Positions 1-64,000 of a stretch of DNA of 64,000 bases are shown piece by piece. Under the pieces are notes generated by a model. It searched no databases, was not told where the DNA came from, and was given only the letters and a program-made list of their open reading frames with translations. Position numbers and translations under genes: made by a program. The first letter of the stretch is position 1, and each line of letters opens with the position of its first letter. This DNA comes from Sphingorhabdus lacus (GTDB taxonomy: Bacteria; Pseudomonadota; Alphaproteobacteria; Sphingomonadales; Sphingomonadaceae): NCBI RefSeq assembly GCF_009768975.1, contig NZ_CP035733.1, positions 1,798,001 through 1,862,000 of the forward strand. Direction: 5' to 3'.

Positions 1-1
1 G

Positions 2-586
2 TTTCCGATGTATACGGAACGACTGCATCAGAAACTGGCCAAACGCCTTGCCGCAATCGGAGTTACGCTCCGCCTCAATTGCCCAGTGAGTGGTCTCAAA
101 CAGACGAATGCGCCTTTCGAAGGAGAGGTCACGCTGAAAGATGGCACCGTGTTGTCCGGCCTGATTGTTCCGGCGATTGGCGCGCGCGTTGTTTCGAGTC
201 CGGCACATGACTTGCCCGGCACCCGGCCCCAGCCCAACGGGCAATTGGCGGTTGATGCCTGGCTGCGCCCGTCGAGCCTGCCCAATATCTTTGTCATGGG
301 CGATCTTGCGGCAACCGGCGACGGCATGACGGTGGTTACCACGGCCAAACATGTGCCTTGGCTTAAGAAAACCTTGTTGGCGCTCGCCGATGGGAAGAGC
401 ATCGAGAGCCTGCCGCCTTACAAGGGCTGGCGCATCCCGCCAATCTTGGTCCCGCTTGGCCCGAAGCTGGGTGTCAGCGTCTTTCCGTTGGGAACGCACG
501 GCACGACCTTCGGAGACTGGGTCACCAGCAAGATCAAGGGCAAGAACCAGTTCATTCCGCGCTACCAGAAGGAATTTAACCGTTAG
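2..586 (+). CDS. FAD-dependent pyridine-nucleotide oxidoreductase, C-terminal part (5' end outside window)
   Basis: The frame is open from the first bases, so the N-terminal FAD-binding half lies upstream of the window; the ATG at 8 is probably internal. What remains resembles the C-terminal half of the AIF/FSP1-like and NDH-2-like flavoproteins: a segment ending with the NIFVMGDLA motif (about residues 93-101 of the visible part), which in this family contacts the FAD, followed by an Ala/Thr-rich helix and a C-terminal domain. The family transfers electrons from NAD(P)H to quinone-type acceptors. It is followed at 44 bp by a SnoaL-like gene on the same strand. Its substrate cannot be read from the sequence. 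The family call is fairly sure, the role is not. Confidence 0.7.
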   Translation, partial: FPMYTERLHQKLAKRLAAIGVTLRLNCPVSGLKQTNAPFEGEVTLKDGTVLSGLIVPAIGARVVSSPAHDLPGTRPQPNGQLAVDAWLRPSSLPNIFVMGDLAATGDGMTVVTTAKHVPWLKKTLLALADGKSIESLPPYKGWRIPPILVPLGPKLGVSVFPLGTHGTTFGDWVTSKIKGKNQFIPRYQKEFNR

Positions 587-630
587 AAAGAAGCCTTCCA
601 GGGGATTCAAGCTACTTAGGAGTTACGCCG

Positions 631-1074
631 ATGAGTGAGACAGCAAACGCGAACAACGCTGAAACCATCCGTGAATTCTATCGCCTGCTCGATGCGGGAA
701 ACCCTCCGTTTCATCTTTTCGCGGCCGGCTTCCAGTTCCACTACCCCAAATTCGGCATTGGCCGGGGCGTCGAGGAATTTGTCGAACTTGCGATGGGCAC
801 GCGAACGAACATTAGCCGGATGTTGCACCGGATTGAGAATATTCTGACCGCAGAGAGTGGCACCGTTGTGACGGTCGAGGGTGTGACCGAAGGAGCCGAC
901 GCTAAGGGCAAGGAATGGCGGGGAGGAGAAACGTCAGGTGGCAGGTTCTGCACGGTTTTCGGCTTAAATCCCGAAGGCCTGATCGAGCGCATGCACATCT
1001 ACCTCGATCCCGATTTTACCGGTGAGCACAACGATGGCTTCCGCTGGCCAAATCGCAAAAGGCAGGAGTGGTAA
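631..1074 (+). CDS. SnoaL/NTF2-like fold protein
   Basis: A 147-residue protein with the features of the NTF2-like superfamily: an N-terminal helix with the pattern ETIREFYRLLDAG, a short beta segment with aromatic residues (FQFHYPKFG), and a C-terminal strand pattern ending in ERMHIYLDPDF. Members are small cone-shaped proteins that act as isomerases, cyclases, dehydratases or ligand binders and are common in steroid and polyketide-type catabolic clusters. The start ATG at 631 is preceded by a GGAG-containing stretch (TTAGGAGTTACGCCG). It lies downstream of the flavoprotein gene and converges with the fadB-like gene with a 24-bp gap. Catalytic residues cannot be assigned, so no reaction is proposed. 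Confidence 0.6.
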   Translation: MSETANANNAETIREFYRLLDAGNPPFHLFAAGFQFHYPKFGIGRGVEEFVELAMGTRTNISRMLHRIENILTAESGTVVTVEGVTEGADAKGKEWRGGETSGGRFCTVFGLNPEGLIERMHIYLDPDFTGEHNDGFRWPNRKRQEW

Positions 1075-1098
1075 GGATCGAGCGGACGCGAAGGCGCC

Positions 1099-3111
1099 CT
1101 ATCCTATATTTTCCTTGAGACTTGCAGCGACGGGGATGCCCTGCTTCTCCAATGCCGCAGCGATTTTGCTCGCGCCCTCCTGTTCGCCCCAGTGCATCGG
1201 ACCGCCGCGATAGGCGGGCCATCCATAGCCATGAACCCAAACCACATCGATGTCCGACGCGCGCTGGGCCTTGCCCTCTTCGAGCATAAGGTGCCCTTCG
1301 TTGACCATAGGATATAGCGTACGCTCGATAATCTCCTCGTCGGTAATTTCGCGTTTGGGAAGGTTTGATCGTGAACGAAAATCTTCGATGATTGCGAGGG
1401 TCTCAGGCGAGGGCGTGCCATTGCGCCGTTCGTCGTAGTCGTAGAATCCCTTCCCGTTCTTCTGACCAAGCCGACCCGCTGCGCAAAGCGCATCGCGGAT
1501 CGTTTCGACCCGCGAAGGATCGCGGTGCCAGCCCACATCGAGCCCCGCCAGATCGCTCATCTGGAAAGGTCCCATCGGCATGCCGAAGGCGAAATGGGCC
1601 CGGTCGATCTGCTCGGGCGATGCACCTTCAAGCAGCAGTTGCAGCGCCGCATGCTGGCGCTGGGCAAGCATGCGGTTGCCGATGAAGCCATGGCACACAC
1701 CAGCCACCACCGCGATCTTGCCGATCCGCTTGGCCAAGGCCATCACGGTCGCGAGTGCATCGTCCGAAGTCTTGTCACCGCGCACCACTTCGAGCAGCTT
1801 CATGACGTTGGCGGGCGAGAAGAAATGCATTCCCAGCACGTCCTGCGGCCGCGATGTCGCCGAAGCGATTTCGTTCACGTCAAGATAACTGGTGTTGGTC
1901 GCAAGGATCGCGCCCGGCTTGCAGATCCGGTCGAGCTTGGCGAACACCTCCTGCTTGACGTCCATCACCTCATAGACGGCTTCGATCACCAGATCGCAGT
2001 CGGAAAGATCTTCGAGAGCAAGCGACGGGCTCAAGAGGTCCAAATTCTGTTCGACCTGCTCAGCACTGAAACTGCCCTTGGCGGCTAAAGCTTCATAGTT
2101 TTTGCGGATCAGTCCGACACCACGGTCGAGATTGTCCTGTGCTTGCTCAACCAAGGCGACCGGGATTCCCTTCTGCAGGAAATTCATCGCGATGCCGCCA
2201 CCCATGGTGCCTGCACCAACCACCCCGACGCGGCGGATGTCACGCAGCGGCGTATCCTTGGGCAGGCCTTCGACCTTGGCCGCCTGCCGCTCGGCAAAGA
2301 ACATGTGCCGTTGGGCCTTGGTCTGTGTTCCCTCGCGAAGACGCACAAACGCCTCGCGCTCGAACCGCAAACCATCCTCGGGGTCTTCCACCCCAGCTGC
2401 AAATTCAACACACTTGAGAGCAACATAAGGCGCTTCAAAGCCTCGCCACTTGCGAGCGTTTTCTGCCTTGAGTTTCTCGATCGCGGCGAGATTGCCGGTA
2501 ACGGGTAAATTGCGAGTCGATCGCGGCCCCATGGCAATACACTCGCGGGCAAAGGTGATAGCATCTGCCCTGAGGCTCGTCTCTTCGGCCAGCCGGTCGA
2601 CCAGCCCACGCTCATGCCCCTCGACCGCGGAAATCGGTTCGCCAAGCGACACCATGATTGCCGCCTGCTCGATCCCGACGACGCGTGGCAGGCGCTGCGT
2701 TCCTCCAGCGCCAGGAATGAGGCCCAGCTTGACTTCTGGTAGGCCGAGTTGTGCGGAAGGAACCGCGATCCGGTAGTGACACACCAGCGCCAGTTCAAAT
2801 CCACCACCCAGCGCCGACCCGTGAATGGCTGCAATAATAGGCTTGTTAGCATGCTCGAAGGTATCGAACACTTCCAGAAATGTGAGGCCGCTGGGAATAT
2901 TCGGATTGCCCATTTCCGAGATGTCTGCACCGGCAATAAACGTGCGGCCCGCGCAGATGAGGACAATCGCCTTGACGCTATCGTCTGCCACCGCCTTACC
3001 GATTTCTTCGCCGATCCCATTGCGGACATGCCAACTCAAGGCGTTTACCGGAGGATTATCAATCGTGAGGATCAGCACCTCTCCATCTCGCGTTGAAGTA
3101 ACAGATTGCAT
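1099..3111 (-). CDS. bifunctional enoyl-CoA hydratase / 3-hydroxyacyl-CoA dehydrogenase (FadB/FadJ-like)
   Basis: A 670-residue beta-oxidation enzyme. The N-terminal crotonase domain (about 1-190) shows the oxyanion-hole motif [12 protein letters not shown] and the two catalytic glutamates, E106 and E126, spaced by 20 as in E. coli FadB. The NAD-binding motif GAGTMGGG at 299-306 opens the 3-hydroxyacyl-CoA dehydrogenase part, with the catalytic His near 429 in HFFSP and two C-terminal dimerisation domains. It hydrates trans-2-enoyl-CoA and oxidises the L-3-hydroxyacyl-CoA. The frame is open to a TTG at 3177, but ATG 3111 has a GGAG eight bases upstream and gives the usual N-terminus. It is divergent from the acyl-CoA ligase at 3386. 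It seems shorter than classical FadB (from memory about 715-730), and substrate preference is unknown. Confidence 0.88.
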
Positions 3112-3183
3112 TTCGTCGGCTCCACTAACGACCATATATTCCATTCCCGCAATCCCATATGACACCAGACTTGACAAGAAAAA

Positions 3184-3208
3184 CTTACCCGTTAGTTTTG
3201 TGAGTAAG
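3184..3208. promoter_or_regulatory. imperfect inverted repeat in the divergent fadB-like/acyl-CoA ligase promoter region
   Basis: CTTAC (3184-3188) and GTAAG (3204-3208) form perfect outer arms around a 15-bp centre with little internal symmetry. The repeat lies in the 274-bp gap between the start codons of two divergent genes, where an operator for a TetR-type or similar dimeric repressor would be expected. It is seen once only in the window, so the regulatory reading is weak. Confidence 0.3.
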
Positions 3209-3385
3209 ACGACTTGATCGAGGGTCTCAATCCAGGAATGCCTTGTTTCGAGGTATTTCCCTGTGCGAAGCCTAAAGGGATTGCGTCAGCGATCATTGGA
3301 TGCTGTCAGACAACAGGCGCCCACTTTCTTGGATTGGCACCTGGGGCAGCTCCACCGTAGAGACTATTACGCCCTCGGAGATTCG

Positions 3386-4927
3386 ATGCATCCGACTGTT
3401 CACGCCAAGTCACACCCTGATAGAGCCGCATATATTATGGCGACGTCTGGCGAGGTGATCACCTATCGCCAGCTGGACGATCGGTCGAACCAGGCAGCCC
3501 ATTTACTACTTTCTCTGGGTCTGAAAACGGGCGATGTGGTTGCTATTTGCATGGACAACAATCCTCGATTTTTCGAGGTTGTCTGGGGCGCGCAGCGTTC
3601 AGGTCTTTATTATGCCTGCATCTCGTCCAAGCTCTCGGCGGGGGAGATTGACTATATCGTCCGGGATTGCGGAGCGCGTGCCCTTGTGGTTTCGCCCAGC
3701 ATCGGTGAGGCTGCCAACCAGCTGCCCAGTGCCTTGCCCGGTGACGTCAAGCTGTTCATGACCGGTACGACCGCCGCTCCTTACACCAGCTGGGAAGAGG
3801 CGCGGGATGCTTTTCCAACAACCAGTGTGGACGGCGAAACAGCTGGCGGGTCGATTCTCTACTCCTCTGGCACCACTGGTAAACCCAAGGGAATCAAGCG
3901 CCCGCTGACGGGCGGCTCAATCCTCGACAAGACTTTCCTCGATCATCTTATTCAGGGACCTTTCGGTATTGGCGAAGGGTGCACTTATCTTTCTCCAGCG
4001 CCGCTCTACCATGCCGCGCCGCTAGGTTGGGCGCTAGGAATTCACCGCTTAGGCGGGACGGTGATTGTGATGGAGAAGTTCGATCCAGAGCATGTCCTTC
4101 AGCTCATCGAACGTTATAAGATTGATGTCGCCCAATTTGTCCCGACCCATTTCGTTCGAATGCTCAAGCTTCCTGTTGGCGCAGCAGAGAAATACGATGT
4201 CTCAAGCCTTGTGTCGGTGATCCACGCCGCTGCGCCCTGCCCCATCCCGATCAAGGAACAGATGATCGACTGGTTCGGGCCGATCATTCACGAATATTAT
4301 TCCGGATCGGAGGGCATTGGATTCTGCCATCTCACTTCTGAGGAATGGCTGGCGCACAAAGGGTCGGTCGGCCGTGCGATCGTGGGGAAGATCCAGATCT
4401 GCGACGAAGATGGAGAGCCCCTGCCCCCGCGCAGCGAAGGTGTCGTCCATTTCTCGGATGGTCCACCGCTGAGCTATCACAACGCACCCGAGAAAGTGGC
4501 GGAGAACAGCAACAAATATGGTTGGACCACATTGGGTGATGTGGGCTGGGTTGATGAGGAAGGCTACCTCTATCTCACCGACCGGAGGAGCTTCATGATC
4601 ATCTCGGGCGGAGTCAACATTTACCCGCAGGAGATAGAAAATCTCTTGATCTTGCACCCCAAGGTTGCCGATGCGGCAGTCGTCGGTGCGCCCAACGAAG
4701 ACATGGGCGAGGAAGTGGTAGCGGTGATCCAACCACAGGATTGGAGCGAGGCTGACCAAGCGCTGCGCGATGAGTTGCTGGCTTATGCCAGAGCCAACCT
4801 GTCGCATATTAAGACCCCGCGTCGGCTGGATTTCATGCAGGAGCTTCCCCGCCACCCCAACGGCAAGCTGTATAAGCGGCTCCTTCGCGACAGCTATTGG
4901 GGCAAGGGCCAGACGACAATCGTTTAA
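3386..4927 (+). CDS. acyl-CoA synthetase (AMP-forming, ANL superfamily)
   Basis: A 513-residue fatty-acid/aryl-CoA ligase type enzyme: carboxylate + ATP + CoA gives acyl-CoA. The phosphate-binding loop (core SSGTTGKPKG) is at about 160-169, the acyl-adenylate motif EYYSGSEG follows, then TLGDVGWVDEEGYLYLTDR (the D ribose ligand) and a C-terminal catalytic lysine in HPNGKLYKR. The frame extends to a GTG at 3263, but ATG 3386 has GGAG five bases upstream and yields the N-terminus typical of this clade (MHPxxHAxxxPDR). It begins the plus-strand run ligase, SDR, MFS, two acyl-CoA dehydrogenases. The SGSEG motif occurs in medium/long-chain and steroid-side-chain type ligases, but the acid activated is not determined. 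Confidence 0.88.
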   Translation: MHPTVHAKSHPDRAAYIMATSGEVITYRQLDDRSNQAAHLLLSLGLKTGDVVAICMDNNPRFFEVVWGAQRSGLYYACISSKLSAGEIDYIVRDCGARALVVSPSIGEAANQLPSALPGDVKLFMTGTTAAPYTSWEEARDAFPTTSVDGETAGGSILYSSGTTGKPKGIKRPLTGGSILDKTFLDHLIQGPFGIGEGCTYLSPAPLYHAAPLGWALGIHRLGGTVIVMEKFDPEHVLQLIERYKIDVAQFVPTHFVRMLKLPVGAAEKYDVSSLVSVIHAAAPCPIPIKEQMIDWFGPIIHEYYSGSEGIGFCHLTSEEWLAHKGSVGRAIVGKIQICDEDGEPLPPRSEGVVHFSDGPPLSYHNAPEKVAENSNKYGWTTLGDVGWVDEEGYLYLTDRRSFMIISGGVNIYPQEIENLLILHPKVADAAVVGAPNEDMGEEVVAVIQPQDWSEADQALRDELLAYARANLSHIKTPRRLDFMQELPRHPNGKLYKRLLRDSYWGKGQTTIV

Positions 4928-4982
4928 GGCGCCGACCAGCCAATCGCAAATCGGACATATTCAAGGAAGGCAGAATAGAAAC

Positions 4983-5765
4983 ATGAAGCTGAACAATTCG
5001 ATTTCCGCCGTAGTCACAGGTGGCGCCTCGGGGCTCGGTCAAGCAGCTGCCGAAGCGCTTGCTGCCCAAGGGGTGAAGGTCGCCATCTTCGACATCAATG
5101 AGGAACGCGGAGAGGCGGTTGCCAAGGCGATCGGTGGTGTCTTCTGCAACGTCAACATCATGAGCGAGGAAAGTGCGGTCGAAGGGTTCGCCAAGGCACG
5201 CGCGGCACATGGTCAGGAACGCATCCTGGTCCATTGCGCCATGGCATCACGGCGCGGTAAGACATTGTCTTTCGACAAGGAGAACGGCAAGTTCAAACGG
5301 ACATCCACCGAAGACTATGAATTCGGGGTCCAGGGCATCCTCGTCGCATCCTACCGCATGGCCTCGCTCTCGGCGCTGGGCATGAGCGAACTCGAGCCGC
5401 TTGAAGACGGCGAGCGCGGCTGCATCACCCTGACCGCTTCGGTTGCCGCCCAGGATGCGCAGATCGGTCAGGTCATCTACGGCTCGGCCAAGGCCGGTGT
5501 GAACGGACTGGTTCTGCCGATCGCCCGCGATCTCATGGATCTGGGCATCCGCTGTAACTCGATCATGCCGGGTATTTTCGCAACGCCATTGGTCAGCAAC
5601 ATGCCGCAGAACGTCATCGATGCCTTGGGCGCGGCTGTTCCCTTCCCAAAGCGCCTTGGCAAGCCCGAGGAATTCGGCAGTCTGGTCGCCGAACTCAACC
5701 GCAACACCTACTTCAACGGCCAGTGCATCCGCCTCGACGGCGCGATCCGAATGGCACCGAAGTAA
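4983..5765 (+). CDS. short-chain dehydrogenase, 3-hydroxyacyl-CoA dehydrogenase type II (HSD10)-like
   Basis: A 260-residue classical SDR. The NAD-binding motif TGGASGLG lies at 12-19, an acidic residue after the second strand (FDIN) indicates NAD preference, and the catalytic triad is S153, Y166, K170 (YGSAK). The C-terminus IRLDGAIRMAPK is shared exactly with the second SDR at 13298-14062. The HSD10-like group oxidises 3-hydroxyacyl-CoAs or hydroxysteroids, which fits a beta-oxidation cluster. ATG 4983 was chosen because the sequence upstream, although open, lies inside the ligase gene and because the Rossmann strand then begins at the normal position. It is 55 bp after the ligase gene and only 3 bp before the MFS gene, so these are probably co-transcribed. 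Confidence 0.85.
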   Translation: MKLNNSISAVVTGGASGLGQAAAEALAAQGVKVAIFDINEERGEAVAKAIGGVFCNVNIMSEESAVEGFAKARAAHGQERILVHCAMASRRGKTLSFDKENGKFKRTSTEDYEFGVQGILVASYRMASLSALGMSELEPLEDGERGCITLTASVAAQDAQIGQVIYGSAKAGVNGLVLPIARDLMDLGIRCNSIMPGIFATPLVSNMPQNVIDALGAAVPFPKRLGKPEEFGSLVAELNRNTYFNGQCIRLDGAIRMAPK

Positions 5766-5768
5766 GGC

Positions 5769-7118
5769 GTGGCGCAGCCTTCACCTACTGAGGATCGACC
5801 TCCGACTGGTGTTCCGGGGTTGGCCTATCCGCCAGAGAGGCAGGGCTGGTTCACGGTCGTAATCCTGACGATTCTGACCACACTTTCCGTGCTCGACCGC
5901 AACCTGCTCTCACTGCTGGTCATTCCGATACAGGCGGATCTGGGCCTCAGCGAGATCCAGATGGGCGCGCTCATGGGGATCGCCTTCGGCCTGTTCTTCT
6001 GTCTAGGTGCCTTGCCGATTGGCTGGGCCCTTGACCGGTACAGTCGTCCATTGGTGATCTGGGCGGGCGTGACAGTCTGGAGCATTGGCACGATGGCCTG
6101 CGGGATGGCGCAGAACTTCTGGTCGTTCTTTGCGGCACGGGCCACGATCGGCGCCGGTGAAGCGGTTATGGGCCCCGGCTCGCAGTCACTTCTGCCCGAA
6201 TTCTTCCCGCCTGAACGGCTCGGATTCCCGATGTCGATCTTCTCGACAAGCATCAAGGTCGGCGCGGGCATTTCCTTTGCGATCGGCGGCGCGCTAACGC
6301 TGTTCATAACGCCGGGCGCTAGCTATGACGTGCTAGGGCTCGCGACGTTAAGGGGCTGGCAGGCGATTTTTCTGATCGTCGGTACGCCCGGGTTGCTTCT
6401 CGCTTTTTTGGCTTTTGCGATACGTGATCCGCGCGTCAGCCAGCGCAAGAAGGTGCGCAAAGCGGGCTATGGCGATTACGTGCAGATGGTGAAGGCAAAC
6501 TGGCGATTTGTCGTACCGCATCATCTTGGCCTGCTGTTGGTCACGACCGTTGCAGTTGGTCTGCAGGCCTGGATGCCCGCTTTCTACGAGCGTGTGCACG
6601 GTCTCTCCACCGCTGAGATCGGGCCATCTTTGGGGTTGGCGATTTCTGTTGGGACAATCATCGGCCTGCCCTTGCACGGCAAGCTCGCTGATCGTTGGTT
6701 TGCCAAGGGCAAGAGTGATGCGCATTTGCGTTATGTCGCTGCCACCACTCTCGCGGCCGCTCCGGTTGCGCTCGGGATCTTCCTTGTCCCGAACCCGACC
6801 GTCTCGCTGGCACTGACTGGTCTCTATTTCCTAATTGTCTCCGGCTATCTCAGCTTGCCGGTAACCATCCTGCAGATCGTTATGCCTGCCGAGATGCGCG
6901 GCAAGGCAGCATCGGTCCTCATCGCGATCAATGGCGTCCTTTCGCTTGGAGGTGCTCCGTTGCTTGTGGCCAGTGTCACTGAAGCACTGGGTGGCAGCCA
7001 GGCAGTTGGACAATCACTCATGCTCTGTTCATTGGTAATTCTACCGCTTAGCGCGCTGGCCTTTTGGCTAGCCCTGCCATCGGTTCGATTGATTATGGCG
7101 TCCCGAACCTGGATCTGA
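5769..7118 (+). CDS. MFS transporter, Spinster-like
   Basis: A 449-residue protein with 12 predicted membrane segments. The first helix carries LSVLDRNLLSLL, followed by IPIQADLGLSEIQMGALMG and the loop 2-3 region GWALDRYSRP, a pattern of the Spinster-type MFS group that is abundant in sphingomonads. GTG at 5769 is used as start; an AAGG lies directly before it, a short spacing, but the gene sits 3 bp after the SDR stop so translational coupling is likely. It probably moves the growth substrate, an intermediate or a lipid-like carboxylate across the inner membrane. The direction and the substrate are not visible in the sequence. Confidence 0.82.
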   Translation: MAQPSPTEDRPPTGVPGLAYPPERQGWFTVVILTILTTLSVLDRNLLSLLVIPIQADLGLSEIQMGALMGIAFGLFFCLGALPIGWALDRYSRPLVIWAGVTVWSIGTMACGMAQNFWSFFAARATIGAGEAVMGPGSQSLLPEFFPPERLGFPMSIFSTSIKVGAGISFAIGGALTLFITPGASYDVLGLATLRGWQAIFLIVGTPGLLLAFLAFAIRDPRVSQRKKVRKAGYGDYVQMVKANWRFVVPHHLGLLLVTTVAVGLQAWMPAFYERVHGLSTAEIGPSLGLAISVGTIIGLPLHGKLADRWFAKGKSDAHLRYVAATTLAAAPVALGIFLVPNPTVSLALTGLYFLIVSGYLSLPVTILQIVMPAEMRGKAASVLIAINGVLSLGGAPLLVASVTEALGGSQAVGQSLMLCSLVILPLSALAFWLALPSVRLIMASRTWI

Positions 7119-7176
7119 CCGCAATGCAGCAAAAAAACCACCAAGGCAGAGCCCTTGCACTTGAAAGGCAAATGCG

Positions 7177-8373
7177 ATGGACCTGAATTACGGAGCCGCA
7201 GCAGAAAGCTTTCGCGGCGAGGTAAGTGCATTCCTTAAAGATTCCTGGCAGCCGGGCGAACGCCGCGGCCCGGATCTTACCGAATTCGTCAAGCATTTTC
7301 GGCTTGCGGCGATCGAACGCGGTTACCTCTATCGTTCCGTGCCCAGGCGCTTTGGCGGATCGGAGCAGCCGGTCGATGTTATCCGCGCCCAGGTTATCCG
7401 CGAAGAATTCGTCCGTGTCCGTGCACCGATGGAAGCTGGTGGTAATGGGGTCAATATGCTGGTTCCAACCCTGCTTGAGCGCGGTTCTGAAGAGTTGCGC
7501 GAAATGTTCATCCGCAGGACAATCGAAGGCGAACTCATTTGGGGTCAGGGCTATTCCGAGCCGGGCTCGGGTAGCGATCTCGCCTCTGTAAGGACCAAGG
7601 CCGAACTGTCGGCTGATGGCACCAAATGGATCATCAACGGGCAGAAAATCTGGACCAGCATGGGCATGCAATGCACCCACATGTTCATGCTGGTGCGGAC
7701 CGAACCTGAAGCGCCCAAGCATGAAGGTATCACCTATCTACTGCTAGACCTCAACCAGCCGGGCATCACCCGCCGACCGATCCGGCAGATGACCGGCGAA
7801 CAGGGCGCCCATACCTTCTGCGAATTCTTCTTCGACAATGTCGAAACCCCGGTGGCTTGGCAGGTTGGCGAACGCGGCCAGGGCTGGCAGGTCTCGCGCA
7901 CCACGCTCAAGCACGAACGCGCCAGTATCGGCAGCGCCGATGGCCTAGGCAACCAGTTCCGCAAGCTGGTTGACTTGGCGAAAGAGATGGGCCGCATCGG
8001 CGACCCGGTTATCCGAGATCGACTGGCAGAAATCGAAGGCCGCGTGCTTTCGCATCGCTATTCCAGCTACCGCCTGTTTTCATGCGCGGCTGCTGGCGAA
8101 GATCCCGGCCCGATCCAGCTAATGATGAAGCTTCTGCTGACCGAGATCGGGCATGACATCGCACTGCTGGCCCAGGAGCTCATCGGCGAGCAAGGCATGG
8201 TCGAACCAGCAAGCGCAAAAGGACGCGGCACACGCGAACCGCGCGGCCCGAACAAATGGCTCGACCAGATCATGGGCAGCCTCGGCAATTCCATTGCGGG
8301 AGGAGCCAGCAATATTCAGCGCAACATCATCGCCGAACGCGGGCTTGGGTTGCCTCGCGATACGGCAGCCTAA
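7177..8373 (+). CDS. acyl-CoA dehydrogenase, larger partner of a pair
   Basis: A 398-residue flavin dehydrogenase of the acyl-CoA dehydrogenase fold: N-terminal helical domain, central beta domain with YSEPGSGSDLASVRTKA and WIINGQKIWTSMG (FAD/substrate loops), and a C-terminal helical domain ending SNIQRNIIAERGLGLPRD. At the position where short/medium-chain enzymes carry the catalytic Glu (YEGTxxIQ) this protein has GGASNIQ, so the base must lie elsewhere or in the partner. It is followed after 15 bp by a second, smaller acyl-CoA dehydrogenase. Such adjacent unequal pairs are known to form heterotetramers that act on bulky acyl-CoAs such as steroid side chains. ATG 7177 follows GAAAGGCAA. 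Which CoA ester is oxidised is not known. Confidence 0.85.
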   Translation: MDLNYGAAAESFRGEVSAFLKDSWQPGERRGPDLTEFVKHFRLAAIERGYLYRSVPRRFGGSEQPVDVIRAQVIREEFVRVRAPMEAGGNGVNMLVPTLLERGSEELREMFIRRTIEGELIWGQGYSEPGSGSDLASVRTKAELSADGTKWIINGQKIWTSMGMQCTHMFMLVRTEPEAPKHEGITYLLLDLNQPGITRRPIRQMTGEQGAHTFCEFFFDNVETPVAWQVGERGQGWQVSRTTLKHERASIGSADGLGNQFRKLVDLAKEMGRIGDPVIRDRLAEIEGRVLSHRYSSYRLFSCAAAGEDPGPIQLMMKLLLTEIGHDIALLAQELIGEQGMVEPASAKGRGTREPRGPNKWLDQIMGSLGNSIAGGASNIQRNIIAERGLGLPRDTAA

Positions 8374-8388
8374 AGCGGAGGAGAGATC

Positions 8389-9399
8389 ATGCGCTTTCAT
8401 CTCACGTCCGAGCAGGTCGCGATCCAGGATGCTGTGCGCGGAACGCTGGCAGACTGTTGGGGGCTAGAGCACCTCCATCGCCTAGCCGACAGCGATCTGG
8501 ATTTCGATACGACCAGTTGGCAAGTGCTAATGGAGCTGGGCATTGGCGGCCTGGCCTTGCCTGAAGCGGTTGGCGGCAGCGATCTAGGCCTGCTTGACGC
8601 TGCCTTGGTCTGTGAAGTGGCGGGCGAAGCAGCAGCACCGGGTCCACTGATCGGTCAGATCGTCACAGCCATAGCCGTTGCCGCCTCGACCAATCCAGAA
8701 ACACTTGCTTTGCTCCCGGAGATAGCTTCAGGTACCAAAGTCGCCACTCTGGCGATCGAGACCGATCTAGTGCCATGTGCCCGGGCTGCACACCTCTTCC
8801 TAGCCGACGATGAAACCGGTGGGCTCCGTTTGATCGAAGCTGGACTGGGAGTAAAAATCGAGGCTCAGGCTTCGACCGACCGCAGCCGTCCAGTCAGTCG
8901 GGTGGATTTTTCGACCGAAGCCAAGAGCCATGCACTTTTCTCCGCAGGCGATCCAATGGTGCAACGGATCCTTGACGCTGCGCTGATCCTTATAGCCGCC
9001 GATGCGCTCGGGGGCGCGCAGCACTGCACAGACGTCTCTGTCGACTATGCCAAAACGCGCGAGCAATTTGGCCAGCCGATCGGAAAGTTCCAGGGTCTCA
9101 AACACCAACTTGCTCACATGGCACTTGATGTCGAACCCGCACGGGCGCTGGTCTGGTATGCTGCTTATGCGTGGGACGCCAAGCTGGCGGATGCGTCACG
9201 CTCGGCCGCGATGGCCAAGGCGCATCTGTGCGAAGTCTACACCCGCGTCACACGCGCAGCGATCGCTGCCCATGGCGGCATCGGTTACACATGGGAGTAC
9301 GGCCTCAATTACTGGTTCCGCCGCGCGGTTCACAACAGGGCATGGATGGGAAATCCGTCACACCACCGTTTCCGAGCAGCGGAATTGGCTCATTGGTAG
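8389..9399 (+). CDS. acyl-CoA dehydrogenase, smaller partner of a pair
   Basis: A 336-residue acyl-CoA dehydrogenase-fold protein, at the short end for the family. The middle domain is degenerate compared with its neighbour, while the C-terminal domain keeps the motif YAKTREQFGQPIGKFQGLKHQLAHM, which binds FAD across the dimer interface, and ends with AHGGIGYTWEYGLNYWFRRA. ATG 8389 is preceded by GGAGGAGAGATC, a strong ribosome binding site, 15 bp after the larger subunit. The pairing of one large and one small subunit resembles actinobacterial FadE-type alpha2beta2 enzymes of side-chain beta-oxidation, so I infer a heteromer in which FAD is bound between the two chains. It ends 49 bp before the convergent aldehyde dehydrogenase gene. 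Confidence 0.82.
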   Translation: MRFHLTSEQVAIQDAVRGTLADCWGLEHLHRLADSDLDFDTTSWQVLMELGIGGLALPEAVGGSDLGLLDAALVCEVAGEAAAPGPLIGQIVTAIAVAASTNPETLALLPEIASGTKVATLAIETDLVPCARAAHLFLADDETGGLRLIEAGLGVKIEAQASTDRSRPVSRVDFSTEAKSHALFSAGDPMVQRILDAALILIAADALGGAQHCTDVSVDYAKTREQFGQPIGKFQGLKHQLAHMALDVEPARALVWYAAYAWDAKLADASRSAAMAKAHLCEVYTRVTRAAIAAHGGIGYTWEYGLNYWFRRAVHNRAWMGNPSHHRFRAAELAHW

Positions 9400-9448
9400 T
9401 TCCTTTTGCCAATCGAGCCGTTGTACCCAGAAGACGGTGTCGGCGAAA

Positions 9449-10858
9449 CTATCCCGCCACTACAAAGGTCTTCGGTTCGGTATAAGCCAATAAACCTTCA
9501 ACACCATTTTCGACGCCGACCCCCGACTGTTTGCGCCCGCCGAAGGCCGCGAAAGGTGACAGGGCGAGTCCCTCGTTGATCCAGACACTGCCCGTATCCA
9601 TTCGTTCGGCGATCCGCAGGGCGGTTTCGGTGTCGGCGGACCAGACCGTTCCGGCAAGCCCCATGTCGGTGTTGTTCGCCTTGGAAATGGCATCCTCGAC
9701 GTCGGTAAAACGAACGAGCGGCAGGATCGGGCCGAACTGCTCTTCACGGACGATGCGACTTTCTTCAGGCGGATTGTCAACCAAGGTCACCGGTACAAAG
9801 AAGCCGCCGTCCTGCGGCGCCTCTCCTTGCAAGAGCCCGTAGCCATTTGCCTCGCAATCGGCGAGCAACGCCTTCACCCGCTCATATTGCGGCTTGTTCT
9901 GGATGGGGCCGAGCGCGACGCCTTGCTGGCTGCCGTCGCCCATGGGCACGGCTTTGGCGAGTTTTGCCATTTCATCGCGAATCGCATCGTAGATGTCATT
10001 ATGGACATAGGCCCGCTTGGTCGCAACGCAAACCTGACCGCTGTTGGTGAAGGCGGACCAGAACAGCTTTTCGGCGGTTTCGGTCACGTTGACGTCCGGC
10101 ATGACGATGGCGGCATCGTTGCCGCCCAGCTCGAGTGTGAGCCGCTTGAGCGTCGGTGCCGCGCTTTCCATCACCCTGCGTCCGGTGGCGGTCGAGCCGG
10201 TGAAACTGACCTTGTCGAAACCCGGGTGCGCCGTCATCATTGGCCCGAGCGCATCGCCCCCTGTGATGACATTGATCACGCCGGCCGGAACGAAATCGCG
10301 GATCAGCTCGCCGATCCGAAGCACGGTCATCGGCGTGAATGGCGAAGGCTTCAGGACCAGGGTATTGCCGGCCAGCAGGGCGGGCGCGATCTTCCAGATC
10401 GACAGCACGACGGGGAAATTCCATGGCGAAATGCCGGCTACTACTCCGATGGGCACATAGCGGGTGACCTGCCGGCGTCCGGGCCCTGCCTCGATCTCGC
10501 GGTCCGGCAGAGTCAGAGTGGCGGTTGCCTGACACCATTGCGCGGCAGCCATCACTTCAAACTGCGCTTGCTCTGCCGGCTTACCCTGCTCGCGCGTCAA
10601 CATCGTGGCAAGCTCGGCTGCATTGGCTGCAATGGTTTCGCCAATCCGGTTCACAATCGCGGCCCGTTCCGCCCATGGCGTATCGCGCCAGCCTGGAAAG
10701 GCAGCGCGGGCCGCGGAAATGGCGGTTTCAAGCTCTGGTGCGCCTGCATCCGGAACCGAAGCGATGACCGCCCCTGTGGCGGGATTGACGACCTCAAGAC
10801 GGTTTTGCGAGTCCGCCGCCTGGCCGTTGATTGTCATGCTGAGAGTGTTGTGAGTCAT
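9449..10858 (-). CDS. NAD(P)-dependent aldehyde dehydrogenase
   Basis: A 469-residue aldehyde dehydrogenase: aldehyde + NAD(P)+ + H2O gives acid. Visible are the SPWNFP strand (144-149), the Rossmann-type FTGSTATG (219-226), catalytic E243 in LELGGND and nucleophile C277 in NSGQVC. The frame extends to 10903, but ATG 10858 has GAAGGAA at good spacing. It lies 13 bp downstream of the alcohol dehydrogenase on the same strand, giving a two-step operon that converts a primary alcohol through an aldehyde to an acid, which the acyl-CoA ligases could then activate. The sequence looks like succinate-semialdehyde/benzaldehyde-type enzymes of sphingomonads, but the substrate cannot be fixed. Confidence 0.87.
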   Translation of the reverse strand: MTHNTLSMTINGQAADSQNRLEVVNPATGAVIASVPDAGAPELETAISAARAAFPGWRDTPWAERAAIVNRIGETIAANAAELATMLTREQGKPAEQAQFEVMAAAQWCQATATLTLPDREIEAGPGRRQVTRYVPIGVVAGISPWNFPVVLSIWKIAPALLAGNTLVLKPSPFTPMTVLRIGELIRDFVPAGVINVITGGDALGPMMTAHPGFDKVSFTGSTATGRRVMESAAPTLKRLTLELGGNDAAIVMPDVNVTETAEKLFWSAFTNSGQVCVATKRAYVHNDIYDAIRDEMAKLAKAVPMGDGSQQGVALGPIQNKPQYERVKALLADCEANGYGLLQGEAPQDGGFFVPVTLVDNPPEESRIVREEQFGPILPLVRFTDVEDAISKANNTDMGLAGTVWSADTETALRIAERMDTGSVWINEGLALSPFAAFGGRKQSGVGVENGVEGLLAYTEPKTFVVAG

Positions 10859-10871
10859 GGTCTGGGTTCCT

Positions 10872-11978
10872 TCACGCGGACAATTCGAGGATCGCCTTGA
10901 CACACTTTCCCGAGTGGCTGTCAGCGATCGCTTCGTTGATCTGGTCGAACGGATAGATGGTCGAGAATTTCTCTATGGGAAGTTTGCCGGCGGCATGCAA
11001 AGCGATGAGTTGGGGCAAGAAGTTTTCGGGATCGCTATCCCCCTCGATAATACCCTTGATCGTGTAGCCGTAGGTGATAGCGGGTACGATGGGCAGCGGC
11101 AGGACGGCATCTAAGCTGCCGGGAACGCCGACCAAGCCAAGCGCACCGTGCGGTGCAAGCATATTCAAGGATGCGAAAATCGCTCCCACATTGCCGCTGG
11201 TATCGACGATATTATTGGCGCCATGCGGCAAAATTGCCCTGACTTGGTCAGCGGCATCTCCCGTTGCCGGATCGATGGCATGGTCTGCACCCAACTCCAG
11301 GGCGAGTTGCCTACGGGCTTGCTGCGGCTCAATCATGATGATCGATGCGCAGTCGGCGATCTTGCCGCCGAGAACCGCGCTGAGGCCAACCGCACCGCCG
11401 CCCAGTATGACCAGGCTGGAGCCTGCTTGCGCATTCAAGGAGCGCAACACGGCGCCTACGCCGGTTTGAACCCCGCACCCAAGCGGAGCGAGGATATTGA
11501 GGTCTGCATCATCGGGTAATGCGATGACGTTCCGCTCCTGCGCGATCGCGTGCGAAGCGAATGACGACTGGCCGAAGAATCTTGCGGCGACCGGCCCTGA
11601 ATCATCATGCGCGCACGAGCTTCCATCAGGCCTGACGCAGGCAAAATTGAGTCCAACGAAGTCATGGCAATAGGCGGGGTCTCCGCTATGGCACTGGCTG
11701 CACTGCCCGCACGAATTGAAAGTCAGCAAGACCTTCTGGCCTGGCCGAACTTTAGTGACACCATCACCGACTTTCTCGACCACGCCGGCGCCTTCATGGC
11801 CAAGGATGAGTGGGAAAGGCGAGCCCATTGCCCCAGAGGCAAAAACCATGTCGGTATGACAGATGCCCACAGCATGAATTCGGACGAGTATTTCGCCTGC
11901 GCGTGGTGGATCGAAGCGGATTGGCTCGATGGAATAGGGCTGGTTCGGTTCACGCAGAACTGCGGCCGTGCCTTGCAT
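10872..11978 (-). CDS. zinc-dependent alcohol dehydrogenase (aryl/allyl alcohol dehydrogenase-like)
   Basis: A 368-residue medium-chain zinc dehydrogenase. Catalytic-zinc ligands C40, H61 and E62 and the later Cys in PLGCGVQTG are present; the structural-zinc cysteines are C90, C93, C96 and C104; the coenzyme motif is GGGAVGLSAV. The segment RFFGQSSFASHAIAQERN and PLGCGVQTGVGAVL match the benzyl-alcohol/geraniol dehydrogenase branch, which oxidises aromatic and allylic terpene alcohols. Of several in-frame starts, ATG 11978 has GGGAGAG at ideal spacing. It is first in the operon with the aldehyde dehydrogenase and is divergent from the acyl-CoA dehydrogenase at 12129; the shared promoter region holds one copy of the CCCATACTTTCG motif. 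Confidence 0.86.
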   Translation of the reverse strand: MQGTAAVLREPNQPYSIEPIRFDPPRAGEILVRIHAVGICHTDMVFASGAMGSPFPLILGHEGAGVVEKVGDGVTKVRPGQKVLLTFNSCGQCSQCHSGDPAYCHDFVGLNFACVRPDGSSCAHDDSGPVAARFFGQSSFASHAIAQERNVIALPDDADLNILAPLGCGVQTGVGAVLRSLNAQAGSSLVILGGGAVGLSAVLGGKIADCASIIMIEPQQARRQLALELGADHAIDPATGDAADQVRAILPHGANNIVDTSGNVGAIFASLNMLAPHGALGLVGVPGSLDAVLPLPIVPAITYGYTIKGIIEGDSDPENFLPQLIALHAAGKLPIEKFSTIYPFDQINEAIADSHSGKCVKAILELSA

Positions 11979-12035
11979 TTTCAACTCTCCCTGTATTGTC
12001 GTCATATTCCTTTTCCACTTCGACTGCCTTCCGCT

Positions 12036-12049
12036 CCCATACTTTCGTC
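12036..12049 (+). promoter_or_regulatory. candidate operator, site A of the CCAWACTTTYG family
   Basis: CCCATACTTTCGTC, followed by TTGGCC so that the site is an imperfect inverted repeat. It lies in the gap between the divergent alcohol dehydrogenase (58 bp from its ATG) and acyl-CoA dehydrogenase (80 bp from its ATG). Four related sites occur at 21076, 23903, 24886 and 26571, all in promoter gaps. Confidence 0.5.
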
Positions 12050-12128
12050 TTGGCCGTGCAATTGCCAACACATCTAGCGCCCCAATCCTATTGTTCGCCG
12101 TTTTGTAGAGCGGTCAGAAGCAGACAGG

Positions 12129-13268
12129 ATGCGTGTTTTAATGATTCTTAGTGAAACACAGGTTGCAATTCGTGAAGGCGTTCGCGCCTTTGCCCAGGAC
12201 CGGATTCGTCCGAATTCGGCAGGCTACGAGCGCGAAGGCAAATATCCCGACGATCTCTTCGAAGAGCTGGGTTCATTGGGCTTGTTCGGATTGATTGCGC
12301 CAGCGCCCTACGGCGGTGTCGATGCAGACTATGTCTCTTATGCGCTATCGCTGATCGAACTGGCGGCAGCTGATGGTGCGCTTTCGACTATTGTTTCGAT
12401 CCAGAATTCAATTCTCATTTCCGGCCTGCTCAAAGATGGTACTGCCGATCAGAAGCAGAGGTTTCTGCCTGAGCTCATTTCAGGCCGAATGATCGGTGCG
12501 TTTGCACTGACCGAGAGTGATGCAGGGTCAGACGCTGCAGCAATTCGAACAAAAGCCGACCGTGTGGCCGGCGGCTGGCGACTGACCGGAGCCAAACAGT
12601 TTATTACATCAGGGCAGATCGCGAAGGTTGTGATGGCCATCGCGGTTACCGATCCGGCAGCAGGCCGGAAGGGTATGACAGCTTTTCTTATTCCGACAGA
12701 CCGGATTGGTTATGTTGTCGACAAGGTTGAACACAAACTGGGTCAGTCAGCATCGGATACCTGCGCCTTGCGGTTCGACGATCTTTTTATCGAAGATGAT
12801 CTCGTGCTTGGAGCACCGGGTGACGGATACCGGATTGCGCTTGCCAATCTCGAAACGGGCCGCATCGGCATCGCGGCGCAAGCTGTAGGCATGGCTCAGG
12901 CCGCGCTCGAGATTGCGGTTTCATACGCCAAAGACCGGGTGTCGATGGGGATTCCAATCATCGCACACCAAGCGGTGGGTTTTCGGCTGGCGGACCTTGC
13001 AACGCGGCTTGAGGCAGCCAGGCTTATGGTACTCTCGGCGGCTGCTCTGAGAGATTCTGGGGCACCGGCGCTAAAAGAAGCATCCATGGCGAAGCTGTTC
13101 GCATCGGAGATGGCCGAAGCCGTCGTATCCGGCGCGATCCAGACGCTTGGCGGGTATGGCTACCTTGAGGAATTTGGTCTTGCTAAGCTCTACCGCGACG
13201 TGCGGGTTTGCCAAATCTACGAAGGCACTTCGGACATCCAACGCATGATCATAGCGCGCGCGCTGTGA
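12129..13268 (+). CDS. acyl-CoA dehydrogenase
   Basis: A 379-residue FAD enzyme introducing a trans-2 double bond into an acyl-CoA. It has the full set of short/medium-chain signatures: ALTESDAGSDAAAIRTKA, GWRLTGAKQFITSG, YAKDRVSMGIPIIAHQAV and a C-terminal YEGTSDIQRMIIARAL with the catalytic Glu in the canonical place (about residue 365). It therefore differs from the pair at 7177-9399 and is probably a homotetramer. ATG 12129 overlaps a weak ACAGG; a second ATG at 12141 is possible but has no clear binding site. It starts the operon dehydrogenase, SDR, thiolase, with 29-bp gaps, which together complete most of a beta-oxidation turn. Electrons would go to ETF, not encoded here. Confidence 0.88.
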   Translation: MRVLMILSETQVAIREGVRAFAQDRIRPNSAGYEREGKYPDDLFEELGSLGLFGLIAPAPYGGVDADYVSYALSLIELAAADGALSTIVSIQNSILISGLLKDGTADQKQRFLPELISGRMIGAFALTESDAGSDAAAIRTKADRVAGGWRLTGAKQFITSGQIAKVVMAIAVTDPAAGRKGMTAFLIPTDRIGYVVDKVEHKLGQSASDTCALRFDDLFIEDDLVLGAPGDGYRIALANLETGRIGIAAQAVGMAQAALEIAVSYAKDRVSMGIPIIAHQAVGFRLADLATRLEAARLMVLSAAALRDSGAPALKEASMAKLFASEMAEAVVSGAIQTLGGYGYLEEFGLAKLYRDVRVCQIYEGTSDIQRMIIARAL

Positions 13269-13297
13269 TCATATCGGGTAATAGAAAAGGACAATCA

Positions 13298-14062
13298 ATG
13301 CACATAGAAGGAGTTGCAGCAATCGTCACCGGGGGCGCCTCTGGTCTTGGAGCTGCCACGGCCCAGCAGCTCGCCTCACGTGGGGCCAAAGTTACGCTTT
13401 TCGACCTGAATGCAGAGCTTGGGACCGCGTTTGCCGAAAAGATCGGCGGCCGCTTTGCCGCAATCAACGTCATCGACGAAGCGGCAGTTGCCAATGCGAT
13501 TCTCGAGGCGGAAGAAGTGAACGGCAAAGCGCGGATTCTGGTGAATTGTGCGGGCATCGGTCCCCCGGCGAAAGTCATCGGCCGCGACGGAAATGCTGTG
13601 CCGCTGGGCGATTTTGCCAAAATAGTGAATATCAACCTCCTTGGAACCTTCAATGTCCTCTCGAAGTTTGCTGCGCGCATCCACGAAGCAGACCCCATTG
13701 GTGCCGAAGAGCGCGGCGTCATCGTAAATACCGCATCGGTAGCTGCATTCGATGGCCAGATCGGGCAGGCCGCTTACGCAGCCTCAAAGGGTGGAATTGT
13801 GGGCATGACCTTGCCCATTGCCCGCGAGCTTGCACGATATGGAATTCGCGTCATGACGATCGCGCCCGGGATTTTCTGGACACCGCTGCTTGGGTCGCTG
13901 CCGCAAGATGCACAGGATTCGCTTGGCCAGCAGGTGCCGTTCCCTTCACGTCTCGGCCATCCCGACGAATATGCACTGATGGTCGAAAGCATAATCGCAA
14001 ACCCGATGCTCAATGGCGAGACGATCCGCTTGGATGGTGCCATTCGCATGGCGCCCAAATAG
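13298..14062 (+). CDS. short-chain dehydrogenase, 3-hydroxyacyl-CoA dehydrogenase type II (HSD10)-like
   Basis: A 254-residue SDR with TGGASGLG at 11-18, the NAD-selecting Asp in FDLN, the NAG-like motif NCAGIG and the triad S147, Y160, K164. ATG 13298 has AAAAGGA upstream. It ends in the same dodecapeptide, IRLDGAIRMAPK, as the SDR at 4983-5765 and shares its length and motif order, so the two are paralogues. Position between an acyl-CoA dehydrogenase and a thiolase makes oxidation of a 3-hydroxyacyl-CoA the natural reading. With the FadB-like enzyme this gives three candidate 3-hydroxyacyl-CoA dehydrogenases in 13 kb, suggesting several turns with different chain shapes. Confidence 0.86.
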   Translation: MHIEGVAAIVTGGASGLGAATAQQLASRGAKVTLFDLNAELGTAFAEKIGGRFAAINVIDEAAVANAILEAEEVNGKARILVNCAGIGPPAKVIGRDGNAVPLGDFAKIVNINLLGTFNVLSKFAARIHEADPIGAEERGVIVNTASVAAFDGQIGQAAYAASKGGIVGMTLPIARELARYGIRVMTIAPGIFWTPLLGSLPQDAQDSLGQQVPFPSRLGHPDEYALMVESIIANPMLNGETIRLDGAIRMAPK

Positions 14063-14091
14063 GCCCACAAGCCGAAGACTGGAGAACTAAC

Positions 14092-15258
14092 ATGGGAGAA
14101 GCCTACATCGTTGATGCCGTCCGTACAGCGGGTGGTAAGCGAAACGGGAGACTTGCCGAATGGCATCCTGCCGATCTTGCGGCGGAGGTGTTTAATGCGC
14201 TGCTTGACCGCAATGCGTCGCTTGATCCAGAAGCGATCGAAGACGTTATTCTTGGCTGCGTGATGCAAGCCGGCGAACAGTGTTTCGCGTTTGCGCGCAA
14301 TGCAATTTTGGCTTCAAAGTTGCCCGCAACTACTCCTGGTGTTGCGGTCGATCGTCAATGCGGCTCATCGCAGCAGTCGCTGCAATTCGCGGCTCAGGCG
14401 GTGATGTCGGGGACCCAGGATGTCGTGATTGCGGCTGGTGTCGAAAGCATGACACGGGTGCCAATGTTCTCGAACTATACCCTACATGAAAAGGAAGGGA
14501 TCGGTACAGGACCGTTAAGCCCAAGAGGCAAGGCGCGGTACCAGCGGACCACCCAGTTCAGCCAGTTCGAAGGGGCAGAGCTGCTCGCGCAAAAGCACGG
14601 CTTCGACCGCGAGGCGCTCGACCGTTTTGCCCTCGGCAGCCACCGCAAGGCAGCAGCAGCAATCCAGACGGGCGCATTCGACAACGAAATCGTGCCCATA
14701 GATGTCGGCGGGGAATTGCATAGGGTCGACGAAGGCGTTCGGTTCGATGCTACTCTGGAAGGCATCGCATCGGTCAAACTCCTGCGCGAAGGGGGCGTAG
14801 TTTCCGCAGCCAATGCCAGCCAGGTTTGTGACGGGGCGAGCGGTGCCTTGGTCGTAAGCGAGCGGGCGCTCAAGCAGTTCAACCTTATACCCATTGCCCG
14901 CATCCACAATCTGACCGTGACGGCAGGCGATCCCGTCATCATGCTGGAAGAACCGGTCACAGCAACACGCAGGGCCTTGCATCGGGCGGGCATGTCGATA
15001 GGGGAAATCGACTTGTACGAAGTAAATGAAGCCTTTGCGCAGGTGCCGCTAACCTGGCTCAAAGAGATCGACGGTGACCATGAGAAACTTAATGTCAATG
15101 GCGGCGCTATCGCTCTAGGTCACCCGCTTGGCGCCTCCGGGACCAAGTTGATGGCAACGCTGATCAACGCACTTCGAGCAAGAGGCAAGCGCTGGGGACT
15201 GCAGACTATGTGCGAAGCAGGCGGTGTCGCCAATGTAACGATCATTGAGGCGCTTTGA
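14092..15258 (+). CDS. thiolase (acetyl-CoA C-acyltransferase)
   Basis: A 388-residue thiolase cleaving 3-ketoacyl-CoA with CoA to acetyl- or propionyl-CoA and a shortened acyl-CoA. Nucleophile C90 is in VDRQCGSSQQS, the second half has NVNGGAIALGHPLGASG with the catalytic His, and the last active-site cysteine is in CEAGGVAN, about 13 residues from the end. ATG 14092 has TGGAGAAC upstream. It closes the plus-strand operon after the acyl-CoA dehydrogenase and SDR. The CEAGG variant in place of the usual CIGGG is typical, as I recall, of thiolases in sphingomonad and actinobacterial side-chain degradation clusters. The degradative direction is inferred from context. Confidence 0.9.
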   Translation: MGEAYIVDAVRTAGGKRNGRLAEWHPADLAAEVFNALLDRNASLDPEAIEDVILGCVMQAGEQCFAFARNAILASKLPATTPGVAVDRQCGSSQQSLQFAAQAVMSGTQDVVIAAGVESMTRVPMFSNYTLHEKEGIGTGPLSPRGKARYQRTTQFSQFEGAELLAQKHGFDREALDRFALGSHRKAAAAIQTGAFDNEIVPIDVGGELHRVDEGVRFDATLEGIASVKLLREGGVVSAANASQVCDGASGALVVSERALKQFNLIPIARIHNLTVTAGDPVIMLEEPVTATRRALHRAGMSIGEIDLYEVNEAFAQVPLTWLKEIDGDHEKLNVNGGAIALGHPLGASGTKLMATLINALRARGKRWGLQTMCEAGGVANVTIIEAL

Positions 15259-15374
15259 AGAATTTACGTTGCAATCACACGTTGTACCGAACGGCTGCTC
15301 CGCCAACGCCAGCAGCAAAGTAAGACAACTATTTTGAAAACACTTGATTTCCAAGAATTCAGCGATCACCAGTT

Positions 15375-15416
15375 TCGCCTCTCCCCCTCTCTCCTCTCTA
15401 CTTAGGGGAGAGGCGA
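15375..15416. terminator. long inverted repeat between convergent genes, terminator-like
   Basis: Perfect 12-bp arms TCGCCTCTCCCC (15375-15386) and GGGGAGAGGCGA (15405-15416) around an 18-base loop, followed on the right by a second GC hairpin around CCCCGCTCGCAGCGGGG. It lies between the convergent thiolase and molybdopterin genes and overlaps the last codons and stop of the latter. There is no T-run on either side, so it is not a canonical intrinsic terminator. Confidence 0.45.
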
Positions 15417-17650
15417 TCCCCCGCTCGCAGCGGGGCCACCTCGACGGGAATCCCGTTCAAGACCGCAATGCCTGACAGACTGTCCCACTCATCCTCGTCG
15501 GTAAGTGCATTGAAATTTGCGCCGGACATCCGCGCCGCGACCGTCATTCGGGTGCCATTGTCACGATGATCGTGGCCATGCGGAAGGGTTATTACACCTG
15601 GCTTGACGCTGTCCGTGATCCGCGCCGTGACCTGGATTGCACCCTTACGCGAGGAAATGCGGACCGCGGCCCCATCAGCAATCTGCCGGTCGCGTGCATC
15701 GTCCGGATGGATTTCAAGGAAGCTGCGATCCGGGCCTTTTGCAAGCGCGGAAACATTATGCATCCAGCTGTTGTTCGACCGCAAATGCCGCCGCCCCACT
15801 AGCAGCAATGTTGAAGGCGCAACCTTGCGCTCCAATTCTCCTTGGAGTGGCGCCATGCCCTGTTTCATCAAGGGCGGAACCAACCGGATTTTGCGCTCCG
15901 GCGTGACAATCGCGTTGCGAAGCCGCGGAACCATTGGCCCCAGATCGATGCCGTGCGGCATTTCCTGCAGCTTGGAAAGTGTCAGGCCGCCGGGCCGCGC
16001 CCCAAAGCGATCGCCAAAGGGGCCGGTGCGGATCAGCAAGTCGATGAAGCGAGCCGGCCCTTGGTGGACGGCGACTGCGTCGAAGCATTCCGCAACGCTC
16101 AACCGCGTGGCCAGTTCGCCATCGGCGGCAAGCGTTTGCGCGATCATGCCTTGCAGCGCCTGCTCCTCAAGTGCCGCCGGCTCGATCCCGAGAATTCTGG
16201 CATTCAATTGCAGCAAGATTTCGCCGTCTCCGGCCGATTCCGCCGGAAATGCTGCGCAATCCCATTTGGCATAAGAACGCACCATATAGGGCGGACTGAA
16301 CGGCGGATAGTGGACCTGCTCGAGATGCCCGGAAGGCGGGAGTATGACCTTGGCGAAACGCGTCGTCTCGTTGAGATAGAGATCGATACTCGCCATGAAT
16401 TTGAGACTGGCCAATGCCTCCGCGTAGCGAGCCGAATTGGGGCTGGAGCGAACCGGATTGCCGCATAGCGTCAGCATCGCGCGGATCTGCCCTTCACCGG
16501 GCGTCAGGATTTCGTCTGGAAGGGTCGCAACAGGGCTGAAGCCCGATACTTCGGGCAAGCCCTTGACCCGCGTTCGCCAGCGATTGTTGGGCGCGACACC
16601 ATCCACATAGGTCTGGTTGTAGATCAGCGCCGGGGTTACCGGGAGCGGGAACATGGCCCCACCTTCCCGATCGAGGTTGCCGGTCAGAATGTTGACCACA
16701 TCGATCAGCCAGGAAGTGAGCGTGCCGAATTTCTGGGCGGACGTGCCGATCCGGCCATAGGCCACGGCTGACTTCGCCGATGCCATGTCGCGCGCCAGTT
16801 TCCGGATTGCGCCCGAATCTACACCGGTCCTCCCGGCGACCGATTCAGGTGAAAAGGGCGCGACCAGGCTTTGCAGCTCATCGACGCCGTCGACTATGTC
16901 GGACAGTTCGCCAATCGCGATCAGGTTTTCGGCGTAGAGCACTTGCACAAGCGCAAGAAGCAGGAACACATCGCCTCCCGGCTGGATCGCGATGTGCCGG
17001 TCCGCAACCTCAGCCGTTTCCGACCGGCGCGGGTCGATGACCACCAGCTTGCCGCCCCGCGCTTTCAAGGCCTCGAGCCGCCGGGGCCAGCCCGGCGCTG
17101 TTACGAGGCTGCCGTTGGACACCATCGGGTTGGCGCCGATAACGAGCAGAAAGTCGGTCCGGTCGATATCGGGAACCGGGATCAGGGCTTCAGAACCAAA
17201 AAGTTCGGTCGAAGAGACCACTTTGGCGATGTGATCAATTGATCCGGCCGTACCCATGTTCCTGCTGGGCAGGGTCAGCGCGAAGATTCCACCATAGATT
17301 ACGAGCCCGAGGTTATGGGCAACCGGATTGCCGATGTAGAGCCCAAGCGCATCATTGCCGTGTTTCTCGCGGATTGCCCGGATGGCCGAAGCCGCTTCAT
17401 CAATCGCGCTATCAAGATCCGTTTCAACAAAGTCGCGGCCCCGGCGGACAAGCGGCTGACGCAGCCTATCGGGGTCTTCATCGAGCAATCGCAGCCCTTG
17501 TGATTTCGGGCATAGGAAGCCCTGACTGAACGGATTGTCCTTGTCGCCCTTTATCGAGACAACCTGCCGACTGGCTGGATTGAATTCGACGACCAGCCCG
17601 CAACATGCCTCACAAAAGGGGCAAAGTCTGGTGATTGTCGCATTGGCCAA
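15398..17650 (-). CDS. molybdopterin (bis-MGD) oxidoreductase, formate dehydrogenase/DMSO reductase superfamily
   Basis: About 750 residues. The N-terminus binds a 4Fe-4S cluster through C10, C13, C17 and C47, followed by the Mo-bis-MGD domains (LVIGANPMVSNGSL, VVIDPRRSETAEVADRHIAIQPGGDVFLLLALV) and a C-terminal dinucleotide-binding domain. No twin-arginine signal is visible, so it should be cytoplasmic. Only TTG starts are available: TTG 17650 has GGAG eight bases upstream, TTG 17665 lies just before. The region expected to carry the metal-ligand Cys/Ser/SeCys reads MGTAGSIDHIA, without a Cys, suggesting Ser or no protein ligand. Family members include formate dehydrogenases, thiosulfate reductases and hydroxylating enzymes; the substrate here is unknown. 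It lies downstream of the TonB receptor on the same strand. Confidence 0.8.
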   Translation of the reverse strand: MANATITRLCPFCEACCGLVVEFNPASRQVVSIKGDKDNPFSQGFLCPKSQGLRLLDEDPDRLRQPLVRRGRDFVETDLDSAIDEAASAIRAIREKHGNDALGLYIGNPVAHNLGLVIYGGIFALTLPSRNMGTAGSIDHIAKVVSSTELFGSEALIPVPDIDRTDFLLVIGANPMVSNGSLVTAPGWPRRLEALKARGGKLVVIDPRRSETAEVADRHIAIQPGGDVFLLLALVQVLYAENLIAIGELSDIVDGVDELQSLVAPFSPESVAGRTGVDSGAIRKLARDMASAKSAVAYGRIGTSAQKFGTLTSWLIDVVNILTGNLDREGGAMFPLPVTPALIYNQTYVDGVAPNNRWRTRVKGLPEVSGFSPVATLPDEILTPGEGQIRAMLTLCGNPVRSSPNSARYAEALASLKFMASIDLYLNETTRFAKVILPPSGHLEQVHYPPFSPPYMVRSYAKWDCAAFPAESAGDGEILLQLNARILGIEPAALEEQALQGMIAQTLAADGELATRLSVAECFDAVAVHQGPARFIDLLIRTGPFGDRFGARPGGLTLSKLQEMPHGIDLGPMVPRLRNAIVTPERKIRLVPPLMKQGMAPLQGELERKVAPSTLLLVGRRHLRSNNSWMHNVSALAKGPDRSFLEIHPDDARDRQIADGAAVRISSRKGAIQVTARITDSVKPGVITLPHGHDHRDNGTRMTVAARMSGANFNALTDEDEWDSLSGIAVLNGIPVEVAPLRAGDRLSPK

Positions 17651-17759
17651 GGCTCTGTCTCCCAAGCAAAAACGGAAACGGCCGGCCTGCTGGCGCCAGG
17701 CACCAGTTCAGCCGACCGCCTCTTTCATCTGCCATCCGTTCGGGATGGCGTTCGCGTCA

Positions 17760-20024
17760 TCAGAACTTCACGCCAACCGTCGCGCCGAAGGTCCGCGGGC
17801 TGCCAAGGGCCAGATAGTCATAGGCAAAGGCTGCGCGCAGATCGAGGCCGTAGACATGATAACCCTTGTTGAAGATGTTCTTCGCCCACAGCGATCCGTA
17901 GAAGGTGTCGCCGTCGAGCCGAAGCTGTCCATTGACAAGCCAATAGCCCTTTTGCTGCTGCCGCACATTGGTGATGGGGTCACCGACGAACGATGGCTTT
18001 TCGTTAAAGGGTGAGAACCATTGCTGGCTGGCGTAGCTGAAATTGCCGTTGAGCACGACTTTCCCTGCGCCCGTGTCGGCAATAGTCCAATCGGCACCAC
18101 CGCTCCAAGTTAGCTTTGGTGCGAAGGGCAAGCGGTTTCCATCAAGGTTGATACCCGACAGCGTCAGACCTTCATATTTGGTGTCGAGAATGCCCAATGT
18201 TGAGTTGATCTTGAAGCTGTCTGACAGCAACACCGTCATCTCGGCTTCGAAGCCCAGAATCTTGGCCTTGGGCGCGCTTCGGAGCAGCGCAACGGCTCCG
18301 ATCACTTCCTGCAACTGCTGGTTTTTATAGTCATAGTAGAAGCCAGCAAGGTTCAAACGAAGCCTGCGGTCCAGCAGATCGGATTTGAGGCCGACTTCGT
18401 AGGCATTGACCTTTTCGGGAGCGACGAAATCAATCTGGGCGGGCGAGAGATAACCGCCACCATTGATGGCCCCCGCCCGGTAACCGCGCGAATAGCTGGC
18501 ATAGAGCAGCACATCGTCGGAAAGTTTGTAATCCAGACCGAACTTGCCGGATAGCGCCTTGAAATCGTCCGATCGATCCAGGAACACCGCTGGATTGTAC
18601 GGTCCGGGAGCCGGGATGGTATTGAACACCGGCGTCAGATTATAGTCGATGATATTGGCATTGCCGCGCGAATATTTGAGGCTATCCCATGTGTAACGCA
18701 GCCCCAGCGAGGCGGTCAGCCTGTCGGTCAGCTCATATTCGATCTGGCCGAAAATCGCCTTGGATTCGCGGGTTTGCCGATAGCGGCTGTCGACGCCAAA
18801 TCCGCTGGTGGGAGCAGGAAATGGCAGCGCGAAGGGCACGATGCCCCTCAGGAAGAATAGGAACTGGAACTGGTTGTACACGTCTACCCGGTCGTGGCCA
18901 TAATAGCCGCCGAGGATCGCCTTTACGCCATCGGCGTCGTAATTGACGCGCACTTCCTGGTTGAACTGCTTGAACTGGTCGTTCCAGTAGATCTGCAGAA
19001 TATCCATAGGCGCGTTGTCGGCATCGTGCTTCAGCTTGCGGCCACCGCTGTCGTAGGACGTGATGCTCGTCACCGACCAGTCACCGCTATTGTAGCTCAG
19101 GTTGAGCAGGCCGCCGGTACCGTCAAATTCGAACACGCCGGGATCATTGGCCTGCACCTGGTAGAAACCGAGCGAACCGCGGCCATAACCGGTCAGTGGG
19201 CTGACACCTGTCGGGGTGGCGCCGATGAAATGGTTGCCGACCTGCCGGGGTTTATCCTTGCCGTGATAAAATTTGGCGAAGACGGTGAAGTCCTCGCTCG
19301 GCTTGGCCAAAAGGCTGACACGTATGCCAAGGCTGTTCTCGGATTGCAGATCCTTTCCGCCCGGGAAGAGGTTGTCGACCATACCGTCCGATTTGATGTA
19401 ATTGCCGGCAATACGGATGCCGACCTTGTCGGGCACCAGGGTGGTGTCGAGCGCACCTGATGCTTCCACACGGTTGAACTTGCCATAGCCGACTTCAAGG
19501 AACCCGGACGTCCCATCGAGTTGCGGTCGCATGGTGATGAAATTCACGGCACCGCCGGTGGTGTTACGACCGTATAATGTCCCTTGCGGACCGCGCAGAA
19601 CTTCGACGCGCTCCAGATCGTAAAGCTGCATGCCATGGCTGGTACGCGAAGCCATATAGGCGTCGTCGATATAGACACCGATCGGCGATGCCTGGTTGGC
19701 GTTATATTCGTTTGCGACCGAGATCCCGCGCAGCGAGATGTTGGGCTGGGCCCGTCCGTAGGGCGAGATGATCTGCATGTTAGGGACCACGGCACTGAGA
19801 TCGGCCGTCTCAAACACCCCCTTCGATTGCAAATCGTCGCCCCCGATTGCCGTAATAGCGAGCGGCGTTTCCTGGGATTTTTCTGCGCGACGTTGAGCCG
19901 TTACGACGATATCGCCGATCCCTGCCTCCTCATCGCCTGTTTGTGCTTCCTGCGCATAGGCAGGGCTAGCTGAAATTGCTGCAACGCCTGCGCACAATGC
20001 CAGACGGCTTTTGAAACGGCGCAT
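17760..20024 (-). CDS. TonB-dependent outer-membrane receptor
   Basis: A 754-residue receptor. A signal peptide of about 24 residues ends at SPAYA, followed by a TonB-box-like GDIVVTAQRR, the plug domain (YIDDAYMASR, VEVLRGPQGTLYGRNTTGGAVNFIT) and a 22-strand barrel ending in a terminal Phe. ATG 20024 is preceded by GGGAG at six bases; ATG 20039 is in frame but has no site. The start lies 14 bp after the NmrA-like gene, so the two are co-transcribed. The GPQGTLYGRN signature marks the sphingomonad/caulobacter receptor group used for organic substrates as well as siderophores. Given the cluster, uptake of the hydrophobic growth substrate is the likelier role. Confidence 0.88.
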   Translation of the reverse strand: MRRFKSRLALCAGVAAISASPAYAQEAQTGDEEAGIGDIVVTAQRRAEKSQETPLAITAIGGDDLQSKGVFETADLSAVVPNMQIISPYGRAQPNISLRGISVANEYNANQASPIGVYIDDAYMASRTSHGMQLYDLERVEVLRGPQGTLYGRNTTGGAVNFITMRPQLDGTSGFLEVGYGKFNRVEASGALDTTLVPDKVGIRIAGNYIKSDGMVDNLFPGGKDLQSENSLGIRVSLLAKPSEDFTVFAKFYHGKDKPRQVGNHFIGATPTGVSPLTGYGRGSLGFYQVQANDPGVFEFDGTGGLLNLSYNSGDWSVTSITSYDSGGRKLKHDADNAPMDILQIYWNDQFKQFNQEVRVNYDADGVKAILGGYYGHDRVDVYNQFQFLFFLRGIVPFALPFPAPTSGFGVDSRYRQTRESKAIFGQIEYELTDRLTASLGLRYTWDSLKYSRGNANIIDYNLTPVFNTIPAPGPYNPAVFLDRSDDFKALSGKFGLDYKLSDDVLLYASYSRGYRAGAINGGGYLSPAQIDFVAPEKVNAYEVGLKSDLLDRRLRLNLAGFYYDYKNQQLQEVIGAVALLRSAPKAKILGFEAEMTVLLSDSFKINSTLGILDTKYEGLTLSGINLDGNRLPFAPKLTWSGGADWTIADTGAGKVVLNGNFSYASQQWFSPFNEKPSFVGDPITNVRQQQKGYWLVNGQLRLDGDTFYGSLWAKNIFNKGYHVYGLDLRAAFAYDYLALGSPRTFGATVGVKF

Positions 20025-20038
20025 GTAGATCTCCCTCA

Positions 20039-21028
20039 TTATTGGCCGAGAATGTTATGTTTGTTTTCCGACAGCCATTGCCGGAGCGTTTTTGCGGGCC
20101 TTCCAGTGAGGAACTCGACGATGTCCGACTTGCGCCAGACCGTCTCGTTGTCTTGCTCGAACTGGAAGTAGTTGATGTAGTACTGGTCTGCGTCCGGGCG
20201 GCCGATATAGGCCTTCACGCCCTCCCCGCAGATGCGCAGGAAGGTCTCGTCGGTCCCGTCATAGGTGATGGTCTGGTCAAAGACGTCCGACATCAGCGAC
20301 GCTACTTCATCAAACCACAGGACGTCATGGCCATTGTCGAGATGGTAGGTCTGGCCGATGTGGCGCTGGTTGCCAGAAAGCAGAATCGCAGCGGCGCAGG
20401 CCCCGATGTCATGCGTGTCGATGAACCCCATGCGGCGGTTGCGTGGCACAGAAAGGATCCGCTCCGCCCTGATAGGACCATTGAAGAACGGAGTCAGGAA
20501 ATTCTGCATGAAGTAGGCGGCGATGTTGATGTAGGTGAACGGCAAGCCGCTCTGCTCAAGGATCGCCTTGGCCCTCAGATGTTGCACGGCGGTTCCGCCG
20601 CCGAAGGCCTTGAGGCTATCCGGAACCCTCTCCGCGGTCATGCCAGGCGGATCCGCGATCAATCGAACGATGTGGCGCAAGCCAGGGTTGGTACGCGCCG
20701 CATAGACGAAATTCGTCATCGCCCTCTGTTCATCCAGAAAGTCCGGCGTCACGATGAAAGCGCCCTGGACTCCGGACAGGGCAGACTCGAGCGAGCCGAG
20801 ATCATAGTAGTTTGCTATGCAGATTTCGGCCTGAGGAAATGCAGTTGCCAATGCGGCGCGGTGGTCCTCATTGCGCATGACAAGCTTCAAACCAGTTGAC
20901 GGGGAGTTTGCGCGCATCCAGTCGGCCAGAGGACGGCCTATATGGCCATTTGCGCCAAAGACCGAGATCCGCTCCAATGGCGGTTTCGTATTACTCCCTC
21001 TCACAGCTGCCATTGCGGCCTCGCACAT
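20039..21028 (-). CDS. NmrA-like NAD(P)-binding protein (atypical SDR)
   Basis: A 329-residue protein with an N-terminal dinucleotide-binding motif GANGHIG, the pattern VFGANGHIGRPLADWMRA, and the NmrA/TMR-type layout (YYDLGSLESALSGVQGAFIVTP). No YxxxK catalytic pair is seen at the expected place. ATG 21028 has AGGACAGG upstream; ATG 21013 with GAGG is an alternative; the frame extends to a TTG at 21076, inside a large inverted repeat. Members act as redox sensors or as NADPH-dependent reductases. It sits between the LuxR-type regulator and the TonB receptor on the same strand, with its own candidate operator 48 bp upstream. Enzyme or sensor cannot be decided. Confidence 0.7.
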   Translation of the reverse strand: MCEAAMAAVRGSNTKPPLERISVFGANGHIGRPLADWMRANSPSTGLKLVMRNEDHRAALATAFPQAEICIANYYDLGSLESALSGVQGAFIVTPDFLDEQRAMTNFVYAARTNPGLRHIVRLIADPPGMTAERVPDSLKAFGGGTAVQHLRAKAILEQSGLPFTYINIAAYFMQNFLTPFFNGPIRAERILSVPRNRRMGFIDTHDIGACAAAILLSGNQRHIGQTYHLDNGHDVLWFDEVASLMSDVFDQTITYDGTDETFLRICGEGVKAYIGRPDADQYYINYFQFEQDNETVWRKSDIVEFLTGRPAKTLRQWLSENKHNILGQ

Positions 21029-21069
21029 CCTGTCCTGAACGTGCCTGTTGGCGGTTAGAACGCTTAAAC

Positions 21070-21102
21070 TTCCCAACCGAAAGTTTGGCTTTCGCTTGGG
21101 AA
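21070..21102. promoter_or_regulatory. 33-bp inverted repeat containing site E of the CCAWACTTTYG family
   Basis: Arms of 14 bp, TTCCCAACCGAAAG (21070-21083) and CTTTCGCTTGGGAA (21089-21102), are complementary with a single mismatch around the 5-base spacer TTTGG. On the minus strand bases 21076-21089 read GCCAAACTTTCGGT, the shared motif. It lies in the 99-bp gap between the LuxR-type gene and the NmrA-like gene, 42 bp from the ATG at 21028. This is the most symmetrical site of the family and fits binding of a dimeric regulator. Confidence 0.6.
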
Positions 21103-21127
21103 TCTCCGACTTGATCCCTATTCTTGG

Positions 21128-23857
21128 TTAGTTTGCCGTCAGGCCTAGGCTGCGTGCACGATGGATCGCGGCGGTCCGGTTGTTGACGCCCAGCTTGCTG
21201 TAAAGGTTATAGAGATGCCATTTCACTGTTGCTTCCGACATCGAAAGCCGTCCGGCAATTTCGCGATTGCGCAGACCGGCGAGAAGAAGGTCGACCATCA
21301 ACTTCTCGCGCGCGGTCAGCGGTTCAAGGGGGGCATGCAATTCATCTTCAATCTTGGCGATCTGGCTTTCAAGGCCGAGATGTTCCTGCAAGCCTTGCAA
21401 GAAATCGAGTTCCTTGGCCGGACTTGGCGAACTCTGGTCAAATCCTGCAACCGCCGCTGCTACAAGCGGGCGACACATCTGGGCATCATCAACAAAAATC
21501 TGAATGAGTCCACGGTCGCGCGCCACGGCCACAGCGTCGAGAAAAGTGCGCACGGCCTTTACGCTATCGCCCTGATTGTAATGGACCGCCGCCTTGAGAA
21601 TGAGCGCCTGAACCAACCGCAAATTGCGTCCGCCATGCCGCGCTGTGTTAATCAGCCCCGTCAATATTCGCTGCGCCTCATTCCATGCCTGGTCTGCAAT
21701 GGCCACTCGCGCTGAAACGATCTGGCGAAGCTCCTTGACGCTGGGCAAATCTGCATCACCTTCCGCTTCCCGTCGTTCACCAAGTGGTTGGACTTCAGTG
21801 ATGCTAGACGCCTCTTCGATTGCCTCTTCGTTTCGCCCCGCCCTAAACAGAAGCAGCACGCGTTCATAACGCAATGTGAAAGCGAGGCGGGGTGCGTAGG
21901 CCTTTGTCAGCCCGGACTCCATCTTGCGTGCGAGAGTCAAGGCATCCGAAGCCCCTGATTTGAACGCGGTCACCCTTAAACAGGCGGCCAGGCCAAAGGC
22001 GGCTGTTTCGCTGACACCGTGCTCTGCAAGCATATGCAGGTTTTCGCCGACCAATACTTCCGCGCTTTCAACCTGCCCAAGATGGTAATGGGCTGCTGCA
22101 GCCAGCAAAGCCAGAGTGGATGAAATGTTGCTTGGTGCTTTTGGGGTATCGGACCAGCCCGTTCCCAGTGCTTCCAGCCGCGCAAGAGCTTGCTGTGGCT
22201 CGCCCGCGACAAGGTCCATTGTCATTCCGATCCCACACACCCAGGCCATCCCGTAGGCGCTGTCACTGTCGGCAATGGCCCGTTGCGCCAGATCGAAGGC
22301 GCGGCGTGCGGTCGGCAGGTCAAGGAAGGCCAATGACGACAGAACCAGGCTGCAGGCGACTGTCGCGCGGTCGAATGGATCGACACCCGGATTGGCGCTC
22401 AACCAATCGCTGGCTGCACGCCTTGCAGACACCATGTCATCCATGAAGGTTGCCGACAGTGTGTCGAGTAGCCCGATCTGGTTGCGCAGACCCTCGTCAA
22501 TCTCCTCGCCATTTCCAATCTGCGTGTTGCGATGCAGGCTTGCAACCAGACCCGCAGCTTCCCGGTAGCGCCTAGCGAAGAACATGGCCCATGCTTGCCA
22601 GTAGAGCAGTGTCGAGTCATTCTCGATCATTCCCCGCGGAAAACGAGACAATAGCTGCAGGAACGTCGCCAGATCTCCTCGGACCGAGACCAGTTCCGGT
22701 GCCAATCTGGCGAGCAGTGAACGCGCCTGATCCGCGTCACCGGAAAGCAGGGCCATGTCGATGGCTTCGGCCAAATGATCGTTGGCCTCATACCAATGCC
22801 CAGCGGCACGGCGCATCCTGGTCTGCTCTTGCCGGGAAAGGCTCTCGAACTGATTGAGAAGATATTGTCGGAATATCGGATGATATCTGAACCATCCGCT
22901 GTCGCTTTCCAGCCTGACAATGAACAGGTTGTTGTGCTGTACCTGTTCGATCATGTACGCGACGTCGGTATTGGGAGCGACTGCTTCGCACAACGCGTGA
23001 TTGAACTGCTCCAGGAAACAGGTCGCGACCAGGAAATCCCTGACCTCGCCCGGCAGACCACGAAGAACTTCCTCTGAAAGATACTCGGCCACGTCTGCAT
23101 CGCGTGACGATATTTCCTCCAGAAGGCGTTTCGTATCGGCCCCTTCCTTCAGGGCGAGCAAGAACAGACGAATGGCAACGGGCCATCCTTCGGTCCTTTC
23201 CAGCACACCGCCCAGATCGACACCATAGTCATCGGGAATGACAGACCTGGCGAGTGCCCCCAGCTCACTCTTGGTGAAGGCCAGATCCCGGACCCGCAGT
23301 TCGGCGACGCGACCGGCAAGCATGCGTTTGCGCGTCGCAAATCCCGGTTTGACGCGCGAGGAAATGACGAGGTGCAGATAGGGCGATTCGGTCGATAGCA
23401 GGGCCTCTATCAGCGCGTCGGTTTCGTGCGACTGGGCCAGATGATAGTTTTCCAGGATGACCGCAACATGGGTTTTGCTATTCTCAAGTCCCGCGTCGAT
23501 AAGGCCCGCGAACAGCGCGGCGCTGGCTTCGAGGCCGAGGCTATCATCATCGGCCAACCCGCCGTCGGCACCACTCGCTTCGAGCAAGAATGCGGCCAGC
23601 TTGCGCGGGACAACGTCGGTTCGATCGCAGTTATACCAGCAGACTTCTTTCTGGGCCGATCGAAGTGCCTGGTAAAGCGAGGTCAACAGGACTGTCTTGC
23701 CATAGCCCGCCGGTGCCACCGCAAGGATCAGTTCCTTGGACTGAACGTCCGTCAGGAGTTGATCAATCAGGGCATCCCTACTGATCAGATCATTGCCGGA
23801 CACCGGGGGCGTCGTCTTGCCTCTTGGGTAATTCAAGCTAGCTACCCTGCGCTCCAC
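21128..23857 (-). CDS. MalT-type LuxR-family transcriptional regulator (STAND ATPase)
   Basis: A 909-residue regulator with the MalT/AlkS architecture: an N-terminal ATPase with Walker A APAGYGKT (48-55), a long middle region of TPR-like helical repeats (about 350-820), and a C-terminal LuxR helix-turn-helix (TAREKLMVDLLLAGLRNREIAGRLSM, then SEATVKWHLYNLYSKL) over the last 65 residues. Such proteins are ATP-dependent activators switched on by a small inducer. The start is GTG 23857. The gene lies between the desaturase and the NmrA-like/TonB receptor operon on the same strand and has a perfect CCCATAC-TTTT-GTATGGG palindrome 46 bp upstream. I infer that it activates the surrounding genes and possibly itself. 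Confidence 0.9.
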   Translation of the reverse strand: MERRVASLNYPRGKTTPPVSGNDLISRDALIDQLLTDVQSKELILAVAPAGYGKTVLLTSLYQALRSAQKEVCWYNCDRTDVVPRKLAAFLLEASGADGGLADDDSLGLEASAALFAGLIDAGLENSKTHVAVILENYHLAQSHETDALIEALLSTESPYLHLVISSRVKPGFATRKRMLAGRVAELRVRDLAFTKSELGALARSVIPDDYGVDLGGVLERTEGWPVAIRLFLLALKEGADTKRLLEEISSRDADVAEYLSEEVLRGLPGEVRDFLVATCFLEQFNHALCEAVAPNTDVAYMIEQVQHNNLFIVRLESDSGWFRYHPIFRQYLLNQFESLSRQEQTRMRRAAGHWYEANDHLAEAIDMALLSGDADQARSLLARLAPELVSVRGDLATFLQLLSRFPRGMIENDSTLLYWQAWAMFFARRYREAAGLVASLHRNTQIGNGEEIDEGLRNQIGLLDTLSATFMDDMVSARRAASDWLSANPGVDPFDRATVACSLVLSSLAFLDLPTARRAFDLAQRAIADSDSAYGMAWVCGIGMTMDLVAGEPQQALARLEALGTGWSDTPKAPSNISSTLALLAAAAHYHLGQVESAEVLVGENLHMLAEHGVSETAAFGLAACLRVTAFKSGASDALTLARKMESGLTKAYAPRLAFTLRYERVLLLFRAGRNEEAIEEASSITEVQPLGERREAEGDADLPSVKELRQIVSARVAIADQAWNEAQRILTGLINTARHGGRNLRLVQALILKAAVHYNQGDSVKAVRTFLDAVAVARDRGLIQIFVDDAQMCRPLVAAAVAGFDQSSPSPAKELDFLQGLQEHLGLESQIAKIEDELHAPLEPLTAREKLMVDLLLAGLRNREIAGRLSMSEATVKWHLYNLYSKLGVNNRTAAIHRARSLGLTAN

Positions 23858-23897
23858 ATCCCAACCCTTTTTCGTGGGTTATAGCGGTAGACTCGTC

Positions 23898-23925
23898 GAC
23901 CACCCATACTTTTGTATGGGCGGTC
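23898..23925. promoter_or_regulatory. palindromic candidate operator, site B of the CCAWACTTTYG family
   Basis: CCCATAC (23903-23909), TTTT, GTATGGG (23914-23920) is a perfect palindrome; the arms extend to 12 bp (GACCACCCATAC and GTATGGGCGGTC) with one mismatch. It lies in the 90-bp gap upstream of the LuxR-type gene and downstream of the desaturase stop. No T-run follows on either strand, so I favour operator over terminator. Confidence 0.6.
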
Positions 23926-23947
23926 GGCAGTGCGCGGCAAAGAGGGG

Positions 23948-24826
23948 CTAGTGGTTCACCCGCTCCCTCGTCCGCGGCGAGAGCCCGAAAGTTGGCGGCA
24001 TCAGCGGGTCTTTGGCCAGGATCTCATCGCCGCGCAGCTTCATGATCTTGATGTAGTTGTAAAACGGCGCGGTCGGGTAGAGGTGGTGGATCAGATGGTA
24101 ATTGTGGTTGGCCATCAGTGGTGAGAGAATCCATTCCCCGCCCATCCGCAGCGCGGTCGCCTTGTATTCGTCTTCCTTGGCATAAGTCTCGAATGGCTGA
24201 TGGGTCAGGAAACTGAACACCAGAACGAACAGAAACGAGCTGATCCGGGTCGGAATGAACCACAACATCAGCAGTTCCATCCCATATCCCAGCCAGACGA
24301 TCAGCGCGCAGCTCGTAAGGATAAAAGCGACATAGGCAAACAGAGCCGGGTATTTGCGACGGGCAAAATCGCCGCCCTTCTGGAAGAACCATTTGGTGTA
24401 ATAATAGTCGAAATTCAGCCAGCGTAGCGGAAACCACATGTCCAGCTTGTGCGCATAGCCATCCGGATCGCGATCAGGGTCGTTCGCATATTTGTGATGC
24501 GCCATGTGGATATATCGGGCCACATCCATCGGTGCGAGCGGCGCGAAATAGACGAGGCCGATCCTGCCGAGCAGTTCGTTCACAAACTTGTTCTTGCTGA
24601 CGGCATTGTGCGAGGAATCATGGACGACGCTGAACAGGTAATAGGCCGTTATCCCGTTCACCAGCGCGCCTAGCCAAAGCGGAAATCCGTGTACGATGGC
24701 GGCATACCACACGCCGCCAATAATGTTGGTACACACAACGAAGAGCGCCACTGTCGGCCATGCCACCTTGGGGCACGACCGTAATGCATTGAACTGTGCA
24801 TTTGCACTCTGCGGCGATGTTGACAT
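23948..24826 (-). CDS. membrane fatty-acid desaturase/hydroxylase family protein (three histidine boxes)
   Basis: A 292-residue integral membrane diiron oxygenase. The three histidine clusters are HDSSH (69-73), HMAHH (107-111) and NYHLIHH (about 244-250), with four hydrophobic segments between and around them. The spacing is that of the FA_desaturase family (desaturases and CrtR-like carotenoid hydroxylases), not of AlkB, whose HE[LM]xHK and NYxEHYG motifs are absent. ATG 24826 has AGGAGAG at ideal distance. It lies downstream of an acyl-CoA ligase and upstream of the LuxR-type regulator, with a candidate operator 60 bp upstream. It could desaturate or hydroxylate the growth substrate or a membrane lipid. 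An electron donor is not encoded nearby. Confidence 0.85.
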   Translation of the reverse strand: MSTSPQSANAQFNALRSCPKVAWPTVALFVVCTNIIGGVWYAAIVHGFPLWLGALVNGITAYYLFSVVHDSSHNAVSKNKFVNELLGRIGLVYFAPLAPMDVARYIHMAHHKYANDPDRDPDGYAHKLDMWFPLRWLNFDYYYTKWFFQKGGDFARRKYPALFAYVAFILTSCALIVWLGYGMELLMLWFIPTRISSFLFVLVFSFLTHQPFETYAKEDEYKATALRMGGEWILSPLMANHNYHLIHHLYPTAPFYNYIKIMKLRGDEILAKDPLMPPTFGLSPRTRERVNH

Positions 24827-24885
24827 CAGACTCTCCTGGATCGTGCGTTTCCTGCACAATGCCTGTCTGCTGACATCAGCGCCTC

Positions 24886-24899
24886 GACAAAAGTTTGGC
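24886..24899 (-). promoter_or_regulatory. candidate operator, site D of the CCAWACTTTYG family
   Basis: On the minus strand this reads GCCAAACTTTTGTC. It lies in the 99-bp gap upstream of the desaturase gene, 60 bp from its ATG. It shares the decamer AAGTTTGGCTT-type half with site E, and CTTTTG with sites B and C. Confidence 0.45.
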
Positions 24900-24925
24900 T
24901 TGTTGGAATTTTCAACGAGCAACGC

Positions 24926-26482
24926 CTAGCTTACGGCGCTATCTCGCCCCTTCCAGAAGGGCTCGCGCAGTTGGGTCTTCAGGATCTTTCCGGCGCCGGA
25001 CAGCGGCAGGCTGGGCATGATTTCCATGCTGCGCGGCACCTTGTACCCGGCAATCAGGGTACGACAATGGGACTGCAAAGCGTCCAGTTCGAGCGTGCAC
25101 CCCGGCCTCAGGACGACGGCGACGTGAACCGCTTCGCCCATGTGTTCATGGGGGATACCGATGACGGCATTGGCCGCAACGGCAGGGTGGCTGGCGACGG
25201 CATTTTCGACTTCGGCGGAATAGATGTTCTCGCCGCCCGATATGATCATGTCCTTCGCCCGGTCGACGATGAACACATACCCTTCCTCATCCATCCAGGC
25301 CATGTCGCCGGTATGCAGCCAGCCGCCACGCAAGGTCTCGGCGGTCGCGTCGGGCATGTTGTAATAGCCTTGCATCACGTTTGGCCCCTTGACGATGATT
25401 TCGCCAATCTCGCCGCGAGGAACTTCGCAGTCATTGGAATCGACGATGCGGACATGGACATCGAATGTCGATCGCCCGGCAGCGCGCAGCCGGTTCGGGC
25501 CGCCATCGGCCACGACATGTTGGTGCCAGGGCAAGGCGCAGATGAAGGCCGCACTCTCGGTCATGCCATAGCCTTGGGTCAGGCGAACGCCGGGAAAGGC
25601 AGCCATGGTCCGCCGCAGCAGCGTTTCAGATGCGGGTGATGCTCCGTAGAGGATGTTGCACAGGCTTGAAGTGTCGAAATCGCTGATCGACGGATGGTCG
25701 GTGATGGCCTGAAGCATGGCTGGAACAACCAGCGTGTCGGTCACCCGATACCGCGCTACATGATCGAGCACAGCGTCAGGGCTGAAGGCAGGGAGCATGA
25801 CATGCGTACAGCCGCGCAGCACCAGGCAAGTGGTCATCAGCATGTCGGCGAGATGGAACATCGGCGCCACATGCAGGCCAACGCCGCCTTCGTTGAACAC
25901 GCCCTCGGCGAGCATCGACAGGCCGGACGAACACAGATTGGCATGGCTCAGCATCACGCCTTTGGGCCGTCCGGTGGTACCGCCAGTGTAGAAGATTCCG
26001 AGCAGGTCGTTGCCTCCGGCGCCGGAGTGGGGAAGAGGCACTGAACCCTCAATCAAGGCGTCGAGACCGAGAAGCCCGTCCGCATCTTCGGTTCCGCCCA
26101 TTAGGAACACATGTTTCAGCCCAGGGCATTGCTCGCGCAATATGGGCACGAGTGCGGCATGCTGTTGATCGACAATCAATGCCTGGCAACCGGCATCGTT
26201 CAGAGAATAGGCGATCTCCGCCGGGCTCCAGCGGAAGTTGGCAGGCACGATCACAGCGCCCGCCCAGGCCGTTGCCAGATAGACCTCAAGATAATGATCG
26301 CTGTTGAGGGCCAGCACGGCAATGCGCGCACCCTTGATCAGTTCCTTCGAAGCAAGACAGCCCGCAAGCCTTGTTGTCCTTTTGTAGAGTTCAGTGAAGG
26401 TCTGGCTCCGTGAACCACAAATTGTCGCTGTCATTTCCGGATGATGTTGCACGGCCCGTTCGAGACCTTGTGTGAATTGCAT
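24926..26482 (-). CDS. acyl-CoA synthetase (AMP-forming, ANL superfamily)
   Basis: A 518-residue ligase. The phosphate-binding loop YTGGTTGRPKG is at 165-175, the adenylate motif is QGYGMTES, the hinge region reads GWLHTGDMAWMDEEGYVFIVDRAKDMI and the C-terminal lysine is in LPLSGAGKILK. ATG 26482 has GGAGAGGG seven bases upstream; an upstream ATG at 26497 is in frame but overlaps that site. It is only distantly similar to the ligase at 3386 and closer to the long-chain-fatty-acid/cinnamate ligase type. It is divergent from the dienoyl-CoA reductase with a shared 162-bp region containing site C. The acid activated is unknown. Confidence 0.87.
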   Translation of the reverse strand: MQFTQGLERAVQHHPEMTATICGSRSQTFTELYKRTTRLAGCLASKELIKGARIAVLALNSDHYLEVYLATAWAGAVIVPANFRWSPAEIAYSLNDAGCQALIVDQQHAALVPILREQCPGLKHVFLMGGTEDADGLLGLDALIEGSVPLPHSGAGGNDLLGIFYTGGTTGRPKGVMLSHANLCSSGLSMLAEGVFNEGGVGLHVAPMFHLADMLMTTCLVLRGCTHVMLPAFSPDAVLDHVARYRVTDTLVVPAMLQAITDHPSISDFDTSSLCNILYGASPASETLLRRTMAAFPGVRLTQGYGMTESAAFICALPWHQHVVADGGPNRLRAAGRSTFDVHVRIVDSNDCEVPRGEIGEIIVKGPNVMQGYYNMPDATAETLRGGWLHTGDMAWMDEEGYVFIVDRAKDMIISGGENIYSAEVENAVASHPAVAANAVIGIPHEHMGEAVHVAVVLRPGCTLELDALQSHCRTLIAGYKVPRSMEIMPSLPLSGAGKILKTQLREPFWKGRDSAVS

Positions 26483-26570
26483 CGCTTCCCTCTCCATCTG
26501 CGCCAGCCAGCCACAACACGCCGCGGCAGTTGGAAATTACGCCTGACCGATGGCTGTGCGGTGTTGGCCA

Positions 26571-26584
26571 GCCAAAAGTATGGG
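26571..26584 (-). promoter_or_regulatory. candidate operator, site C of the CCAWACTTTYG family
   Basis: On the minus strand CCCATACTTTTGGC, flanked by TGGCC and GGCCA so that it forms an imperfect inverted repeat. It lies in the divergent gap between the acyl-CoA ligase (89 bp from its ATG) and the dienoyl-CoA reductase (61 bp from its ATG). Confidence 0.5.
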
Positions 26585-26644
26585 CCAGCGCTTGCTGGAC
26601 GAGCGCAAGGCAGCAGCACCATTGTGAAAGGATGCTCGCAGCAA

Positions 26645-27478
26645 ATGATCACTGACTTTATTAGCCCCCACGCCCTGCGCGGGCAGGTGGCTTTCATTAC
26701 CGGCGGCGGCAGCGGGATCAATCTGGCTATTGGCAGGGCGCTTGCGCTATTGGGTGCCAATGTTGGCATTTGCGGACGCACGGCTGAGCGGCTTGATGCA
26801 GGCCGCAAGCTAATCGAAGCGGCTGGTGCCACTGTCTTCACAGCTGTTGCGGACGTTCGCGATGAAATTGCGGTTCAAGATGCCGTCTCCGCCTGCGGCG
26901 AGGCGCTGGGACCAATCGGCTTTGCGGTGTGCGGCGCAGCCGGCAATTTCGTCGCGCCGGCAGAGGCGATTTCGCCGAAGGGGTTCCGGACCGTGGTCGA
27001 AATCGATCTCCTGGGGGCTTTCCATGCCGCCCACGCCTGCTTCGAACAATTGCGTCAGACGCGCGGGAGCCTGCTGTTTGTCTCGGGTGGCCAATCCTAT
27101 GTGCCTTTTGCATATCAGGCCCATGTCGGTGCGGCCAAGGCCGGGATCGACAATTTGATGGCGAACCTCGCGCTCGAATGGGGGCGTTATGGGATCCGTG
27201 CGAATAGCATAGTGCCGGGCCCGATCGAGGGGACCGAAGGCATGAACCGGATGGGTGGGGCAGATGCCGCAGCCATTTGGAAGGCAATGACTCCGCTCGG
27301 CCGCATGGGCAAGCTTGAGGATGTCGCCAATGTGGCGGCTTTCCTAGCCACACCTCTGGCTTCTTACATTTCCGGTGCGCGCATCGCCGTCGACGGAGGG
27401 CAAAACCTCACCGGTTCCCACGTGTTCAACCGGGCAATTGGCGAAGCATTGGATGCATCGAAGGGGGAAGCAAGATGA
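26645..27478 (+). CDS. 2,4-dienoyl-CoA reductase-like SDR (NADPH type)
   Basis: A 277-residue SDR of the eukaryote-type 2,4-dienoyl-CoA reductase (DECR) family. The coenzyme motif is TGGGSGI (19-25) with CGRTAER after the second strand, indicating NADPH. The classical YxxxK is replaced by HVGAAKAG, as in this family, and the signature GPIEGTEGMNRMGG matches the DECR motif GPIxGTEGxxRxGG. These enzymes reduce 2,4-dienoyl-CoAs formed when acyl chains with double bonds at even positions are degraded, which fits a desaturase or an unsaturated/isoprenoid substrate in the same locus. ATG 26645 has AAAGGA 12 bases upstream. The stop overlaps the next gene in ATGA. Confidence 0.82.
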   Translation: MITDFISPHALRGQVAFITGGGSGINLAIGRALALLGANVGICGRTAERLDAGRKLIEAAGATVFTAVADVRDEIAVQDAVSACGEALGPIGFAVCGAAGNFVAPAEAISPKGFRTVVEIDLLGAFHAAHACFEQLRQTRGSLLFVSGGQSYVPFAYQAHVGAAKAGIDNLMANLALEWGRYGIRANSIVPGPIEGTEGMNRMGGADAAAIWKAMTPLGRMGKLEDVANVAAFLATPLASYISGARIAVDGGQNLTGSHVFNRAIGEALDASKGEAR

Positions 27479-27906
27479 AGTTTGTCAAAGCCATCACTGT
27501 TCTCCTGTCGTCGCTCGCCCTGCTGACGGGGGCGATGGACGTCGTCATAGGAGTGGCCGGACAGGCTAACATCGGCGTCGGTAACGCGGCAAGCGTTCCG
27601 CTTGATCCGGTCCTTGACAGCCAGGTCCGGTTCCTCGGCGCGGTCTGGCTTGGGCTCGGCGCGATCCAGCTGGTCTGCCTTGGCGACCTGCGCCGCTATA
27701 GTACGATCCTCCAGCTTTGTTTCGCAATCGTCATCCTAGGTGGGATCGGGCGGGCGCTGTCGCTGCTCCAGGCGGGTCATCCGTCGAGCGATATTGGCAC
27801 CGTCTTCATCGCTGTCGCCTTGGCCATCGAACTCATGTTGGTACCGCTCGTATGGCTGGCCTTCCGGCGCGCCATATTGGCCGCCTCCGAGGGGTCCGTT
27901 CGATGA
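27475..27906 (+). CDS. DUF4345 small membrane protein
   Basis: A 143-residue protein with four hydrophobic segments (roughly 7-30, 52-70, 76-96, 107-132) and the polar loop DLRRYSTILQLCF, the layout I recognise as DUF4345. Function is unknown. Its ATG overlaps the stop of the dienoyl-CoA reductase gene (ATGA), so the two are translationally coupled. Proteins of this family often accompany SDR and acyl-CoA genes in sphingomonads; that is recollection, not something visible here. It may be an accessory membrane component of the pathway. Confidence 0.65.
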   Translation: MKFVKAITVLLSSLALLTGAMDVVIGVAGQANIGVGNAASVPLDPVLDSQVRFLGAVWLGLGAIQLVCLGDLRRYSTILQLCFAIVILGGIGRALSLLQAGHPSSDIGTVFIAVALAIELMLVPLVWLAFRRAILAASEGSVR

Positions 27907-28035
27907 GCAAATGGCAATCAACCAAAGGCCGTAATGAACTGAATGTTTGTGAACGCCATCGTTGCGCGATCCGACGGGATATTGCTTTTTACTGCACCAA
28001 AACGAATGCGGAACGTTGAGTTAAAGGAAAAAGTC

Positions 28036-29286
28036 GTGAGCCGAGTTTTCAAAGACGCCCGCAAGGCGGCCTATTTAAATCCGGAGGGAGCCGACAAGCC
28101 GCTTCGCAGCCCGGTACCGCTCGACACTCTCAAGGCTGCCCGCGCCTATCGCAAGCAGCGCTTGGTTGACCAGGTTATCAAGCATGATTGCGTGGCCATC
28201 TTGCTCTTCGATCCGGTCAACATTCGCTATGCTCTGGATGTGTCGAACATGCAGTTATGGGCGACGCACAACCCGTTCCACTATGCGCTGGTCTTCGCTG
28301 ATGGCCACGCGATTGATTTCGAGTATCCCGGTGCCGAGCATCTCGCGAAAGGGCTCGATACAGTCGACGAGATCCGCAGCGCCAATCCGTTCTTCTATAT
28401 GTATTCCGGTCCCTATCTAGAGGAACGGGCCGAACAATGGGCTGCGGAAATCGCCTTGGCAGTATGCGAGCGTGGTGGCGGCAACCTCAGGCTTGGCACC
28501 GATAAGCTTGAACTTCCAGGCGCCGATGCGCTGCGGCGACAAGGGCTGACGCTGGTCGAGGGCCAGCAGATGACCGAGCAGGCCAGGTTGATCAAGAGCC
28601 TCGATGAGATCGAACTGATGCGCTGGACAATTCGGGTATGCGAAGCGGGGATGGCGCGGATGTATGAGCACTCGCTCCCCGGCAAGACCGAGCAGGAAAT
28701 CTGGGCGGAACTTCATTTCGAGAATATCCGGTCAGGCGGCGAATGGCTGGAAACCCGACTCCTGACTATCGGAGAGCGCACCAATCCATGGTTTCAGGAA
28801 TGTTCCGATCATGTCGGTAAGTTGGGGGAGATGCTAGCTTTCGACACCGATATGATCGGACCCTATGGCTATTGCGCGGATCTTTCGCGATCTTGGACCA
28901 TCGGCCACACACGAATGACCGATGAACAGAGCACGCTGTACAGCACCGCACTCGAGCAGCTGCTCCACAACACCAACTTGATCCGTCCGGGCATGGAGTT
29001 CCGGGAGTATATGGAAAAGACTTGGCCGATTCCCGAACGTTTCATGGCCAACCGCTACTCCTGTGCATTGCACGGTGTCGGCATGGCTGATGAATATCCG
29101 GGTGTGCCCTACGCCAACGACCCCGCAGACCTGTTGCCGGGACAATTCGAGGAAGGCATGGTCTTCTGCGTTGAAAGCCTAATCGGCGAGCAAGGTGGAC
29201 GCGAGTGCGTCAAGCTGGAAACTCAGGTACTGGTGACAGCCAATGGAGTTGAGCGGCTCGACAGCTTTCCCTGGGAAGTCCAGTAG
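28036..29286 (+). CDS. M24-fold metalloenzyme closely resembling DMSP lyase DddP
   Basis: A 416-residue pita-bread-fold protein. The metal ligands are D270, D272, D282, H346, E380 and E395, and an Asp at 352 lies six residues after H346 (HGVGMAD). These spacings (2, 10, 64, 34, 15, and +6) agree within one residue with those I recall for the dimethylsulfoniopropionate lyase DddP of Ruegeria lacuscaerulensis (D295, D297, D307, H371, E406, E421, catalytic D377). The stretches LLFDPVNIRYALDVSNMQLW and TNPWFQEC also match DddP rather than ordinary Xaa-Pro peptidases. GTG 28036 has AAAGGA seven bases upstream; ATG 27943 is an alternative. Function could be DMSP cleavage, peptide hydrolysis or another lyase reaction; sphingomonads are not classical DMSP users. 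Confidence 0.7.
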   Translation: MSRVFKDARKAAYLNPEGADKPLRSPVPLDTLKAARAYRKQRLVDQVIKHDCVAILLFDPVNIRYALDVSNMQLWATHNPFHYALVFADGHAIDFEYPGAEHLAKGLDTVDEIRSANPFFYMYSGPYLEERAEQWAAEIALAVCERGGGNLRLGTDKLELPGADALRRQGLTLVEGQQMTEQARLIKSLDEIELMRWTIRVCEAGMARMYEHSLPGKTEQEIWAELHFENIRSGGEWLETRLLTIGERTNPWFQECSDHVGKLGEMLAFDTDMIGPYGYCADLSRSWTIGHTRMTDEQSTLYSTALEQLLHNTNLIRPGMEFREYMEKTWPIPERFMANRYSCALHGVGMADEYPGVPYANDPADLLPGQFEEGMVFCVESLIGEQGGRECVKLETQVLVTANGVERLDSFPWEVQ

Positions 29287-29323
29287 CCGCCGATGCGCTT
29301 CCAGAACACCCATAAGATTGTTG

Positions 29324-29331
29324 GGTATACC
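29324..29331. promoter_or_regulatory. GGTATACC operator-like palindrome upstream of the aminotransferase
   Basis: GGTATACC inside TTGGGTATACCAA, 94 bp before the ATG at 29425. A degenerate copy, CGTATACC, lies 74 bp further at 29398-29405, 20 bp before the ATG. Perfect copies occur also at 34524, 34586, 53579 and 53641. Confidence 0.5.
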
Positions 29332-29424
29332 AAGTGTGATTATGTAGGAAATAAATCATCGGATATCGTTGATTATTTTAGATAGATGAATATTATCCGT
29401 ATACCTGAACGAGGACAACGCGGA

Positions 29425-30762
29425 ATGGATAGCAGTAATGCACATTGGGCTCAGAGAGCCCGCAAGGTCTTGACTGGACCGCAGAGCAACCTTGCTCCGC
29501 CCCTACCAATCACGCCAATCTTTGCTGAACGATCTGACGGTCACCGCATCTTCGATGTCGAAGGACGCGACTATATCGATCTTGCCCTGACGATGGGTCC
29601 GCTCATTTTCGGCCACGGGAACCCGCGCTGGATCGCTGCAGTCGAGGCACAATTGTTGAAACTACCCTCCCCCCTGCCCGGCCAGTTTTATTCGCCGCTC
29701 GAAGTCGAACTCGGCGAGCGGATGACCAGCGCAATACCTTGCGCCGAGCTCGTCAAATACGGTCTTTCCGGATCCGAAGTCGTTCAGCTCGTGTTTCGTC
29801 TCGCGCGGGCCTTCACAAACCGCCCCTATGTGCTGCGCTTCGACGGTCACTATCACGGGTGGATGGACAGTGTCCTGGGCGGCTCGCTCAACCCCGATCC
29901 GAATCTGCCTCCTCACCCTATCGACCTGCCTGGTACCGCAGGAGGCTTCAACACTTCGACCGCCGGCCGCTCGCCGGTTGCGCTGCTTGACCAGTACAAG
30001 ATCGAATGGAACGATGTCGACGCGCTGGAAGCGGTCCTGGAGCGGTACGGCGACAAGATCGCCTTGGTGCACATGGAACCCATCATGTGCAACTTCGGCG
30101 GTTGCCCGCCAAGGCCGGGCTATCTCGAAGCCGTTCGCGAACTGTGCAATCGTCACGGCGTACTGCTTTGTTTTGATGAGGTAATTACCGGATTCCGGGT
30201 GGATCTGGGCGGCGCACAGAAGGTCTTCGGCGTAACGCCGGACCTCGCCACATATGGGAAGGCGATTGCGGCCGGACTGCCATTCGCGGCTGTAGCTGGC
30301 CGAGCCGATGTTATGGGCCTTCTCAGCGATCGCCGGGTCGTGGGAGCGGGCACATTCAACTGCTTCCCCCTGGGCATGGCCGCGGCAATCGCAACCTTCG
30401 ACCTGCTGGCCGAAGACGACGGGGTATGGTTCCGCAATGTCGACCGCATCCAGACCCGCTTCAGGCAGGCACTACGCGAAATGGCGGCCGCATACGGCCA
30501 CGACGACCTGTTCCTGCAAGGACCGCGTGGGCAGATCTACGTCGACTTCCTGAAGGCGCAGGTCGCCCATTCCCCCGCAGAGCTGGAAGCCGCCGATGCT
30601 GCCCGCCGCGGCGCCTTCCGCTTAATCTGCATGGAAGAAGGGGTTTCGATCGGCGCGGGTAGCCGCATTTACATTTCCGGAACTATGTCGGACGAAGATG
30701 TTGCTGAATCACTGAACCGGCTCAACAAAGTTTTCGCAAGGCTGCCCAAACCGAGCAGCTGA
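29425..30762 (+). CDS. class III PLP-dependent aminotransferase (glutamate-1-semialdehyde aminomutase-like)
   Basis: A 445-residue fold-type I PLP enzyme. The cofactor-binding residues are D251 in CFDEVITGFR and the Schiff-base lysine K279 in LATYGKAIAAGLP; the GSEV helix start and the FDGHYHGW motif are those of the HemL-like subgroup. HemL itself is a housekeeping tetrapyrrole enzyme, but diverged copies in catabolic loci act as aminotransferases or aminomutases on other substrates. ATG 29425 has GAGG ten bases upstream; ATG 29386 is in frame but without a site. It follows the DddP-like gene with a 138-bp gap holding a GGTATACC palindrome, so it may have its own promoter. The amino donor and acceptor are unknown. 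Confidence 0.8.
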   Translation: MDSSNAHWAQRARKVLTGPQSNLAPPLPITPIFAERSDGHRIFDVEGRDYIDLALTMGPLIFGHGNPRWIAAVEAQLLKLPSPLPGQFYSPLEVELGERMTSAIPCAELVKYGLSGSEVVQLVFRLARAFTNRPYVLRFDGHYHGWMDSVLGGSLNPDPNLPPHPIDLPGTAGGFNTSTAGRSPVALLDQYKIEWNDVDALEAVLERYGDKIALVHMEPIMCNFGGCPPRPGYLEAVRELCNRHGVLLCFDEVITGFRVDLGGAQKVFGVTPDLATYGKAIAAGLPFAAVAGRADVMGLLSDRRVVGAGTFNCFPLGMAAAIATFDLLAEDDGVWFRNVDRIQTRFRQALREMAAAYGHDDLFLQGPRGQIYVDFLKAQVAHSPAELEAADAARRGAFRLICMEEGVSIGAGSRIYISGTMSDEDVAESLNRLNKVFARLPKPSS

Positions 30763-31072
30763 GTAGAGACCAATGCCTGCAGCGAACTCGCCACATCGAG
30801 CAGCGAGCGCGTCAGACGTTCATCGTCGAGTGATTTAACCGCATAGGTACTCTGAGCGAGCGTTCCGACCGTCGTCATTTTACAATAAGACTCGGTCCAA
30901 CCGAGGCCTCGATGATTCGCTGGAAATTTATTGGCGCAACACCGAACGCAGTTCTGCACCAGCTGCGCCCGTTAACGAACTGGAACGAGCGGGTCGCGGG
31001 TTTTACAGTGGCCAAAGCTACACTATCAATAGGCAAGTAGGGCAGCTTAGGTCGAGTGAGCCATTCGACATT
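30763..31072. other. 310-bp intergenic stretch without a supported gene
   Basis: I see no convincing gene. A minus-strand open frame (30669-30959) starts with an ATG at about 30880 and runs antisense into the end of the aminotransferase, but it lacks a ribosome binding site and recognisable domains. A small hairpin CTCGGT-CCA-ACCGAG (30891-30905) has no T-run on either side. Confidence 0.4.
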
Positions 31073-31315
31073 TCAGCAGCCGCCGTCATCCCCGCCTTTT
31101 TGCTTTTTGCGCCGGATGCTTGCCGCGTGGCAGCCTTTTTTGCAGCATTCATGACCCGTGGGTGTTGACGGATCGGCCGGAATATCAATTCGGCTGCTCC
31201 CACCCATGCAGGTGGCTACTAACATTGAGCGACCCTGCGCCATAGGTGGAACGGGCGCCGTCAATGCGAGGCTGGATATTAGCACGATGAGCAGATGCGC
31301 TCCATGATCATACAT
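31073..31315 (-). CDS. small secreted cysteine-containing protein
   Basis: An 80-residue protein with a hydrophobic N-terminal signal (about residues 7-28) and a short mature part with cysteines C36, C57, C58, C62 and C80 and a basic stretch RRKKQKGG. The pattern CCKKGCHA occurs, as I recall, in other small alphaproteobacterial exported proteins of unknown function. ATG 31315 has a perfect AGGAGG six bases upstream, placed inside the 3' end of the preceding small gene; the stop of that gene overlaps this start, so translation is coupled. The function is not known. CC..C spacing could bind a metal. Confidence 0.6.
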   Translation of the reverse strand: MYDHGAHLLIVLISSLALTAPVPPMAQGRSMLVATCMGGSSRIDIPADPSTPTGHECCKKGCHAASIRRKKQKGGDDGGC

Positions 31316-31430
31316 CGGCGGCCTCCTCATCGTCGATCAGAACTTGGCTAGCATTTGGACCTTTCAGTTCGAGTTCGAAAGCCTCACGAAGCTTTTTGGC
31401 GCTAAAGATAATGGCCAGGCGGATTTTCAT
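31308..31430 (-). CDS. 40-residue small protein, coupled to the downstream secreted protein
   Basis: A 41-codon frame beginning with ATG 31430, which has a GAGG six bases upstream, and encoding a helix-prone protein with a hydrophobic start (MKIRLAIIFSAKK) and an acidic end (IDDEEAADV). The TGA stop (31310-31308) overlaps the first codons of the 80-residue gene, and the AGGAGG of that gene lies within codons of this one. The two features together, a good binding site and a stop/start overlap, argue that it is translated. No homologue is recognised. It is short enough to be skipped by ordinary gene finders. Confidence 0.5.
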   Translation of the reverse strand: MKIRLAIIFSAKKLREAFELELKGPNASQVLIDDEEAADV

Positions 31431-31758
31431 AAAAGCCCTCGTCCAATCCGGGTAACGAAAATCAGACGAGTCGGTGCTGGTAGACCTGCTTCTACGCTTC
31501 TGATGAGCAATTTAGGCTTCATATTGATCATTCGCTGCTCAAGTTAAGAGTGATAGTCATAGTGAATAGAATGAGTTCTCAAGAGGAATTGATGCACTAG
31601 AACGTGTGTGCGCCGGCGGGAACGAACTGCTCACTTGCCATCTGGCTTTATCAACTCCGAGCGTAGCCAAGTCGGTTGGCCTTTGCGCTTGCCAAACCTA
31701 ACACGCGACGCCATCGATTTCATCCGCCGGCCTTGCCCCATACAGACCAAGGTCAGTC
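31431..31758. other. 328-bp intergenic stretch without a supported gene
   Basis: This gap is downstream of adhC and upstream of the small-gene pair. It should contain the promoter of the 31430 gene, but I see no clear -35/-10 pair. Bases 31660-31700 contain an imperfect stem (GGTTGGC with GCCAAACC) with a tRNA-D-arm-like look that does not fold into a complete tRNA. A plus-strand open frame (31608-31820) has no credible start and runs antisense into adhC. Confidence 0.4.
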
Positions 31759-32871
<1,113 letters not shown>

Positions 32872-33128
32872 GGATGCACTCCTCAAGTTTTTAAAGTTAG
32901 AGCCACTCAGATCGGCATTGGAAGTCTAAATACAGCGACCTCGTTATGGTTTATTAGGCTTTTGCTCTGGTAAATGACGATCAATGCTAAATGTTGGCGA
33001 CGATTAAATATGTAAGGCTGCGCGCACAAAATCGAGATAAGTTCTTATAAGAAATAGACTTTCGAAATACATCGCATTCGGAACAGCACTCATCAGATTT
33101 GGTTACTTATTGCTACTTATACTTGCCA

Positions 33129-34487
33129 TCAATGAACCCCAATGCCTCCGTCGGTCTCGTGTCGCGCGCCTTTTATGAACATGAGCGCGACGATGCTGAT
33201 CAATGGTACAGCCGCAATTGCAAAGAATAGGCTGCTTGGCGTCCAATCCCGCGCCATGAGGGCTCCGGTTACCAATGGGCTAAGAATTGAGCCTAGTCGG
33301 CCGAAACTCAACGCCCATCCAACTCCTGTTGCGCGCAAGGGAGTCGGATAGAGCCCGGTCGTGTAGGCATTCAAACACAGTTGAGCTGCAAGTACGAACA
33401 CTCCCGAAAAGAGTGCCATCAATAGGACAAAGTCAGATGCCGCAAACATCCCCAGTCCCGCAATAAATATTATTGACCCGAAATTCACGGCTATCAGTAC
33501 TGGCCGAGCACTCAGGCGATCACTCAATAAACCGAAAGCGAGGCTCCCGAAAACTCCACCAAGATTATGAAGCATTTGTGCATAAGCACCTTGGGCCTGA
33601 CTGTGCCCTGCCTCGGTGAGCACGCCTGTTAGCCAACTCCCCAGACCGAAAAGCACAAATTGGGTAGCGAAGAATGTGATCCACAACAAAATTGTTTGAG
33701 TGGCTCGACTACCTTTGAACAGGTCCCTTACCGAACCTCGCTCGGCTTCCTGTTCGCCAGTAACGACTTTTGCGTCATTTGCGATCTGGCAGTCTCGATT
33801 GGCTTTGCCAAGAAGAGCAATAGCCTTCGCTCGTGATACATCGTCACCCCGGTTTGTCAGAAACCTTGCTGACTCGGGCAGGGAAATCAGAAGCGTTACA
33901 ACCAAGATCGCCGGCGCGACGCCTCCAGCGAAGAAAACACCTTGCCAGCCGAAGCCATCAATAAGCGCCGGGGCCGCCAATCCGGCTAAAGTTCCACCCA
34001 AAGCATGACCGCTAAACATAACCACTAGCAGAAAACTGCGCATTTTCTTGGGCATATATTCCGCAACCAAAGCCGCACCTAACGGGATCGTCCCGCCGAT
34101 TCCGAAACCTGTTAGCAGACGCAAGACTTCGAGTTCGAAGATGTTGCGGGCGAATCCTGAAGCTAATGATGCTATCGTTACTACCGAAAACATCGTGATC
34201 ATGACCGGCCTACGCCCGTAGCGATCTCCGAGGATACCACCTATGGCTCCTCCGAATGCCATGCCGACAAGCGATGCTGACAAAGCCGGCGCAAAGGAAG
34301 GCAAGCTCAATCCCCAGTCCTGTGCGACGGTGGGCGCGATGACCGCCATTGCCGTGGTATCAAAACCATCGACTATGGCCACCAATGTGCAGAGCAAGAT
34401 AAGGATTAGATGAAAATGCGAGAATTGCGCATTGTCTAAAATGTCTGACACGACCGCGACATCCGAACGCTGCGCCTTACTCGTCAT
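33129..34487 (-). CDS. MFS transporter, aromatic acid:H+ symporter (AAHS)-like
   Basis: A 452-residue, 12-helix transporter. The first helix ends in VDGFDTTAMAVIAPTVAQDWGL, containing the DGFD signature of the AAHS family, and the loop 2-3 motif is GGILGDRYGRRP. These proteins import aromatic or other small carboxylates by proton symport. ATG 34487 has AGGAGGGG five bases upstream. The promoter gap (34488-34631) holds two GGTATACC palindromes exactly 62 bp apart, the same layout as upstream of the TonB receptor at 53563, suggesting the two are co-regulated. It lies downstream of the secreted-hydrolase genes on the same strand. Confidence 0.86.
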   Translation of the reverse strand: MTSKAQRSDVAVVSDILDNAQFSHFHLILILLCTLVAIVDGFDTTAMAVIAPTVAQDWGLSLPSFAPALSASLVGMAFGGAIGGILGDRYGRRPVMITMFSVVTIASLASGFARNIFELEVLRLLTGFGIGGTIPLGAALVAEYMPKKMRSFLLVVMFSGHALGGTLAGLAAPALIDGFGWQGVFFAGGVAPAILVVTLLISLPESARFLTNRGDDVSRAKAIALLGKANRDCQIANDAKVVTGEQEAERGSVRDLFKGSRATQTILLWITFFATQFVLFGLGSWLTGVLTEAGHSQAQGAYAQMLHNLGGVFGSLAFGLLSDRLSARPVLIAVNFGSIIFIAGLGMFAASDFVLLMALFSGVFVLAAQLCLNAYTTGLYPTPLRATGVGWALSFGRLGSILSPLVTGALMARDWTPSSLFFAIAAVPLISIVALMFIKGARHETDGGIGVH

Positions 34488-34523
34488 GCCCCCTCCTTTG
34501 ATCCAACATACTGTGATATTAAA

Positions 34524-34531
34524 GGTATACC
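34524..34531. promoter_or_regulatory. GGTATACC operator-like palindrome, proximal site of the AAHS transporter promoter
   Basis: GGTATACC in the context AAAGGTATACCATAT, 37 bp before the ATG at 34487. It pairs with the copy at 34586. Confidence 0.55.
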
Positions 34532-34582
34532 ATATAGACGTATCAAGGCAATTTAAAGCGGTAATGCCTGATAATATCGTCT

Positions 34583-34596
34583 ATTGGTATACCAAT
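34583..34596. promoter_or_regulatory. ATTGGTATACCAAT perfect palindrome, distal site of the AAHS transporter promoter
   Basis: A perfect 14-bp palindrome whose GGTATACC core (34586-34593) lies exactly 62 bp from the proximal copy. It is very like the AAATTGGTATACCAATTT consensus known for the FCD-type GntR regulators UxuR/ExuR. No gntR gene is in the window. Confidence 0.6.
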
Positions 34597-34631
34597 ATGA
34601 TCGTCGAGGTGGCAATCCGATGCGATGGACC

Positions 34632-36110
34632 TCATTCTATCACCCACTTTGTTTTCGGCAATGCGTCAACGCATGTTCGAACAATAGGAGCAGTAGGTCG
34701 ATCAAAGAACTGAAGCATTATCCCAGCCGCACATTCAGGCTGGTTGATCAAAGTGAAGTGCCAAGTAAGCGGAAACTCTATTATGGTCGACAAACTGAAA
34801 TTCCTTGAGGTTTCAATGCTCTGATATGTGGGCGTTACCAAATCCAGTTGTCCCGCAAAGAACAAAGCCGGCGTGTCCGATTTTACAACGGCTATTGTTG
34901 CTGGATCGCTCGTCGTGAAACCCATACGGGGACAAAAACGAGCCCAATCATAAGTCTCGAATGATGTCATTCTTGCCCCCGATACTACCGCCGCATCAAA
35001 GGACCGCGTGGGAAAACCATTGGAATCGGATCGCTCCATGCGCGGAAATTCGTCGCGACAAACGGAACTGGGCCAGGTGAAAGCGGGGTCTTTACTTCCG
35101 GAATTGGCTTCTGGATTAGCAAGCTTTCGCCAGGCTTCGTAATCCTGTTTTGCTGCGCGTGAGATCGCGAGTGGAATTCGGCCACGAAGATCTGGATTGG
35201 CCAATGCCAGCCTGATTTGATCGAGAAACTCAACATTTGAGATCCTTTCACCTCCGATGTTTCGCGGTCGACGTTGCAAGGCTTTTGCGGCCTTTTCCAG
35301 ATCGGATTGCAGCTTTGGATACGCAGAGACACATTCCTTCACGGCAGCACATTCATCAAGAAGTTCAGCGAGCGGCTGAAGAACAAAGGATTTGCCGAAT
35401 GAATTGGATTCAACGCCGGACATGCCATCAAACACGATGGCCTTAATTGCTTCTCCGTCGATGAAATTCAGTCGCTGAGCAATGGTGGTACCATATGAAA
35501 CACCGTAGACGCTCCAACGGTCGATTCCCAAGGCGATCCGGAGGTCGCGAAGGTCTTGGGCTGCTTCAAAAGCACCGAATGCGTTAATGTCGAGCTTGGA
35601 AGCAAGACTGTTGCGACATTTCTCGACGTTTGCTGGATCGGCTTTGGGGTCGGCTGCATCCAGACCTTCCGGAAACTCAGCACAGGACATGTCTGGTTTG
35701 CCCCAAGGTGTCGAACCTCGATGATCTACATAGATTAAAGTATTATTTCGCGCGAGCCGATGCGCCAAGGCTGGTTGGCGTTTAAGATTTTTCAGGCCAG
35801 ATCCATTACCTCCCATTACGAAAAGGATAGGATCTCGATCGGCAATTTGCTGCTCTGGCTGAACCACTGCAAAGAAAATGGTTACATTTTTCCCGGCTAA
35901 ATTCTCGCGGTTCTCGGGTACGTTAAGTTGACCACACTGCACTCGGCCAGCGATAGCGGCTCCAGGTTCGAATGGACATTCAGCCGATGTAATGGAACGG
36001 CTGGGGATGAGCCTTAAATCAGGTGATTTTGCCTCGACCGTCCCCGCACTCAAAGCCAGAATGGCGCCTGAAATGAGCGTTCCAACTCCTTTAATTCCTC
36101 GGCTGATCAT
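34632..36110 (-). CDS. secreted alpha/beta hydrolase (tripeptidyl aminopeptidase / proline iminopeptidase-like)
   Basis: A 492-residue hydrolase with a signal peptide of about 27 residues (cleavage after VEA). The nucleophile is in GVSYGT, the Asp in AGQLDLVTP, and the His probably in LTWHFTL; the cysteine-rich lid and the opening pattern CPFEPGAAIAGRVQCGQLNVPEN resemble tripeptidyl aminopeptidases that release short peptides in the periplasm. The start ATG 36110 follows the CocE-like gene by 58 bp, so it is probably the third gene of that operon. The substrate could be a peptide or an ester; the context of two other exported serine hydrolases suggests stepwise cleavage of one imported compound. 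Confidence 0.75.
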   Translation of the reverse strand: MISRGIKGVGTLISGAILALSAGTVEAKSPDLRLIPSRSITSAECPFEPGAAIAGRVQCGQLNVPENRENLAGKNVTIFFAVVQPEQQIADRDPILFVMGGNGSGLKNLKRQPALAHRLARNNTLIYVDHRGSTPWGKPDMSCAEFPEGLDAADPKADPANVEKCRNSLASKLDINAFGAFEAAQDLRDLRIALGIDRWSVYGVSYGTTIAQRLNFIDGEAIKAIVFDGMSGVESNSFGKSFVLQPLAELLDECAAVKECVSAYPKLQSDLEKAAKALQRRPRNIGGERISNVEFLDQIRLALANPDLRGRIPLAISRAAKQDYEAWRKLANPEANSGSKDPAFTWPSSVCRDEFPRMERSDSNGFPTRSFDAAVVSGARMTSFETYDWARFCPRMGFTTSDPATIAVVKSDTPALFFAGQLDLVTPTYQSIETSRNFSLSTIIEFPLTWHFTLINQPECAAGIMLQFFDRPTAPIVRTCVDALPKTKWVIE

Positions 36111-36168
36111 GATGTGTACCCTTTATCGTCAATAGCTTCCGTTGTTCTTTTCCGAGCCGCGTCTTTGA

Positions 36169-38283
36169 TCAATTACCGTTGCGCGGCACCCGGTTAAACC
36201 AGCGACGCGCAAACAGCTTCTCGCCGTTCAGCGTCGCTTCGATCCCTTCCTCGACAATGAATTCGCGAGGTGTGCTCGTCATCGTGGTTTCGACGCGGGC
36301 TACAGCTTTCCAGCCCTCACGCTCGGAGCCTCCTTCGGAAGAGAAGGCGATACGATAGGAGTTGACATCGCCGTCGTTGACAGTTGCATCGATCGAGAGC
36401 GAATCTCCGATACGCATTCCAATCGGTTCCAGCAGTTCAAGCTCCAACGGCTGCGAAGCCGTGAATACAGCCTGGCGATTGCCCGGCGATCCATTGATGC
36501 GTGTTGGACGTTCAACCACGGACTCCCCTTGGACCGGCCGACCCGCAGCCTGCGGCAAAGTGGGGATCGGCATTTTCGCTTCGCTACTTCTCGCGGGACG
36601 GATCGGCAGATCGAGTTTCGATATGCCCGTAACCACTTGCAGGTTCACTGCCTCGGGAGTCGGCCAAACTATTGGCCATTGGTTCTGCGAGACGGAGAGA
36701 CGAATTCTCGATCCCTTCTTCACACGTCGCGAAGTGTGATTGAGCACCAACACTTGTGCATGTTCCACTCCCGGTGCGATAGGCAGAAACGCCGTGTGGT
36801 CGGCATTGTGTGCAAGGTTACGGACTCCATAGGTTAAAAGCCAGGAGCGACCATCCGGCGTGACTTCGTTCAGCCTCGCCGAAATCTTAGCCACGGCCTT
36901 GTCTGAGACAAACCTCAGCTGGAGCATTGGTTGTCCGACGATATCGATGTCCTGCGCAAGAGGAGCTGTTTCGAAAATTAACGAGCGATCGTCGTCAACC
37001 GATTGTTCGCTCGGCGCTTGCGATGCCATGTCCATCGGCGAAAGCAGCGGAATGCCGGTCCCGATTGTGACATCGCCTGGGACATCGCGTTTATCCCGAC
37101 GCATTTGGCGGCGGCTCAGCGAGCCGTCGGCACTCAGAACATAATTGGCTGCTTGCGATCTTGCCGGCGGCCATGTCTCGTCGGCGACCCAGCGGCCGGG
37201 AATATTGCCGGGATAGCTTTGCGCCGTGGTCGCCTCGGCTACGTACGAGCGCAACATTGGTTCGTTCATGATTCCGTTATCATGACCGTTGAGCCAGTGA
37301 TCCCACCATCTCGTCTCCTCGACAGCCCAGTCGATCTTTGGCCCAGGATCACCGCCCTGCGGCCATTGGTGCCCCCAAGGGCCGATTATTCCCTTGCGCG
37401 GACTTGAGAGTCGCTCGAGCACGCGGGGCACGGTGTTGATATATGAATCTTCGAGCCCGCCGACCGCGTAAACGGCACATTGTACCTTTGAATAGTCGGT
37501 GAGAATGCGGTTGCGCCAATATTCGTCCACCAATTGGTGGCGCATCCATTCGGAAACGAGTGGAATTTGAGCCTCCAGCCTTTCGAGCCACATTTCCTGC
37601 CAACGATCCCCGACTATGGCGGGATCGGGCGGATTGGTCATAACCCTCTTCCAGAGAGTACCCCAAATGACCTTTTCGTTGAGGATGCAGCCGCCAAGCG
37701 TGTGCACGTCATCGGTGTAGCCGTTTTCCGTCCCCATAGCCGCAATAATAGCTTTGAGTTCAGGAATAGCTTTTGCTGCGGCCTGATATGCAGTAATCGC
37801 GCTATACGATATTCCCCGCATCCCTACATTGCCATTGCACCAAGGCTGCTGCGATATCCACCGTATGACGGGACCAGCGTCGGTTTGTTCCGGAAGGTCA
37901 TATTCGTTGACAATAATCCCGCCAGATTCACCCGTACCGCGAACATCGACCCTAACCAGCGCGAAGCCTCGAGGAACCAACCATGCGGCCGTCCGGTCGT
38001 CGCCGCGCCGCGGCCCTCTTCGCTTGGTGTAGCCATGATAGTCGAGAATGGCCCCTACAGGTTTTGTTTCCGCATCTTCGGGCAAGATGATGCGTGCGGC
38101 CAGTTTCACGCCGTCGGGCATTTCTATCCAAGTATTTTCTATAACTCTGATCTTACGCTCGGCAGGCGGCACCCACACGTCTGTGTCGGCCCAGGCTGGT
38201 CGGTACCAACCGCCAATCGCGGAGAACGCTCCGACCGTCGCGATAAATTCCCTCCTGCTTCTTCTCAATCCCGACATGTCCAT
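36169..38283 (-). CDS. Tat-exported CocE/NonD family hydrolase (peptidase S15-like)
   Basis: A 704-residue hydrolase. The N-terminus SGLRRSRREFIATVGA is a twin-arginine signal ending near PAWA. The alpha/beta domain has the nucleophile in GISYSA, the Asp in GGLEDSYINT and the His in GPWGHQWP; a C-terminal jelly-roll domain follows from about residue 430. CocE/NonD enzymes cleave esters and acyl-amino-acid bonds (cocaine esterase, alpha-amino-acid ester hydrolase, X-prolyl peptidases). GGAGGAGGGG lies directly upstream: ATG 38283 is used, ATG 38277 (better spacing to AGGAGG) is equally possible. It is 61 bp after a homologous gene, and the two share order and domains, indicating duplication with diverged specificity. 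Confidence 0.82.
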   Translation of the reverse strand: MDMSGLRRSRREFIATVGAFSAIGGWYRPAWADTDVWVPPAERKIRVIENTWIEMPDGVKLAARIILPEDAETKPVGAILDYHGYTKRRGPRRGDDRTAAWLVPRGFALVRVDVRGTGESGGIIVNEYDLPEQTDAGPVIRWISQQPWCNGNVGMRGISYSAITAYQAAAKAIPELKAIIAAMGTENGYTDDVHTLGGCILNEKVIWGTLWKRVMTNPPDPAIVGDRWQEMWLERLEAQIPLVSEWMRHQLVDEYWRNRILTDYSKVQCAVYAVGGLEDSYINTVPRVLERLSSPRKGIIGPWGHQWPQGGDPGPKIDWAVEETRWWDHWLNGHDNGIMNEPMLRSYVAEATTAQSYPGNIPGRWVADETWPPARSQAANYVLSADGSLSRRQMRRDKRDVPGDVTIGTGIPLLSPMDMASQAPSEQSVDDDRSLIFETAPLAQDIDIVGQPMLQLRFVSDKAVAKISARLNEVTPDGRSWLLTYGVRNLAHNADHTAFLPIAPGVEHAQVLVLNHTSRRVKKGSRIRLSVSQNQWPIVWPTPEAVNLQVVTGISKLDLPIRPARSSEAKMPIPTLPQAAGRPVQGESVVERPTRINGSPGNRQAVFTASQPLELELLEPIGMRIGDSLSIDATVNDGDVNSYRIAFSSEGGSEREGWKAVARVETTMTSTPREFIVEEGIEATLNGEKLFARRWFNRVPRNGN

Positions 38284-38344
38284 CCCCTCCTCCGAATGCC
38301 TAGCTTCGATTAACGCTCCGTCGCGACAAAGCTGACTTGACACA

Positions 38345-40486
38345 CTATTGAAAATCGCGCGGGACGCGCTCATTCCATTCGCGTTCACGAACTACCTTGC
38401 CGTCCCTCAATAGTTGACGGACATGCCGATAATGGAAGGCCTCGGCATCGCTCTTGAGCTCCGTCGTGCCGCGCCATTCGACGTCATGCCCCTGCCATTT
38501 GCTTTTCATGAACGATCGGCCAACAAAGCTGGCTTTCGCCGGATCATCATCGGCAACGGAAAATTCGACTGATACGTCCTCCCCGTCAGGGCTGGCCCAC
38601 TGATAACCGCGTGTGACGGTCGTCGTCCGCTTCAGATCGTCGCGCAGGATTTGACTTCTGACCGGGCCGTTCCAGGTCGTTTCAGCATGGCCGCTGCCTG
38701 CTGCTTCCGCTTCAGCCACTGTTAGATTGCGGCTACCCATGTCGGCCGCCGCCTTTTCGGCGGCTTCGGGCGCTTGCGGCGGAATGACCGGCAGCGCGAG
38801 CGTCGAGCCGCCCTCCCCCACGCCGAGCGTCATCACCAGCGGCTTCGCAGACGGCCAATAGGACGGGAACAGGGCATTGGAGACCGAAATGCGCATGCGG
38901 TGACCAGGCTGGAAGATCCATGAGGTGGCGTGAAGTTTCACTTCCAAGGGATACCGGGTTCCGGGCACGAGTGGCTCCGGTTCGACAGATGATTGGCGTT
39001 GTGCGCCGTTCAACGCCCCGCCCGTGACCAGCGTTGTTGTCCCGTCAGGGGCTACGTCGGATAGCTTCACGAACCAGTTCGCATGATCAACATCGACTGA
39101 GGACAGCAGCGACGCGACCGGAGAGCCAAGAATCTGCAATTCACTCGTCAGCGGCGAGCTTTCATAAACGAGCGCTGTCGCGTCGCCCTCGCGCTGATCC
39201 GGAGACACATCGATCCAGCCCAATCCTGCGCCGACTCCCGTACTGGCAATCATGCGCAATCCGTGTTCCGAAGCCGGCCCCGCAATGGGCGCTAGGGCGT
39301 GGCTCTCGGTCAAAGAGAAGATCTGTGGCCGGATGGGCGGATTGTTCCAGCGCGCAATCGAACGCCACTCGCCAGGGATTTGCGAGCGCGAAATGATCGG
39401 GCGGTAGGGACGCCGCATGAAGACACTCACTTGCGGCTTTTCAAGCACGCCGTTCTGCTTGCCTTTCAGGAAGTAATCCCACCAATCGAGTGTTACTCGT
39501 CCAAGATCGGCGGTCGGCCCGGGATAATCCGAGCTGTGATTCCAGGGGCCGATCACCGCCCGCACAGGCCCGCGCGAGTTTTCCAAAGCGCGAATGGCCG
39601 CGTTTCGATAGGGATCATGCCACGCTCCGACCATCATTGTCGGCACATCACCTGCAGAGGGATTAAGATCACGGCGCAAGCCGCGGTGCCAGAACTCACC
39701 GTCCCTCTGTTGTCGCAGAAATGTAAGGCTCATCGGCTGCTGGTCGAATCGGTTTCGCAGGATTTCCTCATCGAACGGATCCTGATCCGGCGGTGTCACA
39801 AACAGCATGCTGTCGGCGGCGACTGTATAGTCGTCCAAATGAAGGATGCCAGAAGGATAGCGAACATCTTCGGAGTAAGTGTCTTCGGTCGCCATGAATG
39901 TGACGATGGCTTTGAGCGCAGCCGGTTTCCTGGCACCCACCAGCATGGCGGTGAACCCGCTCCACGAGGTCCCAAACATGCCTATGCGGCCGGTTGACCA
40001 AGGCTGGCTCGACAGCCAGTTCACGGCCTCAGCCGCATCATCAAGCTCGGTTTGGGAGTATTCCCGGTCTGCCAGCTTCCCTTCACTGACACCCGTTCCA
40101 CGAAGATTGAGATAGGCTACGACATAGCCTGCCTTGACGTAGTCGGCATACCAAGGGCGTCCGTGGCTTCCACAAGGACTAGCATATCCATCGACCGTGA
40201 GAAGAACTGGGAATCTCTCCTTCGGATGCGCCTTGGAAGGTTTGGCAACGCAGATTTCCAGTTGCACTCCATCCTTCATCACAATCTTTTGGCGCAAGAA
40301 GCTAGCTTGCGGGGCATCTTTGGCACTGGCATAGGACGTGGTAAGGACCGCAAACGCTGCCGCGAAACCCAGAATTGTAAGACTCATTTTACGAGAACTG
40401 CCCGTAACCAGCCCGCACGGTTCGATCTCGCGCTTCTGTAGCTTCTGATCGCCGTCACTTGCCGAGACAGCAATTTCTCTCGCCAT
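38345..40486 (-). CDS. exported CocE/NonD family hydrolase (peptidase S15-like)
   Basis: A 713-residue hydrolase with nucleophile in GTSWSG, Asp in GAWHDPYRNA, His in GPWNHSSDYP, and the C-terminal jelly-roll domain (LEVKLHATSWIFQPGHRMRI). A hydrophobic signal (MSLTILGFAAAFAVL...YASA) begins only at residue 34, so the 33 residues before it are unusual; ATG 40486 has a clear GGAGG seven bases upstream while ATG 40387 has none, so I keep the longer form. It heads the operon CocE-CocE-alpha/beta hydrolase. The promoter contains a TetR-type palindrome 50 bp upstream of the ATG. It probably releases an acid or amine part from an imported ester or amide in the periplasm. Confidence 0.82.
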   Translation of the reverse strand: MAREIAVSASDGDQKLQKREIEPCGLVTGSSRKMSLTILGFAAAFAVLTTSYASAKDAPQASFLRQKIVMKDGVQLEICVAKPSKAHPKERFPVLLTVDGYASPCGSHGRPWYADYVKAGYVVAYLNLRGTGVSEGKLADREYSQTELDDAAEAVNWLSSQPWSTGRIGMFGTSWSGFTAMLVGARKPAALKAIVTFMATEDTYSEDVRYPSGILHLDDYTVAADSMLFVTPPDQDPFDEEILRNRFDQQPMSLTFLRQQRDGEFWHRGLRRDLNPSAGDVPTMMVGAWHDPYRNAAIRALENSRGPVRAVIGPWNHSSDYPGPTADLGRVTLDWWDYFLKGKQNGVLEKPQVSVFMRRPYRPIISRSQIPGEWRSIARWNNPPIRPQIFSLTESHALAPIAGPASEHGLRMIASTGVGAGLGWIDVSPDQREGDATALVYESSPLTSELQILGSPVASLLSSVDVDHANWFVKLSDVAPDGTTTLVTGGALNGAQRQSSVEPEPLVPGTRYPLEVKLHATSWIFQPGHRMRISVSNALFPSYWPSAKPLVMTLGVGEGGSTLALPVIPPQAPEAAEKAAADMGSRNLTVAEAEAAGSGHAETTWNGPVRSQILRDDLKRTTTVTRGYQWASPDGEDVSVEFSVADDDPAKASFVGRSFMKSKWQGHDVEWRGTTELKSDAEAFHYRHVRQLLRDGKVVREREWNERVPRDFQ

Positions 40487-40535
40487 TGTCCGTCCTCCGC
40501 TCTGTGAATGGCCGAATCATGCAGCCTTGACCCTA

Positions 40536-40553
40536 CCATACAGTTCTGTACTG
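40536..40553. promoter_or_regulatory. TetR-type operator candidate T1
   Basis: CCATACAGTTCTGTACTG, with perfect core TACAG-TT-CTGTA, 50 bp from the ATG of the first CocE-like gene and about 147 bp before the divergent LamG-like gene. It is one of four near-identical sites (T1-T4; consensus CCATACAGTTSTGTATGG). Confidence 0.65.
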
Positions 40554-40699
40554 TAATGCCAAGCGCGATGAATTCGGGTATCGTCAATATCTCCGGGGGA
40601 GCAGATCCAGAGCCTCCCACTGGCGTCAAATCTCAAAGTCTCGGTGCAACGACCAAGCCACGCCCGCAAGTATTCACCGCATCCGAAGGAGTTTGTTGA

Positions 40700-41452
40700 G
40701 TGCACAGAAGTTTTCGACCAATCTCCTGCCTGATCGCCGGGACGGTTGCTGTCTCAGTTGCTGGCGCTGCGTCGGGCGGAACCAAGGCAGTTTTAGACGT
40801 CAGGCGCCTAACGTTGCAAAACGTCGGCGCTGAGAATACGGAGTATCGGGACCGCAGAGCCCTTAGACTCATCGTTTCTCCTGAAGCGGAAGCAGCTGAT
40901 ATCGACGCGACCTTCGCGGTGCTTCCCTATCCACCGATCAGAGATTTTGTAATTGAAGCGGATGTGGCGGGAATCCCCGTAGCCGCGGAAACCACCGCCA
41001 GAGGGTTTGTTGGTATTGCTTTCCACATCGCCGAAGATCGGAACAGTTTCGAAGCCATATACCTGAGGCCGACCAACGGCCGCGCAGACGATCAGGTGCG
41101 CCGGAATCGCGCCATCCAGTACATCTCCCATCCAGACTACCCTTGGCACAGGTTGCGGATTGAAGCTCCGGGGCAGTTTGAGTCCTATGTGGATCTCGAG
41201 CCGGGTCGATGGACTCGCATGAAGATCGTGGTCGTGGGTGCGCGCGCCAGCCTATTCGTCAACGACGCAAAGCAACCGAACCTGATCGTCAACAACCTCA
41301 AACTTGGCGAGCGTTCGGGGCGAGTTGGTCTGTGGGTCGGACCAGGTTCGATCGCTCACTTCTCAAACGTTGTTATCAAGCCGATTTCTGCGCTATCAAA
41401 GCCGCATGAGCTGACAAAAGACAGCGAGCTAACGTCTGCCTTCGTCCGTTAA
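40700..41452 (+). CDS. secreted LamG/DUF1080-like (concanavalin A-fold) protein
   Basis: A 250-residue protein with a signal peptide of about 24-26 residues and a single beta-sandwich domain. Typical strands are FVIEADVAGIPV, FVGIAFHIAEDRNSFEAIYLRPTNGR and WTRMKIVVVGARASLFVND, ending GRVGLWVGPGSIAHFSNVVIKP, which is the jelly-roll layout of LamG/DUF1080 domains that bind or process sugars and other ligands. GTG 40700 has AAGGAG eight bases upstream. It is divergent from the CocE operon and convergent with the sulfotransferase gene with an 8-bp gap. No catalytic residues can be assigned; a binding role in the periplasm is plausible. Confidence 0.65.
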   Translation: MHRSFRPISCLIAGTVAVSVAGAASGGTKAVLDVRRLTLQNVGAENTEYRDRRALRLIVSPEAEAADIDATFAVLPYPPIRDFVIEADVAGIPVAAETTARGFVGIAFHIAEDRNSFEAIYLRPTNGRADDQVRRNRAIQYISHPDYPWHRLRIEAPGQFESYVDLEPGRWTRMKIVVVGARASLFVNDAKQPNLIVNNLKLGERSGRVGLWVGPGSIAHFSNVVIKPISALSKPHELTKDSELTSAFVR

Positions 41453-41460
41453 ACGGGACA

Positions 41461-42831
41461 TCATTCTGTTGTGAGGCCTTCTGCCAGCATTGCCTTGCGC
41501 ATCGGCTCCAGATAGGGAGCAAAATCGTGCCATCCGCTCAACCCTCTCGTATGAATGGGCTCCCTGATCTGGGCCGCGCTGTGCGAGGTGTTCGCAGTTG
41601 CCCCCTTGTGCGGTGACAGGCAATCATCATGCCAGTCGAGGCCACAGGCAGCGACGAGTTCGCGGATGCTGGTTGTCGGATTGCGCACCAAATCATCATA
41701 GAAAACATGGTGAATCCTGCCGGGCAGTTCGCGGCTCCAGTGGTCCATCAGCATATGGAATGCAGCGATGTAGCGCCCAAGCTCAACCTGATCATAGGAA
41801 AAAGGATAGCCTTGTACGAACAGCGTCTTGAACATGCCCCAGCCCACCGCAAGTGGCGGCTTGTAGACATGTACGATGCGCGCACGTGGCAAAGCTTTGG
41901 CGATGAGCCCGATGTAAAGATAATTGAGCGGCAGTTTGTCGATAATATGCAGTGACGGGTTCCGGCCTGCCGATGCGAGCTCGTGATAGAACTCGCCCAA
42001 CATGACTGGATCCAACGTCTTGCTGAACGGGATCAAGGCATGTTTGCCGCCCCCCCGGAATCCACTCGCTTTTGCGCAATGCTCCAGCGCGCGCGCGAAG
42101 GCCGACATCTCTCCACCAGATACGACTTGGGGATGAGCTTCAAGAATGCGCTCTATCAGGGTCGTCCCCGAGCGTGGCAGGCCAAGTACAAAGATCGGCG
42201 CAGCACCGGAAAAGCCCTCGCCCATCGACGCCAAGGCGCAACTAGTAAAGGTGCTGCGAATGGCCGCTAGCGCCGCGAGATCATCGTCAATGTCATAATC
42301 CAGATGGCATCGCCGCAACTTGGTGGCTGCGTCCAAGGCAGCAAAGGCCTGGGCAACATGACCAAGGTCTTCCCGCTCTTTCGCAAGCGCATAAAGCAGC
42401 CGCATCCGATGCTGCCAAGCCGAGTGTTCACCGGCGAGTGCTGTCTCGATCTGCGCAACGTGATTGCGAACGCTTGTTTGGCGTCTGAGATGACTTCGAT
42501 TCAACCACGCTTCGCTATCTGCAGGGTCCACCGCTATGACAGCATCATAGTCCTTTTCGGCAGCTTCCAGCTCACCAAGAAAGCGAGCCGTCGCCGCGCG
42601 ATTGAAACGCACGCCGATTAAACCGGGTTCATGGCTCAGCGCCTGATCATAAAAGCTATTCGCCAGATTATAACCGCCAGCAGCCGATGCCAAATCACCT
42701 GCAGTCGCTGCTACCCGCGCGTCTGCTGCCAGGATCTCGAACGATTGCGTGAGGTAGGCGATGGCCAGATCGGGCCGTTCGTGGGCTAGGGCGCTGCGCG
42801 CCTGCTCCAGTACGGCCCGCTCCGCGCTCAC
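41461..42831 (-). CDS. TPR-containing sulfotransferase family protein
   Basis: A 456-residue protein: four to five TPR-like helix pairs in the first 200 residues, then a sulfotransferase domain with the 5'-phosphosulfate loop LPRSGTTLIERIL (218-230) and the core HIIDKLPLNYLYIGLI, and a 3'-phosphate-binding-type segment near RIVHVYKPP. It should transfer sulfate from PAPS to a hydroxyl or amine. The GTG start (42831) overlaps the TonB receptor stop in GTGA, so synthesis is coupled to the receptor. This receptor-sulfotransferase pairing recurs, to my recollection, in sphingomonads, with no established function; modification of the receptor or of its ligand are both possible. Confidence 0.82.
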   Translation of the reverse strand: MSAERAVLEQARSALAHERPDLAIAYLTQSFEILAADARVAATAGDLASAAGGYNLANSFYDQALSHEPGLIGVRFNRAATARFLGELEAAEKDYDAVIAVDPADSEAWLNRSHLRRQTSVRNHVAQIETALAGEHSAWQHRMRLLYALAKEREDLGHVAQAFAALDAATKLRRCHLDYDIDDDLAALAAIRSTFTSCALASMGEGFSGAAPIFVLGLPRSGTTLIERILEAHPQVVSGGEMSAFARALEHCAKASGFRGGGKHALIPFSKTLDPVMLGEFYHELASAGRNPSLHIIDKLPLNYLYIGLIAKALPRARIVHVYKPPLAVGWGMFKTLFVQGYPFSYDQVELGRYIAAFHMLMDHWSRELPGRIHHVFYDDLVRNPTTSIRELVAACGLDWHDDCLSPHKGATANTSHSAAQIREPIHTRGLSGWHDFAPYLEPMRKAMLAEGLTTE

Positions 42832-45299
42832 TTTCGTAACGTCAAGCGAATTCCCACCGTACGAGGTCGTGCGATATAATCGCCTCGATACAATGCCCGG
42901 ATGTTTGGCGGCGTGAGATTATTTCCCGCGGTTTTGGCAGAGATTCCATCAACGTCAAAAAGGTTCGTTGCAAATATTTGCATGCGTATCGCGGAATTCC
43001 AGTCATAAGCGATCGACATGTTCGTCATAGCAAAACCATCGAGTTTGGCAAATCCCGGCGAATTGGGGTCGAGGCTTGACAACACATCGCCGCGAAGGTT
43101 CACATCAGCGTGAATATCTATCGTCCGAACTCGATCACTGCCCAACGGAATTGCAACATCAATGGCCGCCCCGACTTGATGCCGGGCAGATCCTGGCAGT
43201 CGGGTGCCAACAGGAGCCGTAAAATTGCGCCCACCAAAGGCAATTGGACCAATGGCTTCGGTTGTCTTGGCATCGGTATAGGCGTAGGAAATCGATGCAG
43301 TGACCATCGAGCTCGGGCGCAACTGAGCCTCGAATTCTATTCCTTGCGATCTGGCACGGCTACCGTTGACCACAGTGGGAGTACCGGCCCGCGATCCAAT
43401 TTCGATCTGGATATCGCTCCAGTCAATGCGAAAAGCAGCGAGCGAATAGCTAACAGCACGATCTAACAGCTGCCCTTTGATACCGAGTTCATAGTTATTA
43501 GCGCTATCTGGACCATAGTTAAGGAAGGTACCTGGATCACATGCAGGACAAGACCGAGGCCCGATGGGATAGGCGTTGGCGCCGCCCGAGCGGAAGCCCT
43601 GGCTAAAGGTAAAATATGCCAACTGCTCGCCAAATTCGTAAGACGCATTTCCTTTAACAATAATCTTGGTGTCCGATCGCGAACCTGAACCTTGTGACGT
43701 ACCGTTTGCCAGATAGTTGGGATCGCTGGACGCACCATCACCGCCAAAAAACCCCAATGTGGGAAAAGTCTGAACTGTGCTCTGCCGGAATTTCTGATTA
43801 AATACACGAATCCCGCCCGTAAATGAAAGGGCTGGTGTCGCATGCCAAGAAAATTCACCGAAACCCGCCAGTTCCTCAAAACGTACTCGACGATCAAAAG
43901 TGAAAGAAGTGTCGGGTGGATTCAGCGAGCCAGGCCGAACCCCTCCGAAGTAAAGGACCACGTCATTGGCATAGGTATCAAGGAAAACACCACTTCCTGG
44001 CAATGTCGAATAGGCAGCAAGTCCTGGCACGGTAGAGAAAGCGAATGTGCTCTGTTTACGGTTCTGGTAATATCCGCCAATCACATATTCGAAGGTGTCA
44101 CTATCTTTCGAAACCAGGCGCAACTCCTGCACAAATGAACGATCCTTGACTGTGTCATAGTTTGTGGTCGAAGCGCGTGGGTAATTTCCATAATACTGGA
44201 TAAACGCGTTGGCGATCTGGGAATTATCGAACAGGTCGTCGGAACGGCTGCGGGAATAGGATGTCGCGGAAGTCAGTGTCGCAAAACCGAAATCGACTGT
44301 GCCAGTAAGTGATGCAAGATCGGTATCTGTATCGATAGGGCTCACCGGGATTAGCTGGCGGTTTTCATAACCGGAATCGCCCGTGCGGAAAGGAAAGGCG
44401 TTCGCCTTGGTATTCTGATGCAAATAGCTAGCCTCGATATCCACGGAGTCGGATGGTTGCCAGCGAAGCGCCGCGCGGCCAAACCAGATTTTTGCCCAGT
44501 CGATATCATCAATTGCACGGGTCACAGCAGGACTGTTGAGCGGATCGGCCGGATTGGCCAGCACGACTTGTGCATCCGGATTGAACCTTATGTCTTTATC
44601 ATAAACATAAGCATTGGTGGCATTTATAACCCCAGCCTGATATTCGTACCCTCCGTTCAAGCGCAAGGCCAGCGTGGATCCAACCGGAATGTTAAGCATG
44701 GCATCGGCATCATATCCTGCTTTGCCGGCATGCCGCGTTGTCGACGCAGCCGCATTAACTTCATAATCAAAGCTGCCGACGTCAGGGCGATTTCGGATCA
44801 AACGGATGGTTCCGCCTACCGATCCTGCACCGAATAATGTGCCCTGCGGTCCGCGCAGCACTTCGACGCGCGCAATGTCACTTAACTTCAGGTTCGCGAA
44901 GACGGGGATGTCGTCAATATAGGTTGATGTTGCCGAACTTCCCAACTTGGGAAACGAGGTTCCGCCTCCCCCGATGGCATCAGTGGACACCCCGCGGATG
45001 ATGAAATTGTTGTTCGAGCCGTTGGCACGCGGCCCATAATCAACCGCAATTAGCCCGGGTGTGCTGTTCCGCAATCCAGCAAGATCAGTGACATTGGCTT
45101 TTTCAAGCGACTCTCCCGATACAGCGCTGATATTATATGGGATTTCAAACACAGTCTCCTCACGCCGAGTGGCCGTAACGACGATTTCACCTGCTTGATT
45201 GGCGTCATTGTCGCTGGATTCCTGCGCTTGCACCAGTTGCGGATTTATCAATGCCATTATGCTTGCCGTTTGCAGCAAAATTGACAGTTTCAGCTTCAT
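42828..45299 (-). CDS. TonB-dependent outer-membrane receptor
   Basis: An 823-residue receptor with a 25-residue signal peptide ending LVQA, a TonB-box-like GEIVVTATRR, a plug domain containing TYIDDIPVF and VEVLRGPQGTLFGAGSVGGTIRLI, and a barrel ending in VGIRLTLRK. ATG 45299 has GAGGAGGGG four to five bases upstream. The C-terminus ends in RK rather than an aromatic residue, unusual for outer-membrane barrels, and the last codons overlap the sulfotransferase start (GTGA). It is divergent from the Rieske oxygenase gene and shares with it the T2 palindrome, 49 bp from this ATG. It likely imports the compound handled by the co-regulated hydrolases and demethylase. Confidence 0.88.
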   Translation of the reverse strand: MKLKLSILLQTASIMALINPQLVQAQESSDNDANQAGEIVVTATRREETVFEIPYNISAVSGESLEKANVTDLAGLRNSTPGLIAVDYGPRANGSNNNFIIRGVSTDAIGGGGTSFPKLGSSATSTYIDDIPVFANLKLSDIARVEVLRGPQGTLFGAGSVGGTIRLIRNRPDVGSFDYEVNAAASTTRHAGKAGYDADAMLNIPVGSTLALRLNGGYEYQAGVINATNAYVYDKDIRFNPDAQVVLANPADPLNSPAVTRAIDDIDWAKIWFGRAALRWQPSDSVDIEASYLHQNTKANAFPFRTGDSGYENRQLIPVSPIDTDTDLASLTGTVDFGFATLTSATSYSRSRSDDLFDNSQIANAFIQYYGNYPRASTTNYDTVKDRSFVQELRLVSKDSDTFEYVIGGYYQNRKQSTFAFSTVPGLAAYSTLPGSGVFLDTYANDVVLYFGGVRPGSLNPPDTSFTFDRRVRFEELAGFGEFSWHATPALSFTGGIRVFNQKFRQSTVQTFPTLGFFGGDGASSDPNYLANGTSQGSGSRSDTKIIVKGNASYEFGEQLAYFTFSQGFRSGGANAYPIGPRSCPACDPGTFLNYGPDSANNYELGIKGQLLDRAVSYSLAAFRIDWSDIQIEIGSRAGTPTVVNGSRARSQGIEFEAQLRPSSMVTASISYAYTDAKTTEAIGPIAFGGRNFTAPVGTRLPGSARHQVGAAIDVAIPLGSDRVRTIDIHADVNLRGDVLSSLDPNSPGFAKLDGFAMTNMSIAYDWNSAIRMQIFATNLFDVDGISAKTAGNNLTPPNIRALYRGDYIARPRTVGIRLTLRK

Positions 45300-45347
45300 C
45301 GAACCCCTCCTCATTAATCCAGACGGCGCACCGCTCTCGAATCAAAA

Positions 45348-45365
45348 CCATACAGAACTGTATTG
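45348..45365. promoter_or_regulatory. TetR-type operator candidate T2
   Basis: CCATACAGAACTGTATTG, perfect core ATACAG-AA-CTGTAT; the opposite strand reads CAATACAGTTCTGTATGG. It lies 49 bp from the TonB receptor ATG and 63 bp from the Rieske oxygenase ATG, so it could control both divergent genes. Confidence 0.7.
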
Positions 45366-45427
45366 AATTGTTGACCCAGTGGCAATATGGAATATGAAGA
45401 GTGTTCAGCTTGGATTCGTGAGAGGTA

Positions 45428-46585
45428 ATGATGAGCCAGTTTGTATCGTCCGCAATGAAGGCGTCCTTACCGTTTCGGTGCTATACAGATTCGGAATTTT
45501 TTGAACGCGAGCGCCAGGGTCTTTTCCATCAAGAATGGTTCTGCGCAGCTCGCGAAGAGGACGTAGCTACTCCTGGCACCGCAATCGTTATTCCCGTTCT
45601 AGGTGAAAGCATCATTGTATCTCGGCTGTCGGATGGCAGCTTGCGCGCGCATCAGAATATCTGTCGGCACCGCGGCGCAAAAATGTGTGGTGAGGACTCC
45701 AAATGGGGCGTTACACTTAACGGCGGGATTGATCGCGGCTTCATTCGCTGTCCCTATCACCAATGGACTTATGGGTTGGATGGTACATTGATCAATGCAC
45801 CGCATCTTACAAAATCCGACGATTTCAACGCGTCTGATTTTAGTTTGATAGCTGTTGGCATAGCAACGTGGGGCGGCTTTATATTTCTGAAACTGCGGCC
45901 GGATGAAGGGGACGAACTACCGCGAACGCTCGGAGTGTCCGACATTGGCCTAGCTCCAAAACGGCTTGGCAATTATCCGCTGGAGACGCTGCAGACAGCT
46001 CATTCTATCAAATATGAGGTAGCTGCTAACTGGAAAGTCATCGCCGAAAATTATAACGAATGCTACCATTGCAGCGGTGTTCACCCCGAACTTTGCGAAA
46101 TTGTGCCGGTTTTCCGTAAGAAGGGCGGACTCGAACTTGACTGGGAAAATGGTGTCCCGCATCGCGAAGGAGCATGGACTTATACATTTAGTGGAACAAC
46201 CACGCGAAAACCTTTCGCAGGTCTCGACGAATATGAACTTGTGCGGCACAAGGGCGAACTTGTTTATCCAAACATGATGCTGTCCATGAGCGCCGAACAT
46301 GGTGCCGCATTCATACTTTGGCCCATTTCTGCGGACAAGACGATCGTCGAATGTCGCTTTCTTTTTGCCCCTGACGAAATCGCGAGTCCCGAATTCGATG
46401 GGTCAGACGCGATAGACTTTTGGGATATAACAAACCGGCAGGATTGGGCCGTTTGCGAGCGTGTTCAGCAAGGAATGAGTGTCGGACGAATTGAACACGG
46501 CTGGTACGCTCCAATGGAAGATGATAGCCTCGATATTCGCAAATATCTCGGCGAGAGGCTGGGGCACGATGTAATAAATCAATAG
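45428..46585 (+). CDS. Rieske non-heme iron oxygenase, glycine-betaine monooxygenase (GbcA)-like
   Basis: A 385-residue oxygenase component. The Rieske 2Fe-2S ligands are C79-x-H81 and C108-x2-H111 (CRHRG, CPYHQW); the mononuclear iron site has H214 and H219 in ENYNECYHCSGVHP and a C-terminal Asp around 340 (FWDITNRQDW). The WKVIAENYNECYHC pattern is that of enzymes that hydroxylate N-methyl groups of quaternary amines (glycine betaine, stachydrine, carnitine), releasing formaldehyde. No ferredoxin-reductase partner is encoded in the window. ATG 45428 or 45431 follow GAGAGG. It is divergent from the TonB receptor, and its stop overlaps the convergent tetR-like gene by 7 bp. The exact substrate is not known. 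Confidence 0.8.
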   Translation: MMSQFVSSAMKASLPFRCYTDSEFFERERQGLFHQEWFCAAREEDVATPGTAIVIPVLGESIIVSRLSDGSLRAHQNICRHRGAKMCGEDSKWGVTLNGGIDRGFIRCPYHQWTYGLDGTLINAPHLTKSDDFNASDFSLIAVGIATWGGFIFLKLRPDEGDELPRTLGVSDIGLAPKRLGNYPLETLQTAHSIKYEVAANWKVIAENYNECYHCSGVHPELCEIVPVFRKKGGLELDWENGVPHREGAWTYTFSGTTTRKPFAGLDEYELVRHKGELVYPNMMLSMSAEHGAAFILWPISADKTIVECRFLFAPDEIASPEFDGSDAIDFWDITNRQDWAVCERVQQGMSVGRIEHGWYAPMEDDSLDIRKYLGERLGHDVINQ

Positions 46586-47214
46586 AGTAAAACCTTGTCG
46601 TAAATGGTTCCCAACCTCTCTCTTTCAGCACTGCTTTCACGAATACCGAGCGTGTAATAGCCTACTTGGTGATAATAGGTTATCCGTCCGCGAACTTCCG
46701 CTTCGTCCTCATCAAAACCATATGACTTGAACATCTCAGCGAAGGCAGCAACTCTTATATCATCAATTCGATGAACCGCTTCTGCGACCAAAGAATCTGT
46801 TCGTGCCCAGTCACGAATGGCGGAGTCGAAGGCGGGATCAAAGTCGGTTTCATCGATCCACAAGCGACCGACAGTCTTGTCAAAATCACTTCTTTCTCCC
46901 CTAGCTCCGGCTGCTTTGATCGCTGCCAGCATTGGTTCGGTGTTGGATGCTTCCCACAAATGAAGGAGCGCATCCAAAAGAGAGTCACGATCCTCAAAAT
47001 GCCAATAAAAACTCCCGCGTGTCACGTTGATACGCTTTGCAAGCAAATCGACCTTCACTCCATCGATTCCGCTTTCTACCAACATGGTTCGGGCCGCGCT
47101 TATCCAGTCTTCGCGACTCAATCGCGAAGATTTACGATATGTCTTTCCTGAGGATGGCCGTTGTGGCCTGCCGTTGCTCGGCATATTATTTTTCTTAACA
47201 GCTTCACGCCCCAT
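46579..47214 (-). CDS. TetR/AcrR-family transcriptional regulator
   Basis: A 211-residue repressor-type protein. The N-terminal helix-turn-helix is seen in WISAARTMLVESGIDGVKVDLL followed by AKRINVTRGSFYWHFEDRDSLL; the C-terminal ligand domain is not diagnostic. ATG 47214 is used, with only a weak GGGG upstream; ATG 47184 would remove a basic N-terminal tail. The gene lies between the Rieske oxygenase (convergent) and purU (divergent). A palindrome of the T family is in the purU promoter 230 bp away and three more control neighbouring operons, so I infer that it binds these sites and releases them in the presence of the cluster's substrate or a demethylated product. Confidence 0.85.
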   Translation of the reverse strand: MGREAVKKNNMPSNGRPQRPSSGKTYRKSSRLSREDWISAARTMLVESGIDGVKVDLLAKRINVTRGSFYWHFEDRDSLLDALLHLWEASNTEPMLAAIKAAGARGERSDFDKTVGRLWIDETDFDPAFDSAIRDWARTDSLVAEAVHRIDDIRVAAFAEMFKSYGFDEDEAEVRGRITYYHQVGYYTLGIRESSAERERLGTIYDKVLLY

Positions 47215-47444
47215 CAATCTGCGCCCCGCAAAACATCAGCTGAGACGATGCCATGAAGCGCCCGCAGCCCACCGAAACGGCGAAACTTGGATTTGAGACC
47301 CCCAATAGTCGTAGCACTGCAAATGTGCGCCTCCCCCAGCCAGCTATCCCCTTCAGTTTGGCTTAGAACCCAAATGCGATTCGTCCAACGAGGGTGGTGT
47401 TCGCCAATAGGCTGCGTTTCATCGAAGTTCAACGATTGCTATTA

Positions 47445-47462
47445 CCATACAGTTGTGTATGG
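47445..47462. promoter_or_regulatory. TetR-type operator candidate T3
   Basis: CCATACAGTTGTGTATGG: 7-bp perfect arms CCATACA and TGTATGG around GTTG. It ends 51 bp before the purU ATG and lies in the region divergent to the tetR-like gene, the classic position for an autoregulated local repressor. Confidence 0.72.
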
Positions 47463-47512
47463 TTTGCCTAGGCAACGAAACGCCGCCTAAAACCTTGTGC
47501 CGGGAACACAAA

Positions 47513-48364
47513 ATGAAGAACAATATTATTCTCACTATTCGCTGCGCTGATAGACCTGGATTGGTGGCGTCTGTCACAAGTTTTCTGGCGGAGCGAAACT
47601 TCACCATTATCGAATCGCACCAGCATCAGGATGCGGACGATTTCTTTATGCGTATTGTGTTCGCTCCAATATGCGACACGTCCCTGAATTTGGCCCAAAT
47701 TGAATCGTCCTTTAAGTCGATTTCGTCGCAATTTGGTATGACCGCTGCATTTACACATACCGCCAAGCGACCCAAAATTTTGATAATGGTCTCAAAGTTT
47801 GGTCACTGCTTGCACGATCTGCTGCATCGTTGGCGCGCGGGGCAGTTGGCTGTCGACATCCCTGCAGTTGTCTCCAACCATGACGACATGCGTTCGTTTA
47901 CCGAATGGAATGGCATTCCTTATCATCACTTGCCGATCACACCGCAAAACAAATTAGAACAGGAGGAAGTTCTGCTGAAACTAGCGAACGACTACGATAT
48001 CGATTTGGTCGTTTTGGCGAGGTACATGCAGGTCCTATCACCTGGTCTTTGTGCAGCTTTATCTGAGCGATGCATAAACATTCATCACAGCTTTCTCCCA
48101 AGTTTCAAGGGTGCAAAACCTTATCATCAAGCTCATGCACGCGGAGTAAAATTGATAGGGGCGACGGCGCACTATGTTACTACCGATTTGGATGAAGGCC
48201 CGATTATCGAACAGGATACACGAAGGGTCAGCCATTCTCGAACGGCTGAACAACTCGTCCAAATTGGTCAAGAGGTCGAAGCTAGCGTACTTTCACGAGC
48301 GGTTCGCTGGCATATCGAAAAGCGTGTCATCCTAAATGGCGCTCGAACGATCATATTCGACTAA
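47513..48364 (+). CDS. purU: formyltetrahydrofolate deformylase
   Basis: A 283-residue enzyme hydrolysing 10-formyl-THF to formate and THF. An N-terminal ACT domain (about 5-80) precedes a PurN-like formyltransferase fold with N189, H191 (INIHHSFLP) and D227 (TTDLDEGP), the H to D spacing of 36 being that of E. coli PurN. ATG 47513 is chosen because it begins the ACT domain normally; upstream the frame runs through the T3 operator. PurU copies beside sarcosine oxidase or betaine demethylation genes keep free THF available when C1 units flood in from N-methyl groups. That context, plus a shared operator, indicates a catabolic rather than a purine-related role. Confidence 0.92.
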   Translation: MKNNIILTIRCADRPGLVASVTSFLAERNFTIIESHQHQDADDFFMRIVFAPICDTSLNLAQIESSFKSISSQFGMTAAFTHTAKRPKILIMVSKFGHCLHDLLHRWRAGQLAVDIPAVVSNHDDMRSFTEWNGIPYHHLPITPQNKLEQEEVLLKLANDYDIDLVVLARYMQVLSPGLCAALSERCINIHHSFLPSFKGAKPYHQAHARGVKLIGATAHYVTTDLDEGPIIEQDTRRVSHSRTAEQLVQIGQEVEASVLSRAVRWHIEKRVILNGARTIIFD

Positions 48365-48446
48365 AAACGCGAAGTAGGCGAAAGTTACGTGACCTTTGGT
48401 ATCGACACAAGATGGCCATGGGCAGTTTGGCGTTTCTAGCTCGGTA

Positions 48447-51170
48447 TCAGTAAGTGCCTGCTAGGGCGGATAATGCCCGCCTTTGGATTACCGTGGAAGG
48501 CAGCCTTTGGAGTGCAGCGATCAGCGCTTGCGATCTGCGCGTTTCAATTTCACTAGACGAGCCTTGGCGCACAACATGAGCAAAGACGAGTGCCGTTTCT
48601 GCGAGCATCGCATCATCACCAATCAGTTGAGCCAAAGTCGCTCGCTGAATGAGAAGATCAGTGGTAGTTTCGACGCTAAGGGCAGCATCGACAATATCCA
48701 ATGCTTCGCGGGACATGTCCCCTCGCAAGTCGGGCCTCAAAGAGCCAATTCTTTCCAGCCGCCAAGCCGCGCGCAGATGATTTGCAGATGCATATCCGGG
48801 TTCGGTTGGTATCAGAGATGCGAGATTTTCGTCCATTGCAGCAAGCGCTGCATAGTCACCCGCAGTACCTTTTTGTCGAGCAGCAGCCAACAAGCTGTTT
48901 TCGGTAGTTCGCGAAAATGGAAGCAAGCCCGCTTGCGCGAGGCGCAAACTAGAATAGGCACTGTCGGCCCTTACTTCAGCGGGTCTTTTCGTAATAGCAT
49001 CCAAAGCTGTGCGGGTCATTATTCCACGTCCAGGCCCGGTTTCGAACGCCATCGAGTTCCTGTCGTCGCCGATCAATTCGACTCCTTTAATCAATTGTCG
49101 CACGGAATGCTCGTCTAGCAAAAGCGACCATGCGAAGTCCTGAGCACTCAGAATTCCGGCTCGTTTGAACAATTTAGAGCTGGTCGACCCTACCCTAACA
49201 AATCCGCTTTCGGGTGAAATAGGAGCATCGGATGCGATGATAATAAGATTGAACGGAACCGGTTCATAGACCCGTACAACCTTAAATTCTGATGCAACCG
49301 TTGCCAGAAATGATCGCATTAAATGTGGATCTACAAAGGACGCGTTCATCCATTGCACGAACACTCCGCGATCTGCCAAACGGGATTTTGCAAGCGCGAC
49401 AAACTGCTGCGTGTAAAGACTAGCCGAGCCTGCCGTCCAGGGATGCGACGGCTGCGACACAATGATGTCGTAACTTTTTCTCGTTCGCAACATGGAGTTA
49501 CGCGCATCATTATGGACAAGTGTAATTCTGGAGTCGGCGAGTGGGTTCACTTCGCGCTGAGACGCGATGTTGCGGTTAGCTTCAATTATACGTTGCTCGA
49601 TTTCGACTACATCAATTCGGCGAACCCACGAAGGGACAGTCTCGAGACTGACGCCACCACCCAAGCCGATTACCATCATCGACCGGGCCTCTGTGCGTGC
49701 TAAGGCAGGCAACACAGTCAGCCAATGCTGATCATTCAAAGAAGGCGGCATACCCGCTCGTGGCACGAGCGCTTCTGGCAGGCCATCGCTGCGAACGACG
49801 ATTCCATCATCACGATCCCGAACTTCAACGGTCGCGACGCGACCGACGCTCAGGGAGAGAAGTTCGCCGCTTGTGTCGCTATCGACTACACCATTTTTCA
49901 AGAGTGAATAAGGTTCGGGAATGCCGAGAAGCAGCGCACCGATAGAAGCTAGAGCGCATCCGGCAAATCCCGAAGCGGCTTTCATGTTCGGTGAAGCCGC
50001 AGCTGCTGCAAGAAAGAGAAGCAACGCAGCAACCAGTAAAGTGCCACCGAAGCCAAACGACTCCAGTAGATAGTGTCCGGCTAACATGGAACCAACCACT
50101 GCTCCTGCAGTGTTTGAGGCATAGATCAAGGCAGCACTTCTTGCAGGATCGCCTCCGGCCGCGTCAACGAAACGCGGGTAGGCCATACCAAACGCTACAG
50201 CGCCCGGGAATAGAGCCAACACCGCTGTTTTGGCCGCTGCCCCGGTTACCAATATCGCTATATAGCCGAGCACCGAAAGGACTGCACCTGCTGTGAGCGC
50301 AATTGCCGCGCTACCGGTTTTCCGAGCTGCGAAGATGCCACCAAGTGCTAGGCCAGCCAGCCACAGACCAAGCATAAACGCAAAACCTTGGGTAGTTCCT
50401 CCAAACGGTATTGCCAGAAGTCTCGTCCAAAAAACCTCGAGCGCAAAGGTAGCGATACCCGCAAGACCTGCCGCAATCAGCAACCTGGGAACTGGCCGAG
50501 GACCTGATCCTTCGCCACACTCAGCATTTTGACTATTGGCACGCAGATGGCGCCAAGCCAAAGCGGCGGCAGCCAAATTAGCCACTGCTCCCAATTGGCT
50601 CGCGGCAGTTAGACCAATATATGGAACGAGCAGGAAACCAGCCAACACCGCCCCTGCAGCGGCCCCAAATGTGTTTAATGCATATAAGCCTGCAACATCT
50701 TCTGTTTCACCGCGAACGGCACGAACTAGAATTGGCAAAGTCGCACCCATTGCGATCGTTGGAGGTGCGAATGCCACCATAACTATAATCAGGTAAACAC
50801 CAAACTGGGGCAAGCCGGCGTCAGGTGGCAACAAAGATCCGCTCGCTAGCAGACTTATCGCTAGCGTTTGGAGCGCTGGAAATACAAATGGCAGGGCAAT
50901 CGCCCAAAGCGCTATGAATAGCTCAAGAAGGACATAGCGTTTGCCAGCATCAAGACTGGAATTGAGCCAGCGGGCAGCAATCCAGCCTCCAAGAGCAAGA
51001 CCGCCCAAAAAGCTCGCTAGCATAATTGCTACAGCGCTTTGAGCGGTGCCGATTGCAACCGACATCTGGTGCGTCCACACTATCTGGTAGACAAGCGCCG
51101 CCATGCCCGAAAGCAGCATGCAAATTGCTGCAATAGTTCTTTTTAGAGAAGGCAATCGTTCGGTGTTCAT
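48447..51170 (-). CDS. membrane-fused spermidine-synthase-like (polyamine aminopropyltransferase fold) protein
   Basis: A 907-residue protein in three parts: about 430 residues with 12 or more hydrophobic segments related to MFS-like spermidine synthase N-domains, a Rossmann methyltransferase-like domain (GLGGGVSLETVP, VVEIEQRIIEANR, LVHNDARNSMLRT, DIIVSQPSHPWTAGSASLYTQQF), and about 200 C-terminal residues of helical repeats. The DxR and SQPSHPW motifs occupy the places of the D-x-S/T and gate-loop residues of SpeE, but substrate-binding acidic residues are not clearly retained, so true aminopropyl transfer is doubtful. It converges with purU and lies downstream of the third TonB receptor, behind a strong hairpin. 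The role is unknown. Confidence 0.75.
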   Translation of the reverse strand: MNTERLPSLKRTIAAICMLLSGMAALVYQIVWTHQMSVAIGTAQSAVAIMLASFLGGLALGGWIAARWLNSSLDAGKRYVLLELFIALWAIALPFVFPALQTLAISLLASGSLLPPDAGLPQFGVYLIIVMVAFAPPTIAMGATLPILVRAVRGETEDVAGLYALNTFGAAAGAVLAGFLLVPYIGLTAASQLGAVANLAAAALAWRHLRANSQNAECGEGSGPRPVPRLLIAAGLAGIATFALEVFWTRLLAIPFGGTTQGFAFMLGLWLAGLALGGIFAARKTGSAAIALTAGAVLSVLGYIAILVTGAAAKTAVLALFPGAVAFGMAYPRFVDAAGGDPARSAALIYASNTAGAVVGSMLAGHYLLESFGFGGTLLVAALLLFLAAAAASPNMKAASGFAGCALASIGALLLGIPEPYSLLKNGVVDSDTSGELLSLSVGRVATVEVRDRDDGIVVRSDGLPEALVPRAGMPPSLNDQHWLTVLPALARTEARSMMVIGLGGGVSLETVPSWVRRIDVVEIEQRIIEANRNIASQREVNPLADSRITLVHNDARNSMLRTRKSYDIIVSQPSHPWTAGSASLYTQQFVALAKSRLADRGVFVQWMNASFVDPHLMRSFLATVASEFKVVRVYEPVPFNLIIIASDAPISPESGFVRVGSTSSKLFKRAGILSAQDFAWSLLLDEHSVRQLIKGVELIGDDRNSMAFETGPGRGIMTRTALDAITKRPAEVRADSAYSSLRLAQAGLLPFSRTTENSLLAAARQKGTAGDYAALAAMDENLASLIPTEPGYASANHLRAAWRLERIGSLRPDLRGDMSREALDIVDAALSVETTTDLLIQRATLAQLIGDDAMLAETALVFAHVVRQGSSSEIETRRSQALIAALQRLPSTVIQRRALSALAGTY

Positions 51171-51196
51171 TCCACACTTGTATGGCCATGAAATGA

Positions 51197-51229
51197 CAGA
51201 GCCGGGCTGATAATGCTAGCCCGGCTCTG
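51197..51229. terminator. strong hairpin between the third TonB receptor and the spermidine-synthase-like gene
   Basis: Perfect 12-bp arms CAGAGCCGGGCT (51197-51208) and AGCCCGGCTCTG (51218-51229) with a 9-base loop, 12 bp after the receptor stop codon. On the minus strand it is followed by TCATTTCATGG, only a weak T-tract. Probably a terminator or attenuating stem for receptor transcripts. Confidence 0.6.
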
Positions 51230-51241
51230 CAATTCATTAGG

Positions 51242-53563
51242 TCAGAATTTATAGCGCGCCTGGATGGTGAATGTCCGAGGCGGTTCGGTGAATGCGGCGA
51301 TAGAATTGAAGCCGCCCGGTATAGTGTTTTTGAACGCTGCTGTGCGCTTGTCGGTCAAATTGCGGACTGCCAGCGACAAATCCCAGCCACTGTCGCTAGC
51401 CAGTCCGAGCCTCGCATTTAGCTTTGCGAATTTTTCCTGGAAGGAGTTAGGGTTTATGTCCGTCAAGGTCGCAAAACGCCCCGTAAAGTAAAGATCGCTC
51501 CCGGCGCGAAGTGTAAGGCCGCTTCCAATATCTTGCGACCAGTCTGCAGCAATGGTTCCGGACCATTTTGGCGCATAAGGCGTGGTCACTCCGGACAAGT
51601 TTTGGGTATTGTTTGCCGTATTACATCCGAGCGCCGCGGTTTGACCTGCAAAGCATTGAGCGGTGGTAAAGTCCTCATATGTCGCGTCAAGATACGTAAC
51701 ATTGGTCGAAAGTCTGAAGTCGCGGGTCACAGCAAACTGGAGCTCTGCTTCCAGTCCTTGCGTACGTGCGGATGCCGCATTCGTGGTTTGGAATAGCGCG
51801 GTTGCAGGATCGAATGATGAAACCTGTAAGTCCTTATAGTCGCTACGGAACGCGGTGAGGTTGAGTAGCACACGCTTGTCGAAGAAGCGGCTCTTCAATC
51901 CGATTTCATAGGCATTCGCAATTTCCGGATTGAACGGTCCACCATCGGTGCCCGAGAAACCACCTGATTTAAAACCCTTTTTGAAGCTCGTATACAGCAT
52001 TACGTCTTCTGCTGGGCGAAATTCTAGCGTTATAGCTGGTTGAAGCTTTTTGTCTTTCCGGTCTGCCTGAAGAACAGGCAGCGGGGTACAACCTGAGTAT
52101 GGTGTAGACTCGCATCCGGCAAATTCGAGATCTTTTTTGACCTCTTCATAACGCAGCCCGCCACGCAATGTCACAGGCCCAAGCGCGTAACTTGCCTCGC
52201 CAAACAGCGCCCATGACGACGCATCTTCTATACTGTCCTGAACGCTGCCGATAATCCGCGCGTTGACAAACGCAGGCGTGCGGTTGGTGGAACCGGGCGG
52301 CGGTGGGACAACCAGCGGCAATAGGTTGCGCGCATCATTGTCGGACGTGCTGACAACGTCGTTGTTGTTCTTGTCGACGTAAGCCCCAAGAAACCAGTTA
52401 AATGGGCCATCTTTAGGCGAGATTAAGCGAATTTCCTGACTGAACTGATTATAACGTTCGGTGAAGGTCGCGGTCGAATAGTTGGCGATACCCTGATCAG
52501 TATCTATAAACTGATAATTCTTGTATTTGTAGTAGCCTGTAACTGAACTTAGGGTCACACCGCTATCAAACTCATAGTCGAGTAGCAGGGTGCCCCCTAC
52601 TGAACGCATCCTGTTATAAAATGACCCCCCATTATCATCGGTATACAGATCGGGTCGTGCTGATTCCGCAGCAGAGGGTATCAGACCGCTCGACGCTTTG
52701 AAGCGATCAAACAGGCAAGGTTCGCGAACAGCATCCGATATATCGCGGCGGAAATTGGGCTGACAAATGATCGACTGATTGTTGCGACCCCGATCATCAT
52801 TATTCCCGAAATAGCTGATCGCCGTCAGCTTGAGCCTTTCTGCCAATTGTCCAGTGACAATCATGCGTCCCAAAAGGTCCTCGATTTCTGGTTCTTTACG
52901 ACCGGTGACCGTGTTAGTTAGATAACCCTCAGATTTACGATACCGCACTGCGAAACGCGTTGCCCAATCGTCGCCAAGCGGAATATCGACTGCACCAAAC
53001 AGTGCTTTTTCGTTCGTTACCGGTTCATAACTGAACTCCACCTCACCGCCAAACTCTTCGTCGGGCCGACGAGTTGTAACGTTGATTGCTCCAGCGATTG
53101 CGTTTTTTCCTAGAAATGTCGGCTGTGGTCCCTTCAGGAATTCGATCCGGTCGATGTCAAGAAATCCGAGTCGCTGCGTCCGTGCTCGACCGTAGTATAC
53201 ACCGTCGATATACATTGGCGCTGATTGTTCAAAACCGAGGTTTTGACCGGATCCAATACCACGTACGGTGATCGTATCTGCCATCCCCCCGCGGGAAACG
53301 CGTAATCCGGGTACCTGAACGTCTTCAAAATTCTGGACTGCACCGCTTCGCAGAAGATCCCCTGTGACAGCTTGCACGGATATGGGGACATCCTGCAACC
53401 GCTCAGGTCGTTTGGTGGCGGTAACAACAATCTCGCCAAGAGCTGGCGCATCATCTTCTTTGTCGTCCGATTGAGCGAAAACTGGCGAAGCGAGTGGCAA
53501 CGCCAACATCGTGGCCGCCATCAAGCTACCGAACTTGCCAATCTTTCCTTGGACGCAAATCAT
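51242..53563 (-). CDS. TonB-dependent outer-membrane receptor
   Basis: A 773-residue receptor. The signal peptide of about 30 residues ends SPVFA; the TonB-box-like GEIVVTATKRPER and the plug (YIDGVYYGRA, IEFLKGPQPTFLGKNAIAGAINVTTRRP) follow, and the barrel ends in FTIQARYKF with a terminal Phe. The plug reads GPQPTFLGKN instead of the usual GPQGTLYGRN. ATG 53563 has GGGAGGAAATC upstream; the frame continues upstream to 53650 through two GGTATACC palindromes and is not used there. The pair of palindromes, 62 bp apart, matches the AAHS transporter promoter, suggesting that receptor and inner-membrane transporter handle the same compound. Confidence 0.88.
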   Translation of the reverse strand: MICVQGKIGKFGSLMAATMLALPLASPVFAQSDDKEDDAPALGEIVVTATKRPERLQDVPISVQAVTGDLLRSGAVQNFEDVQVPGLRVSRGGMADTITVRGIGSGQNLGFEQSAPMYIDGVYYGRARTQRLGFLDIDRIEFLKGPQPTFLGKNAIAGAINVTTRRPDEEFGGEVEFSYEPVTNEKALFGAVDIPLGDDWATRFAVRYRKSEGYLTNTVTGRKEPEIEDLLGRMIVTGQLAERLKLTAISYFGNNDDRGRNNQSIICQPNFRRDISDAVREPCLFDRFKASSGLIPSAAESARPDLYTDDNGGSFYNRMRSVGGTLLLDYEFDSGVTLSSVTGYYKYKNYQFIDTDQGIANYSTATFTERYNQFSQEIRLISPKDGPFNWFLGAYVDKNNNDVVSTSDNDARNLLPLVVPPPPGSTNRTPAFVNARIIGSVQDSIEDASSWALFGEASYALGPVTLRGGLRYEEVKKDLEFAGCESTPYSGCTPLPVLQADRKDKKLQPAITLEFRPAEDVMLYTSFKKGFKSGGFSGTDGGPFNPEIANAYEIGLKSRFFDKRVLLNLTAFRSDYKDLQVSSFDPATALFQTTNAASARTQGLEAELQFAVTRDFRLSTNVTYLDATYEDFTTAQCFAGQTAALGCNTANNTQNLSGVTTPYAPKWSGTIAADWSQDIGSGLTLRAGSDLYFTGRFATLTDINPNSFQEKFAKLNARLGLASDSGWDLSLAVRNLTDKRTAAFKNTIPGGFNSIAAFTEPPRTFTIQARYKF

Positions 53564-53578
53564 GATTTCCTCCCTTAT

Positions 53579-53586
53579 GGTATACC
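53579..53586. promoter_or_regulatory. GGTATACC operator-like palindrome, proximal site of the third TonB receptor
   Basis: GGTATACC in TTATGGTATACCTATA, 16 bp before the ATG at 53563 and next to its ribosome binding site. It pairs with the copy at 53641. Confidence 0.55.
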
Positions 53587-53640
53587 TATATAGTGGATTA
53601 TGGCGTACACCCACAATTGTCAAGCCGATAACACCGATTT

Positions 53641-53648
53641 GGTATACC
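53641..53648. promoter_or_regulatory. GGTATACC operator-like palindrome, distal site of the third TonB receptor
   Basis: GGTATACC in TTTGGTATACCATAA, exactly 62 bp from the proximal copy, about six helical turns, so both sites face the same side of the DNA. Confidence 0.55.
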
Positions 53649-53713
53649 ATAATTGTGGGATAGGGTCAGCGCCGCACGCGGCGGCCCATGTCTTGCAACC
53701 ACTGGTCCGCCAG

Positions 53714-54175
53714 TCAAAATTCCAGAATGGTCTGATATGAGCGTGGAACCAGAACAGTGGACCGCCCGCCGATACAAAATGCTACAACACTGGTCTGGCG
53801 GATCATAAGGAGCTTGGCTTGGCCATTTTGCAACTCCACACCGGTCCAGGACACCAGAGAATCGGGATCGACATTCTCGAATGCCTCAAAACTGTCCGAT
53901 ACGTCAGAGGCGATGGCAGCGGCACCGAAAAGTAGCTTATTCAGCGCCTCATAACGTGCCGAAACGTCAGCTGTGGATCCAATAAGCAGCCAATCGCAAA
54001 GACTTTTGCGGATTGCTAGGTAACCGTTGTCGTTACTATAGAGCTGCATAAATTCAGGAAGCGGATGATCTAAGATCGCCTCGATAGCTTGCTTCAAATC
54101 GGCGTGCCGATCTGTATCAACTGTTAACTGAATGATACGACGATCAGATGTCAATGCACGTCCCCTCGCGATCAT
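53714..54175 (-). CDS. soxG: sarcosine oxidase gamma subunit-like
   Basis: About 153 residues, somewhat short for the family. Similarity is weak but the layout is that of SoxG: a GcvT-like fragment with QLYSNDNGYLAIRKSLCDWLLIG, VSARYEALNKLLFG and a closing RSYQTILEF. The main support is position: last gene of the soxB-D-A-G chain. ATG 54175 overlaps the soxA stop by 32 bp and has a poor ribosome binding site; a TTG at 54151 has GAGGGGAC upstream and would shorten it by eight residues. In the heterotetramer the gamma subunit contacts the THF-binding part of the alpha subunit and has no catalytic residues of its own. Confidence 0.72.
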   Translation of the reverse strand: MIARGRALTSDRRIIQLTVDTDRHADLKQAIEAILDHPLPEFMQLYSNDNGYLAIRKSLCDWLLIGSTADVSARYEALNKLLFGAAAIASDVSDSFEAFENVDPDSLVSWTGVELQNGQAKLLMIRQTSVVAFCIGGRSTVLVPRSYQTILEF

Positions 54176-56843
54176 AAGAGACAGTTTCACTGATTTCTGC
54201 TCTCCACTTAGCCCCCAACGAAACAACCTCGATTACTTCCCCTAGGCGTCGCTGCCCTTGCTCAATCAGCGCCAAAGCAATTCCACGACCGAGTGTGGAA
54301 CTGTAAGCACTACTAGTAACGAAGCCTTCGCTACGACCATTCGTCGCCCGCACATGACCACCGACTGGTAAGGTCGTGCCGCAAAGTGAAGTCAGACCAA
54401 CCAGCTGCTTTCGATTGGGAGAAGTTGACGATCGGCGCATCAGAGCGCGCCGCCCTAGAAAGTCGCTTGTTTTCTTCGCAATAGCGCCGCCGAAACCGAT
54501 GTCCGCCGGCTGCGTCTCGCTGTCGGTATCTGTACCTACATGAATATAACCCTTCTCTATGCGCAATATCTCCAGCGCTTCTATGCCATATGGTGCAATA
54601 TCAAAGCGCTTTCCAGCTTGTAGTAAAACCTCCCCCATCCGATCCGCCTGCCCCGCGGGTAGCTGGATCTCATAGCTCAGCTCGCCGGAAAAACTTACAC
54701 GTTGAATGCGTACCGCAGTGTCACACAGCATGCCCTCGCGAATGGACAAGTGAGGAAATCCTTCACGTGAAAGATCAAAATCGGGTTGCAACTCTTCTAG
54801 AACATCTCGCGCTTTCGGTCCCGCGACAGTCCAGACTGCAAATTGCTCGGTCACGTCCTGAACGACTACATCCATAGGCCATTCGCACTGGAGCAAGTCC
54901 TCCAGCAATTGCATCATTTTCTGGGCGAACGCACTGGATGGGCTGAGCAAAAAATTCCCATTTCCAAGTCGGGCATAAACACCATCGTCGACGATCGTAC
55001 CGTTTTCGTTGAGAACCAAACCGTAGCGAATGCGTCCCGGTTTCAGTGTTGAAGGCGTTCCAACATAAACGCGATCCAAAAAGGCGCCTGCATCTGGACC
55101 AGCCACGAGAATTTTACCTAATGGAGAACCGTCCAACAATCCGACGTTTTTACGCACTGACATTGCTTCGCGTTGAGCGGCAGAATGTAAATCCTCGTTC
55201 TCTCTAAGATAGGCGGCGGGACGTTCCCAGCCGAAGTCTTCAAAAAGTGCTCCTTGGCGCTTATGCCATTCGTGCGCGGGTAGAAATCGGCGAGGACGAT
55301 ACATTTCGCCGCGCATATCTGCACCAAGCAAGCCGAAGGCCGTCGGTACGAAAGGAGGACGAACCTTGCTCGCATTGAGCGAGCCCTGTTCGGCGCCAAT
55401 AGTATCGGCAAGAATCATAGCACCTGAAACGGAGCCCAGCTTGCCCTGATCAACACCCATCCCTAGCACCGTGTAGCGCTTGAGATGTTCAACACTGCGG
55501 TAATTTTCGTGAACGGCAAGCTTGATGTCACCAACGGTCACGTCAGTTTGGAAGTCGACAAACTTGGACTTATCATCTCCTCCCGGGACATACCAAATTG
55601 GATCGGCCGCAACGGGCTCAGGACCAGCCCATTCAACGTGAGGAAGTACCCCGACAGGCTGGAAACTTTGGCTGCGTTCATCAAAAATCGTTTGCCCACC
55701 AGCCATGGTCCAGAGTTGAGAGACAGGATTCCAGCCGCCCGAAACTCCGACAAAGTCGCATGCAATTCTATTCAGTCCATCGGGATGGCAAACCGTAACG
55801 CCTTGCACTCGTCCTCGCCCATGTGCTGTCTGCACATGCGACCCAACAAACAGACTAATCCCACACGCTGCAGCTTTACGAACAAGATCAGGGGACACAG
55901 ATGTTCTTGGATCGACAATGGCTTGCACTTTTACGCCACTTATGGCGACTTCGATCGCGGTTCGCCAACCCAGATCATTGTTGACGAAAAAAATCCCTGA
56001 ATTCCCCGGCGATGCCGCATAGTCCAGAAGATAGGTTTTGATTGCACCAGCGAGCATCACTCCCGGCAAGTCATTGTTTGCAAAAGCAATACTACGCTCT
56101 TGTTTGCCTGTTGCCAGAACAATCCGTTCGGCGCGAATGCGCAGCAGTATTCGATCATCTTGGGCTGCAAGGACCAAGCCATGATCCCAAATACCCAATG
56201 CCGTGGTCTTTTCATAAACGGACACATCCGGCAGCTTGGGCGTTCCGCTATGCAAATCTACGAGAATGACTGACTTCCCGTTCTTGGAAGCGTTTTTCGC
56301 TGCAGCAAGCCCTTTGAAACCGGCACCGATTACCAGTAAATCGCAATTCACATACCGCGCGGCATAATCGCGCGCGTCAGGGATCGCCGGCACCTTGCCC
56401 AGTCCTGCTGCATGCCTGATCAGCCACTCGAACCAATGCCAATTTGGCCAAATGAACGTTTTGTAGTAGAAACCAGCCGAGAACAGACCTCGAAGTCTGT
56501 TGTTCAAACTAGCGATATCCCATTTTAAAGAGGGCCAAGCGTTGACACTGTCAACAACGAGCCCTTCCTCAAGATCGATCATTGTTGCTTGCACATTGGG
56601 AATCGACGAATTGCCTCGTACAAGCTGCACCAGTGCGTTCGTTTCTTCGCAACCCGCTCCGATTATCCCTCGGGGACGATGCAGTTTGAAACTTCTTCCG
56701 ACGAGTTGAACTCCATTGGCTAGCAGTGCTGAGGCCAATGTATCTCCGGAAAAGCCTTGGTACTTCCTGCCGTTGAACAAAAAACCTATAGGTTTTCGTC
56801 GATCAATTCGGTCGCCATTTTGAGGAAGTCTATATCCGGTCAC
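54144..56843 (-). CDS. soxA: sarcosine oxidase alpha subunit-like
   Basis: An 899-residue subunit, slightly shorter than the usual 960-1000. It opens with a 2Fe-2S-ferredoxin-like segment (FNGRKYQGFSGDTLASALLANG, with SFKLHRPRGIIGAGCEETNA), then an NAD-binding two-dinucleotide-fold region with GAGFKG (173-178), and from about 530 a GcvT/aminomethyltransferase domain that receives the methylene group on THF (FDIAPYGIEALEILRIEKG). GTG 56843 has GGGAG upstream and overlaps the soxD stop in GTGA. The dinucleotide motif GAGFKG differs from the common GxGPAG. It acts with SoxB, D and G in the cytoplasm to oxidise sarcosine or a related N-methyl amine to amine, H2O2 and 5,10-methylene-THF. Confidence 0.88.
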   Translation of the reverse strand: MTGYRLPQNGDRIDRRKPIGFLFNGRKYQGFSGDTLASALLANGVQLVGRSFKLHRPRGIIGAGCEETNALVQLVRGNSSIPNVQATMIDLEEGLVVDSVNAWPSLKWDIASLNNRLRGLFSAGFYYKTFIWPNWHWFEWLIRHAAGLGKVPAIPDARDYAARYVNCDLLVIGAGFKGLAAAKNASKNGKSVILVDLHSGTPKLPDVSVYEKTTALGIWDHGLVLAAQDDRILLRIRAERIVLATGKQERSIAFANNDLPGVMLAGAIKTYLLDYAASPGNSGIFFVNNDLGWRTAIEVAISGVKVQAIVDPRTSVSPDLVRKAAACGISLFVGSHVQTAHGRGRVQGVTVCHPDGLNRIACDFVGVSGGWNPVSQLWTMAGGQTIFDERSQSFQPVGVLPHVEWAGPEPVAADPIWYVPGGDDKSKFVDFQTDVTVGDIKLAVHENYRSVEHLKRYTVLGMGVDQGKLGSVSGAMILADTIGAEQGSLNASKVRPPFVPTAFGLLGADMRGEMYRPRRFLPAHEWHKRQGALFEDFGWERPAAYLRENEDLHSAAQREAMSVRKNVGLLDGSPLGKILVAGPDAGAFLDRVYVGTPSTLKPGRIRYGLVLNENGTIVDDGVYARLGNGNFLLSPSSAFAQKMMQLLEDLLQCEWPMDVVVQDVTEQFAVWTVAGPKARDVLEELQPDFDLSREGFPHLSIREGMLCDTAVRIQRVSFSGELSYEIQLPAGQADRMGEVLLQAGKRFDIAPYGIEALEILRIEKGYIHVGTDTDSETQPADIGFGGAIAKKTSDFLGRRALMRRSSTSPNRKQLVGLTSLCGTTLPVGGHVRATNGRSEGFVTSSAYSSTLGRGIALALIEQGQRRLGEVIEVVSLGAKWRAEISETVSYDREGTCIDI

Positions 56844-57103
56844 GGTCGAACTTCTCCCATCGCATACACCTCCAACACCTCGTGTGAAACTGTATGTCGA
56901 ATAATGTTGAACCAAAGCCCGCACCCGTGTGCGTGGACCCAGCGCTCTGCATGCTCACCTTTGGTGTTTGCGCGCATGAAAAGGTAATGCTCCCACGCTT
57001 GATCCTCACAGGTCAAATCAGGTCTTTCGACATGAGCCTCACCACCATAAACAAATTCATGTTCGTTTCTCAGGCCACAATTTGGACAAGCAATTTGCAT
57101 CAT
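56840..57103 (-). CDS. soxD: sarcosine oxidase delta subunit-like
   Basis: An 87-residue zinc-binding subunit: CPNCG at 6-10, the body WEHYLFMRANTKGEHAERWVHAHGCGLWF and a closing VSHEVLEVY are those of SoxD, with Cys6, Cys9 and the His/Cys of HAHGC as zinc ligands. ATG 57103 lies one base after the soxB stop (TGAAATG), and its own stop overlaps the soxA start, so it is translated as part of the chain. It clamps the alpha and beta subunits in the heterotetramer. Its clear conservation is the best single proof that this operon encodes a tetrameric sarcosine-oxidase-type enzyme. Confidence 0.93.
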   Translation of the reverse strand: MMQIACPNCGLRNEHEFVYGGEAHVERPDLTCEDQAWEHYLFMRANTKGEHAERWVHAHGCGLWFNIIRHTVSHEVLEVYAMGEVRP

Positions 57104-57104
57104 T

Positions 57105-58358
57105 TCAATGTTCAATCCCAGCTGCCGCCGCCTCATCGATGAGTGCTCCGTCTCTAAACCGTTGCAACACGAACGCTTTGGCGAGCGGGTGTGGCTCGTC
57201 TTTTGCTATCAGATGAGCAAACGCCTCGCCTCCGGCGGGAATCGCCTTGAACCCTCCACCGCCCCACCCTACGTTCAGGTATATCCCCTGTACCGGACTG
57301 CGATCGATGATCGGCGAGCTGTCGGCGGTGTAATCCACAATTCCGGACCATTGGCGTAGAAGGCGCAGACTGCTGAAAGTAGGGACGAGCTGAATGATGC
57401 CGGCGAGCACCTTTTCCATAATGGCAGCACTACCCCGCTGGGCAAAAGACGGGAACGGATCGATCCCACCCCCGCATACGATTCCACCCTTGTCCGATTG
57501 ACTGCAATAGCTCCCGATCACAGCGGAGCCGATCACGGTATTTAGGACCGGCTTGACTGGTTCGGAGACGAAGGCCTGGAGCCCATAACTTGTGACCGGC
57601 AATCTGAAGCCGGCCATCTGTGCTACCACCGATGAATGACCTGCCGTAGCAATCCCCACCTTTCGCGCGCCTATGAAACCCCTGCACGTTTCCACACCCA
57701 ACAGGCTACCGTTTGGGTCTCTGCGGAACCCGGTGACTTCAGTGTTTTGCAGGATGTCGACACCCAAGGCATCGGCGGCCCTTGCGTAGCCCCAAGCCAC
57801 TGCATCATGACGGACGGTGCCTCCGCGTTTTTGGCGCATGGCCCCATAGATTGGAAACCTGGCATTGGGATCAGCATTCAGGATAGGGCAGAATTTGAAC
57901 ACCTCGTCTCGGCCCAAAAGTTCTGCATCGATCCCGTTCAGGCGCATTGCGTTCACAATTCGGCGTTGGAAATCGACCTCATGGCGACTGTGCGCGAGAT
58001 TGAGAATCCCCCGGGCAGAATACATGATGTTGAAATTTAGTTCTTTCGAAAGGCCGGCATAGAGGTGGAGGGAATGGTCGTAGAAATCAGCGCTTTCCTT
58101 GTAGAAATAATCCGATCGCACAATAGTAGTATTGCGACCGGTATTGCCTCCTCCGAGCCACCCTTTATCGAGCACCGCAATTCTTCCAAGCTTGTAGTAT
58201 TTAGCTAGATGATAAGCTGTTGCGAGGCCATGGCCGCCAGCCCCAATGATAATCACATCATAATTGTTGGCCGGTTCAGGCGAGCGCCATACCGGATCCC
58301 AATCCGTATTTCCATTGAGCCAATTCCTTAGTAGCGCGAACGCCGAGTATCGGCTCAT
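57105..58358 (-). CDS. soxB: sarcosine oxidase beta subunit
   Basis: A 417-residue flavoprotein subunit with the family's usual length and start (RYSAFALLRNWLNG). The FAD motif GAGGHGLA is at 39-46, GGGNTGRNTTIVRSDY follows at 69-84, and H184 in RHDAVAWGYARAAD is the likely covalent FMN site. The C-terminal region has VGWGGGGFKAIPAGG. It carries the amine-oxidation site, removing hydrogen from the N-methyl group of sarcosine-like substrates. ATG 58358 overlaps the stop of the phytoene-desaturase-like gene (ATGA), so five genes are strung together by overlaps: flavoprotein, soxB, soxD, soxA, soxG. Sarcosine itself is the default substrate, but a different N-methyl amino acid is possible. Confidence 0.92.
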   Translation of the reverse strand: MSRYSAFALLRNWLNGNTDWDPVWRSPEPANNYDVIIIGAGGHGLATAYHLAKYYKLGRIAVLDKGWLGGGNTGRNTTIVRSDYFYKESADFYDHSLHLYAGLSKELNFNIMYSARGILNLAHSRHEVDFQRRIVNAMRLNGIDAELLGRDEVFKFCPILNADPNARFPIYGAMRQKRGGTVRHDAVAWGYARAADALGVDILQNTEVTGFRRDPNGSLLGVETCRGFIGARKVGIATAGHSSVVAQMAGFRLPVTSYGLQAFVSEPVKPVLNTVIGSAVIGSYCSQSDKGGIVCGGGIDPFPSFAQRGSAAIMEKVLAGIIQLVPTFSSLRLLRQWSGIVDYTADSSPIIDRSPVQGIYLNVGWGGGGFKAIPAGGEAFAHLIAKDEPHPLAKAFVLQRFRDGALIDEAAAAGIEH

Positions 58359-59944
58359 CGGCGTAAATCCTTTAGGATGACTTGCGCTGCATTCCGTCCG
58401 GGGGCACCTGTTACACCCCCACCAGGGTGTGTCCCAGCACCACAAAGATACAAGCCAGCCAAAGGCGTGCGATAGCCCGACCAATCCGGATGAGGACGCA
58501 TGAAGAACAGCTGGCCGAGATTGAGATCACCATGGAAAATATTGCCCTCGGTTAGCCCGTAGGTGCGTTCCAGATCTAGCGGCGTGATGACCGTGCGTGC
58601 GATAACGCTGGCCGGCACATTAGGCGCAACCTGACCGATCTGTTTCACAACCTGATCACCCAGCGCTTCGCGCCGTGTATCCCAATCACCCTCACGCAAA
58701 CTATATGGCACATACTGGACGAAGCAGGTCAGCATAGTTCGGTCTGCTGGACACAGTGTCGGATCCACCATGCTGGGAACGACGCAGTCGATCCAGAGTT
58801 CATCTGCGACCTCACCGAATTTCGAAGCGTCATAGCAGCGTTGCATAGCGGCCATGCCACCCATGACGGAGAACACCGCGCGCTCCTGCGGCGTGGCGTC
58901 AGGCGACATACCGGTAACCGCGGGCGGCTCGCAAAGTACCATGTTCACCTTAGCTGACGGACCGGCCATCTTGATGGCGGCAATGTCCGAACGGAATTCC
59001 GGATCGAGACAGTCAGAACTGACTAGACCGAGAAACGTTCGCTTCGGATCCGCATTCGACACTACCGTCTTTGATTGGAAGGTACGGCCATCGACCAGCT
59101 CGACACCGCAGGCGCGCCCGTCCCGGATAAGGATCTGCGCCACCTCGGCATTCGTTATGATTTCAGCTCCAAAACCCTGAGCAGCGTTAGCTAGCGCGTC
59201 GCTGACCGAACCCATTCCACCAATCACATGTCCGCTAAAGCCCTGTATGCTTTGATCACCTCCGCCCAGCAGATGGAAAAGTAAACCGAGGGTGGAACCA
59301 GGGTCGTACGGACCACCATGCTTTCCGTAGACATTGTTCGCCAGAAAGAGTCGATGCGTTTCCTCGCTTTCGAAATGACGTTCGAGAAACTCGGCAAGGG
59401 AACCGGTTAGAAACTTGGTCATCGACGCAACTTCATCGCGCGAAATGCCCCAGAACTGTCGGACTATCGACGCCAATTCTCCTACCCGATCCACCAAACT
59501 TCCGCTGAGCGTTGGCGGAGGCTTCAGGAAGAAGGGTTGAAGATAACGGGCTAGCGCCTTGAGCCGATGCTCAACGACTACAAAATTCTCCGCATCTTTT
59601 TGACTGTAGGGCCTTAGACTTGCTGCTGTCCGGAGCGGATCGGACCAAAGCGTCACCAGCCCCTCATTGGAAGTTGGCACGTTGAGCGCTGGATCACATG
59701 GAACCATTTTAAGCCCATGATCGGCTAAGCCCAACTCCTTGACTACAGCAGGTGTAAGCATGCTGGCGATGTAGGAACAAAACGATACGCGGCATTCAGG
59801 CATCACCTCTTCGGTCACCGCAGCACCTCCGACAATAGCGCGCCGTTCGAGAACGAGAACGTCGGCCCCACCACTTGCAAGATAGGCAGCTGCCGTCAGC
59901 CCGTTGTGACCGCCCCCAACAACAATTGCATCGTAAGTTTTCAT
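58355..59944 (-). CDS. phytoene-desaturase-like FAD-dependent oxidoreductase
   Basis: A 529-residue flavoprotein. The N-terminal dinucleotide motif is VVGGGHNGLTAAAYLASGG with VLERRAIVGGAAVTEE, and the C-terminal FAD-binding motif is LYLCGAGTHPGGGVTGAPGRNAA. This is the CrtI-like branch (pyridine nucleotide-disulphide oxidoreductase domain 2/NAD(P)/FAD type) that includes carotenoid and saturated amine or ketone oxidoreductases. It is not in a carotenoid cluster. ATG 59944 follows AACAGG, and the T4 palindrome is 45 bp upstream. Coupled by ATGA overlap to soxB, it probably oxidises the same substrate series, for example an N-methyl or side-chain C-N or C-C bond before or after SoxBDAG. Confidence 0.82.
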   Translation of the reverse strand: MKTYDAIVVGGGHNGLTAAAYLASGGADVLVLERRAIVGGAAVTEEVMPECRVSFCSYIASMLTPAVVKELGLADHGLKMVPCDPALNVPTSNEGLVTLWSDPLRTAASLRPYSQKDAENFVVVEHRLKALARYLQPFFLKPPPTLSGSLVDRVGELASIVRQFWGISRDEVASMTKFLTGSLAEFLERHFESEETHRLFLANNVYGKHGGPYDPGSTLGLLFHLLGGGDQSIQGFSGHVIGGMGSVSDALANAAQGFGAEIITNAEVAQILIRDGRACGVELVDGRTFQSKTVVSNADPKRTFLGLVSSDCLDPEFRSDIAAIKMAGPSAKVNMVLCEPPAVTGMSPDATPQERAVFSVMGGMAAMQRCYDASKFGEVADELWIDCVVPSMVDPTLCPADRTMLTCFVQYVPYSLREGDWDTRREALGDQVVKQIGQVAPNVPASVIARTVITPLDLERTYGLTEGNIFHGDLNLGQLFFMRPHPDWSGYRTPLAGLYLCGAGTHPGGGVTGAPGRNAAQVILKDLRR

Positions 59945-59988
59945 AACCTGTTGCAACAACTCTCTAGACTCTGAACCGAAGCTTGTTA

Positions 59989-60006
59989 CCATACACTAGT
60001 GTTTGG
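59989..60006. promoter_or_regulatory. TetR-type operator candidate T4
   Basis: CCATACACTAGTGTTTGG, perfect core ACACTAGTGT. It lies 45 bp from the flavoprotein ATG (minus strand) and 19 bp before the MFS start (plus strand), so binding should affect both divergent genes. Confidence 0.65.
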
Positions 60007-60024
60007 ATTTTGGGAGGGCAAGGC

Positions 60025-61176
60025 TTGTTTAGGCGCTACACCACAATTTCGGGGATGCTCGCAGGATCCCTGATCGCCGAGATTGGCGGCTATACGATGC
60101 CTTTTGTGGTTGGCGGGATAGTCAAGGCATATGCTATACCTGAAGGCTGGATCGGTTTCATTATTGCCGGACAGATTGCCTGTGCATCGCTGGTATCGAT
60201 AGGATTGGCACCGTATTTGTTGCGCCTTGACCGCCGAAAGCTTGCTTTCGCAGGCGCCTTGTTAGTGTTGTTGGGCTATGCAGGCTCGGCATTGAGCCAT
60301 AGCGCAGATTTCCTGGTTATGTCGCGTTTGATCGGCGGAATTGGTGAAGGTATTCTATATGCATCTATTGCTGCGGTGGCTGCGGAAACGGAGGATGCGG
60401 ACCGGACCTTTGCGCTGATATGGGTTGCTGTCGTTGCATTGGCAGTGATACTTTTCGTCACGCTTCCTCTCCTGCCCGATTGGGCTGGTCCACGCGGGAT
60501 ATTCGTTGCATTAGGCGTTGTTGTTCTTGCTCTAATTCCCATGCTTAAAAACATCCCGCCTCGGGCCGGAATTGTTGATGCGCCGACGAACCATAAGACT
60601 TCCTCTATAAGCACACACGCAGTTACGCTTGGCTTGGTTGCGGCCCTCCTCGCGATTTTGGCGAACGGCTATTACTACTTCATCGAAGGCATTGCCCAAT
60701 CAATAGGCGTGACCGAAGTTCAAGCGGGCTATGCGATGGCGATTTCGGCCGCCTGTGCGCTAGCCGGCCCTGCATTGGCGCACAGACTTGGCACTCGGTT
60801 CGGGCGGACACCCCCGCTCGCGCTAGGTTATCTGATCACCGGAGTTGGTGCCTATGCGGTCACCCACGCCGGCGACCAGACCATTCTTACAATTGCCATG
60901 TGTGTTTCCGGTACTGCTTATGTCTTCACATTACCTTATCTTCTGGGACTCGCCGCTGCATCGGGTGGCGCTCCTCTTGCAGCCGTAGCGCGCGGCGGCC
61001 AAGGCATAGGGAGTGCATCAGCACCGGCTATATCGGGGTTGATACTGCTAAATGGTGGTACGTACCAGCAGATCGGAGCCTTAGCACTGGGCTGCGCGAT
61101 TTTCGCTCTCCTGCCCCTGATATACTTCGGTCGCACTAGTGCGTTGAATTCCGATAGAGCTCGAGACGTCAAATGA
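60025..61176 (+). CDS. MFS transporter
   Basis: A 383-residue protein with about 12 hydrophobic segments and a short loop 2-3 (LLRLDRRKLAFAG) that replaces the usual GxxxDRxGRR signature. TTG 60025 is preceded by GGGAGGG at seven bases; an ATG at 60055 falls inside the first helix and has no binding site. The gene is divergent from the flavoprotein-sox operon across a 80-bp region containing T4. It may import the N-methylated substrate or export a product. The family cannot be subdivided from the sequence alone. Confidence 0.78.
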   Translation: MFRRYTTISGMLAGSLIAEIGGYTMPFVVGGIVKAYAIPEGWIGFIIAGQIACASLVSIGLAPYLLRLDRRKLAFAGALLVLLGYAGSALSHSADFLVMSRLIGGIGEGILYASIAAVAAETEDADRTFALIWVAVVALAVILFVTLPLLPDWAGPRGIFVALGVVVLALIPMLKNIPPRAGIVDAPTNHKTSSISTHAVTLGLVAALLAILANGYYYFIEGIAQSIGVTEVQAGYAMAISAACALAGPALAHRLGTRFGRTPPLALGYLITGVGAYAVTHAGDQTILTIAMCVSGTAYVFTLPYLLGLAAASGGAPLAAVARGGQGIGSASAPAISGLILLNGGTYQQIGALALGCAIFALLPLIYFGRTSALNSDRARDVK

Positions 61177-61422
61177 CGTGCAGATATGCCCGAAACGTCG
61201 CAAATGTCTCTTTGTGCGATACATTTCTGATCGCTTCAGGTCGAGATGACGTTTCCCGAATAGTCATGATTAGCTGCGAACGATTCCGAGCCGGTGCCTG
61301 AAAGGACTTTCAAAGTGTGCATTGTCGTAACCATTAGGGGTGTTCCAACCTTAAAACTGTCGTCGCATTTCAGTAAAATACGGTGTGAAAATCATCCTAT
61401 ACATTGTGAGGGGGGCTGAGGC
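61177..61422. other. 246-bp promoter region upstream of astD
   Basis: No gene is seen. Near the end, CTATACATTGTGAGG (about 61398-61412) faintly resembles half of the T family but overlaps the ribosome binding site and is not symmetrical. The region separates the MFS gene from the ast genes, so the latter probably have their own promoter. Confidence 0.4.
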
Positions 61423-62865
61423 ATGGCTGCCATGGCATCCTTTTGCCCGGCGTCCGGCGAACTCGTGTGGCAAGGCAAAACAGCTGGACCTGAAGACGTC
61501 AACGCGACTGTCACGTTGGCACGTAACGCCTTTGATGGCTGGGCCGGAACACCGTTGACCGAGCGCATAAACCACATACTAAAATACCGGCAGAGGCTGA
61601 CGGATCGCTCCGATCCACTCGCGACGGCCATAAGCAGGGAAACGGGCAAGCCGCTTTGGGAAGCCCGACAAGAAGTAACAGCCATGATCAACAAGGTAGA
61701 AATTTCGATTCAAGCCTTGCATGAACGCGCTGGCGAAATCGAAAGGGGTTGTGCATTTGGAAGGTCGATCCTGCGCCATCGACCCCACGGCGTTATAGCC
61801 GTTTTTGGACCCTATAATTTTCCTGGGCACCTCCCGAATGGGCATTTCGTTCCCGCGTTACTGGCCGGCAACACGATTGTCTTCAAACCCTCGGAAGAAA
61901 GTCCACTCGTCGGTGAAATGATCGGCGAGCTGATGGAGCAATCGGGTTTACCTCATGGAGTCTTCAACATAGTTCAAGGTGGACGCGACACTGGCATAGC
62001 ACTCGCGGACGCTTGGATCGATGGGCTTCTGTTCACTGGCTCGGCCAAGACCGGGGCACATTTTAGGCGTCAGTTCGTCGACCGCCCGGAAGTCATTCTG
62101 GCACTGGAGCTGGGTGGGAATAACCCATTGATCGCGTGGGATGGTGAGCCATCGGCAGTCGCTTCGATCGTTGTCGCTTCTGCATTCATCTCAACAGGAC
62201 AACGCTGTTCCTGTGCCCGGCGATTGATCATTCCAGACAGCAGTACTGGCGATGGGTTTCTTTCAGCAGTCGTCGACTATGCCCGGCGCCTATCGATCGG
62301 CAATTGGGATGACACCACAGAGCCGAGCATGGGACCGCTGGTCTCCGAGACTGCCGCCGACCGCGTTCGCACCGCCTACGATAACCTTGTGGCATCCGGC
62401 GCACGCGTCGTGTTGCCTTTGCTGACCCCTATCGGCCGCTCACGTGCCTTCCTGAAACCAGCAATAATCGATGTCACCGGAATCCACGTACCCGACGAGG
62501 AAATCTTCGGCCCAGTGTTGCAAGTGGTACGAGTTCCCGATTTCGATGCGGCAATCCGGATTGCCAACGACACAGCCTTCGGGCTTGCAGGTGGTCTGAT
62601 CTCTTCTAATCGATCGTTGTGGAACCGCTATTCCCGGCGCGCGCGGGTCGGCGTATGCAACTGGAACAGGCCCACCACGGGTGCCGCAGGGACCATGCCG
62701 TTCGGCGGCTTAGGCGCTTCTGGCAACCACCGGCCCAGCGCCTATTACGCGGCGGATTATTGCGCCTATCCGGTTGCCAGCTTCGAGGCAGAATCCGTGA
62801 TCGACCAGAGCGATGACATTCGCGGATTGCGAACCGCCTCAGAGGAGCCGTCCAGTGTTGCGTGA
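61423..62865 (+). CDS. astD: N-succinylglutamate 5-semialdehyde dehydrogenase
   Basis: A 480-residue aldehyde dehydrogenase that oxidises N2-succinylglutamate semialdehyde in the arginine succinyltransferase (AST) pathway. The AstD hallmark HRPHGVIAVFGPYNFPGHLPNGH covers 119-141, catalytic E229 is in LELGGNN and nucleophile C262 in STGQRC. GAGGGGGG lies 10 bases before ATG 61423. Its 3' end overlaps astB by 11 bp, giving the order astD-astB; astA and astE are not in the window. The pathway converts arginine to glutamate, succinate, CO2 and ammonia. Confidence 0.92.
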   Translation: MAAMASFCPASGELVWQGKTAGPEDVNATVTLARNAFDGWAGTPLTERINHILKYRQRLTDRSDPLATAISRETGKPLWEARQEVTAMINKVEISIQALHERAGEIERGCAFGRSILRHRPHGVIAVFGPYNFPGHLPNGHFVPALLAGNTIVFKPSEESPLVGEMIGELMEQSGLPHGVFNIVQGGRDTGIALADAWIDGLLFTGSAKTGAHFRRQFVDRPEVILALELGGNNPLIAWDGEPSAVASIVVASAFISTGQRCSCARRLIIPDSSTGDGFLSAVVDYARRLSIGNWDDTTEPSMGPLVSETAADRVRTAYDNLVASGARVVLPLLTPIGRSRAFLKPAIIDVTGIHVPDEEIFGPVLQVVRVPDFDAAIRIANDTAFGLAGGLISSNRSLWNRYSRRARVGVCNWNRPTTGAAGTMPFGGLGASGNHRPSAYYAADYCAYPVASFEAESVIDQSDDIRGLRTASEEPSSVA

Positions 62866-64000
62866 AGTCAATTTCGACGGGCTGGTCGGCCCCAGCCACA
62901 ATTACGCGGGGCTCTCGTTCGGCAATGTCGCTTCGGCCCGCAATGCCGGTGCCGAATCCAGCCCCCGGCAGGCGGCCCTGCAGGGCGTCCGCAAGATGCG
63001 GCGCATGCTTGGATTGGGGCTGGTGCAAGGTCTGTTGCTCCCGCATGATCGCCCGTTCACGCCCTGGCTGCGCGAGCTCGGCTTTGCCGGCAGCGACGAT
63101 GAAGTCTGCGCGGCCGCCTGGGCAAACGAACCGGCGCTGCTTGCGAATGTCGTTTCGGCTTCGCCCATGTGGACCGCGAATGCCGCCACAATTTCACCCG
63201 CACCGGACACGCGCGACGGGCGCTGCCATGTTACCGTGGCCAATCTCTCGTCAATGCTCCATCGCAGCATCGAAGCCAGGCAAACCGCACAGCAACTCCG
63301 GTTGATCTTCCGTGACCGGAGCCTGTTTGCAGTGCATGATGCGCTGCCCGCGAAATTGACCGACGAGGGAGCCGCAAATGCCATGCGGCTTGCCGCCAGC
63401 CATAGCGATCGCGGGCTTGAGATCTTTGTTTATGGTGTCGACAATGGCGGCAAGTTCCCTGCCCGCCAGAGCCGCCTGGCCGGCGAGGCGATTGCTCGCC
63501 GCCACGGACTTAGCGACGAGGGGCAGCTTCACGTCCAGCAAAGCGCTGCAGCGATCGAGGCAGGGGCCTTTCACAACGACGTCGTCGCCGTAGCCAACGA
63601 GAATGTCCTCTTTGCGCACGCACAGGCCTTCGAGGATCGCGAGCGGGTCTGCGACTCCATCCGCAGGCGAGTGCCTTCGGTCCAGATCATCGAGGCGCCC
63701 GCCGATCGGGTCTCGCTGGCCGATGCAGTCAGTTCCTATCTGTTCAATTCGCAGCTGGTCACCCTGCCGGATGGTCAAACTGCCCTGATCGTACCCAGCG
63801 AATGCCGCGAGAATGCTGCTGTCTGGGCCTGGCTGAACGAGAGCATAGTTGGTCAGACCGCTATTGCGCGGATCGAGGTCATCGAAGTGCGCGAATCGAT
63901 GCGCAATGGCGGTGGTCCTGCCTGCCTGCGCCTGCGGGTTGCCATGAGCGACGCGGCAATTGCGTCGGTCGATCAACGGTTCATGGTAGACGAAGCGGCC
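62855..64000 (+). CDS. astB: N-succinylarginine dihydrolase (3' end outside window)
   Basis: The frame starts with GTG 62855, inside the last codons of astD, and remains open to the window edge (382 codons), so probably some tens of residues are missing. The N-terminus REVNFDGLVGPSHNYAG is the AstB signature, followed by SFGNVASARNAG and further family stretches GVDNGGKFPARQS and AFHNDVVAVANENV. The catalytic cysteine is in NGGGPACLRLRV near residue 357. AstB hydrolyses N2-succinylarginine to N2-succinylornithine, CO2 and two ammonia, using a Cys-His-Glu triad of the amidinotransferase fold. AGAGGAG lies eight bases before the GTG. Confidence 0.92.
   Translation, partial: MLREVNFDGLVGPSHNYAGLSFGNVASARNAGAESSPRQAALQGVRKMRRMLGLGLVQGLLLPHDRPFTPWLRELGFAGSDDEVCAAAWANEPALLANVVSASPMWTANAATISPAPDTRDGRCHVTVANLSSMLHRSIEARQTAQQLRLIFRDRSLFAVHDALPAKLTDEGAANAMRLAASHSDRGLEIFVYGVDNGGKFPARQSRLAGEAIARRHGLSDEGQLHVQQSAAAIEAGAFHNDVVAVANENVLFAHAQAFEDRERVCDSIRRRVPSVQIIEAPADRVSLADAVSSYLFNSQLVTLPDGQTALIVPSECRENAAVWAWLNESIVGQTAIARIEVIEVRESMRNGGGPACLRLRVAMSDAAIASVDQRFMVDEAA

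Follow-up and report, generated by a model that had tools for sequence, protein, structure and literature searches.

The locus raises the question of whether four near-identical palindromes, T1 to T4, lying before the genes of a sarcosine-oxidase-type N-demethylase and several of its neighbours, are the operators of one regulon and, if so, which protein binds them and which function the regulon serves. The window means here the whole stretch of 64,000 nucleotides that was analysed, C1:1798001-1862000 of a single contig of 3,458,643 bases. Our answer, which we hold with good confidence, is that the TetR-family protein encoded at 46579..47214 on the reverse strand is probably the repressor of a compact local regulon with five palindromes that serves an N-demethylation programme.

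In the window scan the four palindromes of the original prediction stand with the positions and letters it had given, T1 at 40536..40553, T2 at 45348..45365, T3 at 47445..47462 and T4 at 59989..60006, and together they give the 18-bp consensus CMATACA-N4-TGTATKG. With up to three mismatches to CCATACAGTTCTGTATGG allowed, the window contains five matches against a mean of 0.04 per shuffled window (100 shuffles), of which T1 accounts for one and T2 and T3, each matched on either strand, for the other four; T4 departs from CCATACAGTTCTGTATGG at four places. When each site was left out in turn and the whole window was scored with a symmetric matrix from the remaining three, T1 to T4 each took the first rank, at 19.8-25.3 bits, with the runner-up place at 12.7-13.3 bits; the runner-up for T4 overlaps T1, and the first independent place then has 11.6 bits.

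The genome was scanned with a mismatch pattern, and matrix bits were then given for the matched places. With up to two mismatches to CCATACANNNNTGTATGG, nine places are found against four for the reversed-pattern control. They comprise T1-T4, a new palindrome T5 (CCAAACACTTCTGTATGT, at C1:1865787-1865804, outside the window) and four others, equal in number to the control places, which have 15.8, 15.7, 12.5 and less than 9 bits against 20.7-27.0 bits for T1-T5; all of T1-T5 read ATACA-N4-TGTAT, with departures that are small at most. With up to three mismatches there are 54 places against 50 for the control, 45 of them with exactly three mismatches, and the best among the 41 of these 45 that were listed has 16.4 bits. 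Many genomic matches of equal score, which would have spoken against an operator, were thus sought and not found, and the strong sites found in the genome of 3.46 Mb, five in number, all fall within about 27 kb. Two further soxB genes of the genome, at 471 and 488 kb, have no place with up to two mismatches nearby. The shuffles, the leave-one-out ranks and the genome-wide scans rule out chance palindromes, and it is confirmed that the four palindromes are real, far beyond chance.

The sites stand before genes as follows. T1 is 49 bp before the gene of a CocE/NonD (S15-type) hydrolase (38345..40486, reverse strand; TIGR00976, 220 bits, above the cut-off of 66.3), its proposed target, and a second CocE/S15-type hydrolase gene (36169..38388, reverse strand; Pfam Peptidase_S15 and PepX_C) likely belongs to the same operon. 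T2 lies in the divergent gap between the gene of a TonB-dependent receptor (42828..45299, reverse strand; PF00593 and PF07715), its proposed target, and that of a Rieske oxygenase (45428..46585, forward strand; PF00848 and PF00355), a possible second target, with 48 bp to the receptor start at 45299, or 33 bp if the start is at 45314, and 62 bp to the Rieske gene. The 3' end of the receptor gene is overlapped by the gene of a TPR-sulfotransferase protein (41461..42831, reverse strand; PF13469), likely of the same operon, and the Rieske oxygenase has 176.2 bits to its nearest NCBIfam model, glycine betaine monooxygenase GbcA, below the equivalog score of 670. A promoter scan at T2, the sole site scanned, gave one weak match, which overlaps T2. 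T3 is placed between two divergent genes, tetR at 230 bp and its proposed target purU at 50 bp (formyltetrahydrofolate deformylase, 47513..48364, forward strand; TIGR00655, 335.6 bits, above the cut-off of 285.95); with tetR at such a distance, autoregulation is doubtful here.

T4 lies in the divergent gap between the gene of a CrtO/phytoene-desaturase-like flavoprotein (58355..59944, reverse strand; PF01593), its proposed target at 44 bp, and that of an MFS transporter (60055..61176, forward strand; PF07690), a possible second target at 48 bp if the start is the ATG at 60055, the frame being read by eye. The flavoprotein has 267 bits to the beta-carotene ketolase CrtO equivalog, for which 1000 are needed. 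Behind it, in the same direction, run the sox genes, TonB genes and spermidine-synthase-domain genes, so that T4 may drive all of them. The sox genes, all on the reverse strand, are soxB (57105..58484; beta subunit of a sarcosine-oxidase-type N-demethylase; TIGR01373, 648 bits, above the cut-off of 529; 439 bits to 1vrq_B), soxD (56840..57136; delta subunit; TIGR01374, 115.8 bits, 0.7 bit under the cut-off of 116.5), soxA (54144..56924; alpha subunit; Fer2_4, SO_alpha_A3 and a folate-binding GCV_T domain, PF01571, 212.8 bits) and a probable soxG (53714..54226; gamma subunit), which is assigned by position alone, having no family match; a relative with 42% identity is encoded next to these genes in G042, a genome of another genus. 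The soxBDAG-type N-demethylase among the targets is apparently complete. T5, found by the genome scan 3.8 kb beyond the window end, has on one side the end of a cupin gene and on the other an Ldi-domain (linalool-dehydratase-type) gene, which it precedes by 181 bp. The distance of 45-51 bp to a start codon that had been read for T1-T4 is right within counting, at 49, 48, 50 and 44 bp; its constancy holds for T1-T4 (44-50 bp) but not for T5, and the placing of T2 and T4 in divergent gaps, within reach of the Rieske and MFS genes, is borne out.

The protein proposed to bind T1-T5 carries a TetR_N helix-turn-helix at its N-terminus (PF00440, 45.6 bits, cut-off 24). Its predicted model has the helical TetR fold with ten helices at a mean pLDDT of 83, which would include an all-helical ligand-binding C-terminal domain, and its best matches are QacR, EthR and BioQ (E about 2e-4 to 4e-4). 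A search of solved structures by structure and by sequence returned general TetR matches alone and no hint of the ligand. The genome has 15 TetR_N genes, and one of them lies between 1798 and 1880 kb; the claim that this is the only local repressor gene hence stands among TetR_N genes, the family that the census covered. Note also that a MalT/LuxR-like regulator is encoded in the window at 21128-23857.

The sites are kept in close relatives. The TetR protein is matched in 31 of 298 genomes of the family, the own genome included (E 1e-15 or better). G042 has the locus, and every site there precedes the same gene as here. Around T2 and T3 the gene order is shared by Novosphingobium sp. ERN07 and MD-1 in the fetched stretches, with T1 at the expected place and the CocE-like gene running off the stretch end. 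A loss of sites in close relatives that keep the genes was looked for, and all five sites, T1 to T5, are present in these three genomes. Beyond them, places with up to two mismatches number five in ERN07, two in MD-1 and one in G042 against two, one and one for the controls, and they are a few extra targets or background matches; the two places common to ERN07 and MD-1 could be further targets. In alignments with 90 bp on either side, made with four genomes for T1-T4 and with three for T5, the identical columns are 81 of 90 in the sites against 587 of 930 in the flanks. T1 adds little to this case because its flanks are conserved nearly like the site (163/181). By contrast, T3 (15/18 in the site against 97/188 in the flanks), T4 (18/18 against 123/180) and T5 (15/18 against 82/194) are conserved islands in divergent flanks.

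It then has to be decided whether the site follows the TetR gene or the sox genes. Across the 298 genomes of the family, soxB was matched at 68 places in 48 genomes. Of these places 30 were fetched, and with the own soxB and that of G042 omitted, soxB being inside the operon there, 28 loci are left. Where a gene for this TetR lies within 1.5 kb, six of seven loci have a site of 17.0-20.7 bits before soxB, the sole exception being L158 from G264, a distant relative that keeps tetR, soxB, soxA and purU and has no detected site. Four loci with a TetR of the clade 1.4-14 kb away have 11.3, 17.8, 14.6 and -1.3 bits, and at L153, where the clade TetR is 13 kb away, there is no site. The 17 loci that have no such TetR within 15 kb, two of them in one-contig genomes with a TetR match far off (G038 and G127), have no site either, the top score being 4.9 bits. 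Outside the 30, contig C34 of G011 has tetR and soxB about 1.1 kb apart and nothing above 11 bits.

The same comparison can be made from the side of the regulator. A profile of 19 TetR relatives gave 80 named loci, the best 80 of 572, which form 48 clusters at 70% identity, or 47 when the Novosphingobium cluster is omitted. A site of at least 15 bits within 600 bp of tetR is present at 23 of these 47 non-redundant loci from the best 80 of 572 and absent at 24, and 1000 column-permuted matrices average 0.2 of 47 loci; the one permutation that reached 23 of 47 swaps two equal columns and is the identical matrix, and the next best reached 10. The co-conservation of site and tetR that the original prediction called for is thus found, with exact ATACA in 35 of 46 half-sites near the distant tetR genes. 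Among the clade loci L013-L030, the G042 ortholog included, 11 of 18 have a site of at least 15 bits within about 1.5 kb and 7 of 18 have nothing above 11 bits. Among the more distant loci L031-L041, 3 of 11 (L037, L039 and L040) have strong similar palindromes, so that the motif is not exclusive to this TetR clade; some genomes of the L013-L041 set are also among the best-80 loci. When the 48 clusters are divided by sox, counted where the fetched DNA, some of it on short contigs, encodes soxB or soxA with at least 35% identity, sox and the site occur together in 15, sox alone in 8, the site alone in 9 and neither of them in 16. Because 9 of the 25 sox-free clusters have the site and the 17 TetR-free sox loci do not, the site tracks the TetR gene, with the partial confounder that the 17 TetR-free sox genes are also the more divergent sox genes.

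These results bear on who binds the palindromes. That a different regulator binds them, the TetR gene being a mere neighbour, is conceivable inasmuch as the binding by TetR is predicted from sequence and the regulators counted across the genome are TetR_N genes. Under this explanation, however, it would not be expected that the palindrome recurs beside the TetR clade in alpha- and gammaproteobacteria with differing neighbours and is not found before the 17 sox genes without TetR nearby, and we regard it as very improbable. Still more remote is the idea that the palindromes are no operators but RNA hairpins or repeats that arose by chance. They are indeed inverted repeats, but they are 18 bp long, no terminator-like pattern is found around T2, the one place scanned, they do not spread over the genome, and T3-T5 stand out as islands from their flanks. 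It is seen directly that the sites exist, cluster, are conserved and go with this TetR more than with sox generally; that the TetR protein binds them is strongly supported, although not proven. Against it speak the tetR loci that lack a site and the similar palindromes near more distant TetR genes.

Binding, repression, inducer, pathway and substrate we infer as follows. A TetR dimer would bind the 18-bp palindrome at five places, with T1 controlling the CocE-like hydrolases, T2 the TonB receptor and the divergent Rieske oxygenase, T3 purU, T4 the CrtO-like flavoprotein with soxBDAG and the divergent MFS transporter, and T5 an Ldi-like pair outside the window. In the presence of the substrate or its product TetR would let go of the DNA, and the genes for uptake, hydrolysis and oxidative N-demethylation would be expressed. 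The sox enzyme would then hand the methyl groups to folate, and formyl-folate would be turned into free folate by PurU. The folate chemistry of sarcosine-oxidase-type demethylation and of PurU is established, and its use here is our extrapolation. Since soxA has the folate-binding domain, the methyl groups probably leave as methylene-tetrahydrofolate. The solved heterotetrameric sarcosine oxidase (1vrq, 2gag) can be aligned with almost the entire soxB and, in four segments, with soxA, and the histidine that we take to carry the FMN is kept; soxA has 959 bits, under the curated cut-off of 1164.

Because the targets include a soxBDAG-type N-demethylase and purU, an N-methylated substrate is likely, and the N-methyl compound of the original prediction is likewise likely, judging by what the sox, purU and Rieske genes, as well as an MTTB gene in one relative, are homologous to. 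In this relative, L118, sites stand before the gene of an MTTB-family methyltransferase, which is below the trimethylamine equivalog cut-off, and before that of an OYE-type flavoprotein. In L060, a Cellvibrionales (gammaproteobacterial) metagenome-assembled genome, tetR is accompanied by soxB, soxA, a CrtO-like gene and an MFS gene, and both soxB and the CrtO-like gene are preceded by sites. By their homology, the gene sets of L060 and L118 support the theme of N-methyl chemistry. It could be argued that TetR controls the sites but that the regulon serves another function, e.g., aromatic, terpenoid or peptide catabolism, with sox demethylation as a side step. The CocE-like hydrolases, the Ldi-domain gene and the TonB receptors among the targets would fit this, as would two genes next door, a cupin gene, presumably of gentisate dioxygenase, and a 3-hydroxybenzoate-6-monooxygenase-like gene that is below its cut-off, and the 25 of 48 TetR clusters (best 80 of 572) with no sox in the fetched DNA. 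We nevertheless consider such a function quite unlikely, since soxB or soxA occurs in the other 23 of the 48, purU is preceded in the window by a site of its own and comes after sox in several operons, and L118 has its MTTB gene.

Within the N-demethylation programme, the kind of N-methylated substrate may be sought among the genes beside the sites, which were picked by hand for annotation and, as a subset, are a basis for hypotheses and not a statistic. Hydrolases are encoded there by CocE (window and L076), M19 dipeptidase (L076) and S10 (L084) genes, by an amidohydrolase gene in L133 that is nearest to the Xaa-Pro dipeptidase model and under its cut-off, and, as hydrolase-type neighbours, by beta-lactamase-fold (L065), DUF885 (L067) and alpha/beta hydrolase (L092) genes. 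Non-hydrolases are MFS and TonB (L083), TonB (L089), MFS (L133), Rieske and PhyH (L075) and D-amino-acid-dehydrogenase-like (L123) genes. The peptidase-like targets, here and in relatives, suggest as a weak hypothesis N-methylated peptides or amides. A bolder reading, which we think unlikely, is that the TetR clade governs a widespread catabolism of N-methylated peptides or other tertiary amides, with import by TonB receptors and Xaa-Pro-type cleavage of imide-type bonds, after which sox would demethylate the N-methyl amino acid so released. The cleavage would then fall to S15/CocE in the window and to the Xaa-Pro-dipeptidase-like, M19 and S10 enzymes (L133, L076 and L084), and the sox enzyme would be adapted to residues larger than glycine. 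A homarine-type pathway (N-methylglutamate) is not claimed, the literature search having given nothing on it and the sole hint being an astD-like aldehyde dehydrogenase gene at 61423-62865. On the contig that carries T1, and some 58 kb away from it, ERN07 and MD-1 have a PF07364 gene, presumably MlrC-type. Both strains are reported to degrade microcystin (PMC8705652; PMC7082461); there is no PF07364 match in the window genome or in G042, and the regulon is therefore independent of that gene.

Compared with known systems, the proposed switch has the control of sarcosine demethylation in common with GbdR and SouR, which are AraC-type activators and thus differ in class from TetR. These two control sarcosine catabolism in Pseudomonas aeruginosa (PMC8864220). 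The same source describes AmtR of Corynebacterium glutamicum as a TetR-family repressor of a regulon for creatine and creatinine use; it resembles the present case as a TetR-family repressor over sarcosine-related genes, its own leading to sarcosine. By that description, AmtR is a central nitrogen regulator whereas the TetR here would be a local one, and the AmtR operator, CTAT-N6-ATAG, is not matched by T1-T5. In Bacillus thuringiensis, SoxR regulates the sox locus with sigma-54 (PMC4941409); dedicated regulation of a sox locus is thus shared, but that by SoxR is sigma-54 dependent. EdcR of Caenibius tardaugens, which represses estradiol genes (PMC8700777), is likewise a TetR protein of a sphingomonad that acts on several promoters within a single catabolic cluster, but with an operator of other spacing (TnnCnnTACnAnTnGTAnnGnnA) and a steroid pathway. 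Local TetR regulons with more than one operator are hence a well-known kind. In the literature searched, outside which lie most subscription papers and all bioRxiv preprints, no TetR regulator of soxBDAG and no description of the present switch was found.

The analysis provides a candidate operator and regulator for the third sox-type system of a genome with two other soxB genes, and with them a handle on the substrate, as the compound or its product is probably what releases TetR. The pairing of TetR and site in alpha- and gammaproteobacteria could help to recognise unannotated N-demethylation loci by their sequence, and a biosensor for N-methylated compounds could be built on it. Finally, we note that the locus is probably accessory, since none of the five further genomes sampled in the genus matches the TetR protein and the G+C is lower at the locus, 0.50-0.55 at 40-60 kb against 0.57-0.60 in the first 32 kb.

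The gene at 48447-51170, which is flanked by a TonB receptor gene and purU (47513-48364) and is kept in three relatives, encodes a protein of 907 aa, where a spermidine-synthase domain is matched in the C-terminal (second) half. Behind T5, the fifth palindrome, located 3.8 kb past the window end, lie a gene with an Ldi (linalool dehydratase/isomerase) domain and a gene for a second protein (together L010:1315-3605), the latter protein being similar in size to the Ldi-domain protein and having no family matches. Both genes are kept in the relative G042.

For the M24-family-like protein encoded at 27943-29286, the nearest model is that of the DMSP lyase DddP, and because the match reaches 402 bits versus the 600 needed, the product is, as judged from its sequence, a relative of DddP and not a proven DddP. 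The gene at 31759-32886 is assigned to S-(hydroxymethyl)glutathione dehydrogenase, an enzyme detoxifying formaldehyde, with 608 bits exceeding the cut-off of 544. In the matrix scan of the window the best place directly upstream of this gene scores only 9.0 bits, and thus no strong palindrome is present there.

In the genomes of Novosphingobium MD-1 and ERN07, the contig that holds site T1 of the regulon also carries a PF07364 gene (L181, L182), at a distance of about 58 kb from that site. These two genomes also have in common a one-mismatch palindrome place beyond the five sites (L140, L148).

Note also that beside the more distant TetR genes of L037, L039 and L040, which are 31-34% identical, there are two strong ATACA-N4-TGTAT palindromes apiece, spaced by about 45 bp. 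A weaker palindrome, AGATACAGTACTGTATTT or ending in -TTC, occurs about 1.1 kb before tetR in L104, L106, L111, L117 and other Mesorhizobium and Kaistia loci.
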